Shown: piece after piece, positions 1 to 64,000 of the stretch
How positions within the stretch are numbered: the first letter of the stretch is position 1
Layout of the letters: each line of letters opens with the position of its first letter
Assembly (NCBI RefSeq): GCF_900168055.1
Contig: NZ_FUYS01000005.1
Span: forward strand, 62,001 to 126,000
DNA: 64,000 nucleotides
DNA from: Parapedobacter luteus
GTDB taxonomy: Bacteria > Bacteroidota > Bacteroidia > Sphingobacteriales > Sphingobacteriaceae
Direction: 5' to 3'
Notes under the pieces: model-generated
Databases searched by the model: none
What the model saw: only the letters and a program-made list of their open reading frames with translations
Told to the model about the DNA's origin: nothing
Translations under genes and position numbers: made by a program

Positions 1-78
1 GTACCCGTCTTTGGTTTCGTAAAAGGTCAGATCCCCGATCCTTCCTTTTAATTTAATGATACTTTCCTGTTGTGCCAT
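1..78 (-). CDS. Small conserved Bacteroidota protein, N-terminal part only
   Basis: Twenty-six codons are visible from an ATG at 78 to the left edge; the rest lies outside the window. The residues begin MAQQESIIKLKGRIGDLTFY and continue with an ETKDGY-like stretch. From memory this resembles a family of short Bacteroidota proteins of unknown function that start M-A-x-Q-x-x-I-I-K-L-K-G-x-I-G-x-x-x-F-Y-x-x-x-D-G-Y; I could not search for it. A weak -7-like motif (GATCTTTG, complement of 103-110) sits 25 bp upstream. No function is assigned. Confidence 0.6.
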   Translation of the reverse strand, partial: MAQQESIIKLKGRIGDLTFYETKDGY

Positions 79-571
79 GATACGATCATTTGAACAACAG
101 CACAAAGATCGGGAGGGGCACACCGGCCGCTGTCGCGGATGGCGCGTAATGACGCAAATGTCGCGGGATGCCGCTTTTGGCGTGAAACGACGTTTTTGCC
201 GGGCCGCTGTGGGCAACCGGCGCGGGCAGGGCTACCCGGCATCCTCCGCCGGTCCGTGCGCGATCCCACCTCCCCTTACCCCACACCCGTGTGTCATCCC
301 GGTGATATCCCGGCGATACCCCACCCTGCCCCGGCAAAAACACCGAAAGACGGCACCACAACGGGAAACCGTCGGCAACGTGTCGGGAGAGACGCATGCA
401 GGGAGACCGCCGGGATAGGCAAAGGGGAGACTGCAAAAATAGCAATTGAAAACCGTAAACCTGGTTTGACGGTGGGCGTTAATGCCGGCATTATGCCTTG
501 ACTATCCGGATACGGCTACCAACGCTGCTGTATTGAACCGGCTGGCTTAAGCTGCAGCTGTCAGCTGGCAG
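79..571. other. GC-rich stretch with no gene recognised
   Basis: No reading frame here has a recognisable protein pattern; the open frames on both strands overlap each other and look like chance openings in GC-rich DNA. The only local structure I see is an 11-bp tandem repeat with one mismatch (ATCCCGGTGAT at 296-306 and ATCCCGGCGAT at 307-317). Confidence 0.5.
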
Positions 572-1561
572 TCAGTACAAAAACCCGAAAAGCCATAGCG
601 GAATCTTGCGCAGTACCCCGCTCTCCATATCATCCGCAGCTATATAAGCATCCTGCACACCAGCAAGCTGATCCATGGTTTTGTTCTTGCCGCCTACTTC
701 AAAAGTCCATCGTTCGTCCACAAGAAAATCTCCTTTGGCGGGAAGTGACACACGGTGGCGTGCATGCCGCAGCTGGTTTACGAAAAAGGCTTCGCGAAGG
801 CTCCCTTTATCCACATGCTGCGGAGCCAACGCAAAATGGAGGTTGGCGTTTTCCAGGTAGATTTTTTCGGGCTTCTGCAACGTGCTGATACTCCGGCCGG
901 CGGCATATAACGCGTGAATAAGCCGAGCCCGCTCCAAGTGCTGCAGGTACTGGATAAGGGTATTCCGATGGATACCTGTTTTTTCGCTAAGTTTACTGAT
1001 ATTGGGTTTAAACGGAACATTGGTGGCCAAGATATACAGCAATTGGTACATCTTTCGCACATTGTGTGGATCAAACCCTTCGATATGCTGGAGGTCGGTT
1101 TCGATAATCATCTTGACCACGTTTTCCAGCTTGAACGGAAATTGTCGCAACCCTTCCTTAAAAAAGGGATAATAGCCATGGTTGAGGTAATCCGCAAATG
1201 CCTTTAACGGACGCAAGGTGGCCGTGATGTCTCCCGCTATGGATAGGTGTTTGGCAAGGATGTCTTCTAATGTAACGGGTGCTAACTGCGCAATGCCGGC
1301 AAAATAAAGATATTCGCGGTAGGACAAGCCGGGAAGTTCGTACAAGGCGGCCCTGCGGCTCAGGTCGCCCGTCTGCCTGAGCAAATCCGTCACGGACGAA
1401 CCCGTGAATATCAACCGGATATCCCGGTTGAAATCGTAAATGTTTTTTATTTCCCTCGCCCACTCCGGATACTTATGCACCTCATCAATGTACAATACTT
1501 TTCCACCAAGCTGCCAAAAGGTATCCGCGACATCCGCTGAAATGCTGTTTTCAAACAGCAA
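572..1561 (-). pseudogene. DUF4143-type AAA ATPase, N-terminally truncated
   Basis: The 329-residue frame aligns along its whole length with the intact ATPase at 13768-14961. It starts only at the equivalent of about residue 76 of that protein. The Walker B region (VLYIDEVHKYPEWA), the arginine/sensor region (LIFTGSSVTDLL), the winged-helix part (ISKLSEKTGIHRNTLIQYLQ) and the C-terminal DUF4143 nuclease-like part ending IPLWLFGFLY are kept. The Walker A P-loop seen in the intact copy as GARGAGKT is absent, and no such sequence lies between this frame and the next gene in any frame I read. The only start is a TTG inside what should be the protein interior. A 12-bp direct repeat (AAACAGCAAAAT at 1553-1564 and 1585-1596) lies at the break and could mark a deletion. 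It cannot bind ATP normally, so I call it a pseudogene. Confidence 0.75.
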
Positions 1562-1655
1562 AATAACAAATAAATCGTAACTTAAAACAGCAAAATGCGT
1601 TGTTGAGTCGAGACCTCGTGATGTGCGTGTTACAAAACTATTACAACGCCCGCGC

Positions 1656-1686
1656 TTGGCCGGAAGCGACCCAATAGCTACCTTTG
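1656..1686 (+). promoter_or_regulatory. Bacteroidota promoter for the hybrid regulator gene
   Basis: TTGG at 1656-1659, a 19-bp spacer and TACCTTTG at 1679-1686 match the Bacteroidota sigma-factor consensus (TTTG/TAnnTTTG). The start codon follows about 47 bp later, behind an AAAGGAGAG Shine-Dalgarno-like stretch. Confidence 0.65.
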
Positions 1687-1732
1687 TACGATAAAGCCAT
1701 GTTACCCCCTGGCTAAAGGAGAGGCCTTGATT

Positions 1733-4700
1733 ATGATGACTGCCCGATTATTGTTGCTGTGTTGGTGCTTCCTGTGTGCGGCAGGCCTGCAGGCTGGTAC
1801 AACCGCGGCCGTTGGCGGACTGCCCGACCCGCCGGTGTTCAGGCACCTGTCTTTCACCGACGGATTGGTGCAAAGCCCCGTCTCCGCCATGCTGCAGGAC
1901 CGCAAAGGGTTTATCTGGATCGGCAACTGGAAGGGCCTCACGCGGTACGATGGCTATACGTTCAAGAACTTCCGCAATGGCGAAGGACCCGACAGCACCA
2001 TCAGCCGCGGGCGGGTGACCGCGCTGCACGAAGACCGCCAGGGCAGGCTGTGGGTGGCCACGGCCAATGGACTCAATGTGTATCATCCCACGACTGAATC
2101 GTTTGCCTACATCGGTGAGACCCACCTGAAAGGTGGCAAAAACTTTATCTCCGGAATCGTCGAAGACGCCGCGGGAAACTTCTGGGCGTCTACCTTCGCG
2201 GGGGTCTTTGCCGTGGACGACGTGGCCTACCGCCTGCGCGGAAAACCCCTGTTTGAAGGCACAGCGTACGGCCTGATCGTGGATCGGAAACATCGCCTGT
2301 GGGTGGGTACCACACACGGTGTGCGCCTCTTTGACCCGGCAAGCCGGCGCGAGCTGCCGCTGCCGCCCGCACTCCGGCACCACCCTGCGCTCCGGCATGC
2401 CAAGGTGCTGCTGATCAGGGAAGCTGCCGATGGCACCGTGTGGATAGGCACGGAGGAGGATGGCCTCATGCATTTCCAGCCGCAAAATGACGTGGTGGTT
2501 GATTACAACGAACACAACAGCGCCCTGACATCCAACATGATCCGCGATATGCTCTTTGACGGCGCAGGCCGGCTATGGGTGGGTACCCGTGGCGGCATCA
2601 GTGTGCTTGACCCCAAAACGGGCGCGTTTTCAAATTATACCCACGACCCCGAAAATGCGCATTCGCTCTACGACAATAGCGTATGGAGCCTGATGCGCGA
2701 TCGCGACGGTAACCTCTGGGTGGGCACGTTTTCGGGTGGAATCAGCTACCTCACGCCCAATAATGCAAACTTCCAGCACATCGGCGGGCGCGAAGGGAGC
2801 AACGCGGGTTTCCATCACCGCACCGTGCATGCGATGGTGCCCGACGGGCCTGATGGCCTATGGGTAGCTACGTTTGGCGGCGGCCTGCACCACCTGGACC
2901 GCCGGACGGGCAGAATACGGCACTATGAGCTGCCGTGGGACGGCCGCGGACTGGCAAACCAGCACATCAAAAGCCTGGCAAAAGACGATGTCGGACGGCT
3001 GTGGCTGGGCACGTTGAATGGCTTGTTTACCTTCGACCCAAAGTCCGGCGGTTTTGAATGGTTTCCCCTGCAGATCTCCCAGGGAAAGCTCAGCGCACGG
3101 CTCATCAACTGCATCCTGCCCCTGCCCGAGGGCGTGTGGGTGGGGGCCAACGGCGATGGCTTGTACTTCATCCCCCATGACGGAAAAGCCATCAGGCACT
3201 TCCAGCGGCACGCCGACGGCTCCGGCCTGTCGGACAATTTTGTGAATGCCCTGCTGGCAGACGGCAAGGGCGGACTGTGGGTGGCTACGCAAAACGGGCT
3301 GGATCATATCCATCGCTCCAGTGGCACCGTGGGCAGGCGCTTTTACAAGCAGGCAGGCAACACACTGAAGAATAACAACTTCCATGCAATCACCCGCGAT
3401 AGGCATGGCCGCCTGTGGGTGGGCACCGAGGGTGGCGGCATGTACTTTTTTGACCACAGGCAGGGTACTTTTTATCCATTGGACCATTCGCTCGGCCTTA
3501 CCGATGATGTGGTGCACACCATACTTGAAGACCGAGACGGCCACTTATGGGTGAGCACGGATGATGGCCTTTTTCAGGTGCGGATCAACCGCTTCGACCC
3601 GCCCTTCGCTCCCGGAGATCTCTCGGTGACTCACTATACGTCGCAGCAGGGGCTGGCGGGAGACATGTACCTGCCCAATGCGGGGTTTGTGGCGGCCGAC
3701 GGCGAATTGTATTTCGGTGGAATAAACGGGCTCACGCACTTCGCGCCAGACCGCATTTACCGCAACAGCAACCCCCCGCGGCTGGTGTTTACCAACCTGC
3801 TGGTGCGAAATAAGCCCGTCATGGTAGACCCACAGGGTGGAGGCCCCCTGACAAAGAGCATCGCCGAGATAGACCACATCACGCTTACGCACCAGCAGAA
3901 TTACATGGCCATCCAATACGCGGGAATCAACTACCTCAATCCGGAAAACAACACCTACGCCTATCAGCTGGAGGGGCTGGACGAACCGTCCGTATGGCAT
4001 GAGGTGGGGCAGGAACGGATGGCCAGCTATACCAACCTCGCGCCGGGCGCGTATGTCTTCCGTGTAAGGGCGGCAAACAGTGACGGGGTGTGGAGTGCGC
4101 CGGCCAGCATCGGCATCACCGTGCTGCCTCCGCTCTGGAAAACCTGGTGGGCTTACCTGCTCTACGGCACCGGATTCCTTGTCATAGCCTCCTCCACGCT
4201 GTGGTATATCCGCAGTAAGGAGCTGCTCAGGCGCGACCTGCACCACGAACACCGGAAGCTGGAGTTTTTTACCTACATATCGCACGAAATACGCACGCCC
4301 CTGACGCTGATCACCGCTCCGCTGGAGCGCATGGTCGCTCGCGGCGCGGGCAATCCGGAGGTCGATGGGCAGCTGCAGCTGATGAGCACCAATGCCCACC
4401 GCCTCAAAAAGCTGGTGAATGAACTGCTGGACTTCCGGAAGATCGAAAACGGCAAGTTGAAGCTGTACTATTCGGAGGTAACGGTAAGTGCCCTGCTGCG
4501 CGAGGTGTACGGCGCTTTTGTGGGGCTCTGCGAGAGCAAGCAGGTAGCCGTGGAATGGGTGGATGCTTGCCCGGGGCTGGCCTGCTGGGCGGATGCCGAC
4601 CAGCTCGAAAAGGTGTTTTCCAACCTGATGGACAATGCCATCAAGTTTGTAAACCCGGGCGGTAAGATAGCCGTACGCGTAGGCCGCAGGCGGGTGCGGG

Positions 4701-5812
4701 GCAAGGATTGGGTGGAAGTGACCGTGGCAAACCAGGGGCGGCCGGTGACCGACGGCGAGCGCAAGCTGTGGTTTGAGCCCTTCTGGCAATCGCCGAAAAA
4801 TGAACGGCATGCGGTGGGAACGGGCATCGGACTGGCACTATCAAAGAAAATCGTAGAGCTGCACCACGGCGCCATTGACGTACAGCAGCGGGGCGGCTTC
4901 ACCGAATGCATCGTGCGCCTGCCCGTCAACGGCCACCTCGTGACGGATGCCAACCGCCTGCCGGATGGGCTGGTGGAAGCGGCAAAAAGCCACCTCAACG
5001 ACCGCCCCGATGCCGGCGAACCTGCCGGGCAGCTTCCCGCCGGCCACGGTAAGACCGTACTGGTGGTGGATGACCATGCCGACATGCGGGCGTTTCTGCA
5101 CAGCATCCTGTCCGGCCAGTACCGTGTGGTATGCGCGCCGGACGGCGAGGCGGGATGGGAGGCCGTGATGGGCCATATGCCGGACCTGATCGTCACCGAC
5201 GTGATGATGCCCCGCACGGACGGGCTGGCCTTCTGCGACCGGGTCAAAACGGATGCGCGAACCGACCACATCCCGGTGGTCCTACTGACCGCGCGGACGA
5301 TGGACGCACACCAGCTGGAAGGCTGGCAAAGCGGGGCCGACGGCTACCTCACCAAGCCGTTTAACCCGGATCTGCTGGAGCTGCAGGTCCGCAACCTCCT
5401 CGCTGCAAAGGACGCGCAGCGCCGCAAATACAGCGCCCAGCTGACGCTGGACCCACTGGGCGTAACCGCCGCTACCAGCGAAGAAAAGTTTATACGCAGG
5501 CTGCTGGACATCATTAATGCCCACCTCGACGACCCCGCCTTCGGCGTGCCCGAATTGGCCAGCGAAGTGGGCATGAGCAAAAGTGTGCTCTACGACAAGA
5601 TGCGCGCCGTCACCAGCCTGTCCATCGCCAACTTCATCAAAACGGTGCGCCTGCAGCAGGCGGCCGAACGATTCCGCAACGGACACCACAACATTGCCGA
5701 AACGGCCTTTGCCGTGGGCTTCAGCGACCGCAAATACTTCAGCAGGGAATTCCGCAAGCAATTCGGCGTCTCGCCTTCTGACTTTATCGCCGACCTGGCT
5801 GAAAACCCGTGA
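1733..5812 (+). CDS. Hybrid two-component system regulator (HTCS) of the xylan PUL
   Basis: A one-protein signalling chain that senses a glycan fragment in the periplasm and activates the adjacent PUL. From the N-terminus it has a signal peptide or anchor (about 1-25), repeated Reg_prop beta-propeller blades with LWVGT-type motifs (about 40-690), a Y_Y_Y domain (about 740-805), one membrane helix (about 810-830), a histidine kinase with the SHEIRTPL H-box (His near residue 850), and an ATPase with DNAIKF and GTGIGLALS boxes. A receiver domain follows (TVLVVDDHAD; phospho-Asp in TDVMMP near 1156; Lys in TKPF), then a C-terminal AraC HTH (VPELASEVGMSKSVLYDKM ... AVGFSDRKYFSREFRKQF). The 1359-residue length is usual for the family. 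I chose ATG 1733; a TTG lies 6 bp upstream. It is encoded directly before the SusC gene, and its DNA target is probably the repeat at 5831-5863. Confidence 0.95.
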   Translation: MMTARLLLLCWCFLCAAGLQAGTTAAVGGLPDPPVFRHLSFTDGLVQSPVSAMLQDRKGFIWIGNWKGLTRYDGYTFKNFRNGEGPDSTISRGRVTALHEDRQGRLWVATANGLNVYHPTTESFAYIGETHLKGGKNFISGIVEDAAGNFWASTFAGVFAVDDVAYRLRGKPLFEGTAYGLIVDRKHRLWVGTTHGVRLFDPASRRELPLPPALRHHPALRHAKVLLIREAADGTVWIGTEEDGLMHFQPQNDVVVDYNEHNSALTSNMIRDMLFDGAGRLWVGTRGGISVLDPKTGAFSNYTHDPENAHSLYDNSVWSLMRDRDGNLWVGTFSGGISYLTPNNANFQHIGGREGSNAGFHHRTVHAMVPDGPDGLWVATFGGGLHHLDRRTGRIRHYELPWDGRGLANQHIKSLAKDDVGRLWLGTLNGLFTFDPKSGGFEWFPLQISQGKLSARLINCILPLPEGVWVGANGDGLYFIPHDGKAIRHFQRHADGSGLSDNFVNALLADGKGGLWVATQNGLDHIHRSSGTVGRRFYKQAGNTLKNNNFHAITRDRHGRLWVGTEGGGMYFFDHRQGTFYPLDHSLGLTDDVVHTILEDRDGHLWVSTDDGLFQVRINRFDPPFAPGDLSVTHYTSQQGLAGDMYLPNAGFVAADGELYFGGINGLTHFAPDRIYRNSNPPRLVFTNLLVRNKPVMVDPQGGGPLTKSIAEIDHITLTHQQNYMAIQYAGINYLNPENNTYAYQLEGLDEPSVWHEVGQERMASYTNLAPGAYVFRVRAANSDGVWSAPASIGITVLPPLWKTWWAYLLYGTGFLVIASSTLWYIRSKELLRRDLHHEHRKLEFFTYISHEIRTPLTLITAPLERMVARGAGNPEVDGQLQLMSTNAHRLKKLVNELLDFRKIENGKLKLYYSEVTVSALLREVYGAFVGLCESKQVAVEWVDACPGLACWADADQLEKVFSNLMDNAIKFVNPGGKIAVRVGRRRVRGKDWVEVTVANQGRPVTDGERKLWFEPFWQSPKNERHAVGTGIGLALSKKIVELHHGAIDVQQRGGFTECIVRLPVNGHLVTDANRLPDGLVEAAKSHLNDRPDAGEPAGQLPAGHGKTVLVVDDHADMRAFLHSILSGQYRVVCAPDGEAGWEAVMGHMPDLIVTDVMMPRTDGLAFCDRVKTDARTDHIPVVLLTARTMDAHQLEGWQSGADGYLTKPFNPDLLELQVRNLLAAKDAQRRKYSAQLTLDPLGVTAATSEEKFIRRLLDIINAHLDDPAFGVPELASEVGMSKSVLYDKMRAVTSLSIANFIKTVRLQQAAERFRNGHHNIAETAFAVGFSDRKYFSREFRKQFGVSPSDFIADLAENP

Positions 5813-5830
5813 GATAAGGCCCCCCATACA

Positions 5831-5863
5831 TTTTTACCCCCATTTCAGGAGGTTTTTCACCCC
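5831..5863 (+). promoter_or_regulatory. Candidate HTCS operator: direct repeat upstream of susC
   Basis: TTTTTACCCC at 5831-5840 and TTTTTCACCCC at 5853-5863 form an imperfect direct repeat with a 22-bp period, about two helical turns, as AraC-type dimers often recognise. The second copy ends 20 bp before the -7 element, where an activator touching polymerase would sit. Assigning it to the HTCS is inference. Confidence 0.35.
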
Positions 5864-5883
5864 GGTATGCCGCGGTGGCGGTT

Positions 5884-5891
5884 TACTTTTG
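5884..5891 (+). promoter_or_regulatory. -7 promoter element of the xylan PUL susC
   Basis: TACTTTTG matches TAnnTTTG and lies 25 bp before the susC start. No good -33 TTTG is present, which fits a promoter that needs an activator. Confidence 0.5.
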
Positions 5892-5916
5892 TCTCCACGT
5901 TATCCATTAACCAATT

Positions 5917-8900
5917 ATGATGTGTATGATACCATACTTGTATTCTTATGTATTTCATCGCGCTGCGCGGACCGCGCAGGTGCGCCTCGCCGGCTTGTTT
6001 TTGGTGGGGCTGCTGAGCCTGCCGGCCCTCGGCTTCGGGCAGGCAATTGCCGTCACCGGGCGGGTAAACGACGTGTCCGGTGAGGCGCTGGCCGGCGTGA
6101 GCGTGGCCGTAAAGGGCGGCGGCGCACGTACCAGTACGGACGATGCGGGCCTCTACCGCGTAGAAGTGCCCTCCGCAGATGCCGTGCTTATCTTCTCCTA
6201 TGTCGGATACCTCAGCCAGGAGGTGGACCTGGCCGGAAGGACCACCGTAAACGTGTCTATGGCTCCGGATAATACCAGCCTGGACGAAGTGGTCGTCGTC
6301 GGCTACGGCACGCAGAAGAAAAGTGACGTCACAGGGGCCGTGGTGTCGTTCAACGCCGAGCGGCTGCAGCTGCAGAGCATGCCCCAGACCACCATCACGC
6401 AGTCCTTGCAGGGCCGCATACCGGGCATGAACATCTCCACCACCTCGTCCAACGCCGAGGGCAACGGCAACAACATCCAGATACGGGGCCGCAATTCCAT
6501 CACGGCGGGCAACGCCCCCCTGATCGTGGTGGATGGCATCCCCTATACCGACCAGCTTTCGGAGATCAACCCCAACGACATTGCGTCCATCGATGTGCTG
6601 AAGGATGCGTCGGCCGCCGCAATCTACGGCGCCCGCGCGGCCAACGGGGTCATCCTCGTGACCACCAAGAAAGGGACTACCGGCAAGCCGCGGATTAGCT
6701 ATGATGGCTATTTCGGGCTCGACGATATTGCGCACCTGCCGGACATGATGGATGCCGAAAGCTTCTACCGCACCAAAGTGGGCCGGTACGGCGAAGGGGC
6801 GCTCACCCGCACCGAGATAGATGCCTATGCCCAGGGCGTGGATACCGACTGGATTGAGCTGGCCACCCGTACGGGTACGCGCCAGCAGCACGCCGTGTCC
6901 GTTTCGGGTGGTGCGGAAAATGTACGCTACTACGTGTCCGGCGGGTTCAACCAAGTGAAGGGCATCGCCATCAACGACGACTTCAGGCGCGTAAATGTGC
7001 GGGTAAACCTCGATGCCGACATCACCCCCTGGCTCAAGATCGGCACCAATACGCAGCTCGGCCATATAAGCCGCAACAACATGCCGGCAAGCTTCTCCGG
7101 GGCTTTTGACATGAACCCGCTGACGCTGCCCTACCAGGAGGATGGCACCTCCCTGCGGATATTCCCCTGGGTGGAGGATGAGTTTTTCAGCAATCCGCTG
7201 GAAGGATTCAACGTGCTGAAGGAAGATGGCACGCGCTCGGTCCTGTCCAACAATTTCCTGGAAGTGGATGTGCCCTTTGTGCCGGGCCTGTCATACCGCC
7301 TCAACACGGGCTATACGTATCGCTACCGCGGCGTGGAAACTTACTATGGCCGCAATACCCGCAGTGGCCTCCAGCAGGGCGGGGTGTCCGAAATTGACAA
7401 CTGGGCCAATGAAGATTGGATCGTAGAAAATATTGTCAACTACAACCGCACCTTCGGAGACCATAACCTGTCGTTCACGGGGCTGTACTCGGCACAGAAA
7501 CGGGTGAATAAAAACCACGACCTGAATGCCAACGGATTCCCCAGCGATATCATGAGCTACTACCAGAACGCGCTGGCTACCGTATGGCTGCCCAGCGACC
7601 AATACAATGCCCAGCAATACCTATCGCAGATGGCCAGGCTGAACTATGCCTACCAGGGCCGTTACTTGCTCACGCTCACCGCCCGGCGCGATGGGTACTC
7701 GGCCTTCGGCGAGGAAGCCAAGTTTGGCGTGTTCCCCTCGGTGGCCCTCGGCTGGAACCTCGACCAAGAACGTTTCCTGGACCCGCTGGCGTGGATAAAC
7801 AGCCTTAAACTGCGCGTGTCGTACGGCGTAAATGGCAACCAGGCGATCAGCCCCTATGCCACCTTGCCGCAGCTGCAGCCCCAGCACTACCTCACCACGG
7901 ATAAGCAGACGGCCGTAGGCTTCTACCCCTCCCGGCTGGGCGACCCGACCCTCGGCTGGGAAACCACACGGCAGGCAAACTTCGGGCTGGACTTCGGCGT
8001 GCTGAACAACCGCCTGACCGGTAGCATCGACTACTACCGGGCCAAAACCTCCGACCTCTTGCTCAACCGCTTGATATCGCCGGTAAACGGCACGCGCGGC
8101 CTTACGCAGAATATCGGCAGCACGAGCAACAATGGCATCGACCTCATGCTATCGGCCACGCCCATAGCCCGCGGCGACTTCAACTGGTCGGTGGATTTGA
8201 ACCTCTCGCACTACAAAAACAAAATCGTGGATGTAGGCCTCTACGATGCTGCCGGCAACGCCATCGATGACGTGGGCAACCGCTGGTTCATCGGCCAGCC
8301 CGTCAGCGTCAACTTCAGCTATGTGTTTGACGGCATCTGGCAGGAAGGTGATGACTTCGCCAATTCGGCGCAGCCGGATGCGAAGCCCGGCGATGTGCGC
8401 ATACGGGATGTCAATGGCGACGGAACCATCAACGCCGATGACCGTACCATCATCGGGTCTACCGTGCCTTCGTATATCGCAGGATTGACCAATACCTTCC
8501 AGTATAAAAATTTTACGCTGAGTTTTTTCATCCGCACGGTGCAGGGCGTGACGCGCTTCAACGAAATGATGAATACCTTTTTCGATGGCCGTACCCGCAC
8601 GATGCAACGCGAATTCTGGACACCCGAAAACCCCATCAATACCTTCCCGGCAAACCGCGATGATGCCAACCCGTTTGGCGTGAATTACTTCGGCAAACAA
8701 AACGATGCCAGCTTTATCCGGCTGAATGACGTGACCCTGCGCTACCGCCTGCCGGCCACGGTAATCGACCGCTGGGGGATGGACAACCTCGAAGTGTTCG
8801 TCAACGGGAAAAACCTCCTGACGATCACCGACTGGGAGGGGTTGGATCCGGAGCTGAGCGGACAGCGGGGAATGCCGCAGATGCGCACGTACCTGCTTGG

Positions 8901-8919
8901 GCTGCGGTTTGGATTTTAA
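5917..8919 (+). CDS. SusC-like TonB-dependent outer-membrane transporter (PUL 1)
   Basis: A 1000-residue outer-membrane transporter that should import xylo-oligosaccharides with its SusD partner, using TonB energy. The N-terminus has a hydrophobic export signal ending near residue 42 (LLSLPALGFGQA). A CarboxypepD_reg-like domain follows (about 45-115, VTGRVNDVSGEALAGVSVAV), then the SusC signature DEVVVVGYGTQKKSDVTGAV leading into the plug (about 120-235, with IVVDGIPY and IDVLKDASAAAIYG), and finally a long beta-barrel ending in an aromatic residue (LLGLRFGF). There is no STN domain, so signalling to FecR is not expected, which agrees with HTCS control. The SusD gene starts about 40 bp downstream. 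Confidence 0.95.
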   Translation: MMCMIPYLYSYVFHRAARTAQVRLAGLFLVGLLSLPALGFGQAIAVTGRVNDVSGEALAGVSVAVKGGGARTSTDDAGLYRVEVPSADAVLIFSYVGYLSQEVDLAGRTTVNVSMAPDNTSLDEVVVVGYGTQKKSDVTGAVVSFNAERLQLQSMPQTTITQSLQGRIPGMNISTTSSNAEGNGNNIQIRGRNSITAGNAPLIVVDGIPYTDQLSEINPNDIASIDVLKDASAAAIYGARAANGVILVTTKKGTTGKPRISYDGYFGLDDIAHLPDMMDAESFYRTKVGRYGEGALTRTEIDAYAQGVDTDWIELATRTGTRQQHAVSVSGGAENVRYYVSGGFNQVKGIAINDDFRRVNVRVNLDADITPWLKIGTNTQLGHISRNNMPASFSGAFDMNPLTLPYQEDGTSLRIFPWVEDEFFSNPLEGFNVLKEDGTRSVLSNNFLEVDVPFVPGLSYRLNTGYTYRYRGVETYYGRNTRSGLQQGGVSEIDNWANEDWIVENIVNYNRTFGDHNLSFTGLYSAQKRVNKNHDLNANGFPSDIMSYYQNALATVWLPSDQYNAQQYLSQMARLNYAYQGRYLLTLTARRDGYSAFGEEAKFGVFPSVALGWNLDQERFLDPLAWINSLKLRVSYGVNGNQAISPYATLPQLQPQHYLTTDKQTAVGFYPSRLGDPTLGWETTRQANFGLDFGVLNNRLTGSIDYYRAKTSDLLLNRLISPVNGTRGLTQNIGSTSNNGIDLMLSATPIARGDFNWSVDLNLSHYKNKIVDVGLYDAAGNAIDDVGNRWFIGQPVSVNFSYVFDGIWQEGDDFANSAQPDAKPGDVRIRDVNGDGTINADDRTIIGSTVPSYIAGLTNTFQYKNFTLSFFIRTVQGVTRFNEMMNTFFDGRTRTMQREFWTPENPINTFPANRDDANPFGVNYFGKQNDASFIRLNDVTLRYRLPATVIDRWGMDNLEVFVNGKNLLTITDWEGLDPELSGQRGMPQMRTYLLGLRFGF

Positions 8920-8958
8920 ATGATGACTGATTAGTTGAACCTTATGATATTCAAGCAA

Positions 8959-10566
8959 ATGAAAAAATTTTCGATCGCCGCGATGGCTTCCATAGCCCTG
9001 CTGGGCGGGTGCAACGAAGCGGAGTTCCTGCGGGAAAACCCCAAAGATGCCATTTATGCGGAAAATCTGTTTGTAGATTACACGGGCTTCCGGATGGCTG
9101 TGAATGCCTTGCTGGATTTTCCCCGGCAGGAACGGGCAGACATGATCCAATCGGCCGAACTGGGCACCGTATGGAAGATCGGCGTGGATAACGGATGGGC
9201 AAATACCGAGCTCTCCTGGACGCGCGGGCTGAGCCGCTATTCGGTAGACCTCAACCCCGAAATGCAGCTCATCAACCGCGATACCGAAGGCCGCGACGGC
9301 CTCTTCCTCATCCTCTACCGTGCCATCAGCTCGGCCAATACGATCATCTCCCGGGCTGAAAACGCGGCGGTGGACTGGCAGGGGGCTTCGCCGCAGCAAG
9401 CCGAGGCCAACAAAAATGTGATCGTGGCGCATGCCCGGCTCATCCGCGCCTGGGCTTACCGCCACCTGGCCCTCACCTTCGGCGCCGTGCCGCTGAATAC
9501 GGAAGAGATCAATGGGCTCACCTACCGCAACGACTGGCAACGCAACTCCGTGGAAGAAATCCAGGCGCAGATCCTGGAAGACCTCACGTTTGCCGAAGCC
9601 CACCTGCCGGAGCACTCCACCGACGTGCTGGTGCTGCCGCGCGCAGTGGCGCAGCATTACCTGGCCGAGCTGCACCTCTGGATGGGCAATCCGGCGCTGG
9701 CCGAGGAAGCGGCGCTGCGCGTGGCCCAAAACCCCAACTATGCCCTCATCACCGAGCGCTATGGCGTGCGGCGGCAGGAGCCGGGCGTGCCGTTTATGGA
9801 TCAGTTCCATCAGGGCAATGTGCTGCCCAGCCAAGGGAATACCGAGGCGCTCTGGGTGTTTCCCAACTCGGATGTAATCGACTACCTCGGTGCCCGCGCC
9901 AACTCCATGCGGCGGTCCTGGACGCCAAACTACAGCGCCTATGCGCCTTATACGCCCGAAAACGGCGGACGGGGCATCGGCCGCCTCGCCATCACCGCCT
10001 GGGCATTTTCCATCTATGAGCCGCAGGACGACCGCTTCAGCGAATTTGCGGTGCGCAAAGCGTACACCGGCTACGACGGCGAAACCATCGAAACCACCAT
10101 GGCGCCGGAAGATATGGCCATCAACAACAACCGGTGGGCAAGTACGCGCAAGTGGGACTGGACCTATACCGACCCCGACCTGTGGAATGCGACGCACTCA
10201 TTCAACGACCAGCCTTACCTGCGCCTGGCGGAGACCTACCTGCTGCTGGCAGAGGCACAGCTGGCGCTCGGCAAGACGGCGGACGCCGCCACCTGGATCA
10301 ACCGGGTACGCCAGCGCTCCAATGCCTCGCCCATCGGCGCAGGGGAGGTGACGTTGGACTTTATCCTCGATGAGCGCTCGCGCGAGCTGATCACCGAAGA
10401 ACACCGCCGCGAAACGCTCGTGCGCACCGGCACGCTGGTGGAACGTACCCGGCGGTATAATCCCATTGCGAGCAACATCCAGGACTTCCACACGCTGCTG
10501 CCGATACCGCGCTACGTGATAGACGCCAATACCGGACGCCGGATGGATCAAAACCCCGGATATTGA
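8959..10566 (+). CDS. SusD/RagB-like glycan-binding lipoprotein (PUL 1)
   Basis: A surface lipoprotein that caps the SusC barrel and binds the oligosaccharide. The chosen ATG gives a short lipoprotein signal MKKFSIAAMASIALLGGC with the lipid-attachment Cys at residue 18; upstream in-frame starts at 8935 (TTG) and 8944 (ATG) would add residues before it. Family marks include the N-terminal NPKD.IY...LF region, the central helical TPR-like part (LIRAWAYRHLALTFGAVPL), and the C-terminal LRLAETYLLLAEAQLALGK...WINRVRQR and MDQNPGY ending. Length (535 aa) is typical. It follows susC closely and precedes the GH2 gene by 39 bp, so all four genes are probably one operon. Confidence 0.95.
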   Translation: MKKFSIAAMASIALLGGCNEAEFLRENPKDAIYAENLFVDYTGFRMAVNALLDFPRQERADMIQSAELGTVWKIGVDNGWANTELSWTRGLSRYSVDLNPEMQLINRDTEGRDGLFLILYRAISSANTIISRAENAAVDWQGASPQQAEANKNVIVAHARLIRAWAYRHLALTFGAVPLNTEEINGLTYRNDWQRNSVEEIQAQILEDLTFAEAHLPEHSTDVLVLPRAVAQHYLAELHLWMGNPALAEEAALRVAQNPNYALITERYGVRRQEPGVPFMDQFHQGNVLPSQGNTEALWVFPNSDVIDYLGARANSMRRSWTPNYSAYAPYTPENGGRGIGRLAITAWAFSIYEPQDDRFSEFAVRKAYTGYDGETIETTMAPEDMAINNNRWASTRKWDWTYTDPDLWNATHSFNDQPYLRLAETYLLLAEAQLALGKTADAATWINRVRQRSNASPIGAGEVTLDFILDERSRELITEEHRRETLVRTGTLVERTRRYNPIASNIQDFHTLLPIPRYVIDANTGRRMDQNPGY

Positions 10567-10605
10567 TTACCGAAATAGCTAACACCGAATAAATTAAAAT
10601 CACCC

Positions 10606-12441
10606 ATGCGTTATCTCCGTTGCTGCTGCTTACTTTTCTGTTCACTGTTGTCTTTGCTAAAAGCGCTCGGGCAGCCCGCGGTGTCCGACATCATCCAGCA
10701 TCCGCTGGGGCGCCACCTAGTCAGCCTCAACGGCAACTGGAATTACATCATCGACCCGTACGAAATGGGGTACTACGATTACCGCCGCGAGCCGTTCGAA
10801 AACTCGCCGTCCGGCAGGGGCGGGTTTTATGACGACCGGCTGCCGAAAGACAAAACAGAGCTGGTGGAATACGAGTTTGACCACGCCCCCACATTGCAGG
10901 TGCCCGGCGATTGGAATTCGCAGGCGCCCGAGCTGGCGCTGTACGAAGGCAATACCTGGTACCGGCGCAAGTTTACGCTCAACCGGGCAGGCGATAAGCG
11001 GTACATCCTGTATTTCGGCGCCGTCAACTACGAAGCGCATGTATACCTCAATGGCCGGAAAGTGGGGATGCACAAAGGTGGGTTCACGCCCTTCCAGTTT
11101 GACGTGACCGACCGCCTGAAAGATGGCGAAAATACGGTGGTGGTCAAAGTAGACAACTCCCGCAGGCAAGACGAAATTCCGACGGTCAATACCGACTGGT
11201 GGAACTACGGCGGGATCACGCGGGATGTCTCACTCATCGAAGTGGCACAACGGTATGTGGCCGACTACCGCATCCAGCTGGACCGGAATGACCCTGCAAC
11301 CATAGCGGGCTACGTACAGCTGGGCGACTCGGCGGCGGGTGTGCAGGTGACGGTAGATATCGCCGAAGCGGGCATCCGGGAAGTGCTGGAGACCGATGCG
11401 GACGGGCGCGCTGCGTTTCGATGGAAACCCCGCAAGCTGGAGCTGTGGCAACCGGAGTCGCCCAAACTGTATGACGTGCGCATACTTACCGCCGAGGATA
11501 CGGTGGCCGACCGCATTGGGTTTCGCACCATCGAAACCCGCGGCCATGAGATACTGCTCAACGGCAAACCGATCTTCCTCCGTGGGATATCCATGCATGA
11601 CGAAAACCCCATGCTGCCCGGAAGGCTGCGCTCGGAAGGCGATATGCGCATGCTCCTGCAGTGGGCAAAAGACCTGAACTGCAACTATGTGCGGCTGGCA
11701 CACTACCCGCACAACGAGAAAATGGTGCGCCTGGCCGATGAAATGGGACTTTTGGTATGGGCCGAAATCCCGGTGTACTGGACCATCTCGTGGGAAAACC
11801 CGCATACCTACGCCAATGCGGCACAGCAGCTGGCCGACCTCATCCGGCGCGACAAAAACCGGGCAAGCGTAATCGTATGGTCCGTGGGCAATGAGACACC
11901 CCTGAGCGATGCCCGCTACACCTTTATGAGCCGCCTGGTGGCCGAAGCGCGTGCACACGATGACAGCCGCTTGGTGGCCGCCGCACTGGAGGTGCACCGC
12001 GAAGGGAAAACAGTGATCCTCAACGACTCCCTGGGCGAGCTGATTGACCTGGTGAGCTTCAATGAGTATGCCGGCTGGTATTGGGGTGGTACCCCCGATG
12101 GGATTGCCGACTACACCTTTGACATCGCCTTTGACAAACCGGTCGTCATCAGTGAGTTCGGTGGCGGCGCTTTGGCTGGATTCCACGGTGATAGTCATAC
12201 ACGCTGGTCGGAGGAGTACCAGGAATCGTTGTACATCAACCAGCTGAAGATGCTCAGGGCCATTCCCACCCTGCGTGGCATGACGCCCTGGGTGTTGGTA
12301 GACTTCCGCTCGCCGCGCCGCCAGCACCCCGTCTACCAGGACTTCTGGAACCGAAAAGGATTATACGCGCCCACCGGGCATAAGAAAAAGGCATTTTTCA
12401 TTCTCAAATCGTTCTACGATGAAATGGAAGCTGCATACTAA
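10606..12441 (+). CDS. Exported glycoside hydrolase family 2 enzyme (beta-glucuronidase/galactosidase type)
   Basis: A periplasmic or surface GH2 exo-enzyme of 611 residues. A signal peptide (about 1-23, ending ALGQPAV) is followed by the jelly-roll sugar-binding domain (about 30-200), an Ig-like domain (about 205-300) and the TIM barrel (about 305-590). The catalytic acid/base lies in VWSVGNETP (Glu about 430) and the nucleophile in VVISEFGGGA (Glu about 517); the barrel opens with FLRGISMHDENP. The overall form is closest to the beta-glucuronidase branch of GH2. Next to a GH10 xylanase, a role in removing glucuronic acid or another side sugar from xylan fragments is a reasonable inference, but GH2 specificity cannot be fixed from sequence. 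Confidence 0.88.
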   Translation: MRYLRCCCLLFCSLLSLLKALGQPAVSDIIQHPLGRHLVSLNGNWNYIIDPYEMGYYDYRREPFENSPSGRGGFYDDRLPKDKTELVEYEFDHAPTLQVPGDWNSQAPELALYEGNTWYRRKFTLNRAGDKRYILYFGAVNYEAHVYLNGRKVGMHKGGFTPFQFDVTDRLKDGENTVVVKVDNSRRQDEIPTVNTDWWNYGGITRDVSLIEVAQRYVADYRIQLDRNDPATIAGYVQLGDSAAGVQVTVDIAEAGIREVLETDADGRAAFRWKPRKLELWQPESPKLYDVRILTAEDTVADRIGFRTIETRGHEILLNGKPIFLRGISMHDENPMLPGRLRSEGDMRMLLQWAKDLNCNYVRLAHYPHNEKMVRLADEMGLLVWAEIPVYWTISWENPHTYANAAQQLADLIRRDKNRASVIVWSVGNETPLSDARYTFMSRLVAEARAHDDSRLVAAALEVHREGKTVILNDSLGELIDLVSFNEYAGWYWGGTPDGIADYTFDIAFDKPVVISEFGGGALAGFHGDSHTRWSEEYQESLYINQLKMLRAIPTLRGMTPWVLVDFRSPRRQHPVYQDFWNRKGLYAPTGHKKKAFFILKSFYDEMEAAY

Positions 12442-12473
12442 CTAGCAATTTTTTTTAACGATTTAACTTAACA

Positions 12474-13568
12474 ATGATGGAACGCTATCTGCACGGCCTC
12501 CTGGGGCTGTCACTCCTGATTTTTGCCTGTGCCAAAGACATCCATGTAATGCCGGGCAGCAACGATAACGACACGGATACGGTAGAAACGAACATTGATA
12601 CGGCGCTGAGATCGCTATCACCCTACCCCTTCGGTGCGGCGGTAAACATAGGCTTGCTGAAAAACAACCCCAATTACCGCGATCTGGTGATCCGCGAGTT
12701 CAACAGCCTTACGCCCGAAAATGCCATGAAACTGCACTTCCTGCGCCGCGAAAGCAGCGCGTTTGACTGGGCGGATGCCGACTACCTGGTCGACTTTGCA
12801 GAGGAGCATGGCATGCGGGTGCATGGCCATACGCTGATCTGGTACAAAAATATACCGGACTGGCTGGCCGATTTCGAAGGCGACTCGGCAGCTTGGGAAG
12901 CGGTGTTTAAAACGCACATCCAGACCGTAGTGGGCCGCTATAAGGGGCGCGTGGGATCGTGGGATGTGGTCAATGAAGCGCTGGACAACGATGGCCATGG
13001 CCTTCGCGAATCGATATGGCTTGAAAAACTCGGGCCGGGATACATCGGCCGCGCATTTGAGTATGCCCATGAGGCTGACCCCGATGCGCTCTTGTTTTAC
13101 AACGACTATGGCAACGAGTACGGCCCGACCAAGCGCAACGCCATCATTGACCTGGTAAACGGCCTGAAAGCGGCCGGGGTGCCTATCCATGGCGTGGGGA
13201 TGCAGATGCACACCCGGTATAACCGCGAAGATCACTTCCACACCGCGGCCATCGAGTCTACCGCGGCAGCGACAGGGCTGCTGGTGCACATTGCCGAGCT
13301 GGACATCGCCATGAACCCGGGCAATGACCCGCAACTCACCTTTACGGCCGACCTCGCAGAACGCCAGAAACAGGCGTATCACCACATTGTCTCAACGTTT
13401 ACGGGCCTACCCGAAGCGCAGCGTTTCGGTATCACCACATGGAACGTAACCGATGCGGACAGCTGGATACCCGGCACGTACAACAGACCGGACTGGCCAT
13501 TGCCTTTTGACGGCGCTTACGCACGCAAACCAGCGTATGACGGTATCCTGGCAGGGTTTGACGACTGA
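12474..13568 (+). CDS. GH10 endo-1,4-beta-xylanase, lipoprotein
   Basis: Cleaves internal beta-1,4 bonds of xylan. The N-terminal GLSLLIFACAKD is a lipoprotein signal (Cys near residue 19), so the enzyme is probably anchored to the outer membrane, with a short Asp/Asn/Thr-rich linker (about 28-42) before the catalytic domain (about 45-360). GH10 marks are the HGHTLIWY strand, the acid/base Glu168 in WDVVNEAL and the nucleophile Glu275 in HIAELDIA, followed by the late WNVTDADSW motif. It is the last gene of the PUL 1 operon. A second copy of its last 24 codons remains at 15031-15105, beyond the inserted ATPase gene. Confidence 0.95.
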   Translation: MMERYLHGLLGLSLLIFACAKDIHVMPGSNDNDTDTVETNIDTALRSLSPYPFGAAVNIGLLKNNPNYRDLVIREFNSLTPENAMKLHFLRRESSAFDWADADYLVDFAEEHGMRVHGHTLIWYKNIPDWLADFEGDSAAWEAVFKTHIQTVVGRYKGRVGSWDVVNEALDNDGHGLRESIWLEKLGPGYIGRAFEYAHEADPDALLFYNDYGNEYGPTKRNAIIDLVNGLKAAGVPIHGVGMQMHTRYNREDHFHTAAIESTAAATGLLVHIAELDIAMNPGNDPQLTFTADLAERQKQAYHHIVSTFTGLPEAQRFGITTWNVTDADSWIPGTYNRPDWPLPFDGAYARKPAYDGILAGFDD

Positions 13569-13603
13569 TCTTTTGGCCTCCCACCGTGAGTGCTTCAAGA
13601 AAA

Positions 13604-13630
13604 GCTGTATGCGGCCGGGACGCATACAGC
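13604..13630 (+). terminator. Perfect hairpin downstream of the GH10 gene
   Basis: GCTGTATGCG and CGCATACAGC form a perfect 10-bp stem with a 7-nt loop, 35 bp after the xylanase stop. There is no T-run, so it may be a processing or stability hairpin rather than an intrinsic terminator. Confidence 0.45.
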
Positions 13631-13735
13631 GAATGAATGAGCCGTGCACGGACATAAATGCCGGGGTTTCCGCGGCTGGCGTTACCGGAAAGGGCAACAC
13701 TAAACAAAATGTCTTCATATGAAAACATTTTTTGG

Positions 13736-13759
13736 TAATTTTGTCTTTCTTAAAAGACA
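13736..13759 (+). promoter_or_regulatory. -7 element and dyad before the DUF4143 ATPase
   Basis: TAATTTTG at 13736-13743 matches the -7 consensus. It is followed at once by the inverted repeat TGTCTTT-CTTA-AAAGACA (13742-13759) just before the ATG at 13768. The dyad could be an operator or a hairpin over the ribosome entry site. Confidence 0.45.
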
Positions 13760-13767
13760 ATTTACAA

Positions 13768-14961
13768 ATGGATATCCTCAAGGAAAAATCCGCTATTTTG
13801 TTGCGACAAACCGAACTGGGCTTCCAGCGGTCGCTCCTCCAACGCATCAACTGGCAGAACAGGCTGATCGGTATTTTGGGGGCTCGGGGTGCCGGCAAAA
13901 CGACGTTGATGCTTCAGCGCATGAAAATGCTCGACGTAGCTGACGATGAAAAGCTGTACATCAGCTTGGACGATCTCTATTTTACCAATCATACGCTCGT
14001 GGAAACGGCAGAAGCATTCCGCAAGTCCGGCGGCAGGTACCTGTTTGTTGATGAGGTACATAAATACGATGGCTGGGCCCGTGAACTTAAAAATCTGTAC
14101 GACTTTTACCGGGATATCCACCTGGTGTTCACGGGATCTTCAATCATCGAGATGCTTTCCTTAGAGGTCGACCTGAGCAGACGTGCCCACATCCATCACC
14201 TTGCGGGCTTTTCGTTCCGCGAGTTTCTTTCCTTTGAACACGGGGTTGAACAGCCTGCGGTCTCCTTGCAAGACGTGCTGGAAAACCACGTAGCGCTGGC
14301 CGTTGAACTGAATGACCTGAAGCCCGTCAAAGTATTCGGCCAGTACCTTGCCTACGGATACTATCCCTATTATAAAGAGGATTTGGCAGGCTACCCCCTC
14401 CAACTGGCCAATGTGGTAAACCTGACCATCGCTTATGACCTGGCCTTCATCGAAGATATCGATAAGCAACAGACCCGCAAAATTAACCAGCTATTGGCTA
14501 GCCTGGCTACCCAAGTACCCTTTAAGCCCAACATCTCGGAGCTCGCCAAGACTATCGGAATGAGTCGGACAACACTGATCCAATACCTGCACTATCTGGA
14601 AAAGGCCAAATTGATCCAGCTGGTTTATCTCGAAGGCAAGGGCCTTGGCCCGCTGGAAAAGCCCGGCAAGCTACTGCTGGACAACCCCAATCTATTTTAT
14701 GCGCTTTCTACCCAGCCCAAAAACGCAGGCAGTATCCGCGAAAGCTTTTTTGTAAACCAGCTCCGCAACGCTGGCCAACGGGTAGACCTCGCCAAAAAGG
14801 GCGACTTCATCGTAGACAGCCAGTATGTGTTTGAGGTAGGTGGTGCGAAGAAAAATTTCAGCCAAATCGCCGACGTGCCAAATGCATATGTGGCTGCGGA
14901 CGACATTGAGGTGGGCAATGGCCATAAAATACCGCTTTGGCTGTTCGGGATGCTCTATTGA
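13768..14961 (+). CDS. AAA ATPase with C-terminal DUF4143 domain, intact
   Basis: A 397-residue cytoplasmic P-loop ATPase. Walker A is GARGAGKT at residues 38-45, Walker B is YLFVDEVHK with Asp95/Glu96, and a sensor-like LVFTGSS follows. A winged-helix segment (ISELAKTIGMSRTTLIQYLHYLEKAKLI) and the DUF4143 part (ESFFVNQLR ... GDFIVD ... YVFEVGG ... AYVAADDIE) form the C-terminal half. DUF4143 proteins are widespread single-gene ATPases with a nuclease-like fold; their cellular role is not established. I chose ATG 13768 over an upstream TTG because the family begins just before the first helix. It sits between an intact xylanase gene and a scar of a second one, which points to arrival by insertion. 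Confidence 0.9.
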   Translation: MDILKEKSAILLRQTELGFQRSLLQRINWQNRLIGILGARGAGKTTLMLQRMKMLDVADDEKLYISLDDLYFTNHTLVETAEAFRKSGGRYLFVDEVHKYDGWARELKNLYDFYRDIHLVFTGSSIIEMLSLEVDLSRRAHIHHLAGFSFREFLSFEHGVEQPAVSLQDVLENHVALAVELNDLKPVKVFGQYLAYGYYPYYKEDLAGYPLQLANVVNLTIAYDLAFIEDIDKQQTRKINQLLASLATQVPFKPNISELAKTIGMSRTTLIQYLHYLEKAKLIQLVYLEGKGLGPLEKPGKLLLDNPNLFYALSTQPKNAGSIRESFFVNQLRNAGQRVDLAKKGDFIVDSQYVFEVGGAKKNFSQIADVPNAYVAADDIEVGNGHKIPLWLFGMLY

Positions 14962-15030
14962 TGTAAACGTACTGCCGATCGCCCTTACGTTAATCCGCCA
15001 TGGTGGGCAGTGATACGATAGCAGGATGCC

Positions 15031-15105
15031 CAGCCTTTGCCTTTTGACAGTGCTTACACGCGCAAGCCGGCGTATGATGGTATCCTGATGGGGTTTGACG
15101 ACTGA
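15031..15105 (+). pseudogene. Scar of a second GH10 xylanase gene (C-terminal 24 codons)
   Basis: The frame reads QPLPFDSAYTRKPAYDGILM-GFDD-stop. It matches the last residues of the intact xylanase (DWPLPFDGAYARKPAYDGIL-AGFDD-stop) almost position for position, with silent as well as replacement changes. Upstream similarity fades within about 25 bp and no catalytic part remains. It shows that a tandem GH10 copy was once here and was lost when the ATPase gene arrived or afterwards. Confidence 0.8.
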
Positions 15106-15115
15106 TCGTAAAATA

Positions 15116-16267
15116 CTACAGCCGCCGCTTCTTTCTTTTCGCAAAATTGCGCTTGTACCAAATCAAAAAGCCCGTAATGGGCAGTGAAGCGCAAACCAGC
15201 GAAACGGCAAAGGCAAGGATTTTCCCCGGCATCCCGCCGATACGGCCTACGTGCACGTCGAAGTTGTAGCGGCCTATCTTGTCGCCGAGGTTGGCCTGCT
15301 CGTAGTCTTTCTGCCAGTAATGAGGCATCGGTATGGGCTTGAATGTGTAGCGGTCAAAATGCCGGATGACGGCGAGGTGGGCCGTGCGCGGGTAGGGGTT
15401 ATCCGTCACCGTGACCACATCGGTGGGCCGCTCCGGAAACACAAATTGCAAGGAATGCGCCGTCCGGTGTTTTGCATGGCCCAAAAGGTGCCACACCGAA
15501 TCGACGGCGGCCAGCGCCGGTATCTCCGGCACATCCATCACTTCGCTCTGCGGAAGCCGCCGCTCGGGCAGCGGTGTGCCGCCGCTGGACAGCCAGTAGA
15601 CGCCCTTGGTAAACCAGCTCAGGCTGATGAAGATGCCCGTGACGGCCAGGATGATGGAGGGCAGAAAGGTGTAGAAACCCAATACGTTGTGCAGATCGTA
15701 ATTGACCCGCTTGGCACTTCCACCCCACCTGATGGTCAAACTATCGCGCAGGATCTTCCGGCGCCACTTCTTGGGCCACCAGAGGATAAGCCCGCCCAAA
15801 AGGAGCAGGATATAAATCACCGTGGCGTACGAGATGATGGCATGGCCAAGCTTGCCGGGCAACAGCAGCCGGATATGGAGGTGCAGCATCACGGGGAAAA
15901 AACCGACGGCATCCCGGTTGATCCGGAGTATGGACCCATCCCGGGGATGGAGGTATGCGGTATGGCCCTGTCCTGCACCGTCCGCATAGCCTACGGTAAT
16001 GCTCCGGCCCGGCCCGGGATATTTCAGTGTCTTCAACTGCACGGAGCCAACCGAATCCAGCAGCGGGCCAACAACGCTGCTCGGGCACCGGTGGTACGCC
16101 ACGGGGTCTTGCACCAACCGATAGGGCGCCACGAGGTCTTCCAGCTCCGTCTGGAACGTGAGGATACAACCCGTAACGCCCAGGATAAACACCACCAGCC
16201 CGGATAACAATCCGAGCCAGCGGTGTAAAAATGCATTGAGCTGGAGTAGTCTTTTTTTGATGGACAC
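15116..16267 (-). CDS. PepSY-associated transmembrane protein of an iron-uptake operon
   Basis: An inner-membrane protein of 383 residues with four helices: WLGLLSGLVVFILGVTGCIL near the N-terminus, a pair in the middle (YATVIYILLLLGGLILWW and LPSIILAVTGIFISL), and one at the end (FAVSLVCASLPITGFLIWY). A large periplasmic PepSY-type region lies between the first helices. Family members commonly sit beside siderophore receptors and are thought to help with siderophore iron release or reduction. The start is GTG 16267, five bases after the receptor stop codon, so translation is probably coupled. The 3' end lies next to the GH10 scar. Confidence 0.85.
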   Translation of the reverse strand: MSIKKRLLQLNAFLHRWLGLLSGLVVFILGVTGCILTFQTELEDLVAPYRLVQDPVAYHRCPSSVVGPLLDSVGSVQLKTLKYPGPGRSITVGYADGAGQGHTAYLHPRDGSILRINRDAVGFFPVMLHLHIRLLLPGKLGHAIISYATVIYILLLLGGLILWWPKKWRRKILRDSLTIRWGGSAKRVNYDLHNVLGFYTFLPSIILAVTGIFISLSWFTKGVYWLSSGGTPLPERRLPQSEVMDVPEIPALAAVDSVWHLLGHAKHRTAHSLQFVFPERPTDVVTVTDNPYPRTAHLAVIRHFDRYTFKPIPMPHYWQKDYEQANLGDKIGRYNFDVHVGRIGGMPGKILAFAVSLVCASLPITGFLIWYKRNFAKRKKRRL

Positions 16268-16271
16268 TGTA

Positions 16272-18914
16272 CTACAATTTGATGCCTATGCTGAGTACCG
16301 CACGGCGCGACCACAGCGGATAATAACCTCCGTACATGCCGTATGTATAACTTTTTGCGTCAAACAGGTTGGTTACATTCAGCCGCGCAAAGAACGGCTG
16401 GAGCCGGTAACCAATGGATACATCCACAGTGGTATAGCTCGGGGCCTCCTGCGTGGGGAGGTTGTACCCGGTGGCGTAGTTCGAACTGCGGAAGGAATAG
16501 CCGGTCGACAGGTTGAGCCCGGCCAACGAACCGCTAAGGAACTCGTAGCCGGCCCATACATTGGCGATGAACTTGGGCGATCCGGGAAGCTGGTTGCCTG
16601 CCGGAAAAGCCGGATCGGCTACGATGGTGGCATCGATATAGGAGAAGGCTCCGTTGATGTAAACCTGGGGCAGGATACGGCCGTTGATGTCGAGCTCAAG
16701 CCCCTTGCTGCGGTGGTTCGCGCCGATGTAGGACGCTGTGCCGCTCTCGGGGCTGTAGTAGGTGTGCGCAAAGGTGGGCGGCTCCGTCAGGCCGCTGACG
16801 TACCCGCTGATATTTTTCTTGTCGATATGGAAGGCCGCCAGCGTGATACCCAGGTGGTCATTGAGTAGGCTGCTCTTGAGCCCCGCTTCATACTGGTGGG
16901 CGTCAGACGGGTCTAAGAGTTCGCCCGTGAAGCGGTTTTGGCCATTCATTTCAAACGAGTTGGTGTATGATGCAAAGGCAGACAGCCAAGGTACGGGCTT
17001 CACCAGAATGCCAAACCGGGGGTTGAAAATCGTCTGCTTATCGGGCAGGTATTGGTCCGGCACTACGCCCGTGGACCACGTGGAGGCGCGCTCTACGCGG
17101 TTTAGCCGTACACCCAGCAGAAACTGGAGCTTCTCGTCAAGCAGGGCGATCTGATCCTGCACGTAGACGCCAAGCCGCTTGCGCTGCGTGGAGGGGTCGC
17201 CGGGGGTGCCCTGGTTGTCCAGAATCAGTGTGGACTGCCCGTACACGGGGTGATAGAGGTTGATCGGCTTATCCAGCGTACCCCAACCGGATAACGACCG
17301 ATCCCGATCGTCATACAGGTACTCGCCGCCTACCAGCAGGTGGTGGTCCGTACTGCCCAGGGTGATGCGCCCAAGGACATCAACCGTACTGCCCCTGCCG
17401 CCGTATTGGCCGGTTTCGGAAGAATACGTGCGGTCAATATCGCCAGACTCCGTCAGGCTGGCAAGCGTGAATGACATCCACCCGTATTCGCGCGTGGCGT
17501 TGGTGTAATAGGTGACGTTGCGGAATTTCCATCGGTCGTTCAGCTGGTACTCCAGCGTTGAAAACAGGTTTTCGTCTGTATTCCGGTAAACGTTGGCCGG
17601 CTCGCCGAGGAAAGTAGCAAAACGCAGCCTGGACAGCCCGTCATAGGTGCCGTCTGGTGATATGATGCCCGGGTCGGTCGTGCGGGCATCGTTGTAGTAA
17701 ACGCCCTCGACGTTCCAGATGAGCTTGGGTGTGATTTTCCAGGTGATGGTAGGCGCAAACAAAAAGCTCCTGTTGTTGATTTCATCGCGGAAACTCTCCG
17801 ATTTTTCCAATGACGAGTTGAGCCGGAAGAGCACGGTCTTGCTGTCATTCAACGGCCCGGAAATGTCAACGGTGGGGCGGAAGAGATTATATTGGCCCAG
17901 CTTGAGCTCAAAACGTTTGTAATTGTAGTCAAGCGGCTTTTTCGTGACGAGGTTCATCACCGACCCAGGCGCAATGTCGCCGTACTGAATGGAGGCAGGC
18001 CCTTTTAATACGTCTATCTGTTCGATGTTATCGCCGTAAAGTTGGCCTGCCGAGTTGGTCACCGCTACGCCGTTGCGCATGATGTTCAGGCCGAAACCCC
18101 GGCCGGTGAACGTGTCGTACCCGCCTGCGAAGCTGCTGGCGTAGGTGACGCCGCTGACGCTGCTGACCGCTTCGCGGATGGAGGTGATCTGGCGCTGCTC
18201 CAGAAGTGATTGGTCAATAATCTGCACCATCATGGGCAGGTTTTCCAGCGGCACGTCAGATTTGGTAACCGACGACGTGAAGCGCTTCTGACCGGTGACG
18301 ACCACCTCCTGCAAGGACTGGGCATTTTCGTCGAGCACAAAATCGGCTTTCGCCGCACCGCCGGGAGCGAGGTATACCTGCTTCCTCACCGGCGTCAGCC
18401 CCACGTAGCTCGCCACGATGATATGGTCGCCGGATTCGACGTTTTCCAATCGGTAGCGGCCCTGCTCGTCTGTCCGCGCCGACCGACCCCCACGGATGGC
18501 TACCGTCACCAAGGCCGCCGGCTGCCCATCGTTGGTCATGACCATGCCGCTGACAGTACCCTTGCCCCGTGACGGCTGCAGGGTGATGCGGTTGCCTGTT
18601 ACCTCCAGCTGGCGCACCGCATCGCCGAGCAGGTCTGCAAGGATAGCTTCCAACGGTTGGTTCTGGTAACGCAAGGACACCTTCCGATCGGTATCCAGCA
18701 GGTCAGGGCTGTAGATAAACGTGCAGCCCGCCTCAGCCTCCAAGGAGGCCAGCGCCTGCGCCAGGGTGGTCTCCGCCCGCTGGATACTGATACGTTTTTG
18801 AAGGATGGTTGACTGTGCATAGCTGGCAGCGGCACAAAGCAGGGCCGCCGAGAGAATTGCTAGCGTTTTGGCCGTAATTGATACGTACGAATGGTTGAAT
18901 CGTAAAAAGTTCAT
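16272..18914 (-). CDS. FecA-type TonB-dependent siderophore receptor with STN signalling domain
   Basis: An 880-residue outer-membrane receptor. After a signal peptide (LSAALLCAAASYAQS) comes an STN domain (about 35-110), which touches FecR when ligand is bound, then a CarboxypepD_reg-like domain (about 115-190). The plug opens with EVVVTGQKRFTSSVTKSDVP, and VLKGPASIQYGDIAPGSVMNLVTKKP marks its end. The rest is a siderophore-receptor barrel ending in SIGIKL. The chosen ATG gives MNFLRFNHSYV just before the signal peptide; 26 further codons upstream are open but lie in the leader. With the sigma and FecR genes upstream it forms a Fec-like transmembrane relay. The plug looks FhuA-like rather than SusC-like, so a siderophore ligand is more likely than a glycan. 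Confidence 0.92.
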   Translation of the reverse strand: MNFLRFNHSYVSITAKTLAILSAALLCAAASYAQSTILQKRISIQRAETTLAQALASLEAEAGCTFIYSPDLLDTDRKVSLRYQNQPLEAILADLLGDAVRQLEVTGNRITLQPSRGKGTVSGMVMTNDGQPAALVTVAIRGGRSARTDEQGRYRLENVESGDHIIVASYVGLTPVRKQVYLAPGGAAKADFVLDENAQSLQEVVVTGQKRFTSSVTKSDVPLENLPMMVQIIDQSLLEQRQITSIREAVSSVSGVTYASSFAGGYDTFTGRGFGLNIMRNGVAVTNSAGQLYGDNIEQIDVLKGPASIQYGDIAPGSVMNLVTKKPLDYNYKRFELKLGQYNLFRPTVDISGPLNDSKTVLFRLNSSLEKSESFRDEINNRSFLFAPTITWKITPKLIWNVEGVYYNDARTTDPGIISPDGTYDGLSRLRFATFLGEPANVYRNTDENLFSTLEYQLNDRWKFRNVTYYTNATREYGWMSFTLASLTESGDIDRTYSSETGQYGGRGSTVDVLGRITLGSTDHHLLVGGEYLYDDRDRSLSGWGTLDKPINLYHPVYGQSTLILDNQGTPGDPSTQRKRLGVYVQDQIALLDEKLQFLLGVRLNRVERASTWSTGVVPDQYLPDKQTIFNPRFGILVKPVPWLSAFASYTNSFEMNGQNRFTGELLDPSDAHQYEAGLKSSLLNDHLGITLAAFHIDKKNISGYVSGLTEPPTFAHTYYSPESGTASYIGANHRSKGLELDINGRILPQVYINGAFSYIDATIVADPAFPAGNQLPGSPKFIANVWAGYEFLSGSLAGLNLSTGYSFRSSNYATGYNLPTQEAPSYTTVDVSIGYRLQPFFARLNVTNLFDAKSYTYGMYGGYYPLWSRRAVLSIGIKL

Positions 18915-19005
18915 ATTTTTGAGACAATGTGATTGAATAGCGTTGTTCGATTGCAGTTCTTCCCGATGGACTTTGTTTGGCGACGGGTTCATCGGGTTAT
19001 TTTTT
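18914..19005 (+). ncRNA. Candidate antisense RNA to the siderophore receptor leader
   Basis: On the strand opposite the receptor mRNA, TATTTTTG (18914-18921) matches the -7 consensus and overlaps the receptor start codon; TTG at 18894-18896 is a possible -33. A transcript starting near 18928 would run 78 nt to a perfect 7-bp hairpin (CCCGATG 18962-18968, CATCGGG 18990-18996) followed by TTATTTTTT. The same layout recurs at 27535 and 35521. The A-rich ribosome entry site of the receptor gene can mimic the -7 motif, so the hairpin with T-run is the stronger part of the evidence. Confidence 0.45.
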
Positions 19006-19013
19006 GGTGTCGG

Positions 19014-20015
19014 TTACTTGTACAAAATTACCTCCTTGTCTTTGATCGTGTATTGGATGTCCAGCGCGAAGGCCAGATCGTGCAGCACGGTGGAGAGCGG
19101 CGCATTGTCAAAGCGTGCTTTGATACGGTAGCCGGCCAGCCCGCCGTCCTTCAGCGTAAACCGGACGCCATACCAGCGCTCCAGCTCGGGGATCGCCTCC
19201 GCCAGCCGAACCGCGTTGAAAAAGAGTGTTCCCTGTGTCCATCCGGTGAAATCGGCGCTGTTGACTGTGGCGTGATCCATAGCATCCCCGGTGAATATGC
19301 CCTGCATGTTGGCCGTCAGCAGGAGGGTATCTGCCACTCCTTCGGCGGAAAAACGCACCCGGCCTTCTTCGACCGTCACGCAGATGCCCAAGCCCGCTTG
19401 CTCCCGCACGTTGAAGCGCGTGCCCAGCACCTGCACCTGTGTTTTTCCAAACGAGACAATGAAAGGCCGGTCTGCATCGTTCATGACATCAAAATAGCCT
19501 TCGCCTGCGAGCACGACGTGGCGCTGATCTTCGTCAAAACGGGCTGGATAACGGAGGGTACTCCCCGCATTGAGATGCACCGTGGTGCCATCAGGCAGTG
19601 TGAGCTTCGTTTTGCGGCCGTGGGGCACGTCATGCCGCACGTATGCCGACAGCGCGGTGCGGCGCGGCTGGGTGGGCAGCTGCCCCCAATACAGCAAAAG
19701 TGACACCGTAAACAGCACGGTAGCCGCCACGGAAAACCGGAGCCACAACCGGCGTTTCGCCGAACGTCTGCGGGGTGTGGATGGCTCCGGGATTTCGTCC
19801 GGCCGCGGGGCGGATGCCTCGTCAGGTTGGCCAGCCACCTCATCGGTAATGCGTTGCCAAAGGGTACCGTGTAGCGCTTGCTCGCCATCGGGCGCCCGTA
19901 AGGGGTATGCTTCATCGGGCGTACCCGCGGCCATCCATGCCTCCACGGCAGCCCGCTCCTCGGGCGTGCAATGTCCGGACCAGTATTTTTCAAGCAAATG
20001 GCGATCAACCCGCAT
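19014..20015 (-). CDS. FecR-family anti-sigma factor / sigma regulator (iron locus)
   Basis: A 333-residue single-pass inner-membrane protein that holds the cognate ECF sigma factor and releases it when the loaded receptor signals through its STN domain. The cytoplasmic N-terminal part (about 1-90, YWSGHCTPEERAAVEAWM) precedes one membrane helix (about 95-117, FSVAATVLFTVSLLLYWG). The periplasmic FecR domain (VPHGRKTKLTLPDGTTVHLNAGSTLRYP ... VVLAGEGYFDV ... VLGTRFNV) and a C-terminal DUF4974-like part follow. It lies between the sigma gene and the receptor, the usual order in this phylum. Confidence 0.93.
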   Translation of the reverse strand: MRVDRHLLEKYWSGHCTPEERAAVEAWMAAGTPDEAYPLRAPDGEQALHGTLWQRITDEVAGQPDEASAPRPDEIPEPSTPRRRSAKRRLWLRFSVAATVLFTVSLLLYWGQLPTQPRRTALSAYVRHDVPHGRKTKLTLPDGTTVHLNAGSTLRYPARFDEDQRHVVLAGEGYFDVMNDADRPFIVSFGKTQVQVLGTRFNVREQAGLGICVTVEEGRVRFSAEGVADTLLLTANMQGIFTGDAMDHATVNSADFTGWTQGTLFFNAVRLAEAIPELERWYGVRFTLKDGGLAGYRIKARFDNAPLSTVLHDLAFALDIQYTIKDKEVILYK

Positions 20016-20078
20016 GGAGCCTTTTTTACCACCAGTCGGGAATGAAGACCGATACCCTTAGCCGCACATGAAAAAATG

Positions 20079-20636
20079 TTATTTTTTCTTCGGCGGCGGG
20101 AGTTCAAGGTTGTCCTTGATGTATCCCAGTGCCTTCGTCAAGTGGGCTTCAACGGTCTTTTCGGAGATTGATAGCTGTGACGCGATTTCGCGGTTGGTAA
20201 GGCCGCTATTGCGGCTGAGCGTATAGACCTGCTTGCACCGGCAGGGCAATCGGTTGACCAGCCCGTCTACAAAATGATCAAGATCGTTGTAATGGATGGT
20301 CTCTTCGGTATTGTTCACCGCTTCGCAGAATCCCGAGCTGATGCAGTCATCGCGGCGCTGCCGCTTATACTTTTCGCGGAAATAATCGCTGATTTTCATC
20401 CGCGCCGCGCGGAACAGGTAATATTCGATGCTAACATGGATGTGCAGCTCGCTGCGGCGCCGCCATAAAGAAAGGTAAATATCCTGTACAATGTCCAAAG
20501 CAGCCTGGTCGTCGTCCGTATGGTGCTGGCAAAAAGCCAACAGGCGCTTCCAATACAAGTCGAAAAGCAGCCGGAAGTCTGCCTCACTCAAGGAAACATG
20601 ATGTTGTTCTTCGTTAACCGGCCTGTCGTTGTCCAT
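20079..20636 (-). CDS. ECF RNA polymerase sigma factor (FecI-like, iron locus)
   Basis: A 185-residue sigma-70 family factor of the ECF type. Region 2 (about 25-95: FDLYWKRLLAFCQHH...ALDIVQDIYLSLWRRR) is joined by a short linker to region 4 (about 120-178: LPCRCKQVYTLSRNSGLTNREIASQLSISEKTVEAHLTKAL). I chose ATG 20636 (MDNDRPVNEE); an upstream TTG adds two residues. It is the first gene of the four-gene iron operon, so its promoter at 20660-20690 and the dyad overlapping it should set iron control of the whole system. Confidence 0.93.
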   Translation of the reverse strand: MDNDRPVNEEQHHVSLSEADFRLLFDLYWKRLLAFCQHHTDDDQAALDIVQDIYLSLWRRRSELHIHVSIEYYLFRAARMKISDYFREKYKRQRRDDCISSGFCEAVNNTEETIHYNDLDHFVDGLVNRLPCRCKQVYTLSRNSGLTNREIASQLSISEKTVEAHLTKALGYIKDNLELPPPKKK

Positions 20637-20659
20637 AAACAACCATTTCTATAGTGCCG

Positions 20660-20701
20660 CAAAGCTACTAAATATTGTTGTTAATTGAAACGAGTCTAAA
20701 T
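20660..20701 (-). promoter_or_regulatory. Promoter of the iron operon with an overlapping Fur-like dyad
   Basis: Read on the minus strand, TTTC, a 19-bp spacer and TAGCTTTG (complement of 20660-20667) form the promoter. ATTTAGA-CTCG-TTTCAAT (complement of 20684-20701) is an imperfect dyad whose second half covers the -33 element. The ATTTAGA/TCTAAAT half-site resembles Fur sites I recall from Bacteroidota, so iron repression is proposed. Confidence 0.45.
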
Positions 20702-20883
20702 AAGCAATACATTTATTCTCATTTGCAGGGACTGGTAGGCTTCGTCGACTATGCCACACAGGCATCGGTGGTCCCGGGCGGTGGCTTTGCAATCCATATG
20801 GTCTAAAAACAATAAGGCCACAGCCATTCCACGTCAACCGCAGCTTGGCCATGGCCCTGGCAGGGCAATAAAGCAGCGGCCCG

Positions 20884-22149
20884 CTACTTGCCGAAGTGTT
20901 TATCGGCAAAATCCAGGAAGCGCAACCAGTCGTACAGGGTCACATCGTGTTTGCCTGCGCGTATGTGATAGCCGATGTCTTTCATGATCGGCGCATGAAG
21001 GCCCGGCATTTCGCTGGATTCCAATCCTTTAAGCCCATACAGGTGGTACACCGGACTGGCATGGTAAGCGGCCAGGTATTCGCCCTTGGGGTCTGCCCAC
21101 CTGTCTTCCACGGCACTCGCTACATAGACTGCCCGCGGGGCCACCAATGCGATTAATTGATGCTGATCGAACGGCCGCTCCTGCTCCTTACCCCGGTATT
21201 GATTAAAAGCAGGGCAAAACCATGCCGGTTGGATGCTGCTCACCCGGGCGATGCTCTCCCCGTATTCGCGCCGCGACAGGGCGGCACCGCCTTCACCGGA
21301 GTCGTTGGAAATCACCACCTTAAACCGAGTGTCCTGCACACCTGCCCATAAGGCGGCTTTGCCTTGCCTGGAGTGGCCCATGATCGCAATTTTGCCCGTA
21401 TCAACGCGCGGTTCGGCGGCAAGATAATCGACGATGCGGCTGGACCCCCACGCCCAGGCGCCGATAGCCTGCCATTCATCCGGTGCTTCGGGCGCCGCGC
21501 CGTAGCCCTTGAACAGGGATACCACGCTGTGGTCCTTCAGGCCGGGTTTGTCAGGAAAAATATCATGATAGCACATCGTAGCCACCGCATACCCGCGGTC
21601 GATGATGTCTTCGTAAGGCCACCTGCTTGCCTGGCAGCCGCGTTCCCAATCGGGGTGCCCCGGCTCCTTCACCAGGGCGAAGTTGTCTGAATACAGAATG
21701 GTGGTATCGAGCATTGTGCTATGGTTGCCCTTGAAGTTATAACCGACAAACACGGGGACTTTTGCCGTGGCGTTGTTCGGTATCACCAGCAGCAACAGCG
21801 TCTCGAGCTTCTTCTGGCCATTGCTGAAAATCAGTTTTACCTGCTTGCTCGTAGCCTTGCCTCCCAATGCCGCTGTATTTTCGGTCAGCAGTTCATAGCT
21901 TACGCCAACGCCCGAATCATCGGGCGTACGGCCGTACATCTGCGAAGCGAAAAGTTCCAGCAATTCTGGCCGCCGCAGTTGTTCCCATTGGCGCGCAGTG
22001 GTAATGGTCTTGCCTGCTGAAGTGACCAGGAGTTCGGGGAGCACGTAATCGGGCACCTTCGACTCGTCGTAGTTGATTTGGTCTTGCTGGGCTTGCAATG
22101 TAGCGCAAGTTAGCATGCTTATAAGCATTGCGATTACATTCGTTTTCAT
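20884..22149 (-). CDS. CE15 glucuronoyl esterase (4-O-methyl-glucuronoyl methylesterase)
   Basis: Cleaves ester bonds between glucuronic acid side chains of xylan and lignin alcohols, or model methyl esters. The start chosen gives a signal peptide MKTNVIAMLISMLTCATLQA; another ATG lies 12 bp upstream. The alpha/beta-hydrolase core carries the CE15 nucleophile motif GHSRQGKAALWA (Ser about 260), the following RFKVVISNDSGEGGAALSRREYGES block and a C-terminal catalytic His (GKHDVTLYDW, about 401). Length (421 aa) is that of a single-domain bacterial CE15. It is the last gene of PUL 2, 64 bp after the SusD gene with a strong hairpin between. It complements the GH10/GH2 enzymes 8 kb away and suggests that glucuronoxylan is the target. 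Confidence 0.9.
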   Translation of the reverse strand: MKTNVIAMLISMLTCATLQAQQDQINYDESKVPDYVLPELLVTSAGKTITTARQWEQLRRPELLELFASQMYGRTPDDSGVGVSYELLTENTAALGGKATSKQVKLIFSNGQKKLETLLLLVIPNNATAKVPVFVGYNFKGNHSTMLDTTILYSDNFALVKEPGHPDWERGCQASRWPYEDIIDRGYAVATMCYHDIFPDKPGLKDHSVVSLFKGYGAAPEAPDEWQAIGAWAWGSSRIVDYLAAEPRVDTGKIAIMGHSRQGKAALWAGVQDTRFKVVISNDSGEGGAALSRREYGESIARVSSIQPAWFCPAFNQYRGKEQERPFDQHQLIALVAPRAVYVASAVEDRWADPKGEYLAAYHASPVYHLYGLKGLESSEMPGLHAPIMKDIGYHIRAGKHDVTLYDWLRFLDFADKHFGK

Positions 22150-22175
22150 TCGTAAATACATCTAAATCAAAAGTG

Positions 22176-22199
22176 AAGCCGTGAACAACGTCACGGCTT
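22176..22199 (-). terminator. Hairpin between susD and the CE15 gene
   Basis: AAGCCGTGA and TCACGGCTT form a perfect 9-bp stem with a 6-nt loop, starting 14 bp after the susD stop. No continuous T-run follows, so partial termination or 3'-end protection that lowers expression of the esterase relative to SusCD is plausible. Confidence 0.5.
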
Positions 22200-22213
22200 G
22201 TAAATTACACATT

Positions 22214-24079
22214 TTAAGGCGCCAAATCCAGCCGTGCTGCAGGCACGTTGTTCTCGGCACCCGGATAACCGATATTTTGATTGATCACCCCCTTCGTATT
22301 GGCATTAATTGCCGCCGCGGGAACCGGCCATAAGATGTGGTGTACACTGAGTTTATACTCCGCCCATCGATGCTTGATGCCTTTGTTGTAAAAATTGTTT
22401 TTGGAGATCACCCAGTCATAATAGAAATTATATCCCTCCTGCTTGACATTGGACCCTGCACCACCAGGGCCGGATAGCCGATCCAAGGAATAGGTACGAC
22501 CGAAATATTCGCACACCTTACCGGTTTTTGCATAGGTATATGCAATGCGTGTCAGCTCGATGTGCCTGTTTTCTTCGAAATAGAGCTCCCTTGCCCGTTC
22601 ATCCACAATGGCTCCGATATGAACGTCTCCCGCGGTCAAGGCATCCGCGCCGGCACGCCGCCGGACAATGTTGAGCGCCTCGGCGGCCAATGCGTTTTCG
22701 CCCTTCCAATAATGAGCTTCGGCGATCAACAGGTAAACTTCTGCCGACCGGTAAATATACATCGGCGTTTCCCCGCCCCAATACCAATCCGCGGACAATG
22801 GATCAGGCACAAAGGTCTTAAAATGGGGCCATTGGTACCAAGCCCGGATGGAATCTTCAACAGACATCGCCGGATTCTTAATCAGGTGCTGCCCATAGTA
22901 CGGGTTGCCGCGGCTCTTCAATGCCGGATCATTGTACCAAAGATCGGCCGGGCTTATCCAGCTGTCTCGGTTGTACACCCCGCGCATATCCCCGCGCTCT
23001 TTGTCCGTCCATAGCGTATATTGGTAATAGTTGGTAGAGCGGGCTCTCCCTATGCCGCGTCCGTAGGTGGTGTTGATGTCGTACTGGGGCTCTACGTTGG
23101 GTGTGTAGACAATACCGGTAGCACCGTCGGGGGTAGTCACCCCTATGATACGCGGCAGCAGTTGACGCATGAGCTGGGACCTCACCGAACCTTGAACACC
23201 GGGATACGAAACGATATACATAAGCCCTTCGGTATTCGATGCGTCAAGCTTGGCCTCCACCGAATGCAGGTCATGCATCAAATTGGTGTTGGGCTTGGTC
23301 GCATTGGACGTAAACCGCTGGGTCATCAACGGATGTGAAGCCACTATCTCCCGGCCGATCGAAATGGCTTGATCAAATTCGCCCAGGGCAATGTTTATTT
23401 TGATTAACAGCGTGCCGATAGCACTTTTGCTGACGCGCCCGCGATCGACGGCGTCGGGGACTACCGTGTAGGCCCATTCAAGCTGTTGCTTGAGGAATGC
23501 CAGAATATCCCACCGGTCGGTGGTATAATAATCGGTACGCGCTTCGGTGACTTCATTGGAGATAAACGGTACGTCACCAAACTGATGCACCAGCTTGTAA
23601 TACCAATACGCCCGGTGGAAATAAGCTTGCCCAAGGATGCGGTCGCGTTCTGCATCACTTCCAAAAACTCCCTGGTCGATACGGGATATAATGATATTCG
23701 CATACTGGATTGCTTTGTAGCCGTTGGTCCAGTACCAGCCCACGCGCGTGAAATCGGTATTGTTTAAATTGGCATCGGGCAGGAGCGAAATGTCGATATC
23801 CATTTGTGGCCCGGCTTTGTCAGTAGTGCCTTCTACGGCGATATCCGAAAGTATCATTTCGGTAAGTGCCGCCATGCCATCGCCATTATATTCGCTGAAC
23901 ATCACCTTTTCGCAAGCTGCGAGTGCGGATTCAAACCCCTGCGCATCAACGAAGGTGTTTTCTGGCGTGTAGAAAGATAGTGGATTGGGATCCAACCAAT
24001 CTTTGTTGCATCCGGTCAACAATGTCAATCCGGCTATCGACGTGACAGCGTATCGCTTTATCTTATTATATGTGATCAT
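22214..24079 (-). CDS. SusD/RagB-like lipoprotein (PUL 2)
   Basis: A 621-residue surface glycan-binding lipoprotein partner of the SusC at 24104. The lipoprotein signal KRYAVTSIAGLTLLTGC is followed by NKDWLDPNPLSFYTPENTF, the typical N-terminal SusD pattern. Further marks are the helical region RILGQAYFHRAYWYYKLVHQFGDVPF, the late YIYRSAEVYLLIAEAHYWKG and the C-terminal ILWPVPAAAINAN...NQNIGYPG. It is somewhat longer than average, like SusDs for branched plant polysaccharides. It lies 24 bp after susC, so the two are co-transcribed. Confidence 0.95.
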   Translation of the reverse strand: MITYNKIKRYAVTSIAGLTLLTGCNKDWLDPNPLSFYTPENTFVDAQGFESALAACEKVMFSEYNGDGMAALTEMILSDIAVEGTTDKAGPQMDIDISLLPDANLNNTDFTRVGWYWTNGYKAIQYANIIISRIDQGVFGSDAERDRILGQAYFHRAYWYYKLVHQFGDVPFISNEVTEARTDYYTTDRWDILAFLKQQLEWAYTVVPDAVDRGRVSKSAIGTLLIKINIALGEFDQAISIGREIVASHPLMTQRFTSNATKPNTNLMHDLHSVEAKLDASNTEGLMYIVSYPGVQGSVRSQLMRQLLPRIIGVTTPDGATGIVYTPNVEPQYDINTTYGRGIGRARSTNYYQYTLWTDKERGDMRGVYNRDSWISPADLWYNDPALKSRGNPYYGQHLIKNPAMSVEDSIRAWYQWPHFKTFVPDPLSADWYWGGETPMYIYRSAEVYLLIAEAHYWKGENALAAEALNIVRRRAGADALTAGDVHIGAIVDERARELYFEENRHIELTRIAYTYAKTGKVCEYFGRTYSLDRLSGPGGAGSNVKQEGYNFYYDWVISKNNFYNKGIKHRWAEYKLSVHHILWPVPAAAINANTKGVINQNIGYPGAENNVPAARLDLAP

Positions 24080-24103
24080 ATGAGCTTTGACTAAATCGGT
24101 AAA

Positions 24104-27100
24104 TTATAAGGTAATGTTCACACCAAAATTAAAATTGCGGGGAGTAATTGAGCCGTTTTCCGGATCCCAGAAGGTCCAATGCGGAGAAAATACCGCCGCA
24201 TTCTGCAGGCTCGCCGAAAGCTGCAGTCCCTGGATTTTATAGGGCAGCAGCAGTTGTGCCGGAAACTGGTACGACAAAACAACACTCTCCAGACGCACGA
24301 ACGACTTGTTTACCCAATTTGTGCCGACATTCTTCGATCCTATCCGGGCATAATCGTTGATCGGGTTGGTACTGGTCCACCGCGGAAACGCATAGTCCGA
24401 AGTACGGTCCGGAAAGGAGTACGAATTTGCGGCACGCTGGAATTCGCCGTAGTAATTTAGATTCGAGTAGATCATCACAGACAACGAAAACCCTTTGTGC
24501 CTCAAGTCATTCCGAAAAGAAAGCCGGGCCCGTGGGGTTTTATAGCCCTGAAACACTTTATCCTCATTATTCAGCAGCCCATCGCCGTTCTGGTCTATGT
24601 ATTTGAAATCACCCGGCTGTAGCCCGTATTTTGCTGCTTCGGCCTCTTCACCCAGCTGCCACACCCCGGCCCGCTCGTATGACCAAATGCGATCCGGATC
24701 TTGGCCGATAAACCAGCCGTTTACTTCGTCGTTGGATTCGCGCTGGCCAATGACCTGCCCCGATGCGTCCACGACGTTTATCATGTCGCCATAGAGCGAC
24801 TTGATCGTGCGCCGGTTCAATGAAAAATTGGCCGTGGCATTCCAGCCCAGTTGTTCGCGCTGGATAATCCCTGCCGTTAGGGACACCTCCAACCCTTTGT
24901 TGCGCAGTCTGCCCAGGTTGCTGGTGACTTTTCCGTAGCCCGTGACATCAGGCAGCAAACGATCTACCAGCAAGTCGTGTGTGGTAGCCAGGTAGCCTTC
25001 CACCGAACCGCTGACCCGGTTGTTCAGCAGGCCAAAGTCCAGCCCGATATTGTGCGAGGCGCTCCGCTCCCATTTCAGATCATAATTGGCCATGGTCTCC
25101 ACATAGATCTGCGAGGTGGTATAGACATTGCCCGATTGGTCGATATAGGGTACCAAACCCGATAGCATCTGTGCCAAGGCTGCATATTGGCCGATCTCCC
25201 GGTTGCCATTCTCACCCCACGAGTAGCGCAGCTTGCCATAGTTGAGCCAGTTCACCGCGGGGAAAAATGGTTCATCAGTAAATGTCCATCCTAACGCCAA
25301 CGCCGGAAACATGGCTCTCGGGTTGCGCTTGCCGAATGCCGAATAGCCATCGCGCCGTATGGATGCGGTCAGCATATAACGTCCCTTCAGCGAATAAAAC
25401 AGGCGGCCCATCAAGGCATCGCCGGTCTTATAAGTGTCGTTACTGGACACCGTGTTGATGGATCCGGCCTGCAAACGGTGGAAGCCCAACAGGTCGTTTG
25501 GCGAAAATCCCTGAGCGTTCGCGATCGAAGACCAGTACTGCCCTTTTTCAGCATTGGCCAAGAGGGTCACCTCGACGTTGTGGATATCGGCAAACTCCCT
25601 CCTCCAGCGCAGAATGTTGTCCAACTGCCAGCTGAACGTTTTGGTGTGCTGCCGGCTGGCTGACCCTCCGATTGAGGCCCAACGGTCTCCTTTTGACGAG
25701 TAATGGTTATAATATTCCGACCATTCGTAACGCGGCGTGAAGTTGAGGTTATACTCGATGCCGAAAGGCAGGTATACCCGCGCAAACAGCGTGGCAATGA
25801 CATTCTGGCGCCTATCGATACGGTGTGTATATAGATTGTCGTAAAATGGATTGATGGGGTCCAGCCCGGTCGGACGGCGCTGGAACGCGCTGTTCGGATC
25901 GTCGAGGTTGTTTGAGCCGTATGGCGAAATCATCGTCATCTGCTCCCAATCTGATTTGAGGAACCCTTCGTTTCGTGAGGCGAACTGTGCATTGACCCCG
26001 GTGGTAAGGAATGAGGTGATTTTGGATTCGACATTGGCCCGAGCACGAATATTTTTAAACCGGTCTCCCGTGATTACCCCTTCACGGTCTGTATAACCCA
26101 GAGAAAAGTACTGGGAGACATACTCAGACGCATTCGAAATATTAAGGCTATAGTCCTGCTGTAGCGCACGTTGGAATACGAGGTCGTCCCATCGGGTGAT
26201 CGTGTTGGAAAAATAATTGTCAATTTCTGGCGAAGTCAGGTTTAAGCGCGACAGCCATTTGGTCACCAGCTGTTCGTGGGTTACATTGGCTACCGGCGTG
26301 CTTTGATCGTAGTTATACCAGTCCAGTTGGTTGAGCCCCACCAGTTCATCCGGATTGACAAACATCTGCGGGTATTGGGCAAGGTAATCGTCTGAGAACC
26401 GGCCTTCGTTATAATCTTGGCGAAATTTAAGGAAACCTGCGGGATCCAGTATGTCCGGTTGATTTGCCGAAGTGGCAAAACCGGTGTTGCTGACCAGGTT
26501 GATCAAGGGCTTACCCTGTTTACCACGTTTGGTCGTCACCACAATCACGCCATTGGATGATCTGGAACCATATACAGCGGCGGCGCTTGCGTCTTTAAGG
26601 ATGTCAATCGTGGCGATGTCATTGGGATTGATATCGGCCAGCACCCCTTCGTAAATGACGTTGTCCAGGACAATTAGCGGGCTGTTGCTTGCGGTCAACG
26701 TGCCGTTGCCACGTATCGACAAGGAGGCCTCGGCTTTCGCGTCCGTACCAACGCCGACGTTTAGTCCCGGTGCATTTGCCCGCAGCAAATCTTCCACGTT
26801 GCGCGGTCCCTGTGAAGCCAGTTCGGCAGCTTTGATACTGGAAACGGCTCCCGTTAAATCCCTTTTCTTAGCGGTACCGTACCCGATCACCACCACATCA
26901 TCCAACAGCTGTACATCTTCTTGCAACGTGATGTCAATCACCGGCGTCGCGCCCACCGCAACTTCTTGCGCGATATATCCGACATAGGTAAACACCAAGG
27001 TGGCTCCCTGCTGTACGCTTTCGATTTGGTACCGGCCATTTTGGTCGGTAACGGTGCTGATGTTGGTTCCTTTTACGGCTACGTTTACGCCGGCCAAAGG

Positions 27101-27535
27101 CACCCCGTCCGCTTGTACCGTACCCGAAACCGCCGACTGAAGCACTTTTCCAAGTGAGTTTAGCTGCGATAAAGGCGACAAGACAATATGGTGGTCAACT
27201 ACTTTGTAGGAAATCTGCGTACCGGCAAATAATTCGGCAAGGGCCTGATTCAGCGGTTCGTTTCGCAATGATAACGTTCGCTTCTCCTCGGCGCTGATTT
27301 CCTTGTGGTTATAGAAAAACAGATAGGGCGTCTGTTTTTCTATCGCTTTCAAGATATCGCTGATGCTCGTGGCTGTTACATTCAGGGTTACACGCTCCTT
27401 CTGCGCGTATACCTCCTTGCCACTTAATACCAATGAACAGATTGTAATTAAGGTAATGGTCAGTTTCATATATATTACCAGGCGTATAATTGGATTTTGT
27501 AAGGCAATACAGGTCACATATGAATTGTTCTTCAT
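24104..27535 (-). CDS. SusC-like TonB-dependent transporter with STN domain (PUL 2)
   Basis: A 1143-residue outer-membrane transporter. A long N-terminal leader (signal core YMKLTITLITICSLVLSG) precedes an STN domain (about 50-110), so it can signal to the FecR encoded upstream. A CarboxypepD_reg-like domain (SGTVQADGVPLAGVNVAVKG) and the signature DDVVVIGYGTAKKRDLTGAV start the plug, which contains IDILKDASAAAVYG. The barrel ends NFGVNITL. I keep the first ATG because SusC proteins of this clade often have a 20-residue N-terminal extension; an internal ATG at 27469 is an alternative. Expected cargo is a glucuronoxylan fragment, inferred from the CE15 gene in the same operon. Confidence 0.94.
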   Translation of the reverse strand: MKNNSYVTCIALQNPIIRLVIYMKLTITLITICSLVLSGKEVYAQKERVTLNVTATSISDILKAIEKQTPYLFFYNHKEISAEEKRTLSLRNEPLNQALAELFAGTQISYKVVDHHIVLSPLSQLNSLGKVLQSAVSGTVQADGVPLAGVNVAVKGTNISTVTDQNGRYQIESVQQGATLVFTYVGYIAQEVAVGATPVIDITLQEDVQLLDDVVVIGYGTAKKRDLTGAVSSIKAAELASQGPRNVEDLLRANAPGLNVGVGTDAKAEASLSIRGNGTLTASNSPLIVLDNVIYEGVLADINPNDIATIDILKDASAAAVYGSRSSNGVIVVTTKRGKQGKPLINLVSNTGFATSANQPDILDPAGFLKFRQDYNEGRFSDDYLAQYPQMFVNPDELVGLNQLDWYNYDQSTPVANVTHEQLVTKWLSRLNLTSPEIDNYFSNTITRWDDLVFQRALQQDYSLNISNASEYVSQYFSLGYTDREGVITGDRFKNIRARANVESKITSFLTTGVNAQFASRNEGFLKSDWEQMTMISPYGSNNLDDPNSAFQRRPTGLDPINPFYDNLYTHRIDRRQNVIATLFARVYLPFGIEYNLNFTPRYEWSEYYNHYSSKGDRWASIGGSASRQHTKTFSWQLDNILRWRREFADIHNVEVTLLANAEKGQYWSSIANAQGFSPNDLLGFHRLQAGSINTVSSNDTYKTGDALMGRLFYSLKGRYMLTASIRRDGYSAFGKRNPRAMFPALALGWTFTDEPFFPAVNWLNYGKLRYSWGENGNREIGQYAALAQMLSGLVPYIDQSGNVYTTSQIYVETMANYDLKWERSASHNIGLDFGLLNNRVSGSVEGYLATTHDLLVDRLLPDVTGYGKVTSNLGRLRNKGLEVSLTAGIIQREQLGWNATANFSLNRRTIKSLYGDMINVVDASGQVIGQRESNDEVNGWFIGQDPDRIWSYERAGVWQLGEEAEAAKYGLQPGDFKYIDQNGDGLLNNEDKVFQGYKTPRARLSFRNDLRHKGFSLSVMIYSNLNYYGEFQRAANSYSFPDRTSDYAFPRWTSTNPINDYARIGSKNVGTNWVNKSFVRLESVVLSYQFPAQLLLPYKIQGLQLSASLQNAAVFSPHWTFWDPENGSITPRNFNFGVNITL

Positions 27536-27620
27536 ACTTTTGTCTATGTTTAAAGTTTTGTAATCTATTTACTTTAAGCTATGTTTGGTAAGGTGTGCTG
27601 CAATCACGCCTTACCTTTTT
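27535..27620 (+). ncRNA. Candidate antisense RNA to the PUL 2 susC leader
   Basis: TACTTTTG (27535-27542) overlaps the susC start codon on the opposite strand. A transcript from about 27549 would end at a hairpin GGTAAGGTGTG/CACGCCTTACC-like stem (27587-27593 with 27609-27615, plus GTG/CAC inside) and T5 at 27616-27620, giving about 72 nt complementary to the susC leader. No clear -33 box is seen. The architecture repeats that at 18914 and 35521. Confidence 0.45.
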
Positions 27621-27675
27621 ATTACATCGTTTACGCTATTTTCATACGCACTCCTCCTTTTTTTATCGTGTTGGT

Positions 27676-28677
27676 TTAATCCTGTGCAAATATCTCCACC
27701 TCGTGGTCCGTGATTTTGTAACCGAAAGGCCTGCCTGCCCTTACCACTTCGAGAATTTTTTCCAGTTTTTCCTGATAATGGAATTTACCTGTACATTCAT
27801 AGGATGCGATCCCTGGATCCTTGATACGGATGGGTTTTTGATAGTACCGCGATAGCCGCTCTGCCATATCAGAAAATGGCGTTTTGTTAAATATCAGGTA
27901 GCCTTCGATTCGGTCAATCATCTCTGTCGAGTCGATATCGTGCTGAAGCCTGGTGCTGGCCCGCCCCTTGTCATAGCTCAACTTTTGGCCGGGTTGCAGT
28001 TGGATGTTTTGGTTTGTCGACCGGTGGTTCCGTATCGAGACGGAACCGGCGTATAAAGTGGTCTCAAAATGGGAAGCCTCATCGTACGCATAGACATTAA
28101 ATTCAGTTCCCAATACACTCACCGTATGCGTGGCGGTTTCAACCTCAAAAGGCCTTTGCTTGTCGGTCGCCACGTGGAACTGGGCTTCACCGTTCAGCAC
28201 GACGTATCTTTTTTGCCGATCAAATCGCTCGGGGTAGGTAAACTCACTTCCTGCCGCCAGCCAAACGATGGTACTGTCGGCAAGTACCAGTTTCACCCGC
28301 TGTCCTACGGAGACCTCGATGTGGTGGTAGCCGATGGTATCACTCCGGTGCCTGAGAAAATACCAACTTGCCGTGACAGCTAGCAATATCGCGGCAGCTA
28401 TCTTGGCGATACCGCTGATATTCCACGTCCGGCGTTTGTCTTCTGCAACTTCCTCCCGCAGGCTTCCCATTCTCGTTTTCAGCATACGATATGCTTGGTC
28501 TGCCGAAACGGAATCCATGTCGTCGCTATGGCTAAGGATGACCAAATCCCATGCGTTGCGGATCAGGCGATAACGGGCCCGATGATCGGGAGATGCCTCA
28601 ATCCAGTCCAAAAAGCTGTCCGTTTCCTCTTGGGACAGTTCTCCCCTGATATATGCCAATAGCTGCTGATCCGACAT
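27676..28677 (-). CDS. FecR-family anti-sigma factor (PUL 2)
   Basis: A 333-residue membrane protein expected to hold the ECF sigma factor encoded just upstream until SusC signals. The N-terminal cytoplasmic part (MSDQQLLAYIRGELSQEETDSFLDWI) is followed by a membrane helix (about 92-110, IAKIAAAILLAVTASWYFL). The periplasmic FecR domain (VSVGQRVKLVLADSTIVWLAAGSEFTYPERF ... VVLNGEAQFHV ... VLGTEFNVYAY) and a C-terminal DUF4974 part (YLIFNKTPFSDMAERLSRYYQ) complete it. The 140-bp gap to susC holds the antisense RNA candidate. Confidence 0.93.
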   Translation of the reverse strand: MSDQQLLAYIRGELSQEETDSFLDWIEASPDHRARYRLIRNAWDLVILSHSDDMDSVSADQAYRMLKTRMGSLREEVAEDKRRTWNISGIAKIAAAILLAVTASWYFLRHRSDTIGYHHIEVSVGQRVKLVLADSTIVWLAAGSEFTYPERFDRQKRYVVLNGEAQFHVATDKQRPFEVETATHTVSVLGTEFNVYAYDEASHFETTLYAGSVSIRNHRSTNQNIQLQPGQKLSYDKGRASTRLQHDIDSTEMIDRIEGYLIFNKTPFSDMAERLSRYYQKPIRIKDPGIASYECTGKFHYQEKLEKILEVVRAGRPFGYKITDHEVEIFAQD

Positions 28678-28804
28678 GGTTCTAAATCAACTTTAAAAAA
28701 AAAATCTCCCGCAATACGGTTTATAATTTGATTAACGCTTTTGTCCGTTAATGAATGGATATTTTGCGAGCAGGCGTTACCCCTAAAGAAAAAATGAAAT
28801 TTTT

Positions 28805-29413
28805 TTAGAAACCGCCGAAAAACAGGATCACCTTGAGGTAGTCTGACAATTTAGGCCGCAACAGTTTAAGCACTTTGCCGATATGATATTCCACGGTTTT
28901 CTCCGTCTTCCCGATTTTATCGGCAATCTCTCTATTGGAAAGACCTTGTTCGCGGCTGAGGTTAAATATCATGCGGGTCTGTTCGGGCACATGGGCGAGG
29001 GTATCACCTACCAATCGCTCGATTTCTGAAAGATAGATGGTTGAGATACTCAGGGTCTGGAGCGTGTGCATATCCAGCTCAACTTGCCGTAAGCTTCGCG
29101 AAAACAGGTGCTGTTCGATCTGGTAACGTCTGCGCTTTTTTTCCATACTGTTCAGCATTTTGAGTTTGACAACCTGTACTAAAAAGGCAAACAGGTGCGG
29201 GGTATCTTCCTGCAAGCTTGACCGGTATTCCCAAAGTAAAATAAAGGTGTCCTGTGCGATGTCTTCTGCCACGTCGGCGTCGTGGAGATAGGATACAGCG
29301 AACCGCAGCAAACGATTGTAATACCGATCAAAAGCGGCCCTAAATGCCCATTCTTCCCCAGCCTTGATTCCCAAAATAAGACCCTTGTCTGATAAATCTC
29401 GTTTATTTGGCAT
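28805..29413 (-). CDS. ECF RNA polymerase sigma factor (PUL 2)
   Basis: A 202-residue ECF sigma factor of the Bacteroidota PUL type. Region 2 (AAFDRYYNRLLRFAVSYLHDADVAEDIAQDTFILLWEYR) and region 4 (LAHVPEQTRMIFNLSREQGLSNREIADKIGKTEKTVEYHIGKVLKLL) are complete. ATG 29413 (MPNKRDLSDKG) is chosen because the frame upstream of it is low-complexity leader and gene-scar sequence. A promoter lies 21-28 bp upstream. It should direct transcription of susC-susD-CE15 after release by FecR. Confidence 0.92.
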   Translation of the reverse strand: MPNKRDLSDKGLILGIKAGEEWAFRAAFDRYYNRLLRFAVSYLHDADVAEDIAQDTFILLWEYRSSLQEDTPHLFAFLVQVVKLKMLNSMEKKRRRYQIEQHLFSRSLRQVELDMHTLQTLSISTIYLSEIERLVGDTLAHVPEQTRMIFNLSREQGLSNREIADKIGKTEKTVEYHIGKVLKLLRPKLSDYLKVILFFGGF

Positions 29414-29433
29414 GAATTGGATTAACCTTTTCT

Positions 29434-29441
29434 GCAAACAT
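29434..29441 (-). promoter_or_regulatory. -7 promoter element of the PUL 2 sigma gene
   Basis: TATGTTTG on the minus strand matches TAnnTTTG. A TTCG sits at the -33 distance (19-bp spacer), one base from the TTTG consensus. Confidence 0.45.
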
Positions 29442-29559
29442 ACAGTTTTAAGCGACATAACGAACATGGTTTGAAACGTCTTCAGCCGCAATGGACAGGT
29501 TGTTTCCGGCCGCGCGGATGCCGCGTGCCAGTGGACGGCGCATGCAGGCGAGCCACACT

Positions 29560-29750
29560 TACGGACGAGAACCCGGCGACAAACCCGCCCGGCGAGTTTC
29601 GCTACGTCAATGATACCGACTATTACCAGAACCATCAATATTACGCTTGGCAGGACTGCCATATGGATGATACGTTTACGTTCAAAAATGGGCGGTTTAA
29701 CGTGGATGACAATAAAACGGTGTGTCCGGACGGTAACGGCCGGTATCACC
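29560..29750 (+). pseudogene. Possible fragment of a surface lipoprotein domain
   Basis: One plus-strand frame reads GEFRYVNDTDYYQNHQYYAW then QDCHMDDTFTFKNGRFNVDD and NKTVCPDGNGRYH. The W-x-x-C-x-x-DD-x-[FY]-x-F pattern recalls the beta-rich domains of Bacteroidota lipoproteins that end in lipocalin or PKD-like modules (..DDxYTFxxDGTYxxDxGxTxC..). No start or signal peptide precedes it, and the frame runs directly into the 3' end of the ATPase relic on the other strand. The fragment therefore looks cut and joined. Confidence 0.35.
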
Positions 29751-29993
29751 TTAATACAAAAACCCAAAGAGCCACAGCGGAATCTTTGTAGATGTGCCGT
29801 ATTCTATGCCATCAGCGGCAACATACCCTTCCCCAACACCTTTCAGCTGGCCTCCGGTTTTATCCTTTCCGCCTATCTCAAACACATACCGGCCGTCGAT
29901 CAAAAAGTCGCCCCTCTCGGGAAACTCCAACTGATGGCGATAGGAAAGCTGGTTGGCAAAAAAGGTTTCCCTGACGTTGCCAATGTCGGCATT
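29751..29993 (-). pseudogene. C-terminal relic of a third DUF4143 ATPase
   Basis: Eighty codons match the last part of the intact ATPase (NVRETFFANQL ... GDFLIDGRYVFEIGGKDKT ... YVAADGIE ... KIPLWLFGFLY-stop). Upstream the frame turns into unrelated AT-rich sequence, so the ATPase core, Walker motifs and winged helix are gone. Its last residues are closer to the truncated copy at 572 (IPLWLFGFLY) than to the intact one (IPLWLFGMLY). Confidence 0.8.
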
Positions 29994-30063
29994 GCCCCAT
30001 TTGTATATGTTAATATACAAATATCCAAAGATTTTGCTTATCATAATAAACAAACAGGATAAA

Positions 30064-30105
30064 GGCCACGGCCGACCTGCGGTAAACCGCCGGACAACCG
30101 TGGCC
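30064..30105 (-). terminator. Hairpin with internal stem, end of the PUL 3 operon
   Basis: GGCCACGG and CCGTGGCC form a perfect 8-bp outer stem around an inner GCGG-TAAA-CCGC hairpin. In the minus direction it is followed by TTTATCC, 53 bp after the HD-protein stop. It is probably a terminator for PUL 3. Confidence 0.55.
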
Positions 30106-30157
30106 CGTAACAAGCTAATCCGGCAGCTGGCCGCCTATGGGCAGCTGCTTCTGATCA

Positions 30158-30847
30158 CTAATTCGCTTGCAGCGACCGAATCTCTGCCGCAATGTTTTCG
30201 CGGGCTTGCTTTTCAAACCGATCAAAAAACAAATCGGTCTTAAAGAGCCGGTCCATATCAAGGAAGTGCTGCAGCACACGCTGCCTGCCCCGGTCAAACT
30301 GGGGCGACGCCCCGTATTCTTGCCGGATATTGGCTACGTACCGCTGGTATGCGGCGGGATCCGCGCCAAGAATGGCCATATCAGCATCCACGAAGTAATT
30401 CGTGTCGCTATCGGTGCTGCCGGCATGGGTCTTGGTAGCCATAATCAAGGCGTGGCAGCGCGCTACCTTATCTGCGGGATAGCCCAACAGCGCCAGGTGG
30501 CGGTCGGCAAAGGCCGCGCTTTGGTCTTCGTTCGTGCCGTCGGTGGTGAAGTATACCACATCGTGGTAGATCATCGCCAGGTAGGCCGTTTCGAAATCTT
30601 CGAGGCTGTCCTTGCAGCTGTGCAGATGCCGCTCAAAGTTGGCCAGGTGCTCCAGGTTGTGGTAATGCCGCCGGGGGCCGGTATAGGCCTCCACCACTTC
30701 CTCCCAGCACCGATCCAGCAGCGCCTCATCGGCCCCGTAAGGCTTTAATATCTCCAAATAAGTCGCTTTGAGCCGGGCGCCATCGTCTGCCACGGCATTT
30801 GCCAATGTGGTAGCCATCACCAGCAAAAATAGGAATGCATGTTTCAT
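30158..30847 (-). CDS. HD-domain phosphohydrolase-like protein with signal peptide
   Basis: A 229-residue protein of the COG4339 type (predicted metal-dependent HD-superfamily hydrolase). Family features are RHYHNLEHLANF, the metal-binding HD in AMIYHDVVYF, and NEDQSAAFADRHLALLG. The N-terminus MKHAFLFLLVMATTLANAVA looks like a cleavable export signal directly before the first family helix (LKATYLEILKPYGADEALLDRCWEEV); relatives I know of are cytoplasmic and have none. It is 20 bp behind susD as the last gene of PUL 3, so it may act in the periplasm on whatever SusCD imports. The substrate is unknown. Confidence 0.8.
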   Translation of the reverse strand: MKHAFLFLLVMATTLANAVADDGARLKATYLEILKPYGADEALLDRCWEEVVEAYTGPRRHYHNLEHLANFERHLHSCKDSLEDFETAYLAMIYHDVVYFTTDGTNEDQSAAFADRHLALLGYPADKVARCHALIMATKTHAGSTDSDTNYFVDADMAILGADPAAYQRYVANIRQEYGASPQFDRGRQRVLQHFLDMDRLFKTDLFFDRFEKQARENIAAEIRSLQAN

Positions 30848-30867
30848 CTTCGTCTTCTTCAGGTGGA

Positions 30868-32298
30868 TTATTTTACCAGCGGCAGTATGCCGGCACTGGC
30901 CTTATTTGCTACCAACACCCGGTTTATATCGTGCAGGATGGTCACAACGCCCGCAGCCTCGTCGTGCTCAAAGTCGTCCATGCCCAACTGGCCGGGGATA
31001 AAGGACGGTATCGTGGCCCGCGTGTCCTGGGCGCTGACGTTGGGATTGTTCTGCTGCTCGATGGTTGATATCGGAAACCGGATGCCCAGATCGGTCATGC
31101 GCCGCCCCTCGGACATGAAGATCTCCTGCCGGAGCAGACACAGCAGGTACAGCAGCGCATCGGCATCACCGGCAGCGGCAATCTCCGCTTCCGTCACGGA
31201 GGTGCCCGATACGCGGTGCACGGTAATGTTGCCATCGCCCCGGCCCAGCACGAGGCCTTCCCGCAACGGGCCGCCCGGCGCAAACCGCACCTTGGTGGCG
31301 GCCGACAGGGGGTAGTCGCTGCGCGTACCCTTGCGCTCGGCATGGCGGCCATCGACAGACGCCACCGGCCGCGCCGACACGACCTCGCCGACTAACCGGG
31401 TCAGCAGCGCCTTCGCTCCGGGCAGGTCGCCATTGCCGATGGCGGCCTCCGCGGCGATGAGGAAGGCTTCCTCGCCTTTCAGCAAAGCTATCGGCTTCTG
31501 GTCGGCGCTGGCGTTGCCGACGTGAAAGTACTTGGGATCAAGAAAATCAAGCCTCGGCAGGGGCGCCAGCGTATTCGTGGAGCTGCTGAAGGTATAGGTC
31601 TGCATCAGGTTCGATGCGCCGTTGAGCCCGTCAAAGACGGCGTTGCGCAGCACCAGCGGATCGGCCGCAATGACCTCCTGTGCCAGCTGTGCCGCGCGCT
31701 GCCGGTCGCCCAGCCCATGGTAGGCCCGCGCCAGCGCGAGCGTATAGACCGTACGCCGGCCTGCATCGGCGGTCAGCGACAGGCCCTGCTGTAGGTAGCC
31801 GACCGCGTTTTCAAGGTGGGCCGTAGCCGGCAACACGGGGCCCGCTTCTACGGCCGGCAGCGAGGCAAACAGCTCACCGCTCAGCAGGCTGGCATAGGCC
31901 GCATAGAAGTACATCTCGGCCAGCTGTTCGCGGGTGCCGTCCGCGGCGGCGGGTACCACCCTTTCCACGCCGTAGACGGCCATGGCGCGCAGCCGGGCAA
32001 GCTCGCGCTGCACGTTGTCTATATCCAGGTCTTCGGGCAGCAACGTGGGGATGTCAAACACTTGGTTGGACAACGAGCTGTTGTTGTAATAATTGTCAGA
32101 CACCATCTCGGCAAACACCACGGTCTGGTTGAGCGTCTGGGCAAGCTGCTTCTGCAAGCCGTTCAACCATACTTCGGCCGACTCGGGCGTGCCGAGGAAT
32201 GTCTCGTCGGTAATATTGGGGTTTTCGAATTCCACCAGCGAGCACGACGAAACCGTCGCGGCAAGTGCTAGTGTTATCCATGTGAGGGTCGTTTTCAT
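30868..32298 (-). CDS. SusD/RagB-like lipoprotein (PUL 3)
   Basis: A 476-residue lipoprotein (signal WITLALAATVSSCS, Cys near residue 19) with the helical SusD fold: QLAEMYFYAAYASLLSGELFASLP, TPR-like VYTLALARAYHGLGDRQRAAQLAQEVIA and GEEAFLIAAEAAIGNGDLPGAKALL. It lacks the classic C-terminal P-x-P-x-x-E...NPGW ending, so it belongs to a divergent SusD branch. It lies 18 bp behind susC. No carbohydrate-active enzyme is in the operon, so the cargo need not be a glycan. Confidence 0.85.
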   Translation of the reverse strand: MKTTLTWITLALAATVSSCSLVEFENPNITDETFLGTPESAEVWLNGLQKQLAQTLNQTVVFAEMVSDNYYNNSSLSNQVFDIPTLLPEDLDIDNVQRELARLRAMAVYGVERVVPAAADGTREQLAEMYFYAAYASLLSGELFASLPAVEAGPVLPATAHLENAVGYLQQGLSLTADAGRRTVYTLALARAYHGLGDRQRAAQLAQEVIAADPLVLRNAVFDGLNGASNLMQTYTFSSSTNTLAPLPRLDFLDPKYFHVGNASADQKPIALLKGEEAFLIAAEAAIGNGDLPGAKALLTRLVGEVVSARPVASVDGRHAERKGTRSDYPLSAATKVRFAPGGPLREGLVLGRGDGNITVHRVSGTSVTEAEIAAAGDADALLYLLCLLRQEIFMSEGRRMTDLGIRFPISTIEQQNNPNVSAQDTRATIPSFIPGQLGMDDFEHDEAAGVVTILHDINRVLVANKASAGILPLVK

Positions 32299-32316
32299 CG
32301 TATTTTTTTGAGGTGG

Positions 32317-35300
32317 TTACAAACTGAACTTGAGCGAAAGGAGAAACTGGCGGGCTGCCGAATGTGCGGCATAGTTGATGCCGCCGGTGGTTGCTGAGCC
32401 CTGCCCCTGCGCCCCGCCGGGCATTACGGCTTCGGGATCGGAGGCCGATGCGGTGAAATTCAGCGGATTTACGGCCGTAAAACCAATACTTGCATTGTTT
32501 ATGCGGCGGAGAAGTGCTCCGGCCTTGAGGTTATACACCAGCCCGATGGTCCGCACCTTGATGAAATCGCTGCGCTCCACGAAGAGCTGCGAGTAATTCA
32601 GCCAATTCATGGACCCGTTCTGCTCGATTTCGGCCGCCGGAACGCCTGCGGTGGAAGCGCCGTAGTTGATGCGGAACTGCTTATCCCAGTTGTGGAGGTA
32701 GCCGCCATGCTGGTAGTCGGCGTTGGCAAACAACGAAAGCTGCCGGTAGCGGAGGTTGAAACCGAAACTTCCCGTGAGGGTGGGTATCGTAGACCCGAGG
32801 AAAGACAGCGGTATGGTCTCGACCATCAACCCGCTTTCGTCAAACACCCCGTAGTTGCCGGAGATGTACCCCACCGGATAGCCTTCGCGCACGACAATCT
32901 GCACCGTACGCGAGGTGAGCCCGTTGATGTTGAACGCCGGGGCACCGCCTGTGCTGGCGACGATGTTGTCTACCGTATTGGCCGACGCACGGACATTGAG
33001 CCCCCACTTTTCGCTGTCGACCACCTGCGCGTTGGCCGCAATTTCAAACCCCTTGTTTTCGATGCGGCCGATGTTGCGCAGCGAGCTGCCTACGCCTGAC
33101 GAGGCGGCGGGTGGTACGTTGAAGAGTGCGTCGCGCGTTTCGTTGTTGAAATAGTTTGCCGAGAGCGAAAGCCGGTCGCGCAAGAAGCCCATATCCAGGC
33201 CAATCTCCAGGGCGTAGGTTTTCTCCGGCCGCAGGTCGGGATTGCCGGGATGGCCAAACGTGGCCGACTGGCCGCCGCCGAAACCGGAGAAGGCGATGGT
33301 GCGCTCATGCGCAAAGGGCGTGGGGAAATTGCCGGAAACGCCGTAGTTGGCCCGTATCTTCACCGTGTTGAGCACCTGTTGGCCCATGGCGGCGAAAAAC
33401 GGTTCGGCACTCAGGATGTAAGACAGCCCCACCTTGGGGTAATACTGGATGCCCACGGACGAACCGAACGCGGAGTTGCCGTCGCCCCGCACACCGAAAT
33501 CAATGAAATAGCGGTTGCGGTAGCCGATGTTTTCCTGCACGAACACCCCGTAGTTGGCCACCTCGGCATAAAACTCGTTGCTGGTACGGGTGGCCGCCTG
33601 GCCGATGGTCTGGGCGCCATCACGGATATCCTGGCCGATGTAGGCCACCTGGCGGTCTTCGGTGCGGAAGAGCTGGCCGCCCACCGTGGTGAGCAACGAA
33701 AAGTCGCCTACCTGCCAGTCATACTGGGCATTGAGGTCAAAGGTGAGCCCCAGGAAGCTGCGCATGAAGTTGGACAGCGACCCCGTGTTGTTCGAGCGGA
33801 TGTGCCGGTTGTAGGCCATGGTCACGGCAGATCGCTCGCGCTGCTGGCGGAAGTCTACGCCGGCCGTGCCCTTGAGCACGATGCCCGATGGGGAGCGGTA
33901 GCTGACCGACTGCGAGGTCTGGAAACGATTGACCATGGAGCGGTTGTCTTGCAGCCGCTCGGCCGAGTCGACGAATGACTTATACACTGCAAAATCGGCA
34001 TCGGACAGCTCGTCCAGCACGGGATTGAAACCCGGTCCGATGATTTTTGAAGCGCCGTCTTCTACAAACCAAAGCCCCGAGTACCCGCCCGAGTTGCCGT
34101 TGCGCACGCGCGACAGCCCCTGGTTGCTGTAAGAAAACGAACTCTCGTAGGTAAGCCCCTCCAGCAACTGGGCATTCATGCCCAGGCGGAAGTTGAATTT
34201 GCGCTGGTGGTTCTGATCGTGGATGAGCACCCCGTTGGCGTCGCTGAATGAACCGGCCAGGCTGTATCCGAAGCCCGCCGTGCTACCGTTGAGCCCGAGG
34301 GTATAGCGGTTGTAGAAGCTGTTTTGGTAGAGTACGTCTTTGGTGCGATCGAAATAATGGAAATCGGCCGTGGGGGTCTCCACGCCCATATCCGCCCCAA
34401 CGGAGAAGGAGGCCCTGCCGGTGCCGTTTTTCTTGGTGAAAATCTGCAGTACGCCGTTTGCAGCGTCAGAACCGTACAGTGTGGTGGCGGCACCGCCGTT
34501 GATAAATTCGATACGCTCGATGTTTTCCACCGGCAGGTCGGACAGCGCGCTGGTAGAAGCTCCCTGCGAGATACCGCCAGAGAGGTTCATGCCCAGCGTG
34601 GGGGCGGTGTTGAGGTTGTCTACACGTACGCCATCCACGTAGATGATGGGCGTGGAGTTGGCAAATGCCGAGTTGAACCCACGGGTCTGGATGATGGATG
34701 TAGCGCCGCTCTGGCCGCCCGACAGCTTGATCATCGCATTGGGCAGCTGGCTTTGCAGCAGCTGGTCGATACGGGTGGCGGGCACATCCCGGATCTGGCG
34801 TTCGCTGACCACGGCGGCATTGGTAGAAAGGCGCCGCTTGGAGACGCTCAGTCCCTGCCCGGTGACGACGACCTCTTCCAGCCCAAGCAGGTCGGCCTCC
34901 AGCTGTACGTGCAGCGGCTGCTGGCGATCGCCTTCGACGGGCACTTCTTGGCTGCGGTACCCCACATGGCTAAACAGCAGCACCGGCTGCCGCTCACCCG
35001 CGGGCAAGGCAATGGAAAACACGCCGTTGGCATCGGTCTGCGCGGTCGCGGAGCTGCCCTTGGCTTTCACCGTAATGCCGGGAAGGGTGCGCCCGGTGTG
35101 CTTGTCGGTGACCTGCCCCCGTACGGGGCCCGGCTGCTGGGCTTCACCGCCGGGGCCTGCGGCCGCAGCTGCGGCCGGCTCGATAAGCACATACCTCGCA
35201 GACACCTGCCTGAACGATACGTTGCGCGGCCCGGTAATCATCGCCAGCACGTCGGCCACGCTGAGGTTGTTTGCCTGCACGGAGATTTTTTCGTCGCCGT

Positions 35301-35523
35301 CCAGCACGTCGCTGCTGTAGCCGATGATGAAGGGCGTTTTCTGTTCGATAAGCGATATGACTTCGTTTAAAGCCTTTTGCTTTACATGGATGGACAAGGT
35401 CACCTCGTTGAGCGTCTGCCCCGTAAGTGGGTTGGCCAGCAGCACCGCGGAGGACACCAACACCATGGCAAGTGTAAGTTTCATCCTGAATAAAATATTG
35501 GTATAACTTAAAGTTTTTTGCAT
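32317..35523 (-). CDS. SusC-like TonB-dependent transporter with STN domain (PUL 3)
   Basis: A 1068-residue transporter. The signal (FRMKLTLAMVLVSSAVLLANPLTG) is followed by an STN domain (about 35-110), a CarboxypepD_reg-like domain (about 132-210, VRGQVTDKHTGRTLPGITVKAKG), and a plug opening EEVVVTGQGLSVSKRRLSTNAAVV with IIYVDGVRVDN and GGAATTLYGSDAANGVLQIFTKK. The plug differs from classic SusC in lacking the GYGTQKK box; it is of the kind found with divergent SusD partners. The STN domain fits regulation by the adjacent FecR and sigma pair. The barrel ends LLSLKFSL. Confidence 0.92.
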   Translation of the reverse strand: MQKTLSYTNILFRMKLTLAMVLVSSAVLLANPLTGQTLNEVTLSIHVKQKALNEVISLIEQKTPFIIGYSSDVLDGDEKISVQANNLSVADVLAMITGPRNVSFRQVSARYVLIEPAAAAAAGPGGEAQQPGPVRGQVTDKHTGRTLPGITVKAKGSSATAQTDANGVFSIALPAGERQPVLLFSHVGYRSQEVPVEGDRQQPLHVQLEADLLGLEEVVVTGQGLSVSKRRLSTNAAVVSERQIRDVPATRIDQLLQSQLPNAMIKLSGGQSGATSIIQTRGFNSAFANSTPIIYVDGVRVDNLNTAPTLGMNLSGGISQGASTSALSDLPVENIERIEFINGGAATTLYGSDAANGVLQIFTKKNGTGRASFSVGADMGVETPTADFHYFDRTKDVLYQNSFYNRYTLGLNGSTAGFGYSLAGSFSDANGVLIHDQNHQRKFNFRLGMNAQLLEGLTYESSFSYSNQGLSRVRNGNSGGYSGLWFVEDGASKIIGPGFNPVLDELSDADFAVYKSFVDSAERLQDNRSMVNRFQTSQSVSYRSPSGIVLKGTAGVDFRQQRERSAVTMAYNRHIRSNNTGSLSNFMRSFLGLTFDLNAQYDWQVGDFSLLTTVGGQLFRTEDRQVAYIGQDIRDGAQTIGQAATRTSNEFYAEVANYGVFVQENIGYRNRYFIDFGVRGDGNSAFGSSVGIQYYPKVGLSYILSAEPFFAAMGQQVLNTVKIRANYGVSGNFPTPFAHERTIAFSGFGGGQSATFGHPGNPDLRPEKTYALEIGLDMGFLRDRLSLSANYFNNETRDALFNVPPAASSGVGSSLRNIGRIENKGFEIAANAQVVDSEKWGLNVRASANTVDNIVASTGGAPAFNINGLTSRTVQIVVREGYPVGYISGNYGVFDESGLMVETIPLSFLGSTIPTLTGSFGFNLRYRQLSLFANADYQHGGYLHNWDKQFRINYGASTAGVPAAEIEQNGSMNWLNYSQLFVERSDFIKVRTIGLVYNLKAGALLRRINNASIGFTAVNPLNFTASASDPEAVMPGGAQGQGSATTGGINYAAHSAARQFLLSLKFSL

Positions 35524-35610
35524 TTTTGATTGTCTTTAGTGGATTCGCAATTTCATTAAAGTACATCTTCGAAAGATTCCGGGCGAGCGGCACTTCGCCC
35601 GGTTTTTTTT
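35500..35610 (+). ncRNA. Candidate antisense RNA to the PUL 3 susC leader, with promoter
   Basis: This is the best of the three candidates. On the strand opposite susC, TTGG, a 19-bp spacer and CATTTTTG (35521-35528) form a near-consensus promoter over the susC start codon. The hairpin CCGGGCGA/TCGCCCGG (35579-35586 with 35595-35602) is followed by eight T (35603-35610), a standard intrinsic terminator in this direction only. The RNA would run from about 35535 to 35610, roughly 75 nt, covering the susC leader and the fecR stop codon. No protein gene on this strand could use that terminator. Confidence 0.55.
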
Positions 35611-36583
35611 AGTTGGATTGTATCAGCAATTTACCTCCTTTCTCTTCAAAATTTGCATGGGTCATCTCGGCAAGCACGTCCATGATTTCCCGTAGATCTT
35701 CGTTGGCGAAATGTATCGTATACCGTGTATCATCGGTCAACCGCGGGTCGATGACGAGCGTGCGGTTGAAATGCCGGGCCAGCTTGTGGCCCAACTCAGG
35801 TAGGGTGAGCCTGTTGATATCGAGCTCGCCCGTTTGCCAGGCGCTGATGAGGCGGCTGTCTTCGGTCCGGATGGCTACCGAACCGTCGTCTTTCCGGAAG
35901 GTAAGGGTCTGGTTTTTGGAGATGCCCCCGGACAACAGCGAATCGGGTTTGCCGGCCGTGGCTTTCGACACCTCGACAAGCCCGCTTACCACGGCGACCT
36001 TCACTGTTTGATCTTCGGCATACCCCTCTACATTGAAGGACGTGCCCAGCACCCGCGTGGTAAGCATGCCTGACCGCACAGAAAAGGGGCTTTCCGGCAT
36101 CCTGGCGACATCGAAGAATGCCTCGCCGGTAAGCGCCACATGCCGATGGCCGGCGTTGAAGTCTTGGGGCACTTCGAGCTGGCTGTGTACATTGAGCATC
36201 ACCACGGTGCCGTCCGGCAGCGCGATCCGTTTGCGGTGTTCGGCACTGCTGAAAAGGCGCACGGCGGCGCTATGCTTGCCCTGCGGCTCGTGGCCACTCC
36301 GCAACAGCAGCGCGCCACCCCACAATACGGCAACCAGCAGCGATGCGGCAACCGCCCACCAGCGGTAGCGCCGGAAAACACCCGGCCGCGCAGGTAGCGT
36401 AGTCATCCCGCCTCCCTTGGCGCGCGGCCCCTCCGCCTCTTCTGCCTGCTGCGCCGCGGCCTGATCGACAAAAAGGTGGTACCAGGCATCCACCGCCCGG
36501 CGCTCGGCATCGCTGGCCTCGCCGGCTACGTAGCGCCGCAGCAGATCCCGGATCTGCTGGTCGTTTGGTTTGTTGTCTTCCAT
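35609..36583 (-). CDS. FecR-family anti-sigma factor (PUL 3)
   Basis: A 324-residue single-pass regulator. The N-terminal cytoplasmic part (IRDLLRRYVAGEASDAERRAVDAWYHLFV) precedes a membrane helix (about 72-92, YRWWAVAASLLVAVLWGGALLL). The periplasmic FecR domain (KRIALPDGTVVMLNVHSQLEVPQDF ... HVALTGEAFFDVARM ... RVLGTSFNVEGYAE) and the C-terminal part (LTLPELGHKLARHFNRTLVID) are complete. Its stop codon lies inside the T-run of the opposite-strand terminator. It is 35 bp downstream of the sigma gene. Confidence 0.93.
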   Translation of the reverse strand: MEDNKPNDQQIRDLLRRYVAGEASDAERRAVDAWYHLFVDQAAAQQAEEAEGPRAKGGGMTTLPARPGVFRRYRWWAVAASLLVAVLWGGALLLRSGHEPQGKHSAAVRLFSSAEHRKRIALPDGTVVMLNVHSQLEVPQDFNAGHRHVALTGEAFFDVARMPESPFSVRSGMLTTRVLGTSFNVEGYAEDQTVKVAVVSGLVEVSKATAGKPDSLLSGGISKNQTLTFRKDDGSVAIRTEDSRLISAWQTGELDINRLTLPELGHKLARHFNRTLVIDPRLTDDTRYTIHFANEDLREIMDVLAEMTHANFEEKGGKLLIQSN

Positions 36584-36618
36584 CGCCCTCTATATCTCGC
36601 AAGCGGGCGGGAAGTACT

Positions 36619-37245
36619 TTAAAGCAAGGTTAAACAATCGTTAAATAACTGGATAGCAAACCGGAGGAGGATCACGGCGGCCAAAACGCCCTCCTTATAC
36701 CGGCGGATGGCGCTGCGCAGCTGGTACAGCGCGGCCGAAATGTTGTTCTTTATCGTCTGCTCGGAAAGCATGAGCTGGCGGGCGATTTCTTTGATGGAAA
36801 GGTTTTCTTCACGGCTCAGCTGGTAGGCTTGCCGCAGCCGGTTGGGCATCTGTGCAATTTCATGGCCGATGATAGCCTGCAACTCGGCGACCAGGTAATC
36901 CGTATCGACCTGCTCATGCGCCGCAATATCGAGGATCTCGCCGAGCATATCGCCATAGGGAATTTCAGATCTGCGCTTGGCATAGCAGTCAATGACGGTA
37001 TATTTGGCAGCGGTATAAAGGTAACCCGCCAGGCTGCCCGAAGGGTCGGGGCCCACCTGATGCCTGTTTTGCCATAAGGAGAGAAAAATGTCCTGCACGT
37101 GGTCTTCGGCCTCCTGGCCGCTCCCCACCCGCTTGCGTATATAACCTACCAGCGCTGCGCGGTATTTTCCCATCAGCCGGCTGAATGCCTGATGATCGTC
37201 TTGCCGAATCAACGCCAGCAAATCGGCGTCTGTATGTCGCTCCAT
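36619..37245 (-). CDS. ECF RNA polymerase sigma factor (PUL 3)
   Basis: A 208-residue ECF sigma factor. Region 2 (QAFSRLMGKYRAALVGYIRKRVGSGQEAEDHVQDIFLSLWQNR) and region 4 (QMPNRLRQAYQLSREENLSIKEIARQLMLSEQTIKNNISAALYQL) are intact, with a hydrophobic C-terminal tail (GVLAAVILLRFAIQLF) of the kind seen in many Bacteroidota ECF factors. ATG 37245 gives MERHTDADLLALIRQDD, the usual family start; 27 open codons upstream are leader. It is the first gene of PUL 3. Confidence 0.92.
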   Translation of the reverse strand: MERHTDADLLALIRQDDHQAFSRLMGKYRAALVGYIRKRVGSGQEAEDHVQDIFLSLWQNRHQVGPDPSGSLAGYLYTAAKYTVIDCYAKRRSEIPYGDMLGEILDIAAHEQVDTDYLVAELQAIIGHEIAQMPNRLRQAYQLSREENLSIKEIARQLMLSEQTIKNNISAALYQLRSAIRRYKEGVLAAVILLRFAIQLFNDCLTLL

Positions 37246-37320
37246 TACACCGGGCAAGGATACAGCAGCAACATCAAGCCGGCATTGACCTAAGATTAGC
37301 TTATTGTGAAGTTTTATACT

Positions 37321-37373
37321 GCCCACGTCAGGCGGCGACCGCCTGCGACGGCCCGTCCTCGCCGGCCGTGGGC
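37321..37373 (-). repeat. Nested inverted repeat downstream of the DJ-1-like gene
   Basis: GCCCACG and CGTGGGC (7 bp) enclose AGGCGG-CGA-CCGCCT and a further GC-rich part, 11 bp after the DJ-1-like stop. No T-run follows on either strand. It may act as a terminator-like or RNA-stabilising structure between two operons. Confidence 0.45.
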
Positions 37374-37383
37374 AGGCAAGGCA

Positions 37384-38085
37384 CTAACCGCAAAAGAGCT
37401 GCTCCACTTCAACACGTCCCATCAGTTCCTGCGCGGCCATAGCCGCCGATGCCGGATTCTGACCGGTGATGAAAATGCCGTCTGCCTCTACATGCGGCGT
37501 AAAGGGGATAATCGCGTGGGTAAACTGGGCACCGGAAGCTTTCAGCCGATCCGTGAGGCTAAACGGTATGTGGCGGTGCCGCTTCAACAGCGCTTCCTCG
37601 GTATCGGTAAAGGCGGTGATGCGCAGTCCGCTCAAGGCGTCCGGGCGAAGTTTGGCCAATGCAAACGTCGCGGCCACCCCGTGGCCCACCATCGCGACGG
37701 GGGTATTGTTTAGCAGACAGCTATACAGGATCTTACCCAGCCGGGCATCGTCTGCCATATCCCATAGGGCTCCGTGCCCGTCAGCGATATAGACCGCATC
37801 GTAAACCAACGAACCGACTTCGTCCAGGCTCCAGGTGTTTCCAAACTCCATCTTGGCCATCAAGTCGTCGTGATAGGTGGTTATACCCTCCGTTGTATAG
37901 TCGCTTTCTTCGCTTAATGGATCTACCGGCGGCTTACCCCCTTTGGGACTAGCAACCGTCACCTCAAACCCAGCCTTAATAAATTCGTAATAGGCATCGG
38001 CAAATGTGCTCAGCCATACGCCGGTCTGGTTTGTTCCGTCCGCCAGATCGGCGTGGGATGTCAGGATCATCAATAGCTTCTTCAT
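37384..38085 (-). CDS. DJ-1/PfpI-family protein lacking the nucleophile Cys
   Basis: A 233-residue member of the DJ-1/PfpI (Hsp31-like) superfamily. The N-terminus KKLLMILTSHADLADGTNQTGVWLSTFADAYYEF, the VTVASPKGG strand and the YIADGHGALWDMADD loop are typical of the glyoxalase/chaperone branch. The nucleophile elbow, normally A-x-x-C-H-G, reads VAMVGHGVAA with Gly134 in place of Cys; the codon is GGC, one base from TGC. Catalysis by the usual mechanism is therefore unlikely. ATG 38085 is chosen because the 52 upstream codons have no family match. It stands alone between two operons. Confidence 0.85.
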   Translation of the reverse strand: MKKLLMILTSHADLADGTNQTGVWLSTFADAYYEFIKAGFEVTVASPKGGKPPVDPLSEESDYTTEGITTYHDDLMAKMEFGNTWSLDEVGSLVYDAVYIADGHGALWDMADDARLGKILYSCLLNNTPVAMVGHGVAATFALAKLRPDALSGLRITAFTDTEEALLKRHRHIPFSLTDRLKASGAQFTHAIIPFTPHVEADGIFITGQNPASAAMAAQELMGRVEVEQLFCG

Positions 38086-38180
38086 ATGCCTTTTTAACGA
38101 CAAAACGGGTGCAGTGTTTTGGCAAAGGCAAAAGTTTTGGCGTTTTTTAACAATTCGATGAAGAAACGCTAACAGTGCCG

Positions 38181-38225
38181 AAAAAATGGCAGGAACCGAC
38201 CGCCAGTTTTTCGGTTGGCCTGCCA
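38181..38225 (-). terminator. Intrinsic terminator of the epimerase/ligase operon
   Basis: TGGCAGG and CCTGCCA (with inner ACCGA/TCGGT pairing) form a long stem followed, in the minus direction, by six T. It begins 31 bp after the epimerase stop. Confidence 0.75.
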
Positions 38226-38256
38226 AATGATACGTGGTCAATCTCCTCCTGCGTGT

Positions 38257-39354
38257 TTACACAATCACCTGTTCCAGACCCTTCAGGTATTGCTCATCCA
38301 CCGAAGCACCAATACCTGCTGCGTCTGGCAAAGTCATCAGATAGCGGTCATAGGTTGCTCCCCCGATAACCGGATCTTCCAATAAGCCGAGGAGCGCACT
38401 GTCGAGATCAAAAAAGTGTATGCCGGAGCAAGCGTAAGCCAGATGCAGATTGGCTGTCACCGCCAGCCGGCTCTCGAGCATGCCACCGATCATGCAGGCT
38501 ATTCGTTCTTGCTGGCAAACCTGATGTATCTTTAGCGCTTCGTGGATGCCGCCCGATTTCGCTAGCTTGATGTTGATGTAATCGCAGCTTCGGTTTCTGG
38601 CTAATTTTCTAGCGTCGCGGGCTGAATAACAGCTTTCGTCTGCCATGATTGGGATGGATACCGCCTGGCGCAAGGCGTATAACAATTCGTCATCCGAAGT
38701 ATGCAACGGCTGCTCACAAAACTCAACCTCTATTGCCTCCATTGCTTGGAGGGCGAAAATCGCCTGCCGAAATGTCCAGCCTTGGTTTGCATCGATCCGG
38801 ATCGCTATCTTTGGGCCTACTGCCTGCCGGATGGCGGCAATCTTTGCAACGTCCGTGTTGACATCGTTACCAACCTTGACCTTGATCGCCGTGGCACCCT
38901 GCGTAGCATACCGTCTGGCGGTAGCCACCATTGTGGCAAGCGGCCCTATCCCGATGGTTATGTCAGAGACTACTTGCCTTGCTTCACCGCCAAGGTAGCG
39001 GTAGAGTGGAAGCCCTGCATGCTTGGCCACTAAATCGAACAGCGCCATATCAAATGCGCTTTTCACCGTAGGGTTTTTTGCAGTATAGGCATCGAGCTCG
39101 GCAAGCCGCTCGGTAATATCCAGAGCATCCTTGCCCTTCCAAATGCGGGCAAAGGCCTGCGCCACGACGAAACAGGTATCCTGCGTCTCGCCAACAATAG
39201 CCGGAAACGCCGAGCACTCGCCGAAGCCTTCCATCCCCGTATCAGTAGCGATACGCACAAGTAGGTTTTGCGCATGATTCATCGTGCCGGTGGCTATGGT
39301 GAATGGTTCCATGCGGATGCTGAAGCGGTAGATCGTGATCGTGGTAATGTTCAT
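38257..39354 (-). CDS. Dipeptide epimerase (L-Ala-D/L-Glu epimerase type)
   Basis: Enolase-superfamily enzyme of 365 residues that inverts the alpha-carbon of the second residue in a dipeptide, classically L-Ala-D-Glu from peptidoglycan. The N-terminal capping domain (about 1-125) has the TMNHAQNLLVRI strand. In the barrel, Lys158-x-Lys160 (AIKVKVG), metal ligands Asp188 (IRIDANQGW), Glu214 (EFCEQPL) and Asp239 (IMADESC), and the second base Lys263 (INIKLAKSGG) follow the spacing known for the Bacillus enzyme. It sits 32 bp behind a D-Ala-D-Ala-ligase-like gene and shares a locus with peptidases, supporting a role in salvage of D-Glu-containing peptides. Substrate range within the family varies. 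Confidence 0.9.
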   Translation of the reverse strand: MNITTITIYRFSIRMEPFTIATGTMNHAQNLLVRIATDTGMEGFGECSAFPAIVGETQDTCFVVAQAFARIWKGKDALDITERLAELDAYTAKNPTVKSAFDMALFDLVAKHAGLPLYRYLGGEARQVVSDITIGIGPLATMVATARRYATQGATAIKVKVGNDVNTDVAKIAAIRQAVGPKIAIRIDANQGWTFRQAIFALQAMEAIEVEFCEQPLHTSDDELLYALRQAVSIPIMADESCYSARDARKLARNRSCDYINIKLAKSGGIHEALKIHQVCQQERIACMIGGMLESRLAVTANLHLAYACSGIHFFDLDSALLGLLEDPVIGGATYDRYLMTLPDAAGIGASVDEQYLKGLEQVIV

Positions 39355-39386
39355 GGCCGTAAATCGTATAGTAGATTATTAAATAT

Positions 39387-40409
39387 TTAAACGGTGATTT
39401 TTGGAACGAGGCGATAGGCCTCATCGATCAGCTGGCTGAAAAAGGCAGACACGTCAAATCCGGCAGCACGTAGCTGCTTAGGGATAAAGCTACTGTCCGT
39501 CTGCCCCGGTATCGTGTTGATTTCCAAAAAGAAAAATCTTCCGGAAACGCGCTCCTGAATGAAATCAATCCGTACGACTCCATGGCAGTCTAGCGCACGG
39601 AACACAGCAGAAACCAGTGTACGGAGCTCATCCAGCGCGGGCCCCGCAATCCGGCCCGGCGTAATGTCTACGGGACTACTAGACCCATATTTGGCATCGA
39701 AATCGAAAAACTCCCGCTCGGAAATCACTTCGCTGGGCGGCAGTACCTCTACCGCGCCATCGCGCAGAAAGGCGCCTACTGAGTACTCCGTGCCTTCGAT
39801 ATATTCCTCGACTATAATCTGCCCCGAATAGTCTACATCAAATGCGGTATCGAGTGCCGCCCAAGCCTCCTCCTCGTTGGCTGCCTTGGCCGTGCCGATG
39901 CTGCTGCCACCGGTGTTGGGCTTGATAAATACCGGATAGCGCAGTCCTGCGCCGCGGAGCTCCTCCAAGGCGCTCGATCCGGCATTAATAATCACTGATC
40001 TGGCGATATGGAGCCCAGGAAGGTGCGAGACCGCAGCTTTGGTAAAGAACTTATTCATCGTAAGTGCGGCAGCCTGTTGCCTGCACGAGGTATAGGGAAT
40101 TCCGGTTAGTTCGAGGTATCCCTGTATGCACCCGTTTTCGCCCGGCACACCGTGTATACAAATAAAGGCCACATCGAAATGAACGATCCCTTGGGGTAGT
40201 GCCAACGAAAAGTCATGCCGGTTTATGGCATGGCGCACCCCACCCTCGCTCTCATAATACCACCCCTCCGGAACGATGTAAATCAGGTATACCTCGAAGC
40301 GCTTGCGATCAAGCTTCTCGGCTACGTTGAGCGCGCTTTTGAAGGATATTCCGCGCTCTGGCGTGTATCCACCGGTTAATAAAGCTATTTTTTCTTTTTG
40401 CAAATCCAT
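39387..40409 (-). CDS. D-alanine-D-alanine-ligase-like ATP-grasp enzyme
   Basis: A 340-residue ATP-grasp ligase of the Ddl family. Visible motifs are IALLTGGYTPERGISF (N-terminal domain), FICIHGVPGENGCIQGYLELTGIPYT, FIKPNTGGSSIGTAKA (nucleotide loop), VEEYIEGTEYSVG and the metal site FLEINTIPGQT. Compared with housekeeping Ddl proteins, the second motif has GENG rather than GEDG and the following loop reads YTSCRQQAAALTMNK. With a dipeptide epimerase and D-peptide hydrolases around it, it may be a specialised paralogue that remakes or modifies D-amino-acid dipeptides. I cannot exclude that it is the ordinary Ddl. ATG 40409 is preceded by TAACTTTG (complement 40413-40420), which would make the mRNA nearly leaderless. 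Confidence 0.85.
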   Translation of the reverse strand: MDLQKEKIALLTGGYTPERGISFKSALNVAEKLDRKRFEVYLIYIVPEGWYYESEGGVRHAINRHDFSLALPQGIVHFDVAFICIHGVPGENGCIQGYLELTGIPYTSCRQQAAALTMNKFFTKAAVSHLPGLHIARSVIINAGSSALEELRGAGLRYPVFIKPNTGGSSIGTAKAANEEEAWAALDTAFDVDYSGQIIVEEYIEGTEYSVGAFLRDGAVEVLPPSEVISEREFFDFDAKYGSSSPVDITPGRIAGPALDELRTLVSAVFRALDCHGVVRIDFIQERVSGRFFFLEINTIPGQTDSSFIPKQLRAAGFDVSAFFSQLIDEAYRLVPKITV

Positions 40410-40517
40410 GCACAAAGTTACCGGACTGTTCGAGGTTCTCGCTATGCATTGGCTACCCACCTGTAAACATTTTTTATGCAAATAATGGCCACTGCTGGGC
40501 CGCTACGTGGTGGCGCA

Positions 40518-40579
40518 TAATATTGGTTTAGTACCCCGTAACTATTGCATATCACGGCGCTGTGAGTTGCTTATTATTG
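40518..40579 (+). promoter_or_regulatory. Candidate AraC-type operator and promoter of the DUF819 gene
   Basis: TAATATTGGTTTA (40518-40530) followed after 7 bp by GTAA occurs again before the serine hydrolase gene at 42964, with all 13 bases and the GTAA spacing identical. TATTATTG (40572-40579), one mismatch from the -7 consensus, starts exactly 54 bp after the motif start, as at the second site. Confidence 0.5.
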
Positions 40580-40583
40580 CAAC

Positions 40584-41828
40584 ATGAATAACGCGATTTT
40601 CGAACAGGATGCTGTCGTCCTTGCCTTCCTCCTGATCATTCTTGCCGCCGTATTGTATACTGCCAATAGCCCGCTTCCGTTCTTCAGGAAATTCTACCAG
40701 GTCGTGCCGCCTATTCTACTTTGTTATTTTTTGCCGGGTATATTAAATACGGCAGGTGTTATCTCGGGCGACAATTCGGCCGTATACACCGTAGCGTCCC
40801 AATTTCTGCTGCCGGCCAGCCTCATCTTGCTCATCATGGGCGTAGACCTTAAAGAGATCTGGAAACTACGCAAAAAAGCAGGACTCATGTTTATTGCCGC
40901 CGCACTTGGGATAGTCATCGGCGGACCGCTGGCCGTCATCATCGGCAAGGCGCTGCTTCCCGGCGTCATTGTAGGGGGTGAAGGAGAGGACGCCTCCTGG
41001 CGGGGACTGGGCACCGTGGCGGCAAGCTGGACTGGCGGAAGCGCAAATATGGCGGCAATGTATGAGGTATTCAAGCCCAGTGCGCGCTTATATTCCGGCA
41101 TGATTGCCTTGGATGTGCTGATATCGAACATCTGGCTAGCGACACTTTTGTACGGGGTACACAAAAAGAAAAAAATTAACCAATGGCTGCGCGCTGACGA
41201 CGGGGATACAGCCGGACTGGAGCAACAATTTAAAAACACCAACACCGTTGAGCGGCGTATGGCGACCATGCCTGAGATGATGTTGATTTTGGCGGTAGGG
41301 CTCGGCGCAACCGGCTTGGCTCATCTATTGATTGGCAAAATCGTGCCCTGGATTAAGGCTGTTGCACCCCAACTAGCCAGGTTCAACCTCACCAACGAGT
41401 TCCTTTGGCTGATCATCCTGACCACGACATTTGGTGTTCTGCTGTCGTTTACCCGGGCGAGAAATTTGGAACGCATCGGATCTACTACAGTAGGCAACGT
41501 CTTCCTGTATATCCTGATTGCATCGATAGGCATGAAGATGAATATCCTCAACGTCTTTGACACGCCGGGGCTTATCGTCATCGGCTTTATCTGGATTGCC
41601 ATCCATGCGGTCGTCATTTTTCTAGTGGCCCGAATGTTCAAAATCAGCTACTTTTTTCTTGCCGTGGCCAGCGAAGCCAGCGTCGGAGGCGTACCTACCG
41701 CATCGGCGGTGGCGGCGGGATTCAGTCCAGCACTGGTGCCGGTAGCTGTATTGCTTTCTGTAATGGGCTATGCGGTAGGAAACTATGCCGGATACATCTG
41801 TGGGATGTTGATGCAATGGGTCTGCTGA
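40584..41828 (+). CDS. DUF819-family inner-membrane protein, probable transporter
   Basis: A 414-residue protein with about 11-12 hydrophobic segments, among them AFLLIILAAVLYTA near the start, LMFIAAALGIVIGGPLAVIIG in the middle and VAVLLSVMGYAVGNYAGYICGML at the end. Conserved DUF819 features are the GTVAASWTGGSANMAA block and the late SEASVGGVPTASAVAAGF block, an internal pseudo-repeat typical of transport proteins. The founding Bacillus protein is YjcL, next to a dipeptide epimerase relative in that genome as I recall. Here it is divergent from the epimerase/ligase pair and upstream of the AraC gene, so import of a dipeptide or amino acid is a fair inference. Transport has not been shown for the family as far as I know. 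Confidence 0.88.
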   Translation: MNNAIFEQDAVVLAFLLIILAAVLYTANSPLPFFRKFYQVVPPILLCYFLPGILNTAGVISGDNSAVYTVASQFLLPASLILLIMGVDLKEIWKLRKKAGLMFIAAALGIVIGGPLAVIIGKALLPGVIVGGEGEDASWRGLGTVAASWTGGSANMAAMYEVFKPSARLYSGMIALDVLISNIWLATLLYGVHKKKKINQWLRADDGDTAGLEQQFKNTNTVERRMATMPEMMLILAVGLGATGLAHLLIGKIVPWIKAVAPQLARFNLTNEFLWLIILTTTFGVLLSFTRARNLERIGSTTVGNVFLYILIASIGMKMNILNVFDTPGLIVIGFIWIAIHAVVIFLVARMFKISYFFLAVASEASVGGVPTASAVAAGFSPALVPVAVLLSVMGYAVGNYAGYICGMLMQWVC

Positions 41829-41833
41829 AACCC

Positions 41834-41863
41834 TTGTGTAATATTGAAAAAAAAGTACCTTTG
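41834..41863 (+). promoter_or_regulatory. Promoter of the AraC-family gene
   Basis: TTG at 41834-41836, a 19-bp spacer and TACCTTTG at 41856-41863 match the Bacteroidota consensus. The leader to the ATG at 41951 is about 80 nt. Confidence 0.6.
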
Positions 41864-41950
41864 TATCTGTAGCAGCCTCGTCCGACCCTGTGGATGCGGC
41901 TAACCAATTAATAGCTGTAGCGACTAAGTGGGAGCTAATGAAAGAGAAAC

Positions 41951-42847
41951 ATGCGTGTATTACATCAAATGACACCATATGAGCCTGAGGAGCATTCAAT
42001 TGTCTTTCAGGACACGTACCCCGTGCCTTATCTCCACAACCACCGCGAAATGCAAATTATTTGGGTAAAACGTGGTACAGGTAACGCCGTAATCGGCAAT
42101 CATGTGCAGCCTTTCAAACCTGGGGAGATTTACTTGGTCGGATCCAATCAGCCTCACCTGTTTGAGGCCTCCGACGGCAACCAGGAGTCCATTAATATGC
42201 TTTGCTTGTACATCGACCACCGGAGGGCATTTTCGGGCATCTCGAGCTACCTCCCCGAGTTGTCCGTCGTGTCTAATTTTTTGAAGGAAGCCGATGCAGG
42301 GCTCCAAGTGCCCGCAGCCTATGTAAAACTCGCTTCCCAAGCGATGACCCATAGCCATACCAAACTTGGACTTGACCGGTTCATGGCCTTTCTCCAACTG
42401 GTCAGATTATTCATTGAAATCAAAGCAAAGGTGGATTGGAAGCCCTTGTCGGCCGTCCTTAATGTGGAGTCGCCAACCGTATCGGATCGGCTGAATACCG
42501 TGTACCGCTATTCGCTGGAGCATTATATGGATCAAATTGCGCTGGAAGATGTCGCCAGACTTGCCTGCATGACTCCCAATGCATTCTGCTCATATTTTAA
42601 AAAATACACGCGCAAAACGTATTTTTCGTTTTTGAACGACCTTCGTATACGTAAAGCGTGCGAAAAATTACTAAGCGGAAACTACCCGACCATTGCATCA
42701 GTCGCTTATGATTGCGGTTTTATTAATACCATTACCTTTAATCGCGTATTTCGGCGCGCATTGGGCATGACACCGAGTGAATACATCCAAAAGTACGCGG
42801 TCAAAGGGAAAATCATCGAGGTTTTTTCCGAGCACGATTTTTATTGA
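41951..42847 (+). CDS. AraC-family transcriptional regulator of the peptide locus
   Basis: A 298-residue regulator with an N-terminal cupin ligand-binding domain (about 10-95: VPYLHNHREMQIIWVKRGTGNAVIGNHVQPFKPGEIYLVGSNQPHLF) and a C-terminal double HTH (about 190-290: ALEDVARLACMTPNAFCSYFKKYTRKTYFSFL ... ASVAYDCGFINTITFNRVFRRALGMTPSEY). It lies between the DUF819 gene and the serine hydrolase/SusCD operon, each preceded by the same 13-bp sequence, and is the natural candidate to bind it. Its own promoter is consensus, which would give steady expression. A strong terminator follows the gene. Confidence 0.92.
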   Translation: MRVLHQMTPYEPEEHSIVFQDTYPVPYLHNHREMQIIWVKRGTGNAVIGNHVQPFKPGEIYLVGSNQPHLFEASDGNQESINMLCLYIDHRRAFSGISSYLPELSVVSNFLKEADAGLQVPAAYVKLASQAMTHSHTKLGLDRFMAFLQLVRLFIEIKAKVDWKPLSAVLNVESPTVSDRLNTVYRYSLEHYMDQIALEDVARLACMTPNAFCSYFKKYTRKTYFSFLNDLRIRKACEKLLSGNYPTIASVAYDCGFINTITFNRVFRRALGMTPSEYIQKYAVKGKIIEVFSEHDFY

Positions 42848-42879
42848 CCCATTTTTCTATATGCAAGTAGTGTAATACG

Positions 42880-42910
42880 GGTGCTTTTTTGACAAAAGCA
42901 CCTTTTTTTT
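42880..42910 (+). terminator. Intrinsic terminator of the AraC gene
   Basis: GGTGCTTTT and AAAAGCACC form a perfect 9-bp stem with a 5-nt loop, followed by eight T. Confidence 0.85.
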
Positions 42911-42963
42911 ACTTCAGCCACCCCATTTTTTCACCGTTTTGCATCGCCAATGTAGGGCCTAGT

Positions 42964-43025
42964 TAATATTGGTTTATTGGTCAGTAATGGTGGTAAAATG
43001 AACTTTCATCAATTGGTTAATTTTG
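42964..43025 (+). promoter_or_regulatory. Candidate AraC-type operator and promoter of the hydrolase-SusCD operon
   Basis: TAATATTGGTTTA (42964-42976) plus GTAA after 7 bp is identical to the copy at 40518. A perfect -7 TAATTTTG (43018-43025) starts 54 bp after the motif. No -33 TTTG is seen, fitting activator dependence. Confidence 0.55.
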
Positions 43026-43082
43026 TGTTATCGTTTTTTGAGAACCGCATTGCGGGCACTCCTAATCGACTAAATACTGATT

Positions 43083-44726
43083 ATGAAGAAAAAAAATTGG
43101 GCGGTAGCCCTCTGCTTCTTCTGGTTTCACATGGTGAATGCACAGACCGGATTGGAGCGATCGCTGGGACAGGCGTTTGACAAATTGCTGGCCTCCCGCG
43201 ACGTTAAAGCGCCCGGTGCAGTCATCATTGCCAGCATGGCAGGCAAGCCGTTTTACGAAAAAGCCGTGGGGCTGGCCAGCCGCGAACTGGGCACACCACT
43301 CACTACCGATGCCGTTTTCGAAGCCGCATCCGTTTCCAAACAATTTACGGCAACAGCGGTGCTGAAATTAATCGAGTCGGGCCGTTTGACGCTGGAAGAC
43401 GATATCCGGACTTATATACCCGAGCTTCCCGACTACGGTCAAACGATGACCATCAGGCACCTGCTCACGATGACCAGCGGCCTTCGCGACTGGCGCAATA
43501 TAACCTACCTCATGGGAAGGCCAACCTACGAACACGTGTATACCCAAGACGAGGCGCTGGAGATCATTAGCGAACAACAGGGGCTCAACTTCCTGCCGGG
43601 CGAACAGTATTCTTATTCCAATAGCAATTATGACCTGCTGGCTATCCTCGTGTCACGCCTCGCGGATGATACCTTTATCGACTACGCAACCGAAAATGTA
43701 TTGCGGCCGGTGCAATTTGAATACGCCCATTGGCGCGGCAACCCCTACACCATCGTGCCGAACAAGGCGCAGCCCTATGATAAGGCTGCAGGCAAATACG
43801 TATTGAGCCCGGTAGTGGAGAAAACCCACGGCGCAGCAGGCATGCTGGTGACGGCAAAAGACCTTATAAAATGGGCAGACTTCTGGGCGGTGGACGGATT
43901 TGGCAGCACGCTTAGCACAATGAGGACCCAACAGGGTGTGCTGAACAATGGCGACACCATCGCCTATAGCTGCGGCGGCGTATGGGTACGATCACTTAGC
44001 GGATACACCGAGGTGGCGCATTCGGGATTGTTAGGCGGCTTCCGCGCGTGGATTGCGCATTATCCGGCACTCGGCCTTTCGGTGGCGTACCTGACCAACG
44101 ATAAGACGTTCGCGCTCTCGGAAGTACGTGGGTGTGTAGAAAAAGTTTTGCAGTCCCGAGAAACAGGCCACCCTGCACCGGCCAAACAACCGATATCGGC
44201 CAGCCTCATCCGACAGCTGGCCGGTCATTACAGAAATACAAAAGGCTTTCACGTAGCAGAACTTAAACAACAGGGCGAAGTGCTCAAGCTCGGTGCCGAC
44301 ACGATCTACAGCCTAACGGCGGATACCCTGCTAATTGGCGAAACGCGCTTTGTGATCAGGGATGACACGACCCTTGAGCAGGTCGGCCAAGACGAAACCA
44401 TCGTCTATAAAAAATGTGCCTTCCCCGCCAATCTCTCCAATAGGCTGACCGACTTCTCGGGCACCTACACCTGCTTAGATATCGATTTGGCGCTGGAGTT
44501 TGTGGTTGAAGCCGGTAAACTTAAGGTTTACCGCAAGCCGTATGACGGCACCGTTCTATACCCTGCTTACGAAGACGGTGGCGAAGTGGGCTTTTATGGG
44601 TTTTTAACGGGGCTGAAGACCGTCTTTCGATTCAGTAAAGACCAATATGGCCAACGGGTACTATACGTGAGTATACCGAGGGCCGAAAACTTTAGATTTG
44701 CGTATCAAATGGCGGAAAACCGCTAG
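43083..44726 (+). CDS. Exported serine hydrolase, class C beta-lactamase/DD-peptidase family (first of three)
   Basis: A 547-residue periplasmic protein. A signal peptide (ALCFFWFHMVNAQT) is followed by the penicillin-binding-type catalytic domain (about 25-365) with the nucleophile in S83-V-S-K86, the second motif Y178-S-N180 and a late HSGLLGGF box in place of KTG. A C-terminal beta-rich extension (about 380-545) resembles the lipocalin-like tails of D-aminopeptidases. The family includes D-aminopeptidases, DD-carboxypeptidases and esterases. It opens the operon with SusC, SusD, another such hydrolase and a membrane dipeptidase, which makes a peptide with D-residues the best guess for the substrate. 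Confidence 0.88.
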   Translation: MKKKNWAVALCFFWFHMVNAQTGLERSLGQAFDKLLASRDVKAPGAVIIASMAGKPFYEKAVGLASRELGTPLTTDAVFEAASVSKQFTATAVLKLIESGRLTLEDDIRTYIPELPDYGQTMTIRHLLTMTSGLRDWRNITYLMGRPTYEHVYTQDEALEIISEQQGLNFLPGEQYSYSNSNYDLLAILVSRLADDTFIDYATENVLRPVQFEYAHWRGNPYTIVPNKAQPYDKAAGKYVLSPVVEKTHGAAGMLVTAKDLIKWADFWAVDGFGSTLSTMRTQQGVLNNGDTIAYSCGGVWVRSLSGYTEVAHSGLLGGFRAWIAHYPALGLSVAYLTNDKTFALSEVRGCVEKVLQSRETGHPAPAKQPISASLIRQLAGHYRNTKGFHVAELKQQGEVLKLGADTIYSLTADTLLIGETRFVIRDDTTLEQVGQDETIVYKKCAFPANLSNRLTDFSGTYTCLDIDLALEFVVEAGKLKVYRKPYDGTVLYPAYEDGGEVGFYGFLTGLKTVFRFSKDQYGQRVLYVSIPRAENFRFAYQMAENR

Positions 44727-44755
44727 CGCCATAACGGAAATAACAAGTAAAACAG

Positions 44756-47700
44756 ATGAAGATAAGCAAACGAATCAGGGAGACCTGCTCCCTTGGCATG
44801 CTATTGCTATGCCTAATCATGACCTGGAGTGTATTCCTGCCTGACCCGGTAAACGCGCAGCAGACCGTGACTGGTACGGTGGTCAGCAACGTGGACGGCG
44901 CCCCCCTCCCTGGTGTAACGGTATCCCTCAAGCAGGGTATCGCCAACAGCATCACTGACGACAATGGCTACTTCCGGATATCGGTGCCGGATGGCAGCGC
45001 GGTGATTGTCTTTGCCTACCTGGGCTATGACAGTCAGGAAGTACCCGTGCAAAACCGGCAGTCACTGCAAGTAAGGCTCCAGCAGAGCGAACACCTGATC
45101 GACGAAGTACAGATAACGGTACCCTACGGTAATCAGACGCGCCGTTCGTTTACCGGATCAGCCACTACCGTGCGAGGGGAAGATCTAGCCGACAGGCCTC
45201 GCACGTCATTCCAAACATCGTTGCAGGGCAACGTGGCTGGCCTCCAGGTCATGGAGTCAACAGGCCAGCCAGGTGCCGCTCCTACGGTACGCCTACGCGG
45301 AATTACCTCTTTCGATGCCAACAACGCGCCGCTATATGTGGTAGACGGCGTGCCGATGCTTACGCAAAACGTATCGGGGCTGGCTTTCTCATCCAATTCC
45401 GGAGCAGGCATTAACCCCAATGACATTGAATCGGTGACAGTGCTCAAAGACGCCTCCGCGACGTCAATCTACGGTTCGCAAGCAGCTAATGGCGTGATCA
45501 TGATCACAACCAAAAATGGCAAGGCGGGACGTACGGACATCAACTTCTCGGCCAACTATGGTATCAACCGGATATCCACCGGCGAGCGCAATAAGCCGTT
45601 GAGTACCAGCGAAATGACCGAACTGCTCGTAGAGGGCGTAATCAACAGCGAAATCAATGACGCGCTGCGCGCCATCACCACGCCCGAAGCCGCATACGAA
45701 TACCTGCTGAATCAGGGATTGAACCCAAACATTAATACAGATTGGTATGATGTGATTGTCCAGACGGGTCAATACCAGCAATATAACCTCTCGGCGTCAG
45801 GTGGTACAGAAAAAACCCGGTTTTTCCTGTCGGGCAACTACTATACGCAGGATGCCGTCACCAAAGGGCAGGGATTTGAGCGGAAAACCGGTCGCCTGAA
45901 TATCCAGCATCAGGCAAATGAACGCTTATCGTTCAATGGCCGGATTTCGGCCGCTGCACAAAAGTTGAATACCATCCCCGGCGCCGGCACCGGCCAAAAC
46001 CCCATGCGCTCGCTGAACCGGCTCGTGCCCTGGCTGGCCCCATACGATGAAAATGGTGGGTATAACATGTCCATCACCCACAATCCCGAACTAGTCCGCC
46101 TTGAAAACCGCTATGAAACGAATATTTACCAGGCTGTGGGCAACGTGAGTGCAGAATATAAGCTGTTAAAGTCGCTCGCAATAGAATCCCGGGCGGGTAT
46201 CGATTTCAGCTTCTCCGATGACTTTCGCTACTGGAGCCCGCTATCGCGCGACGGCATGGGCTCAAACGGACGCGGCATGCAGTATGATCGTACCTGGAAC
46301 AACTGGACGGTGACCAACCTGCTTAAGTTCAATGAGCACTTCAGCGACTGGGGCATCAACGTGACACTAGGGCAGGAGGCCAGCAGACGTAACCTAAAAA
46401 GTGTGAGCACCCAAGCCAATAACTATGTCGCCGAAGACCTGTACACCTTAGCCAACACATCAGAACCCTACATCGCCTGGAGCTCGGAATCGCATGCCAG
46501 TCTGGCAAGCTATTTCTTGATCGGTAACTTTGACTATGCCGAAAAATATTACCTCAACGCTTCCGTGCGGCGGGACGGCTCCTCCCGGTTTGGCCAAGAT
46601 GTCCGCTACGGTAATTTCTGGTCGATCGGCCTTGCGTGGAATCTGCACAAGGAGGGTTTCCTGCAAGGTATCGACGTGATCAACCAGCTGAAATTGCGCG
46701 CGAGCATCGGCACAAGCGGCAACCAGCTGGGCGACTACTACGGCGCGCTGGGTTATTACTCGACCAACCAAAATTACCTCAACCTTCCGGGGTTTGCCAT
46801 CGGTCAAATAGAAAGCGGCTCACTACGCTGGGAACGCAACCGCCCGCTGGACGTCGGCCTGGAGTTTGCCTTGTTCAACAACCGGCTGGATGGTGCGGTA
46901 GATTGGTATAGTCGGCAGACTTCAGACCTGATCCAAGACATGCCTATATCGCATACCAACGGCGTGACCAGCCTCAACTACAATGTGGGCGGCATGAAAA
47001 ACTATGGCGTCGAGATTGCGCTGAATTCGCGCAACATCGTCAGCAAGGACGGGCAAGGGTTTGCATGGTCTACCAATTTCAATATCACGACGCAGCACAA
47101 TAAGGTCACCGCTTATCAAGACGGCCGAAGGGTCGAAGGTCGGTTTCTGCGTGAGGTGGGTGGCGATTTTTATCAATTTTACCTCCGAGAATATGCTGGC
47201 GTAAACCCCCAAACCGGAGAAGCCCTGTGGTATACCAACAGTAGTCGCGACGCAACCACAACGGCCTACAACGAGGCCGCACCTTACAAGCTCGAAGGAA
47301 AAAGTGCCCTCGCAGACTTTTTCGGTGGTATCACCAATACGTTCTCCTACAAAGGAGTGTCCCTCTCAGCCCTCGTGTATTTCAACTGGGGCGGGTCCGT
47401 CTACGACGTCTGGGGTCAATATACGCAGTCTGATGGGTCGGCAAGACTCAGTGAGACCGGCGCCATTTCGCGAAAAGCTTACGAAAACCGGTGGCAACAG
47501 CCGGGAGACGATGCCGCCTATCCCAAAATCGTGTACGGCGGTAGCCAGTCAGGGCTTACTGGCCAGGAATCTACACGTTTCCTCTATGATGGAAGCTACA
47601 TTCGCCTACGCGATGTCACGCTGAGCTATCAGCTTCCTGCGGATCAGCTCCGGCTGCCCTTCCGCAGCACCACGGTCTATGTCCGCGGTAACAACTTGTA

Positions 47701-47818
47701 TACGTACGTCAAAGATGATCTGCTGCCCTTCGATCCAGAGACGGATATTTCCGGATTGCTGGATCAAAACCTTCCGATAGCGCGGCAATTTGTATTCGGC
47801 ATCAATGTAAGATTTTAA
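44756..47818 (+). CDS. SusC-like TonB-dependent transporter (peptide locus)
   Basis: A 1020-residue outer-membrane transporter. The signal (LLLCLIMTWSVFLPDPVNAQQ) leads into a CarboxypepD_reg-like domain (about 37-115, VTGTVVSNVDGAPLPGVTVSLKQG) and a plug opening LIDEVQITVPYGNQTRRSFTGSAT. VDGVPMLTQN and VTVLKDASATSIYGSQAANGVIMITTK are the later plug signatures; the barrel ends QFVFGINVRF. There is no STN domain and no sigma/FecR pair, in agreement with AraC control. Its operon has three peptidase-type enzymes and no carbohydrate-active enzyme, so oligopeptides are the likely cargo, as for RagA-type transporters. Confidence 0.94.
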   Translation: MKISKRIRETCSLGMLLLCLIMTWSVFLPDPVNAQQTVTGTVVSNVDGAPLPGVTVSLKQGIANSITDDNGYFRISVPDGSAVIVFAYLGYDSQEVPVQNRQSLQVRLQQSEHLIDEVQITVPYGNQTRRSFTGSATTVRGEDLADRPRTSFQTSLQGNVAGLQVMESTGQPGAAPTVRLRGITSFDANNAPLYVVDGVPMLTQNVSGLAFSSNSGAGINPNDIESVTVLKDASATSIYGSQAANGVIMITTKNGKAGRTDINFSANYGINRISTGERNKPLSTSEMTELLVEGVINSEINDALRAITTPEAAYEYLLNQGLNPNINTDWYDVIVQTGQYQQYNLSASGGTEKTRFFLSGNYYTQDAVTKGQGFERKTGRLNIQHQANERLSFNGRISAAAQKLNTIPGAGTGQNPMRSLNRLVPWLAPYDENGGYNMSITHNPELVRLENRYETNIYQAVGNVSAEYKLLKSLAIESRAGIDFSFSDDFRYWSPLSRDGMGSNGRGMQYDRTWNNWTVTNLLKFNEHFSDWGINVTLGQEASRRNLKSVSTQANNYVAEDLYTLANTSEPYIAWSSESHASLASYFLIGNFDYAEKYYLNASVRRDGSSRFGQDVRYGNFWSIGLAWNLHKEGFLQGIDVINQLKLRASIGTSGNQLGDYYGALGYYSTNQNYLNLPGFAIGQIESGSLRWERNRPLDVGLEFALFNNRLDGAVDWYSRQTSDLIQDMPISHTNGVTSLNYNVGGMKNYGVEIALNSRNIVSKDGQGFAWSTNFNITTQHNKVTAYQDGRRVEGRFLREVGGDFYQFYLREYAGVNPQTGEALWYTNSSRDATTTAYNEAAPYKLEGKSALADFFGGITNTFSYKGVSLSALVYFNWGGSVYDVWGQYTQSDGSARLSETGAISRKAYENRWQQPGDDAAYPKIVYGGSQSGLTGQESTRFLYDGSYIRLRDVTLSYQLPADQLRLPFRSTTVYVRGNNLYTYVKDDLLPFDPETDISGLLDQNLPIARQFVFGINVRF

Positions 47819-47866
47819 ATCATGCAGCGCCATTCAACTAAAATAATCATGCATCACAACCCCAAC

Positions 47867-49294
47867 ATGACCATGCCTAAACCATTCTGGAACTCCCTCG
47901 TGCTGAGCTGCTGCCTGCTGCTTGGTTGCGGCGACAGCTTCCTGGACGAACAGAACCCCCAATCGGTGGGATTTGACCACATCAAAGACGTTGAGTCACT
48001 TACGGCGGCTACCACAGGTGTATATAGCAATTTCAACGCGGTCAACTATTATGGCCGTACGTTTATCGTCACACCTGAGCTCATCGGAGACAACACCTTC
48101 ATTAGCTTCAGGAACGGCGGGCGGTATCTCAATCACGACCGGTTTGCTGTAACCAACGGCGACGGGGCGGTCACGGGCGCATGGACCGCGATGTACCGCG
48201 TGGTAGCCAACGCCAACTTGGCACTCTCCGCAGCGGAAGCTATCGACTGGCCTGTGGGCCAACAGCAAGAGGCTAATCAACTGGTGGGCGAGCTGCTCGC
48301 TTGCCGGGCATTGGCCTACTTTGACCTGCAACGCTTTTTCGCTCAGCCGTATAACTTCACCGCCGATGCCGCCCACCCGGGCGTGCCATTGGTAACAGGG
48401 CACAGTAGCGATATCATCTCACCGTCAAGGGCCACCACAGCTGAAGTGTACCAGCAGATTGTGGCCGACTTGCTTCGAGCCGAGCAGCTCCTGCAGCCCC
48501 AAGTGAAAGACGGCTATTTCGGCAGGTATGCCGCACAGGCGCTGCTCGCCAAAGTGTACCTCTACATGGAAGATTGGCAGAATGCCGAAAAGTATGCGAC
48601 ATTGGTCATCGAGCAGGCCCCCTATTCGCTACTGACACGCGATGTTTACGTGGGCAGCTGGGCCGAGAAGTTCAGCAGTGAGTCTATCTTGGAAATCGGA
48701 TTTACTGAAACCAGCAATAATGGAGCAAACAGCATCGGCTACCTTACCGAACAGGCAGCGTATGGCGAATTGCTGGCCACGAAAGACCTCTATGACAGCT
48801 ATGCCGAGGGCGATGTACGCAAGACCCTCTTTGAGCCGGGAGACCGTGTAGGCGGTGAATCTGACACCTATTTTATCCGCAAGTACCCGCGCGGTGCCAC
48901 GACTCGCGATGACAATGCCAAGGTCTTGCGGCTTTCTGAAATATACTTGATCCGGGCCGAAGCCCGCGCCGAAATGGGTAAAACCGATGCTTCGAAAAAT
49001 CCCGGGGCACAAGAGGACCTGATGACCATCATACACCGCGCCAATCCCGATGCTTCTGAAGTCTCTGCCGTGGGCGATGCATTGGTATTGCTAATACTTG
49101 ACGAACGGCGTAGAGAACTAGCTGTCGAAGGCAACCGCTTGTTTGATCTGAACCGCAAGAAACAGCCACTCGTGCACCGCGGACACGATGCAGCCACGGA
49201 GTATACGTACCCGAACAACCGGTTTATCATGCCGATACCGTATAGCGAGATCAACGCAAATCCCAATGTGGAACAGAATCCGGGGTGGAACTGA
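47867..49294 (+). CDS. SusD/RagB-like lipoprotein (peptide locus)
   Basis: A substrate-binding surface lipoprotein of about 475 residues. I prefer ATG 47867 because it gives a compact lipoprotein signal MTMPKPFWNSLVLSCCLLLGC; in-frame ATGs at 47822 (3 bp after the susC stop) and 47849 are possible. The N-terminal FLDEQNPQSVGFDHIKDVESL, the central QLVGELLACRALAYFDLQRFFAQPY, and the C-terminal LRLSEIYLIRAEARAEMGK...ILDERRRELAVEGNRLFDLNRK and NPNVEQNPGW are standard SusD/RagB marks. RagB-like proteins can bind peptides, so the family does not argue against a peptide cargo. Confidence 0.93.
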   Translation: MTMPKPFWNSLVLSCCLLLGCGDSFLDEQNPQSVGFDHIKDVESLTAATTGVYSNFNAVNYYGRTFIVTPELIGDNTFISFRNGGRYLNHDRFAVTNGDGAVTGAWTAMYRVVANANLALSAAEAIDWPVGQQQEANQLVGELLACRALAYFDLQRFFAQPYNFTADAAHPGVPLVTGHSSDIISPSRATTAEVYQQIVADLLRAEQLLQPQVKDGYFGRYAAQALLAKVYLYMEDWQNAEKYATLVIEQAPYSLLTRDVYVGSWAEKFSSESILEIGFTETSNNGANSIGYLTEQAAYGELLATKDLYDSYAEGDVRKTLFEPGDRVGGESDTYFIRKYPRGATTRDDNAKVLRLSEIYLIRAEARAEMGKTDASKNPGAQEDLMTIIHRANPDASEVSAVGDALVLLILDERRRELAVEGNRLFDLNRKKQPLVHRGHDAATEYTYPNNRFIMPIPYSEINANPNVEQNPGWN

Positions 49295-49316
49295 CATTCT
49301 TGATTGGCCAAATACT

Positions 49317-50537
49317 ATGGATATGACAACAACACATCTCAAACAAGGCGTTATCCGAATAAACTGGTGGGCGATTACCTGCCTGATCTGCTGGTTCATG
49401 GCAACCTCGTGCCAGAAAAACGAAATGGAGCCAGCGCTTCCCGTGATTGGTGGCGAGGAAACGTCGATGACGACCGCTTCCCTTTCGGCCATCGATGATA
49501 GCGTGGCCAACTTTATGACCCGGTTTGACATCCCCGGGGCTAGCGTAGCCATTACCAAAAATGGTAAGCTCGTATATGCAAAGGGCTATGGATATGCCGA
49601 TCAGGCTACGTCAACGTTAGTAGACACCAGCAGCCTGTTTCGCATTGCAAGCTTGTCTAAATTCGTCACAGCTGTGGGAATCATGACGCTGATTGAAGAT
49701 GGACTGCTGGATATGGACGATACGGTCTTCGGCAGTAGCGGTGTACTTGAAAATGATTTTTTCTCCGGCACCTATCCGGCCTATGTAGCGGATATTACCA
49801 TAAAAAATCTCTTGCACCACGAATGCGGCGGCTGGGGCAATTCTAGCGCCGACCCCGCCTTTGCCCAGCCCACGCTCGACGTGGACCAGCTGATATCTTG
49901 GGCGATTGCCAACAGACCGCTCATCACGCAGCCAGGTACCCAGCATGACTACTCTAACCTCGGCTTCCAGATACTGGGGCGTATTATCGAAAAAGTAAGC
50001 GGAGAGGATTACGTCGACTACATACAGGACCACGTACTCACGCCCGCGGGAATCACCAATATGCAGATAGGCGGCACCAAGTTGGCCGAGAAAAAGCCCA
50101 ATGAGGTGACGTACTATGGGCAAAGCGGCCAAAACCCCTATGGCTACGCCAACGGAGTGATTAGTAGGCTGGACGCCGCCGGCGGATGGATTGCCTCTGC
50201 AATAGACCTGATGCGGCTGATGGTACATGTAGACGGTTTCAGCACGGTGCCCGACTTTTTGAGCCCGGCAACGATAACGCTGATGGCTACACCGTCACCA
50301 AACTCTAGTTATGCATGCGGCATCCGCATCAGCGCGGGCGCCCAAAACTGGTTCCATGGCGGTTCACTGTCCGGTACACGAACCTGGATGGTCCGCGCTA
50401 CCAATGGGTATAGCTGGGCAATATTGCTAAATTCAAGGAGTACGCATGCCGACTTTAGCACGCATCTGGACAGGCGCCTGGTATGGCCCGCGATAAACAA
50501 CCCCAGTACGCCCTGGCCTACGGTTGATTTGTTTTGA
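49317..50537 (+). CDS. Serine hydrolase lipoprotein, class C beta-lactamase/DD-peptidase family (second)
   Basis: A 406-residue enzyme. The start at 49317 (MDMTTTHLKQG) gives a lipoprotein signal (CLICWFMATSCQK), so it is probably membrane-anchored. Catalytic motifs are S112-L-S-K115 (IASLSKFVTAVG), Y212-S-N (QHDYSNLGFQIL), and a late WFHGGSLSG in the KTG position; LLHHECGGWGN is the conserved loop near the active site. Unlike the other two hydrolases in the operon it has no long C-terminal extension. It begins 23 bp after the SusD stop and precedes the dipeptidase gene by 17 bp. Confidence 0.88.
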   Translation: MDMTTTHLKQGVIRINWWAITCLICWFMATSCQKNEMEPALPVIGGEETSMTTASLSAIDDSVANFMTRFDIPGASVAITKNGKLVYAKGYGYADQATSTLVDTSSLFRIASLSKFVTAVGIMTLIEDGLLDMDDTVFGSSGVLENDFFSGTYPAYVADITIKNLLHHECGGWGNSSADPAFAQPTLDVDQLISWAIANRPLITQPGTQHDYSNLGFQILGRIIEKVSGEDYVDYIQDHVLTPAGITNMQIGGTKLAEKKPNEVTYYGQSGQNPYGYANGVISRLDAAGGWIASAIDLMRLMVHVDGFSTVPDFLSPATITLMATPSPNSSYACGIRISAGAQNWFHGGSLSGTRTWMVRATNGYSWAILLNSRSTHADFSTHLDRRLVWPAINNPSTPWPTVDLF

Positions 50538-50553
50538 TGTATAGCAAATTTGA

Positions 50554-51672
50554 ATGATGCTGATTGACCTGCACAACGATGCCATACCACGGCTAATCAT
50601 GGACGGCCACGCCGACCTTAGCGTGCGGAATAGTCGTGGAGCGACCGATTTGGTGCGGCTGCGCGAAGGCGGCGTACAGGCGCAGACCTTCGTCATGTTT
50701 TGCGATGGCCGCTACCGCGGCGCTCAGGCTCATGCCTATGCGATGGCAATGATGGACCGCTTCGACCAACTGATGGACCGTGCTCCTCAACTTGTCAAAC
50801 AGGCTCACCGCGCAGCGGAGATCCCAGCCATCGTCGCCACAGGAAAAATCGCAGCACTGCTGGCCGTGGAAGGAGGTCATATGATAGCCGATAGCTTAGA
50901 AAACCTTGAAACGTTTTGCCAACGCGGAATGGTGTACCTCACCCTCACCTGGAACAACAGCACAGCTTGGGCTACCTCTGCCCGCGATGAGGTAATGGGT
51001 AATATACCAAGGGACAAAAAGGGCCTCAGTGCCTTGGGCGTAGACATCGTGACACGGATGAACGAACTTGGCGCGGTGGCCGACCTTTCACACGCCGGAG
51101 AACAGACGTTCTATGATGTGATCCGTACAACCCGAAAACCCGTAATGGCCAGCCACAGCAATGCCTACAGCCTGGCACCCCACTACCGCAACCTGAAGGA
51201 CGAACAGTTGGCAGCACTGCGTGAAAACAGCGGCCTGGTGGGCATCAATTTTTATGCGGGCTTTGTGGATACTGCCTATCATACGCGGTTCGCCGCACTC
51301 ATACAGGCGCATCAAGACCTCGCCGATTCGCTGGGGAGCGAACGGTTACGCCAAGGCAATGTAGACGCCCGGACCGCTTTTCTGGAAGCACTACCGCCCA
51401 ATGAAACACAAAACCTGCTCCCGGACCTCGACCGCCTGATTGACCACGTCGACCACATCGTGGCGATAGCGGGCATAGACCATGTCGGCATTGGAAGCGA
51501 TTTCGATGGCGCGGAAGCCTACCCCAAAGGCCTTCATGACGTAACGGCTTACCCGATCCTACTGGCACGGCTGAAGGCCCGTGGATATACCGCCGAAATG
51601 TTGGCCAAGCTTACTGGAACAAATACGCTCCGCGTGCTTTCAGGTAAATCGCACTTAATAGATGAACAATAA
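50554..51672 (+). CDS. Membrane dipeptidase family M19 (renal dipeptidase-like)
   Basis: A 372-residue binuclear zinc dipeptidase. The first metal motif is H7-N-D9 (LIDLHNDAIPRL), the bridging Glu106 lies in LLAVEGGHMI, and later ligands are in ASHSNAYSLAPHYRNLKD and IDHVGIGSDFDGA. M19 enzymes accept dipeptides with a D-residue at the C-terminal side, including D-Ala-D-Ala and L-Ala-D-Glu types. I see no signal peptide, so the protein should act in the cytoplasm after uptake of dipeptides. Its last codons overlap the next gene by 11 bp. Confidence 0.92.
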   Translation: MMLIDLHNDAIPRLIMDGHADLSVRNSRGATDLVRLREGGVQAQTFVMFCDGRYRGAQAHAYAMAMMDRFDQLMDRAPQLVKQAHRAAEIPAIVATGKIAALLAVEGGHMIADSLENLETFCQRGMVYLTLTWNNSTAWATSARDEVMGNIPRDKKGLSALGVDIVTRMNELGAVADLSHAGEQTFYDVIRTTRKPVMASHSNAYSLAPHYRNLKDEQLAALRENSGLVGINFYAGFVDTAYHTRFAALIQAHQDLADSLGSERLRQGNVDARTAFLEALPPNETQNLLPDLDRLIDHVDHIVAIAGIDHVGIGSDFDGAEAYPKGLHDVTAYPILLARLKARGYTAEMLAKLTGTNTLRVLSGKSHLIDEQ

Positions 51673-53275
51673 TTGGAAAACCATGAAAGGAAGACATTTA
51701 GGTTATACCGTGTGGCTGCTGTGCTGCTTGCTTGCACTGCCACGACTTGAATTAAAAGGACAACCCGGGCTGGGGTTTGATGAATATGTGGCAAAGGTGC
51801 TCGATGGATTTCAGGTACCCGGCATGGCCATTGCCGTGGTGAAGGATGGCCGGACGGTCCTGTCAACGGGTTACGGCGTCAAGACGCTGGGCTCCACAGA
51901 TGCTGTAGATGCCCATACCTTGTTTCCGATAGCCTCCAATACAAAAGCGTTTACCGCCACTGCGCTGGCGCTGCTCGTCGAAGAGGGGACAATCCGGTGG
52001 GATGAACCTGTCATTCGCTACATGCCGTGGTTTCGCATGGCCGATCCATGGGTTACAGAGGCGCTCACCGTGCGCGATTTGCTGGTACATCGTAGCGGTA
52101 TAGCGCCTTACGCAGGCGACCTCCTGCAATTCCCGCCATCGACCTACAGCCGGAAGGAAGTCGTAGAAAAACTGCGGTATCTCCCGTTGACAACGAGTTT
52201 CAGGAGTACTTATGCCTACGACAACGTGTTGTACCTTGCAGCGGGCCAATTGATCGAGGAGGTCTCCGGCATGACATGGGAGCAGTTTGTACAGACGCGC
52301 ATCCTTAACGTGGTCGGCATGACGGAGTCGATCCCTTATATCGCTGCCTTTGATAGCCTGGAAAATGTGGCGACTTCGCATATCCCAATAGACGGCACGG
52401 TGAAACCATTATACACGTTTTCGCGCCAATCCATTGCCAACCTGACAAACCCGGCTGGCGGTATGCTCTCAAATGCGACCGATATGGCCCGGTGGCTGAC
52501 GACCCAGCTGGACTCGGGCAAGACGCCCAGGGGCGAACGGTTGTTCAGCCCAAAAACCGCGCGGGAGCTTTGGACGGGCGTAACGCCTATGCCTATACCG
52601 CAGGCGCCGGAATGGCTTGCGCCTGCACAGCAGGATTTCACCAGTTATGCGCTGGGTTTCCGCACATTTACCTACCGGGGCATCAAAGCCGTGTCACACG
52701 GCGGCGCACTGGATGGATTTGTGTCCCACGTGATTTTTTTCCCTTCACTGGACCTCGGCATCGCTGTGCTCACAAACCAGCAATGCACAAATGCTTACCA
52801 AGCGGTAATCAACCGCATTGTGGATGACTACATCGATAGTCCGCCCTTTGACTGGCTTTCGGCATACCTTCGGGCCGAAAAACAACGCCTGCAACGATTG
52901 GATGAACTGGACAGCGAAACGGCAACAAAAAGGGCCACCGGTACATCTCCATCGCTGGATCTTGGGCAGTATACTGGGAAATACCGTGACGATTGGTATG
53001 GAGATATTTCCATCGCAAATACAGATAGCGGCCTGCGAATCCGCTTCGAACACTCGCCGCTGCTGACAGGCAGGCTTGAACATTGGCAGTACGATACGTT
53101 TGTCGCCATATGGGATACGCCCGAGCTGCGCGCAGATGCGTTTGTGACGTTTATGCTGGATCACCAGGGAAAAGTGGCCCGAATAACGATGACGGCCGTG
53201 TCTGCCCGCACGGACGTCAGCTTTGACTTTCACGATCTCGACATCCGGCCGGTCCCGGCCCCGAAGACTGATTGA
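51662..53275 (+). CDS. Exported serine hydrolase, class C beta-lactamase/DD-peptidase family (third)
   Basis: A 537-residue periplasmic enzyme with signal TVWLLCCLLALPRLELKGQ, catalytic S92-N-T-K95 (PIASNTKAFTATAL), a YxN-type Y-D-N (STYAYDNVLYLAAGQLI), and SHGGALDGF in the KTG position. A C-terminal DUF3471-like beta domain (about 425-530, YTGKYRDDWYGDISIANTDSGLRI) completes it. The start at 51662 overlaps the dipeptidase stop, suggesting coupled translation; ATG 51683 is an alternative. It ends the peptide operon, only 3 bp from the end of the convergent dehydrogenase gene, leaving no room for a separate terminator. Confidence 0.88.
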   Translation: MNNNWKTMKGRHLGYTVWLLCCLLALPRLELKGQPGLGFDEYVAKVLDGFQVPGMAIAVVKDGRTVLSTGYGVKTLGSTDAVDAHTLFPIASNTKAFTATALALLVEEGTIRWDEPVIRYMPWFRMADPWVTEALTVRDLLVHRSGIAPYAGDLLQFPPSTYSRKEVVEKLRYLPLTTSFRSTYAYDNVLYLAAGQLIEEVSGMTWEQFVQTRILNVVGMTESIPYIAAFDSLENVATSHIPIDGTVKPLYTFSRQSIANLTNPAGGMLSNATDMARWLTTQLDSGKTPRGERLFSPKTARELWTGVTPMPIPQAPEWLAPAQQDFTSYALGFRTFTYRGIKAVSHGGALDGFVSHVIFFPSLDLGIAVLTNQQCTNAYQAVINRIVDDYIDSPPFDWLSAYLRAEKQRLQRLDELDSETATKRATGTSPSLDLGQYTGKYRDDWYGDISIANTDSGLRIRFEHSPLLTGRLEHWQYDTFVAIWDTPELRADAFVTFMLDHQGKVARITMTAVSARTDVSFDFHDLDIRPVPAPKTD

Positions 53276-53278
53276 TAC

Positions 53279-54826
53279 CTACAGATTAAACTTGATCCCC
53301 TGTGCCAGCGGCAGCTTGTCGGAATAGTTGATGGTGTTGGTCTGCCGGCGCATGTAGGCCTTCCATGCATCCGAGCCGGACTCCCGCCCGCCACCGGTTT
53401 CTTTTTCGCCGCCGAAAGCGCCGCCGATTTCGGCGCCGGATGTGCCGATATTGACGTTGGCAATACCGCAGTCCGAGCCGCCCGCCGAAAGGAACCGCTC
53501 GGCCTCCCGTAAGTTGAGGGTCATGATGGCCGACGACAGGCCCTGCGGCACCTCGTTTTGGATGCGGATGGCTTCATCCAAAATCTCGTATTTCATGAGG
53601 TACAGGATGGGGGCAAAAGTCTCCGCCTGCACAATGGGCATGTCCGGCGACACCTCGGCAATGCAAGGCCGCACGTAGCAGCCGGAGGCGTAGCCCTCGC
53701 CCGACAGCACCTCGCCCTTCACCAGGAAATGGCCACCCTGCTCCTCGCAGGCCGCAATGGCAGCCAGGTAACTGCCCACGGCGGCACGGTCTATCAGCGG
53801 CCCCACATGGTTGGCCTCATCCAATGGGTTGCCGATGCGCAGCTGCCCATAGGCGCGCACCAGCCGTGCTTTGAACGCGTCGTATACCGAAGCGTGGATG
53901 ATGAGCCGCCGTGTGCTCGTACACCGCTGCCCCGCGGTACCTACCGCACCGAATACGGCCGCGGGCAGCGCAATATCCAGATCGGCATGTGCGGTAATGA
54001 TCATGGCGTTGTTGCCGCCCAGCTCCAGGATGCTCTTGCCGAGCCGCGCCGCCACCGCCGCAGCGACAGCCTTGCCCATGCGCGTGGAGCCGGTGGCAGA
54101 GACAAGGGCGATACGTGGATCGCCCGCCAATAGCTCACCCAGTGCCCTGCCGCCCTGCACCAGGCAGGAAATGCCTTCGGGCAAACCATGGCGGGCCAGC
54201 ACCCCGGCGATGATGGCCTGGCAGGCCGCGGCCGAAAGCGGTGTTTTCTCGGAGGGCTTCCATACACACACGTTGCCACACACCCAGGCGATGGCGGCAT
54301 TCCAGCTCCAGACAGCCACGGGAAAGTTAAACGCGGAGATGATGCCCACCACGCCCAGCGGGTGCCATTGCTCATACATGCGGTGGCCCGGACGCTCCGA
54401 GGCGATGGTGAGCCCATAGAGCTGGCGGCTCAGGCCGGTGGCAAAGTCACAGATGTCAATCATCTCCTGCACTTCGCCCAAGCCTTCCTGCAAACTCTTG
54501 CCCATCTCGTAGGAAACCAGCGCGCCCAGATCGTCCTTGTGGCGGCGCAACGCCTCGCCGAACTGCCGGACAATCTCGCCGCGCCGCGGCGCGGGAACTT
54601 CGCGCCAAGTGGCAAAGGCTTCCGTGGCCTTCGCCACCACGGCGTGGTAGTCGGCGGCCGAAGCCTCTCCCACGGCGGCAATATGCGCGCCGTCTACGGG
54701 TGAAAAACACGCTATCAGCGGCCCGCCTTCTGACGGGCCGCTGATGTTACCTGTACTCCATGCCGGATTGATGGGCGCAACGGCAAGCCGTCCGAGTATC
54801 GCCGCGATGTCTGTGGTATTCGCCAT
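53279..54826 (-). CDS. Aldehyde dehydrogenase, ALDH7 (aminoadipate-semialdehyde dehydrogenase-like)
   Basis: A 515-residue NAD-dependent aldehyde dehydrogenase. ALDH7/antiquitin marks are [26 protein letters not shown], the nucleotide-binding [13 protein letters not shown], the catalytic Glu in ELGGNNAMI and the nucleophile Cys in [11 protein letters not shown]. The C-terminal [33 protein letters not shown] is also of this family. The likely reaction is oxidation of L-2-aminoadipate 6-semialdehyde (or its cyclic form) in lysine breakdown. ATG 54826 ([11 protein letters not shown]) is chosen because the open frame upstream has no match to the family. It lies 105 bp behind the small gene downstream of folE. 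Confidence 0.92.
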
Positions 54827-54931
54827 GTATGTTGGTTTTTTGTGGATAAGCCAAAGGTACGGTTTTCGGCGCGTTATCACCAACAAGCAAACGCCGGGCG
54901 CACGAGCCGGGTAACGGCCAGCTAAAGGCAC

Positions 54932-55186
54932 TCACGGGTTTTTAAAAACCTCCGAGTGCATGATCGAATGCGATTCATCTTCGTCCGACCCGGCCGTAGC
55001 ACCGACATCGACCACCTCGAAGTTGTAGATTTCCACCGCATCGTTGTAGCCCGGGCTGGTATTGATGATGATCCCGCCCAGCAGGAAGACCCGCTTACAA
55101 TGGAATTCGCCTTTGGCCATATCGACAAGCAATTTGATGTGCTTGTGGATTTCACCATAGGTGACTTTTTTATTGATTTGGGCCAA
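54932..55186 (-). CDS. Small protein of unknown function between folE and ALDH7
   Basis: An 84-residue soluble protein that I do not recognise. The sequence (VTYGEIHKHIKLLVDMAKGEFHCKRVFLLGGIIIN ... AVEIYNFEVVDVGATAG) has no signal peptide or membrane helix, alternates short helical and strand-like parts, and ends in an acidic, His-containing tail (SDEDESHSIMHSEVF). It starts only 3 bp after the folE stop codon, so it is almost certainly co-translated with GTP cyclohydrolase I. Coding is supported by the absence of any better frame and by the tight spacing. Confidence 0.7.
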   Translation of the reverse strand: MAQINKKVTYGEIHKHIKLLVDMAKGEFHCKRVFLLGGIIINTSPGYNDAVEIYNFEVVDVGATAGSDEDESHSIMHSEVFKNP

Positions 55187-55189
55187 GGG

Positions 55190-55846
55190 TTATGTCATGC
55201 GAAGAAACTCCTCCCGCAACTCCTTGTCTGAAAAGGCTCCGCCGTATTCCAGCGTGGTCGTCCTGCTGCCGCGGTCGCGCACGCCGCGGGCCGAAACGCA
55301 CAGGTGCTCGGCATTGATGACAACGATGACGCTTTCGGTGCCCAACGCCTGCTTCAGCTCATTGAATACCTGGAGCGTCAGCCGTTCCTGAACCTGCGGC
55401 CGACGGGCATAGTACTCCACGATGCGGTTGATCTTGGACAAACCGATCACCTGCTTGTCAGCGATGTAACCCACATGGGCCCTGCCGATCATCGGCAGGA
55501 AATGGTGCTCGCAGGCAGATGAAACGTCGATGTCCTTTTCGACAAGCATCCTCCCGTAGCCGTACTTGTTGTCGAACACGGAAAGATCCGGCTTGTTTGC
55601 GGGGTTGAGCCCCCGGAAAAGTTCCTTGACGTACATCTTCGCCACCCGCCGGGGTGTGCCCTTCAGGCTGTCATCCGTGAGGTCAAGGCCAAGCGCTTCC
55701 ATGATCGCGGCAAAATGACGCGCGATGGTTGCGATTTTCTCTCCATCGGTCTTGTCGAAAGCATCCGGACGCAGCGGTGTCTCAATGGATGTCATCACAT
55801 GGGCGTCGCCCAGATCGTCCAGCAGTTGTTCGGGTATATTTTGCAT
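55190..55846 (-). CDS. folE: GTP cyclohydrolase I
   Basis: Converts GTP to 7,8-dihydroneopterin triphosphate, the first step to folate and pterins. The 218-residue protein has zinc ligands Cys112, His115 and Cys183 with the same spacing as in the E. coli enzyme (DVSSACEHHFLPMIGRAHVGYI; NAEHLCVSARGVRDRGSRT), and the GLSKINRIVEYYARRPQVQERLT helix block. ATG 55846 (MQNIPEQLLDDL) is chosen; nine more open codons lie upstream. The leader is about 140 nt and GC-rich. Its promoter carries the GCAA-N5-TTGC dyad shared with the metal locus next door, suggesting control by zinc supply of this zinc enzyme. Confidence 0.94.
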   Translation of the reverse strand: MQNIPEQLLDDLGDAHVMTSIETPLRPDAFDKTDGEKIATIARHFAAIMEALGLDLTDDSLKGTPRRVAKMYVKELFRGLNPANKPDLSVFDNKYGYGRMLVEKDIDVSSACEHHFLPMIGRAHVGYIADKQVIGLSKINRIVEYYARRPQVQERLTLQVFNELKQALGTESVIVVINAEHLCVSARGVRDRGSRTTTLEYGGAFSDKELREEFLRMT

Positions 55847-55989
55847 CACGTGTTTTTTTATTGGAGCTATCACGCCCCCGGATGAACGTCAGTGGCCGCT
55901 CAGCCCATGCTTGGCGGTAAGCCGCACCGGCAAGGACGGCGAATACCGTGTGTACGCCGTAACGGCAGCACGCCAACCGTTCATTACGC

Positions 55990-56030
55990 CAAAGCTATAA
56001 ACAAAAAACCACAAAAGCAACATGGTTGCA
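55990..56030 (-). promoter_or_regulatory. folE promoter with dyad overlapping the -33 element
   Basis: On the minus strand a TTG inside the dyad, a 20-bp spacer and TAGCTTTG (complement 55990-55997) form the promoter. The dyad A-GCAA-CATGG-TTGC-A (56016-56030) matches TGCAA-N5-TTGCA sites at 62564 and 61669. Covering the -33 box, it should act as a repressor site. Confidence 0.55.
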
Positions 56031-56033
56031 ACT

Positions 56034-56066
56034 AAAAAGCGGAGAAACCTCTTGGCTCCCCCGCTT
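56034..56066 (-). terminator. Intrinsic terminator of the metal-import operon
   Basis: In the minus direction AAGCGGGGGAGCC pairs with GGTTTCTCCGCTT (several G-U pairs, 5-nt loop) and is followed by five T. It starts 22 bp after the stop of the His-rich lipoprotein gene. Confidence 0.75.
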
Positions 56067-56087
56067 CACAAACACAACAATAGCGTC

Positions 56088-56789
56088 TTAATGATGATGC
56101 CCGTGCTCGGCATGGATCTCGAACGTCAGCTCCAGCACATTTTCGCCGGCAAAAGCACTGGCATAATCGCTGCGGTTCCAATCGAGACGTGTAATGGTTT
56201 CCTTCACGCCTGCATTCAATCTACGCAGCACGTAAGTCACTTCCTTTGTTGGCCCCTCGTTGTCATGGCCGATGGTAAAGTAGCTCAAGATGCCCGTGGT
56301 TTCGTATTGCCCGTTCACCGCCGATCCATCGGCGTACGTCTGCTCGCGCGGTTGGAAAATAGCGCCGCTCTCGTCATCCGAATCGGGGTTCAGGATGAAA
56401 TCACCGCCGATAAGGAACGCCTTGTAATGGTCGGCGGTGGCCTTGTCCGCGATGAAATCGTTCTGCACTTCCTTGCCGGTGTAGTCCCACGCTTTCAACT
56501 CGATTTTGTACACCGCTTCGGCCTCCAGGTGCAGGTGGCCGTTGGAAGTGGCGATGCCGTTTTCGTCGAAAGTGATAACGATGGATTCGCCTTCTACGGC
56601 ATTCCCCAGGCCATGGAAATGGTCGCCATGTGCCTCCACGCCTTCTCCACTGACCTCGGTAAGGATAAGCTCCGCCCGTTCGATGCCTTCCCGTATTGGT
56701 TCATTGTCATCATCCTTGTCGCAGGATGCCAGGGAAAAGACGGTAAAGCCCACAAGGGCCAGTGCTGCGAATTTGTTTTGCTTTTTCAT
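56088..56789 (-). CDS. His-rich lipoprotein of the metal-import locus
   Basis: A 233-residue exported lipoprotein (signal FAALALVGFTVFSLASC, Cys near 23, followed by DKDDDNEP). Histidine-rich stretches occur early (EAHGDHFHGLG), in NGHLHLEAE and at the extreme C-terminus (EIHAEHGHHH), suggesting metal binding at the cell surface or in the periplasm. Repeats of beta-strand pattern (YKIELKAWDYTGKEV; EVTYVLRRLNAG) point to a beta-sandwich. I do not recognise a named family, but similar proteins sit beside TonB metal receptors in Bacteroidota. It is the last gene of the operon after two DUF4625 genes. Confidence 0.8.
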   Translation of the reverse strand: MKKQNKFAALALVGFTVFSLASCDKDDDNEPIREGIERAELILTEVSGEGVEAHGDHFHGLGNAVEGESIVITFDENGIATSNGHLHLEAEAVYKIELKAWDYTGKEVQNDFIADKATADHYKAFLIGGDFILNPDSDDESGAIFQPREQTYADGSAVNGQYETTGILSYFTIGHDNEGPTKEVTYVLRRLNAGVKETITRLDWNRSDYASAFAGENVLELTFEIHAEHGHHH

Positions 56790-56836
56790 TGTCATTAGCA
56801 TTTGATTGTGATTATTTGTATTTATTGATTAAGTAA

Positions 56837-57301
56837 CTATTGGATCTTGATGCTCAGCCCCTTCATGGTCTGCCACCCTTCGCGATCGGTCACCCGGATC
56901 ATGAAATGGTAGTCTCCGGGATCCACATCGGCAGGTACGGCGATCTCCATGCGCGCTTCGTAGGTCTGCGGCCCACCGGGGATGTCGAAAGACCGGATGT
57001 AGACAAAGGGTGTCTCAGGCGTTTTCACCGGGTCCAACCCGCAGTCATTGACTTCCGTGCTATGGGTATGGTGGTCAAAATTGTGGTGGACGTCAAGGCT
57101 GAAAGAACCCAGGGCCACATTGTCGCTGAATAACGCACGGAACACGAATGTTTCCCCCCGCCGGATGGTGCTGCATTGTACCGGAAAGGCTTCTGCATAC
57201 GCCATATCGATCTCGGGGTACTCGGTGTCGGTTGTTTCTGAATCCTTACTGCACGACAGCAGCACGGATAGGAGGACAAAGACGTTGACTATTCTTTTCA
57301 T
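56837..57301 (-). CDS. DUF4625 lipoprotein (single domain)
   Basis: A 154-residue lipoprotein (signal VNVFVLLSVLLSC) consisting of one DUF4625 domain: AEAFPVQCSTIRRGETFVFRALFSDNVALGSFSLDVHHNFDHHTHSTEV, the FDIPGGPQTYEARMEIAVPADVDPGDYHFMIRVTDREGW block and the final GLSIKIQ strand. The HHNFDHHTH cluster is a strong candidate metal-binding site. The family has no known function that I can name; its place behind a TonB receptor suggests metal capture or handover. Confidence 0.88.
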   Translation of the reverse strand: MKRIVNVFVLLSVLLSCSKDSETTDTEYPEIDMAYAEAFPVQCSTIRRGETFVFRALFSDNVALGSFSLDVHHNFDHHTHSTEVNDCGLDPVKTPETPFVYIRSFDIPGGPQTYEARMEIAVPADVDPGDYHFMIRVTDREGWQTMKGLSIKIQ

Positions 57302-57321
57302 GATCTGCAATTTATGATCGA

Positions 57322-58254
57322 CTAATTGAGCGCGACCTTCAGGTCGATGTAATGGTAAAAGCTCATGTTGTGCGTGGTATTGGTGTAAACCACTCCAAAA
57401 AGGTAGTCGCCGGACTTCCAGGTCTTATCGCCGCTGATAGGGTTTGGCTGCGGGGAATTGTTGTCCTGATCGGCTCCGATAGTGAACCGCGGCAACGCAC
57501 GCACCGTCATGAATGTCTCCAGATCGAATACGAAATTGGAAAAATCGCCCACCGTCTCCCAACCTTCGTGCTGATAAACATCGTAAACGATGGCCTTGGA
57601 AAAGTCAATACCGTCGACGGTTTCAGGCCGATGGTTCAGCTGCTTGTCAATCAGCAGGATGTACATGGCACCGTCGCCCTTCAGCCCCCCGATGGTGACC
57701 TGCGATCGGATGATATCGCCACCGCGGAATACATCCGCCCCGGCGAATTCACCGTTCCGGTAAAAGATTTCATTGTTATTATGGATGTTAAAGATGGTTA
57801 ACGTCGGGTCAACGGGAAGATTCTCCCGCAGGTAAATGCGCAATGTCCGCTTTTCTTCCAGCCTGGCGCCGTTCTGATCCTGCACCACGATCACAAAGTC
57901 GTATGTCCCTTCCGGCGCATCCTCGGGGATGTCGAAATGCCGATGTACATTGGTATTCCTGGCGCCTCTATACTGCTCCCAGGTAATCTCGTGGTGCCAT
58001 TGCCAGGCATAGGTTTCGCCTGCGCGCTGCTCGATCCGGACTTGGACAACATCGATCCGCTCACCGGCGACAACATCCATTTCCAGGTGGAAGTCCTCGC
58101 CGACGACACCGATGCCGTTGTCGCCCAAACCGACCTCAACGTGCTCGATCACCGGCATGGCTGGCTTGGGCTGGGAGTCTTTCTTACAGGACGAAAAAGC
58201 CAGGGCCCCGAGCCCGATGAATCCGATGATAAGTTTTGTGTTGGGTGTGTTCAT
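57322..58254 (-). CDS. DUF4625-like lipoprotein, longer two-part form
   Basis: A 310-residue lipoprotein (signal IIGFIGLGALAFSSC). The N-terminal part (about 25-145) follows the DUF4625 pattern with HHEITWEQYRGARNTNVHRHFDIPEDAPEGTYDFVIVVQDQNGARLEEKRTLRIYL. The second part (about 150-310, DPTLTIFNIHNNNEIFYRNGEFAGADVFRGGDIIRSQVTIGG) looks like another beta-sandwich ending HYIDLKVAL. It starts 9 bp after the TonB receptor stop, so the receptor and this protein are probably made together, much as SusC and SusD are. Confidence 0.82.
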   Translation of the reverse strand: MNTPNTKLIIGFIGLGALAFSSCKKDSQPKPAMPVIEHVEVGLGDNGIGVVGEDFHLEMDVVAGERIDVVQVRIEQRAGETYAWQWHHEITWEQYRGARNTNVHRHFDIPEDAPEGTYDFVIVVQDQNGARLEEKRTLRIYLRENLPVDPTLTIFNIHNNNEIFYRNGEFAGADVFRGGDIIRSQVTIGGLKGDGAMYILLIDKQLNHRPETVDGIDFSKAIVYDVYQHEGWETVGDFSNFVFDLETFMTVRALPRFTIGADQDNNSPQPNPISGDKTWKSGDYLFGVVYTNTTHNMSFYHYIDLKVALN

Positions 58255-58263
58255 AGCTATTCG

Positions 58264-60693
58264 TTATTGTTTTGGTTTCTTAGTTACTTGCTTTGCGGCC
58301 TCGCCCCGGGCCACCGCGACGGGGATACGCACCGATAAGACAACGTTGCGGCCCATCTCCGGCAGTTCAATCAGCCGGTAGAAGCTGGTATGATTCATGT
58401 ACTTGGTGTCCAGCAGGTTTTGCACCTGCAGGTTCAGGTGCACGGGATGATGCGCTACGGATACCGTATAACCAGCCTGGATAGCGGCCACCCCGTAGCC
58501 ATCGGTCTTCTTCTCTGGCGGCACAATGCGATCCTGCCTGGCCACCAACCTGTAATCAACGGACATAAACGGATTCCCGGCCCGCCCGGGCGCCCAGGAG
58601 AGGTTGACCAACAAGGAGGGAGGCGGGGCAAACGGAAGCGAAAACCCACGCTTCGCACCCGACAGTTGCTTGGAGAACAGGTATTCTGCGAGCACCTCAG
58701 CCGTCAGTGATCGGCTGATCCGCCGGGATACCTGCAATTCGCCCCCATAGCGCATCACCCGGCTCTCCTCATACCGGAACACCTGATTGCCCGCTCCGTA
58801 ATAATGGTCGAAAGACGACGTGGGATTCAGGTAGATGTAGTTGGGAAAGTAGTTGTAAAATGGGCTTACCTGGATACGCCATCCGGCAGGGCTCCATTCC
58901 ACCGATAGGTCTGCTTGGTACGATTGCTCTGCTGACAGCGCCGGGTTGCCCTGCTCATAGCTGAAATAGTGGTAGTTTACCCCGTTGGCCGAAAGCTCTT
59001 TGGCTATCGGCATGCGGAAGCTCTTGCCCACATTAGCTTTCAGCGAAAACGTGCCGACCGGATGGTAGTTGAGCCCTACGGACCAGACCAGGCTGTTGAA
59101 ACGCCGGTGCAGGTTTGCCGCCCGGAGCAGGTACTCCTGCGAGCCGTGATCATCAACTGCCGAAGGAAACCAGTCCCGGTATTCAGACATGCGCAGGCTG
59201 CCATGGTCGTAGCGTACGGCCGCATGGAGCAGCGCCTGATCGCTCAACCGGTATTTGTCATACACAAAAGCACCGGCGGTCAGCTGGCCGAAGGCTGGAA
59301 CGAGGAACGTCCAGCCGCGGATGGTGTTGTCCTGGTACTCGCTACCCAGGCCGAACGTCAGCTCGTGCCGGCCGGCTTTCCAGTAGTCCCTCACATTCAG
59401 CGAATACACGAGCTTGTCAAATTCGCGCTCCAGCCCCTGGGGGATGCCCAGTGTATTGGGGAAAATCGGTGGCATGTAACCATGATTGACGTATTGGCTG
59501 TACTCCTGCCTGAAATTATGCTGGAAACCGAATTCGGCCTGTAGGTGGTGCGCGCCCCAATGCAAGGCATTCCGGCTGATGGCTTTAAAATGGTTGACCT
59601 GCTGGCGGGGCATCAGGATATCCCTCGCCGACCGGTCGTGCATGCCGGCATCTACGCGGCGCGGCTCCAGCCCATGGGCATTGGCAAAAAACCCCGCCTC
59701 ATGGAACGTGTTACTGACATACAGGATGGTATTGAACCGCTCACCAAGGTAACCTGCATTGACGTGGAGGTTTGTCTCCCGTCCTGCGGTATTCCGCAGG
59801 CGCTGCCGGTGGAGCGCTACGCCATAATCGTAGACATATACGGTATCGGTGGGCACCCGGTAATCGCCATAGCGCAGGTAGGTGGCGCGCCCATCGGCAA
59901 ACCATCGGCTGCCCCGGCCGCCGAGACGCACCGACGTGCCATATCCTCCGTTGTTGCTCCTGCCCACCAGATCGACCGAGGCGATAGCCGTATGCGGCGC
60001 CGGCGGGGATTCGGGCTTGACGTCAATGGCACCGCCGATGGCATCCGAACCGTAAACGAAGGAAGCGGCCCCTTTGACGATTTCCACTTCGCCGGCGGCA
60101 AATTGATCCAGCTCCAACCCATGGTCGGCCCCCCACTGCTGGCCTTCATGCTTGATGCCTTTGTCTACCGTGACCACCCGGTTGAAACCAAGACCACGGA
60201 TGAGCGGTTTGGACTGCCCGGCGCCGATGCCGATGGTCTGAATGCCTGGTAGCCGCTCCAGCGTCTGCATCAGGCTGCCACCGAGGTTCCGGTGGATGAA
60301 ATCCCGACCCACGACCTCCACATTCAGTGACTCTTCCTGCTTCCGCCGTGCCACATGATTGTCTATGACAAGCACCTCGTCAAGCACATGCATGGCTCCC
60401 TTGAGCGGTATGGTCACCCCCTGATTGTCCTGCGCCAGGGCAACCGTTTCCTGCCCGTGCTCGTACCCCATTTTGGCCACATCAATGTGGTAAACACCGG
60501 GCCGCAGGCCCGTGAAGGTAAACGATCCCTGCCGATCGGTAACCTGTTGCGCGCCGGTTTCCCGAAGCGTCACACGCGCACCGGCGATAGGGTTATCGGT
60601 CCCGTCGGTGATGCGGCCCGACAGCCGGTAACTCTGCCCGTAAGCGATATTGAAATAAAGCAACCCGGTAAGCATACCGATGGTGATCTTCAT
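58264..60693 (-). CDS. TonB-dependent receptor, probable metal or metallophore importer
   Basis: An 809-residue outer-membrane receptor. Signal peptide GMLTGLLYFNIAYGQS; CarboxypepD_reg-like domain (about 22-100, YRLSGRITDGTDNPIAGARVTL); plug with PLIRGLGFNRVVTVDKGIKHEGQQWGADHGLELD and VEIVKGAASFVYGSDAIGGAIDV; barrel ending VVLSVRIPVAVARG with a short basic tail. The RGLG...V.D.GI...GQ.WG.DHG pattern is close to ZnuD-type and copper/zinc receptors rather than SusC or siderophore receptors. The start at 60693 places the signal peptide correctly. The downstream His-rich partners and the shared dyads support a metal role. Confidence 0.85.
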   Translation of the reverse strand: MKITIGMLTGLLYFNIAYGQSYRLSGRITDGTDNPIAGARVTLRETGAQQVTDRQGSFTFTGLRPGVYHIDVAKMGYEHGQETVALAQDNQGVTIPLKGAMHVLDEVLVIDNHVARRKQEESLNVEVVGRDFIHRNLGGSLMQTLERLPGIQTIGIGAGQSKPLIRGLGFNRVVTVDKGIKHEGQQWGADHGLELDQFAAGEVEIVKGAASFVYGSDAIGGAIDVKPESPPAPHTAIASVDLVGRSNNGGYGTSVRLGGRGSRWFADGRATYLRYGDYRVPTDTVYVYDYGVALHRQRLRNTAGRETNLHVNAGYLGERFNTILYVSNTFHEAGFFANAHGLEPRRVDAGMHDRSARDILMPRQQVNHFKAISRNALHWGAHHLQAEFGFQHNFRQEYSQYVNHGYMPPIFPNTLGIPQGLEREFDKLVYSLNVRDYWKAGRHELTFGLGSEYQDNTIRGWTFLVPAFGQLTAGAFVYDKYRLSDQALLHAAVRYDHGSLRMSEYRDWFPSAVDDHGSQEYLLRAANLHRRFNSLVWSVGLNYHPVGTFSLKANVGKSFRMPIAKELSANGVNYHYFSYEQGNPALSAEQSYQADLSVEWSPAGWRIQVSPFYNYFPNYIYLNPTSSFDHYYGAGNQVFRYEESRVMRYGGELQVSRRISRSLTAEVLAEYLFSKQLSGAKRGFSLPFAPPPSLLVNLSWAPGRAGNPFMSVDYRLVARQDRIVPPEKKTDGYGVAAIQAGYTVSVAHHPVHLNLQVQNLLDTKYMNHTSFYRLIELPEMGRNVVLSVRIPVAVARGEAAKQVTKKPKQ

Positions 60694-60819
60694 TGCGTTG
60701 GATGACAACCAGTAAAAAAATGAATGTTGAAAAATGAAACATCTGCCGTCGAATGCCGCAACAGGCAAACGGAGATATACCCGTAGGCGACGGATGGGCA
60801 CACCGGCCCATCCGGAAAG

Positions 60820-61188
60820 CTATGCAGCGATGAGTGAAGCGGGAGGCCCTTTATTGATGTATACTGCCCCCAGCCCTTTACACAGCACACCGCAATCCAG
60901 CGGCCGCGCAGGGAGTACACGCCATAGAACAACCGGCGCGCAGCATATAAACGAAGGGCCGGAATAGGTTACTTTTGGGACATAGTGGGCGTAAAATGTG
61001 CAGAGATTGCATTCCTGGGCATCGCTTTGATGGGAAGAATGTTCGTGGTGATCATGATCTCCGCAGAGGCCCTGATCATGCAAATGCGTGTGCATGGCGA
61101 ATGTCAGCGGAACGCCGACAACCGCAATGACCATGCACATAGCCAACATACGCATGATGAATCCGGACCGATGTACGTAATGAGTCAT
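60820..61188 (-). CDS. Small Cys/His-rich exported or membrane protein
   Basis: A 122-residue protein with an N-terminal hydrophobic segment (MLAMCMVIAVVGVPLTFA) followed by a His-rich stretch (MHTHLHDQGLCGDHDHHEHSSHQ) and Cys pairs (CNLCTFYAH; FICCAP), ending in a second hydrophobic part. Such proteins occur in metal-related TonB loci of Bacteroidota, but I cannot name a family. It lies between the MerC-like gene (16 bp away) and the receptor gene, all on one strand. A second ATG at 61155 would shorten it by 11 residues. Confidence 0.7.
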   Translation of the reverse strand: MTHYVHRSGFIMRMLAMCMVIAVVGVPLTFAMHTHLHDQGLCGDHDHHEHSSHQSDAQECNLCTFYAHYVPKVTYSGPSFICCAPVVLWRVLPARPLDCGVLCKGLGAVYINKGPPASLIAA

Positions 61189-61203
61189 TTACAACCGCGG
61201 TGT

Positions 61204-61590
61204 TTATTTGCCATGAGACTGCCTTCTGCTATAAATCATGTTCAGCACATGCCCTGAAATAATAAAACCGGCCGATGCGGGGATCAGCGCATAGACATAA
61301 GCTTCGTCAGATAGCTGATTAAGCAACAAGAGTACAAAGCCCACCGAAAACAAGGAAAACGGCAACAACCGGCCATGATGCCGGCGATAGCCATGCATCA
61401 TGGACAAGGTGCCGAAAAGAAGTGCGAGTACGATAAATGACCATTCCAGCGCGGGATGCTCCAAGCCAGGGATGTCCAGCATCGGCAACACCGCAACCAG
61501 TAACGGAAGCACGGTGCAGTGAATGGCACAGGCAATCGACGTGACGATGCCGAGTTTATCAAAATTGGGCTTGACGAGATGTGTAGCCAT
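61204..61590 (-). CDS. MerC-domain inner-membrane protein
   Basis: A 128-residue protein with four hydrophobic helices. The first carries the MerC-type metal site SIACAIHCTVLPLL (C-x-x-x-C with His); the others are WSFIVLALLFGTLSMMHG, LFSVGFVLLLLNQL and YALIPASAGFIISGHVLNMI. MerC-domain proteins move mercuric or other soft metal ions across the inner membrane. Beside a TonB receptor and His-rich proteins a zinc or copper role is more likely than mercury resistance, since no merR, merA or merP is seen. ATG 61590 is chosen over an upstream start that lacks family match. Confidence 0.88.
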   Translation of the reverse strand: MATHLVKPNFDKLGIVTSIACAIHCTVLPLLVAVLPMLDIPGLEHPALEWSFIVLALLFGTLSMMHGYRRHHGRLLPFSLFSVGFVLLLLNQLSDEAYVYALIPASAGFIISGHVLNMIYSRRQSHGK

Positions 61591-61619
61591 AGCGAAAACA
61601 TGTAAGGTTATTAACGCCA

Positions 61620-61683
61620 CAAAGATGCATTTAATTTTTCAAAACCAAACCCTTTTGCGTTTGATTTTTGCAACTTTGGTGCA
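61620..61683 (-). promoter_or_regulatory. Promoter and dyad upstream of the MerC-receptor operon
   Basis: On the minus strand TTTGG, a 17-bp spacer and CATCTTTG (complement 61620-61627) form a promoter one base off consensus. TGCAA-CTTTG-GTGCA (61669-61683) is a near-dyad of the same type and spacing as those at 56016 and 62564, lying about 20 bp upstream of the -33 box. Confidence 0.45.
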
Positions 61684-61768
61684 TTACTAAATACCAACTA
61701 CATGATGATCAGCACCCTTGCGCATGCTGCCCATGCTGGCCAGCGGTACTGCCTAAGGGGTTGCCGGG

Positions 61769-62503
61769 CTATTTCTTGGTAAATGTGCCTTCAGCCTGGG
61801 CACGCCGACCACGCTGATCGGCCACCGTAAGGATAACCCGGTAGTCTCCCTTGGGCGCTTCGGCCACCGCTATATGTTCATGAAAATGGTGGGCAAGCTG
61901 CCCCACTAACCGGTCTCCGGCGAACGTGACTTCGTCGCTCCAGGCATCGCCTTTGATTTCGACGGTCACCTGATCAATCTTGCCGGGCACCGTTAATTCG
62001 GTTTCGAGGTGAAGGTCATTGCCTGCGGCATTGATGCCCACATCCAGATCGCCGGCTATCGGCACCGTACTATCAATACCGATCCGGAAGTCCCCCGTGC
62101 TTTCGCTGACCGACCCATCGGCGTCTATGACCCGTAGGGTCAGCGTATAGTTGCCGGGCTCGGTGTCTGCCGGAACGTCAATACGTGCGGCGAAAGTCGC
62201 GTCTTTCTTGCCTGCGATACCTTCGCTAAACGGCCCGTTGAACACCCACCCGTCGCCTGAAACGGGCCGGATGTTAATTTCAGCTTCGCTTATCGTCGTC
62301 GTAGCCGCCACGTGGGCTTCAACGGGAAACGATTGGCCGACAAAGGCCTCCGCATTGCCGTCAGCTCCGATGCGCAGCTTGGAAACACCGGCTTCCTGCC
62401 GGCCACAGCCAGCCATGACCACAAGTAATAAGAGAACGAACGTGGGCCGGTTTAGGAAGCCATGCACCGAATCGCCGATGCGCTTTGTAGTTATCGATTT
62501 CAT
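61769..62503 (-). CDS. DUF4625-like lipoprotein, separate transcription unit
   Basis: A 244-residue lipoprotein (signal FVLLLLVVMAGC) with two Ig-like repeats. The first (about 45-140) contains the FAARIDVPADTEPGNYTLTLRVIDADGS block; the second (about 145-244) contains HHFHEHIAVAEAPKGDYRVILTVADQRGRRAQAEGTF. Both follow the DUF4625 pattern with a His cluster before the P-x-G-x-Y strand. It has its own promoter with an overlapping TGCAA-N5-TTGCA dyad, so it is probably controlled by the same metal signal as the receptor operon. ATG 62503 is chosen; the preceding leader contains a 14-bp tandem repeat. Confidence 0.8.
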   Translation of the reverse strand: MKSITTKRIGDSVHGFLNRPTFVLLLLVVMAGCGRQEAGVSKLRIGADGNAEAFVGQSFPVEAHVAATTTISEAEINIRPVSGDGWVFNGPFSEGIAGKKDATFAARIDVPADTEPGNYTLTLRVIDADGSVSESTGDFRIGIDSTVPIAGDLDVGINAAGNDLHLETELTVPGKIDQVTVEIKGDAWSDEVTFAGDRLVGQLAHHFHEHIAVAEAPKGDYRVILTVADQRGRRAQAEGTFTKK

Positions 62504-62534
62504 TGGATAAACATTGATAGTGGATAAACATTGA
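62504..62534 (-). repeat. 14-bp direct repeat in a leader
   Basis: TGGATAAACATTGA occurs at 62504-62517 and again at 62521-62534, a 17-bp period, directly upstream of the start codon of the DUF4625-like gene. A recent duplication or a protein/RNA site is possible. Confidence 0.6.
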
Positions 62535-62539
62535 ATACC

Positions 62540-62578
62540 CAAAGATACTATTATTTTCAAGATTGCAACTAAATTGCA
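62540..62578 (-). promoter_or_regulatory. Promoter with perfect dyad over the -33 element
   Basis: On the minus strand TTG, an 18-bp spacer and TATCTTTG (complement 62540-62547) match the promoter consensus. The TTG belongs to the perfect dyad TGCAA-CTAAA-TTGCA (62564-62578). This is the clearest of the three related sites. Confidence 0.65.
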
Positions 62579-62587
62579 TTGATTATC

Positions 62588-62613
62588 AAAAAAAAGGGGC
62601 GATTGCTCGCCCC
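62588..62613 (-). terminator. Intrinsic terminator of the last PUL operon
   Basis: GGGGCGA and TCGCCCC form a perfect 7-bp stem with a 4-nt loop, followed in the minus direction by eight T, 25 bp after the stop of the lipoprotein gene. Confidence 0.85.
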
Positions 62614-62638
62614 GGAAATCATGTTTGCAGCCTTGCGT

Positions 62639-63478
62639 TTAGTCTTCCGCCCGGAATACCCAGAAATAAGCAGCGTCCCAGGGGTTGGCACCGGGAGGGG
62701 CATAGCTCAGTATCAGCTGGTTGTCATTGACCACCAGGATATCGTATTCGTAGACGGGTATGTTGCCTTCATCCGGCGATTTACCGCACAATACGGTGAC
62801 GCCGCGGGTTGTCAGCTTGCCTCTTGCCCAGACGTCGCCATTTTCCGCCAGGGTAATCTGCGTCATGTCAAACGAGAAGCCACCGGTCTCCGTTTGTCCA
62901 TTGGCTTTGACTTTCGTAAGCCGGGCACCGCGCAGGGAAAACACCATCTCAGCTCCTTCGCCTTCGCCGGGCGCCTGCTCGTCGATTTGCGCAACAGACA
63001 GCATCCACCACTCGGGCTTGCTGCTACCCAGGTAGCCGCCATTGCCCCACACTGCGGGCTGGGAGTCGTCCCACACCCAGGTCCTCTCCGACCCGCCGGT
63101 GAGGTAGCCCCATTCAAGCGGCACGTCATACGTCAGCTCGTCGATCTGGACTGGCAGCGTCTTGGTGATCTCCGTCCCGTTTGCGTTGCGTCCGGTGAAA
63201 ATGATCTCCTGCTGGCCTGTGGCGACCATCAGGACGGTATCCGTCTTCCGTTGGGTGACGCCGGAGCCGTAGTCCCACGACGACAGTACCGGGCTCCGGT
63301 TGTCCAGGGCGACCCGATTGGAATTCTTGCCATCGACAACGATGGGGGTGGCGGTAACGTCCAGTTGCTCGGCGGTGATTGCACCGCCCATATCCATGCG
63401 ATCTTCGATGGGTTCGCAGGCCGAAAATAGCAGCGCTGCCAACATGGCCCACAAACTGTATTTGCTATATGTCTTCAT
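62639..63478 (-). CDS. Surface lipoprotein in SusE position (PKD-like plus C-terminal beta domain)
   Basis: A 279-residue lipoprotein (signal LWAMLAALLFSAC). An N-terminal PKD-like domain (about 35-115: TATPIVVDGKNSNRVALDNRSPVLSSWDYGSG ... IIFTGRNANGTEITKTLPVQID) is followed by a beta-rich domain (about 125-275) rich in Trp (RTWVWDDSQPAVWGNGGYLGSSKPEWW ... DAAYFWVF). Exposed aromatics in such proteins commonly form glycan-binding platforms. It lies 19 bp behind a SusD gene, the place of SusE or other surface glycan-binding proteins. No specific ligand can be inferred because the rest of the locus is outside the window. Confidence 0.75.
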   Translation of the reverse strand: MKTYSKYSLWAMLAALLFSACEPIEDRMDMGGAITAEQLDVTATPIVVDGKNSNRVALDNRSPVLSSWDYGSGVTQRKTDTVLMVATGQQEIIFTGRNANGTEITKTLPVQIDELTYDVPLEWGYLTGGSERTWVWDDSQPAVWGNGGYLGSSKPEWWMLSVAQIDEQAPGEGEGAEMVFSLRGARLTKVKANGQTETGGFSFDMTQITLAENGDVWARGKLTTRGVTVLCGKSPDEGNIPVYEYDILVVNDNQLILSYAPPGANPWDAAYFWVFRAED

Positions 63479-63497
63479 TTGTCTTCTGATTTAGTGT

Positions 63498-64000
63498 TTA
63501 CCATCCCGGAAATTCATCGGCGGGCGTACCCCATCCGGCATTCTGCGTCAATACCCCACCCGAAAGGGCGATCTCGTTTTGTGGGATCGGCCAGAAACCG
63601 CCGGTGGCCTCGTAGCGCGCACGGTACCCACCGCCGAAGCCCCGCATCTGCGTGTCTATGCCTTTGTTTTTGATGGGTGTACCTTCCTGTGCGGCAAGCG
63701 CATCAGCGGCATCGTGCCAACGCATCAGGTCAAAGTAGCGAACGCCTTCGAAGGCCAGCTCCCAACGCCGTTCGCGCTTCAACGCCTCCAGCGAATAAGC
63801 CACAGGCCCCAGGTTGACGCGTGCGCGCACGCGGTTGAGTCCGGCTGCGTCTTCGGTGAGCTCCGAATGCATCAACAGCACATCGGCAAATCGGATCAAA
63901 ACCAAATCTTGCGTATGGGCCAGCTGCATGTCGGTTGGCGCGCCGTCGCTCAGGATTGCATATGAGGGCAGCAACGTGCCGTCCCGATATGCCGTGACCG
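63498..64000 (-). CDS. SusD/RagB-like lipoprotein, C-terminal part
   Basis: The frame runs off the right edge; about 167 codons are visible, starting within the protein (VTAYRDGTLLPSYAILSDG). Features of the SusD C-terminus are DLVLIRFADVLLMHSELTEDAAGLNRVRARVNLG, LEALKRERRWELAFEGVRYFDLMRWHDAADAL and GFWPIPQNEIALSGGVLTQNAGW. It forms a pair with the lipoprotein gene downstream; the SusC gene is expected just beyond the window. Confidence 0.92.
   Translation of the reverse strand, partial: VTAYRDGTLLPSYAILSDGAPTDMQLAHTQDLVLIRFADVLLMHSELTEDAAGLNRVRARVNLGPVAYSLEALKRERRWELAFEGVRYFDLMRWHDAADALAAQEGTPIKNKGIDTQMRGFGGGYRARYEATGGFWPIPQNEIALSGGVLTQNAGWGTPADEFPGW

Follow-up and report, generated by a model that had tools for sequence, protein, structure and literature searches.

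The region described here lies in a window of 64,000 nucleotides from Parapedobacter luteus (GCF_900168055.1, contig NZ_FUYS01000005.1, positions 62,001-126,000 of the forward strand); the window is the whole stretch of DNA that was analysed, and all coordinates are positions within it. Ten open reading frames, every one present and open, occupy positions 38257-53275. Families were assigned with Pfam (nine of the ten, SusC being outside that scan) and NCBIfam (all ten), and the content was that given in the preliminary description: an MR_MLE epimerase, a D-Ala-D-Ala ligase, a DUF819 protein, an AraC regulator, three PF00144 serine hydrolases (S12a, S12b and S12c), SusC, SusD and an M19 dipeptidase (Table 1). 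As also described earlier, no carbohydrate-active family was reported among these genes by the Pfam and NCBIfam profiles, which are not a dedicated CAZyme library; with no CAZyme reported beside SusCD in that search, the locus was not classed as a polysaccharide utilization locus (PUL).

Table 1. Features of the D-residue-peptide SusCD locus, in window coordinates.
Feature	Position	Strand	Evidence
Dipeptide epimerase (EPI), enolase superfamily	38257..39354	-	PF13378/PF02746; no signal peptide by eye
Accessory D-Ala-D-Ala ligase paralogue	39387..40409	-	PF07478/PF01820; no signal peptide by eye
DUF819 inner-membrane carrier	40584..41828	+	PF05684, 266.8 bits
AraC-type regulator with cupin-like ligand domain	41951..42847	+	PF12833/PF02311
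Intrinsic-terminator-like stem	42879..42903	+	3' of AraC gene; 10 pairs, T-rich tail; consensus match only
S12a serine hydrolase	43083..44726	+	PF00144; SVSK / YSN / HSG; signal-peptide-like N-terminus by eye
SusC TonB-dependent transporter, D-peptide clade	44756..47818	+	TIGR04056, 756 bits (cut-off 368)
SusD lipoprotein lid	47822..49294	+	PF07980/PF14322, both over cut-off
S12b serine hydrolase	49317..50537	+	PF00144; SLSK / YSN / HGG; lipoprotein-like N-terminus by eye
M19 (renal-dipeptidase type) dipeptidase	50554..51672	+	PF01244, 318 bits; no signal peptide by eye
S12c serine hydrolase	51662..53275	+	PF00144 and PF11954 (DUF3471, C-terminal); SNTK / YDN / HGG; signal-peptide-like N-terminus by eye

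The ligase and epimerase genes form a minus-strand pair from which the DUF819-AraC pair diverges, and a run of six genes follows the terminator-like stem in the order S12a-SusC-SusD-S12b-M19-S12c, with spacings of 29, 3, 22, 16 and -11 bp. Terminator-like sites were not in excess in the region (14, versus 17.1 in shuffles). The ligase most likely starts at the ATG at 40409 (MDLQKEK...), not at the TTG at 40481 of the longest open reading frame; the start of S12b at 49317 is a refined placement. The genome holds 79 SusD genes and 11 S12, three M19, two Ddl and two DUF819 matches, of which three S12 and one each of the others fall inside the 15 kb. The chance of such clustering was about 1e-12 under naive independent placement, with the two epimerases also counted and the 79 SusD loci allowed for; comparative evidence is the stronger test of whether the clustering is non-random.

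All ten genes recur in P. tibetensis, and rearranged versions were found in P. composti, Sphingobacterium phlebotomi and a Pedobacter MAG. In P. composti the cluster lacks DUF819 but includes a gene for an amino-acid permease, in the Pedobacter MAG an OPT transporter gene replaces DUF819, and in S. phlebotomi the ligase is missing; the replacement of parts by unrelated equivalents points to a shared function. AraC copies in four other clusters were 40-63% identical to that of the window. The linkage of epimerase, DUF819 and SusCD, on which the preliminary description had staked its proposal of a coherent SusCD system for D-residue peptides, is a recurring one, if with parts rearranged or replaced, and its recurrence in several families supports that proposal.

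Comparison was extended to 80 SusC-related loci, comprising 25 clade loci and 55 others. The window and the 25 loci, most of which come from four Bacteroidota families, fall in one SusC clade (support 92, quick method). At least two of seven D-residue-peptide enzyme families were present at 23 of the 25 clade loci and at one of the 55 others; the corresponding counts were 24/25 and 0/55 for S12 hydrolases and 16/25 and 0/55 for epimerases. One locus, L269, belongs to the clade yet has none of the enzymes. Mapped on the SusC tree, the enzyme label required three changes, compared to 21.1 in shuffles, and none of 500 shuffles was as low. This packaging of importer relatives with D-peptide enzymes in several families suggests a little-known form of feeding on cell-wall-like peptides.

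Both TIGR04056 and TIGR04057 were over cut-off for SusC, SusD follows it directly, and the degrading enzymes are conserved with the SusC clade, as befits a SusCD locus. The SusD model (pLDDT 82) matched 3myv best (Z 48.2) and RagB with a Z of 37, and the solved structures that best matched the SusC profile included RagA. Since levan and other glycan systems match SusC and SusD at least as well as RagAB, the fold is silent on substrate.

The nearest solved chain to the window epimerase was 3q45 (42% identity), which we take to be a D-Ala-D-Ala epimerase; Lukk et al. 2012 reportedly described this activity, and at that identity the specificity of the window enzyme may differ. Residues K158, K160, K263, D188/E214/D239 and D316xD318 were conserved in all 41 orthologue rows, that of the window among them (a count that omits the four more distant rows G000p_13, G001_22, G061_16 and G071_19), which provides the two catalytic lysines, three metal ligands and DxD motif of a dipeptide epimerase. 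The window enzyme has Gly24 and Met26, compared to Arg24 in B. subtilis and Arg26 in Bacteroides 3iji-type enzymes. All 41 orthologues carry Gly24 and Met, Val or Ile at position 26, and none has Arg at either place. These arginines presumably bind the Glu side chain, Arg24 by itself being non-discriminating, as it is also absent from 3iji and the sister enzymes. With no Arg24 or Arg26, and with 219.1 and 126.5 bits against Ala-Glu equivalogs of NCBIfam whose cut-offs lie far higher, at 500 and 343, the enzyme was not classed as an L-Ala-D/L-Glu epimerase. The Arg26-bearing epimerase of the genome sits elsewhere, on contig C23, adjoining an NlpC/P60 gene.

The same division follows the SusC tree. 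Arg24/Arg26 was missing from nine of nine epimerases read in the window's subclade, three Chitinophaga enzymes of Arg26-type descent among them, whereas all nine from the sister subclade carry Arg26. Because the window epimerase and its subclade lack the Arg of the sister enzymes, L-Ala-D-Glu chemistry would fit the sister loci better than the window locus. The earlier reading of a D-residue-peptide SusCD system is supported, but its interconversion of L-Ala-D-Glu at this locus is less supported.

The Gly24/hydrophobic26 pattern is shared with 3jva, also 42% identical, which we take to be a broad hydrophobic dipeptide epimerase. Together with the presence of RagB among the SusD fold matches, RagAB-type SusCD being systems of oligopeptide uptake, and the wide occurrence of the epimerase without SusCD (36 of 39 neighbourhoods of the window-type enzyme in a 100-genome sample had no such cluster), this could indicate broad uptake of ordinary hydrophobic L-peptides, with the epimerase handling occasional D-residues. 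We consider this quite unlikely, as no L-specific endopeptidase family was found among the ten genes by Pfam or NCBIfam, and the S12 hydrolases of nearly all clade loci and the racemase and deacylase genes of the sister loci point to D-chemistry.

The accessory ligase reached the cut-off of TIGR01205 (248.9 bits; cut-off 245.65) and missed that of PRK01966.1-3 (275.7 of 310 bits). On the tree, where its own branch is flagged as long, it joined ligases from three other clusters (95/92), and the cluster ligases fell apart from housekeeping copies; the other copy in this genome lies at G000:C15:106739-107743. Fifteen of 17 checked E. coli DdlB positions were identical, including Tyr216 (against a provisional reference sequence), and at the two that deviate, 181 (Glu) and 282 (Phe), housekeeping copies also differ from E. 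coli. The ATP-grasp residues and Tyr216, which presumably marks a D-Ala rather than a D-lactate type ligase, identify a D-Ala-D-Ala ligase.

All three S12 proteins have the SxxK, YxN and HxG catalytic motifs. No NCBIfam cut-off was reached among the matches listed; the D-aminopeptidase model gave 102.5, 65.5 and 64.4 of 443 bits. Solved relatives place them about equally close to Flp/carboxylesterases and to D-peptidases: 4gdn (Flp, presumably an S. aureus FmtA-like protein) was the best solved chain for S12a and S12b, and 2qmi, 1cef, 4y7p and 1ei5 were among the others for S12a. The Flp match would suit uptake of D-alanylated polymers of the teichoic-acid type, with the S12 enzymes stripping D-Ala esters; this is very improbable, given that phosphodiesterase, glycosidase and glycerol-phosphate families were absent from the ten genes (Pfam, NCBIfam) and that the epimerase and M19 would require a peptide. 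Weak matches to class C beta-lactamase models and the second Ddl in the genome could instead reflect cell-wall defence or remodelling, in which the S12 proteins work as DD-carboxypeptidases or beta-lactamases while the extra ligase guards the D-Ala-D-Ala supply. The beta-lactamase matches were far under cut-offs (e.g. 87 of 415 bits), Tyr216 is conserved, and an importer, AraC regulator and inner-membrane carriers would not be expected in defence, which makes it very improbable.

The M19 protein has the HND, EGGH, SHS, HYRN and DFDG motifs, which we take to form the binuclear metal site of the family; its best solved chain was 3id7. M19 starts resembled signal or lipoprotein sequences in P. 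composti, in the Pedobacter MAG and in one P. tibetensis copy out of two, so a cytosolic location does not hold for M19 in general.

For the DUF819 model (pLDDT 86), VIA-align tied two proteins at the top: AspT, with Z 24.2 and an rmsd of 4.1 over 358 aligned positions, and CitS, with Z 23.5 and an rmsd of 4.9 over 376; Foldseek alone ranked CitS first. The predicted fold is thus that of CPA/AT elevator carriers, and the two proteins it matches transport amino acids or carboxylates. DUF819 is placed in CPA/AT in PMC8396727, with 5a1s as the template for modelling. The one pointer to putative transport of D-residue dipeptides by DUF819 is the presence of OPT and amino-acid permease genes in clusters without it.

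The 15 sister loci (L261-L264, L266-L268, L270-L274, L295, L302 and L327), from Flavobacteriaceae and Cyclobacteriaceae apart from L302, share the SusC clade, and have S12 hydrolases in 15/15 and an epimerase in 9/15. Unlike the window enzyme, all nine of these epimerases carry Arg26. Glu-racemase-like and deacylase-like genes occur in 9/15, with an epimerase as well in only three; neither ligase nor M19, both present in the window, was matched in any; and SusC is preceded by ECF sigma (15/15) and FecR (13/15) matches instead of the AraC gene of the window. The best-scoring model for both sister epimerases that were scanned was DgcA, an N-acetyl-D-Glu racemase, though below cut-off (219.7 and 203.1 of 400). 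These scores, the deacylase-like amidohydrolases of 9/25 clade loci, the ClbP chains matching S12a and S12c and the alkaline D-peptidase chain matching all three would be consistent with substrates that are N-acyl-D-amino acids or D-residue-containing non-ribosomal (lipo)peptides rather than peptidoglycan, with S12 enzymes that act in the manner of ClbP or alkaline D-peptidase and an enolase enzyme that is an N-acyl-amino-acid racemase. We regard this as unlikely for the window. Its epimerase scored 219 bits with the Ala-Glu model and 184 with DgcA, it retains the DxD motif that we take to be the site for the dipeptide N-terminus (though DgcA-like enzymes remain compatible with it), the accessory ligase and M19 suit dipeptides, and no deacylase was found among the ten genes by Pfam or NCBIfam.

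No NlpC/P60 or Amidase_3 gene was found near the five Sphingobacteriaceae clusters, the nearest on the same contig being about 120 kb off, and the 25 clade loci gave no match to this genome's NlpC/P60 protein. The canonical muropeptide recycling module of epimerase and NlpC/P60 was not recognized at the five clusters.

Judged from sequence, the locus is probably a scavenger of short D-residue peptides, with the D-Ala terminus of peptidoglycan stem peptides as the most likely substrate; peptidoglycan is the likeliest predicted peptide source. Counting against this reading are the missing NlpC/P60 and Amidase_3 neighbours, the equally close esterase-type relatives of the S12 enzymes, the M19 relatives with export-like starts and the many neighbourhoods that hold the epimerase without such a cluster. 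SusCD would import oligopeptides, which the exported S12 enzymes would trim at D-residues, and DUF819, or the OPT or amino-acid permease in relatives, would carry the products inward. In the cytosol a C-terminal D-residue could be dealt with by M19 hydrolysis of the dipeptide, or be flipped by the epimerase so that ordinary peptidases could finish; AraC may sense a product. That a catabolic locus has its own D-Ala-D-Ala ligase is a puzzle: the enzyme might remake D-Ala-D-Ala from freed D-Ala, or make up for losses of the cell's own D-Ala-D-Ala to M19 and the epimerase.

More tentatively, in a reading we find plausible but somewhat short of probable, the clade of SusCD systems over at least four Bacteroidota families would be dedicated to peptidoglycan stem peptides, with environmental Bacteroidota farming the cell-wall peptides of others. 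A D-Ala-D-Ala version, in this subclade, would comprise epimerases without the Glu-type Arg, the accessory ligase and M19; an L-Ala-D-Glu version would comprise the Arg26 epimerase, an apparently exported Glu racemase and a D-Glu deacylase-like enzyme. SusCD loci are almost reflexively read as glycan systems, and these loci, if so, would do for peptides what polysaccharide utilization loci do for glycans. The clade would provide a sequence marker for environmental recycling of D-amino acids or cell-wall peptides, and would suggest roles for the DUF819 carrier and the apparently exported Glu-racemase-like protein.

Among known systems, RagAB of Porphyromonas gingivalis, an oligopeptide transporter, is likewise an importer of the SusC/SusD type with a presumed peptide cargo; unlike the window locus, it is not known to come with an epimerase, a ligase or S12 hydrolases. 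E. coli YcjG and B. subtilis YkfB are enolase-superfamily dipeptide epimerases with the same catalytic residues as the window enzyme, and YkfB adjoins the endopeptidase YkfC. The L-Ala-D/L-Glu epimerase reaction and lysines K162/K268 are described in PMC5808125. The window differs from the YcjG and YkfB systems in having a SusCD importer, no NlpC/P60 partner and no Arg24/Arg26. The dipeptide epimerase of Cytophaga hutchinsonii (3q45/3q4d), which we take to epimerise D-Ala-D-Ala, resembles the window enzyme in its Gly24 and Leu26.

The ten-gene locus is a real, conserved system. The gene families assigned to it in the preliminary description were confirmed for all ten genes, all ten reading frames were open, and the general idea put forward there, a SusCD system for peptides with D-residues, was borne out by conserved linkage across families. 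The locus comprised three units: a minus-strand pair encoding a D-Ala-D-Ala ligase-like protein (Ddl) and a dipeptide epimerase; a DUF819-AraC pair followed by a terminator-like stem; and a tight run encoding S12a, SusC, SusD, S12b, an M19 dipeptidase and S12c, where S12a to S12c are S12 serine hydrolases. Export was judged by reading N-termini by eye; on this basis S12a and S12c had secreted-type and S12b and SusD lipoprotein-type N-termini, and no signal was seen in the epimerase, ligase or M19 protein.

The window is part of contig C11 of a 4.83 Mb genome that encodes in total 79 SusD, 11 S12, three M19, two Ddl and two DUF819 proteins, with two epimerase matches at E 1e-20. Three of the S12 genes and one each of the M19, Ddl, DUF819 and epimerase genes were found within the 15-kb locus, a grouping with a chance of approximately 1e-12 by a naive estimate that allowed for the 79 SusD loci and assumed independent placement.

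Several neighbouring genes were considered as parts of the locus and rejected. The DJ-1/PfpI and aldehyde dehydrogenase genes that flank it were set aside; neither had a match in the other four clusters described below. A separate ECF sigma/FecR/SusC set adjoining the locus upstream was not counted because its P. tibetensis counterpart, although located on the same side, was only 28-33% identical and in the opposite orientation. In Pedobacter, an S66 gene (LdcA-like) lies upstream of the cluster; it was likewise excluded, since this was its sole occurrence among 25 clade loci and it was also present in three loci outside the clade.

Coordinates of features in the window, in other contigs of the same and related genomes (G), and in surveyed loci (L)
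Sequence	Position	Strand	Feature
Window	32317-37326	minus	ECF sigma/FecR/SusC set
Window	37384-38241		DJ-1/PfpI gene
Window	38257-53275		Ten-gene locus
Window	53279-54931		Aldehyde dehydrogenase gene
G000:C23 (L116/L117)	145800-147298		Other epimerase of the window's own genome
G004:C1 (L057/L058)	1271600-1308334		Further copy of the window-type epimerase with another SusC
G005:C19 (L065/L066)	204140-240300		Further copy of the window-type epimerase with another SusC
G034:C103 (L096/L097)			Stand-alone epimerase, PBP4-like neighbour
G050:C11 (L094/L095)			Stand-alone epimerase, PBP4-like neighbour
L254	12762-13781		Chitinophaga epimerase
L255	19072-20109		Chitinophaga epimerase
L256			Chitinophaga epimerase
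L263	15740-17269		Glu-racemase-like protein
L268	18401-19864		Glu-racemase-like protein
L271	18726-20261		Glu-racemase-like protein
L235 (P. composti)	2269-3762		Amino-acid permease gene (PF13520)
L218 (Pedobacter MAG)	8880-10838		OPT oligopeptide transporter gene (PF03169)

Genome contigs were scanned with five SusC sequences and the best 80 of 235 loci were kept; these were reached through two short peptide patterns, and the survey covers loci bearing those patterns. In a quick maximum likelihood tree, the window fell within a 26-row SusC clade (SH-aLRT 92) of Sphingobacteriaceae, Chitinophagaceae, Flavobacteriaceae, Cyclobacteriaceae, an unplaced Cytophagales locus (L269) and a locus filed as Pseudomonadota (L302). 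By BLAST, matches to two or more enzyme families were present in 24 of the 26 clade rows, window included, compared to none of the 55 others; the exceptions were L258, with two S12 genes, and L269, with none. When mapped on the SusC tree, the enzyme label changed three times, compared to 21.1 times in shuffles. With HMMs, at least two of seven families were detected in 23/25 clade loci and 1/55 others (L313), although the HMMs were built from the clade's own proteins and so were biased to clade-like sequences. Controls were screened by BLAST and then with the HMMs. Because some loci come from closely related species, they do not count as independent, and of the two comparisons the tree test treats the controls more fairly. 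The P. tibetensis locus in the survey (L276) ends before the epimerase and ligase genes, both of which were seen when the cluster was read directly.

Enzyme families detected by HMM in SusC-clade loci and in other surveyed loci
Family	Clade	Others
S12	24/25	0/55
Epimerase	16/25	0/55
DUF819	10/25	0/55
Deacylase-like	9/25	5/55
Glu-racemase-like	9/25	1/55
M19	4/25	1/55
Ddl	2/25	0/55

The clade was divided into two subclades, one of 10 rows that included the window and one of 16 rows containing Flavobacteriaceae, Cyclobacteriaceae, L302 and L269. The contig that carries L302, a D-peptide-type SusCD locus, is assigned to Thalassovita (a Pseudomonadota MAG) but probably comes from Bacteroidota and was binned in error. 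Outside the clade, the SusCD loci L309, L317 and L313 each had at least two deacylase-like amidohydrolase matches, L313 also having an M19 dipeptidase; SusCD loci for D-peptides may have arisen a second time here. Structural matches of SusC and SusD were no guide to whether peptides or glycans are bound, since RagB, glycan-binding proteins and JCSG SusD entries all ranked among the best matches.

The SusC of the locus itself was rare. With two candidates per genome scored, it was found at E < 1e-290 in six places in 5 of 399 family genomes, own included and with two in P. composti, and in no other genome among 395 in the class sample. Gene order varied between genera in the five Sphingobacteriaceae clusters. 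All ten genes were present in P. tibetensis, together with additional S12 and M19 copies. The P. composti cluster was without DUF819 and carried an amino-acid permease gene and an ornithine-cyclodeaminase-like gene (the latter named by eye); the Pedobacter MAG cluster, also without DUF819, had an OPT transporter gene within the run. In S. phlebotomi, the cluster was without the ligase and a single Ddl was found in the whole genome. The ligases of the remaining four clusters formed their own group (95/92), apart from the housekeeping copies, on a tree with flagged long branches, and the window ligase retained 15 of 17 DdlB positions.

Nine second-subclade loci instead had a Glu-racemase-like protein. 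The three that were read were approximately 490-510 aa long and had NCBIfam scores of 97 to 108 bits, below the cut-off of 147. They had signal- or lipoprotein-like N-termini, so that these proteins are apparently exported, and contained the motifs ACNT and GCTHYP (by eye), which we take to be the two MurI cysteine motifs. The same nine loci carried an amidohydrolase with a best, below-cut-off NCBIfam match (two scanned) to PRK09061, presumably a D-glutamate deacylase; only three of them had an epimerase.

Window-type epimerase orthologues (48-62% identity) were present in 35 of 61 same-family genomes, own included. Since 36 of 39 neighbourhoods around epimerase orthologues were without such a SusCD cluster, the epimerase appears to predate the locus, into which it would have been recruited. 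Neighbours of the stand-alone copies varied, a gltB-like gene being one example; in two cases the neighbour encoded a PBP4-like D-Ala-D-Ala carboxypeptidase (named by eye). In two genomes of the same genus (G004 and G005), a different locus combined a further copy of the window-type epimerase with another SusC and a further Ddl paralogue, which lies approximately 17-18 kb from the epimerase; sulfatase-like neighbours were also noted (by eye).

Specificity was read at positions 24 and 26 (B. subtilis numbering), which we presume to be the sites of the Glu-type Arg. The nine second-subclade epimerases had Arg26, as did B. theta 3iji and the own genome's other epimerase, to which they were 47-56% identical; when one of the nine was searched against solved structures, 3iji ranked first. 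Neither 3iji nor the sister epimerases have Arg24, so the Glu-type argument needs both positions together. Nine window-subclade epimerases were read, namely the five cluster copies, one of the same type in Segetibacter and three from Chitinophaga. The last three were of the other type, being 44-47% identical to the own genome's other epimerase; these Arg26-lineage enzymes have Leu or Met for Arg, a possible convergent specificity change. Because Arg was absent from both positions in 9/9, with Met or Leu at 26, the two lineages in this subclade share the lack of a Glu-type Arg. The same Arg-less pattern (Gly24, Leu/Ile26) was present in 3q45 and 3jva. Among solved structures, the window epimerase was matched best by 3q45 (42% identity), which we take to be the D-Ala-D-Ala epimerase of C. 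hutchinsonii. The name hutchinsonii was absent from the accessible parts of the reviews PMC5808125 and PMC8142540, and PMC3605383 contained nothing on Arg24. Of the L-Ala-D-Glu and D-Ala-D-Ala interconversion originally envisaged, the D-Ala-D-Ala part was retained and the L-Ala-D-Glu part fits the sister loci better than this locus.

The DUF819 model matched AspT (Z 24.2) and CitS (Z 23.5), which were tied; because of this fold, the cargo of DUF819 may be dipeptides or individual amino acids, not larger peptides. The neighbours of 18 other DUF819 genes were mixed, three adjoining an epimerase match (30-31%). For Neisseria, the accessible part of PMC12671195 mentions DUF819 next to an M15 peptidase and gives no substrate.

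Linkage, intact catalytic motifs and clade association were observed for the locus. In the proposed route, SusCD would import peptides across the outer membrane, the S12 enzymes would trim them and DUF819 would move the small products inward; M19 hydrolysis and C-terminal epimerisation would follow in the cytosol. The accessory ligase could salvage or protect the D-Ala-D-Ala pool, under presumed control of the locus by AraC. Peptidoglycan is preferred as the source mainly because its stem peptide has L-Ala-D-Glu at one end and D-Ala-D-Ala at the other. Counting against this, no NlpC/P60 or Amidase_3 gene was found near the five clusters (the two families searched), the S12 matches included esterase-type relatives, and several M19 relatives appeared exported; scavenging of N-acyl-D-amino acids or lipopeptides may be the alternative.

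A literature search on SusCD with muropeptides, peptidoglycan, dipeptide epimerase and oligopeptides, with subscription papers mostly outside its scope, found no description of such loci, and the accessible part of PMC11658791 had nothing on peptides in SusCD. As read from sequence, the locus would be a variant of SusCD uptake loci with a predicted substrate. It differs from the sister loci, in which ECF sigma/FecR-type regulators stand in front of SusC, by having AraC at that place. The own genome's other, Arg26-type epimerase gene adjoins an NlpC/P60 gene whose product begins with a signal-like sequence. This pair is reminiscent of a classical muropeptide recycling pair and resembles B. subtilis ykfB-ykfC as presented in the accessible part of PMC5808125.
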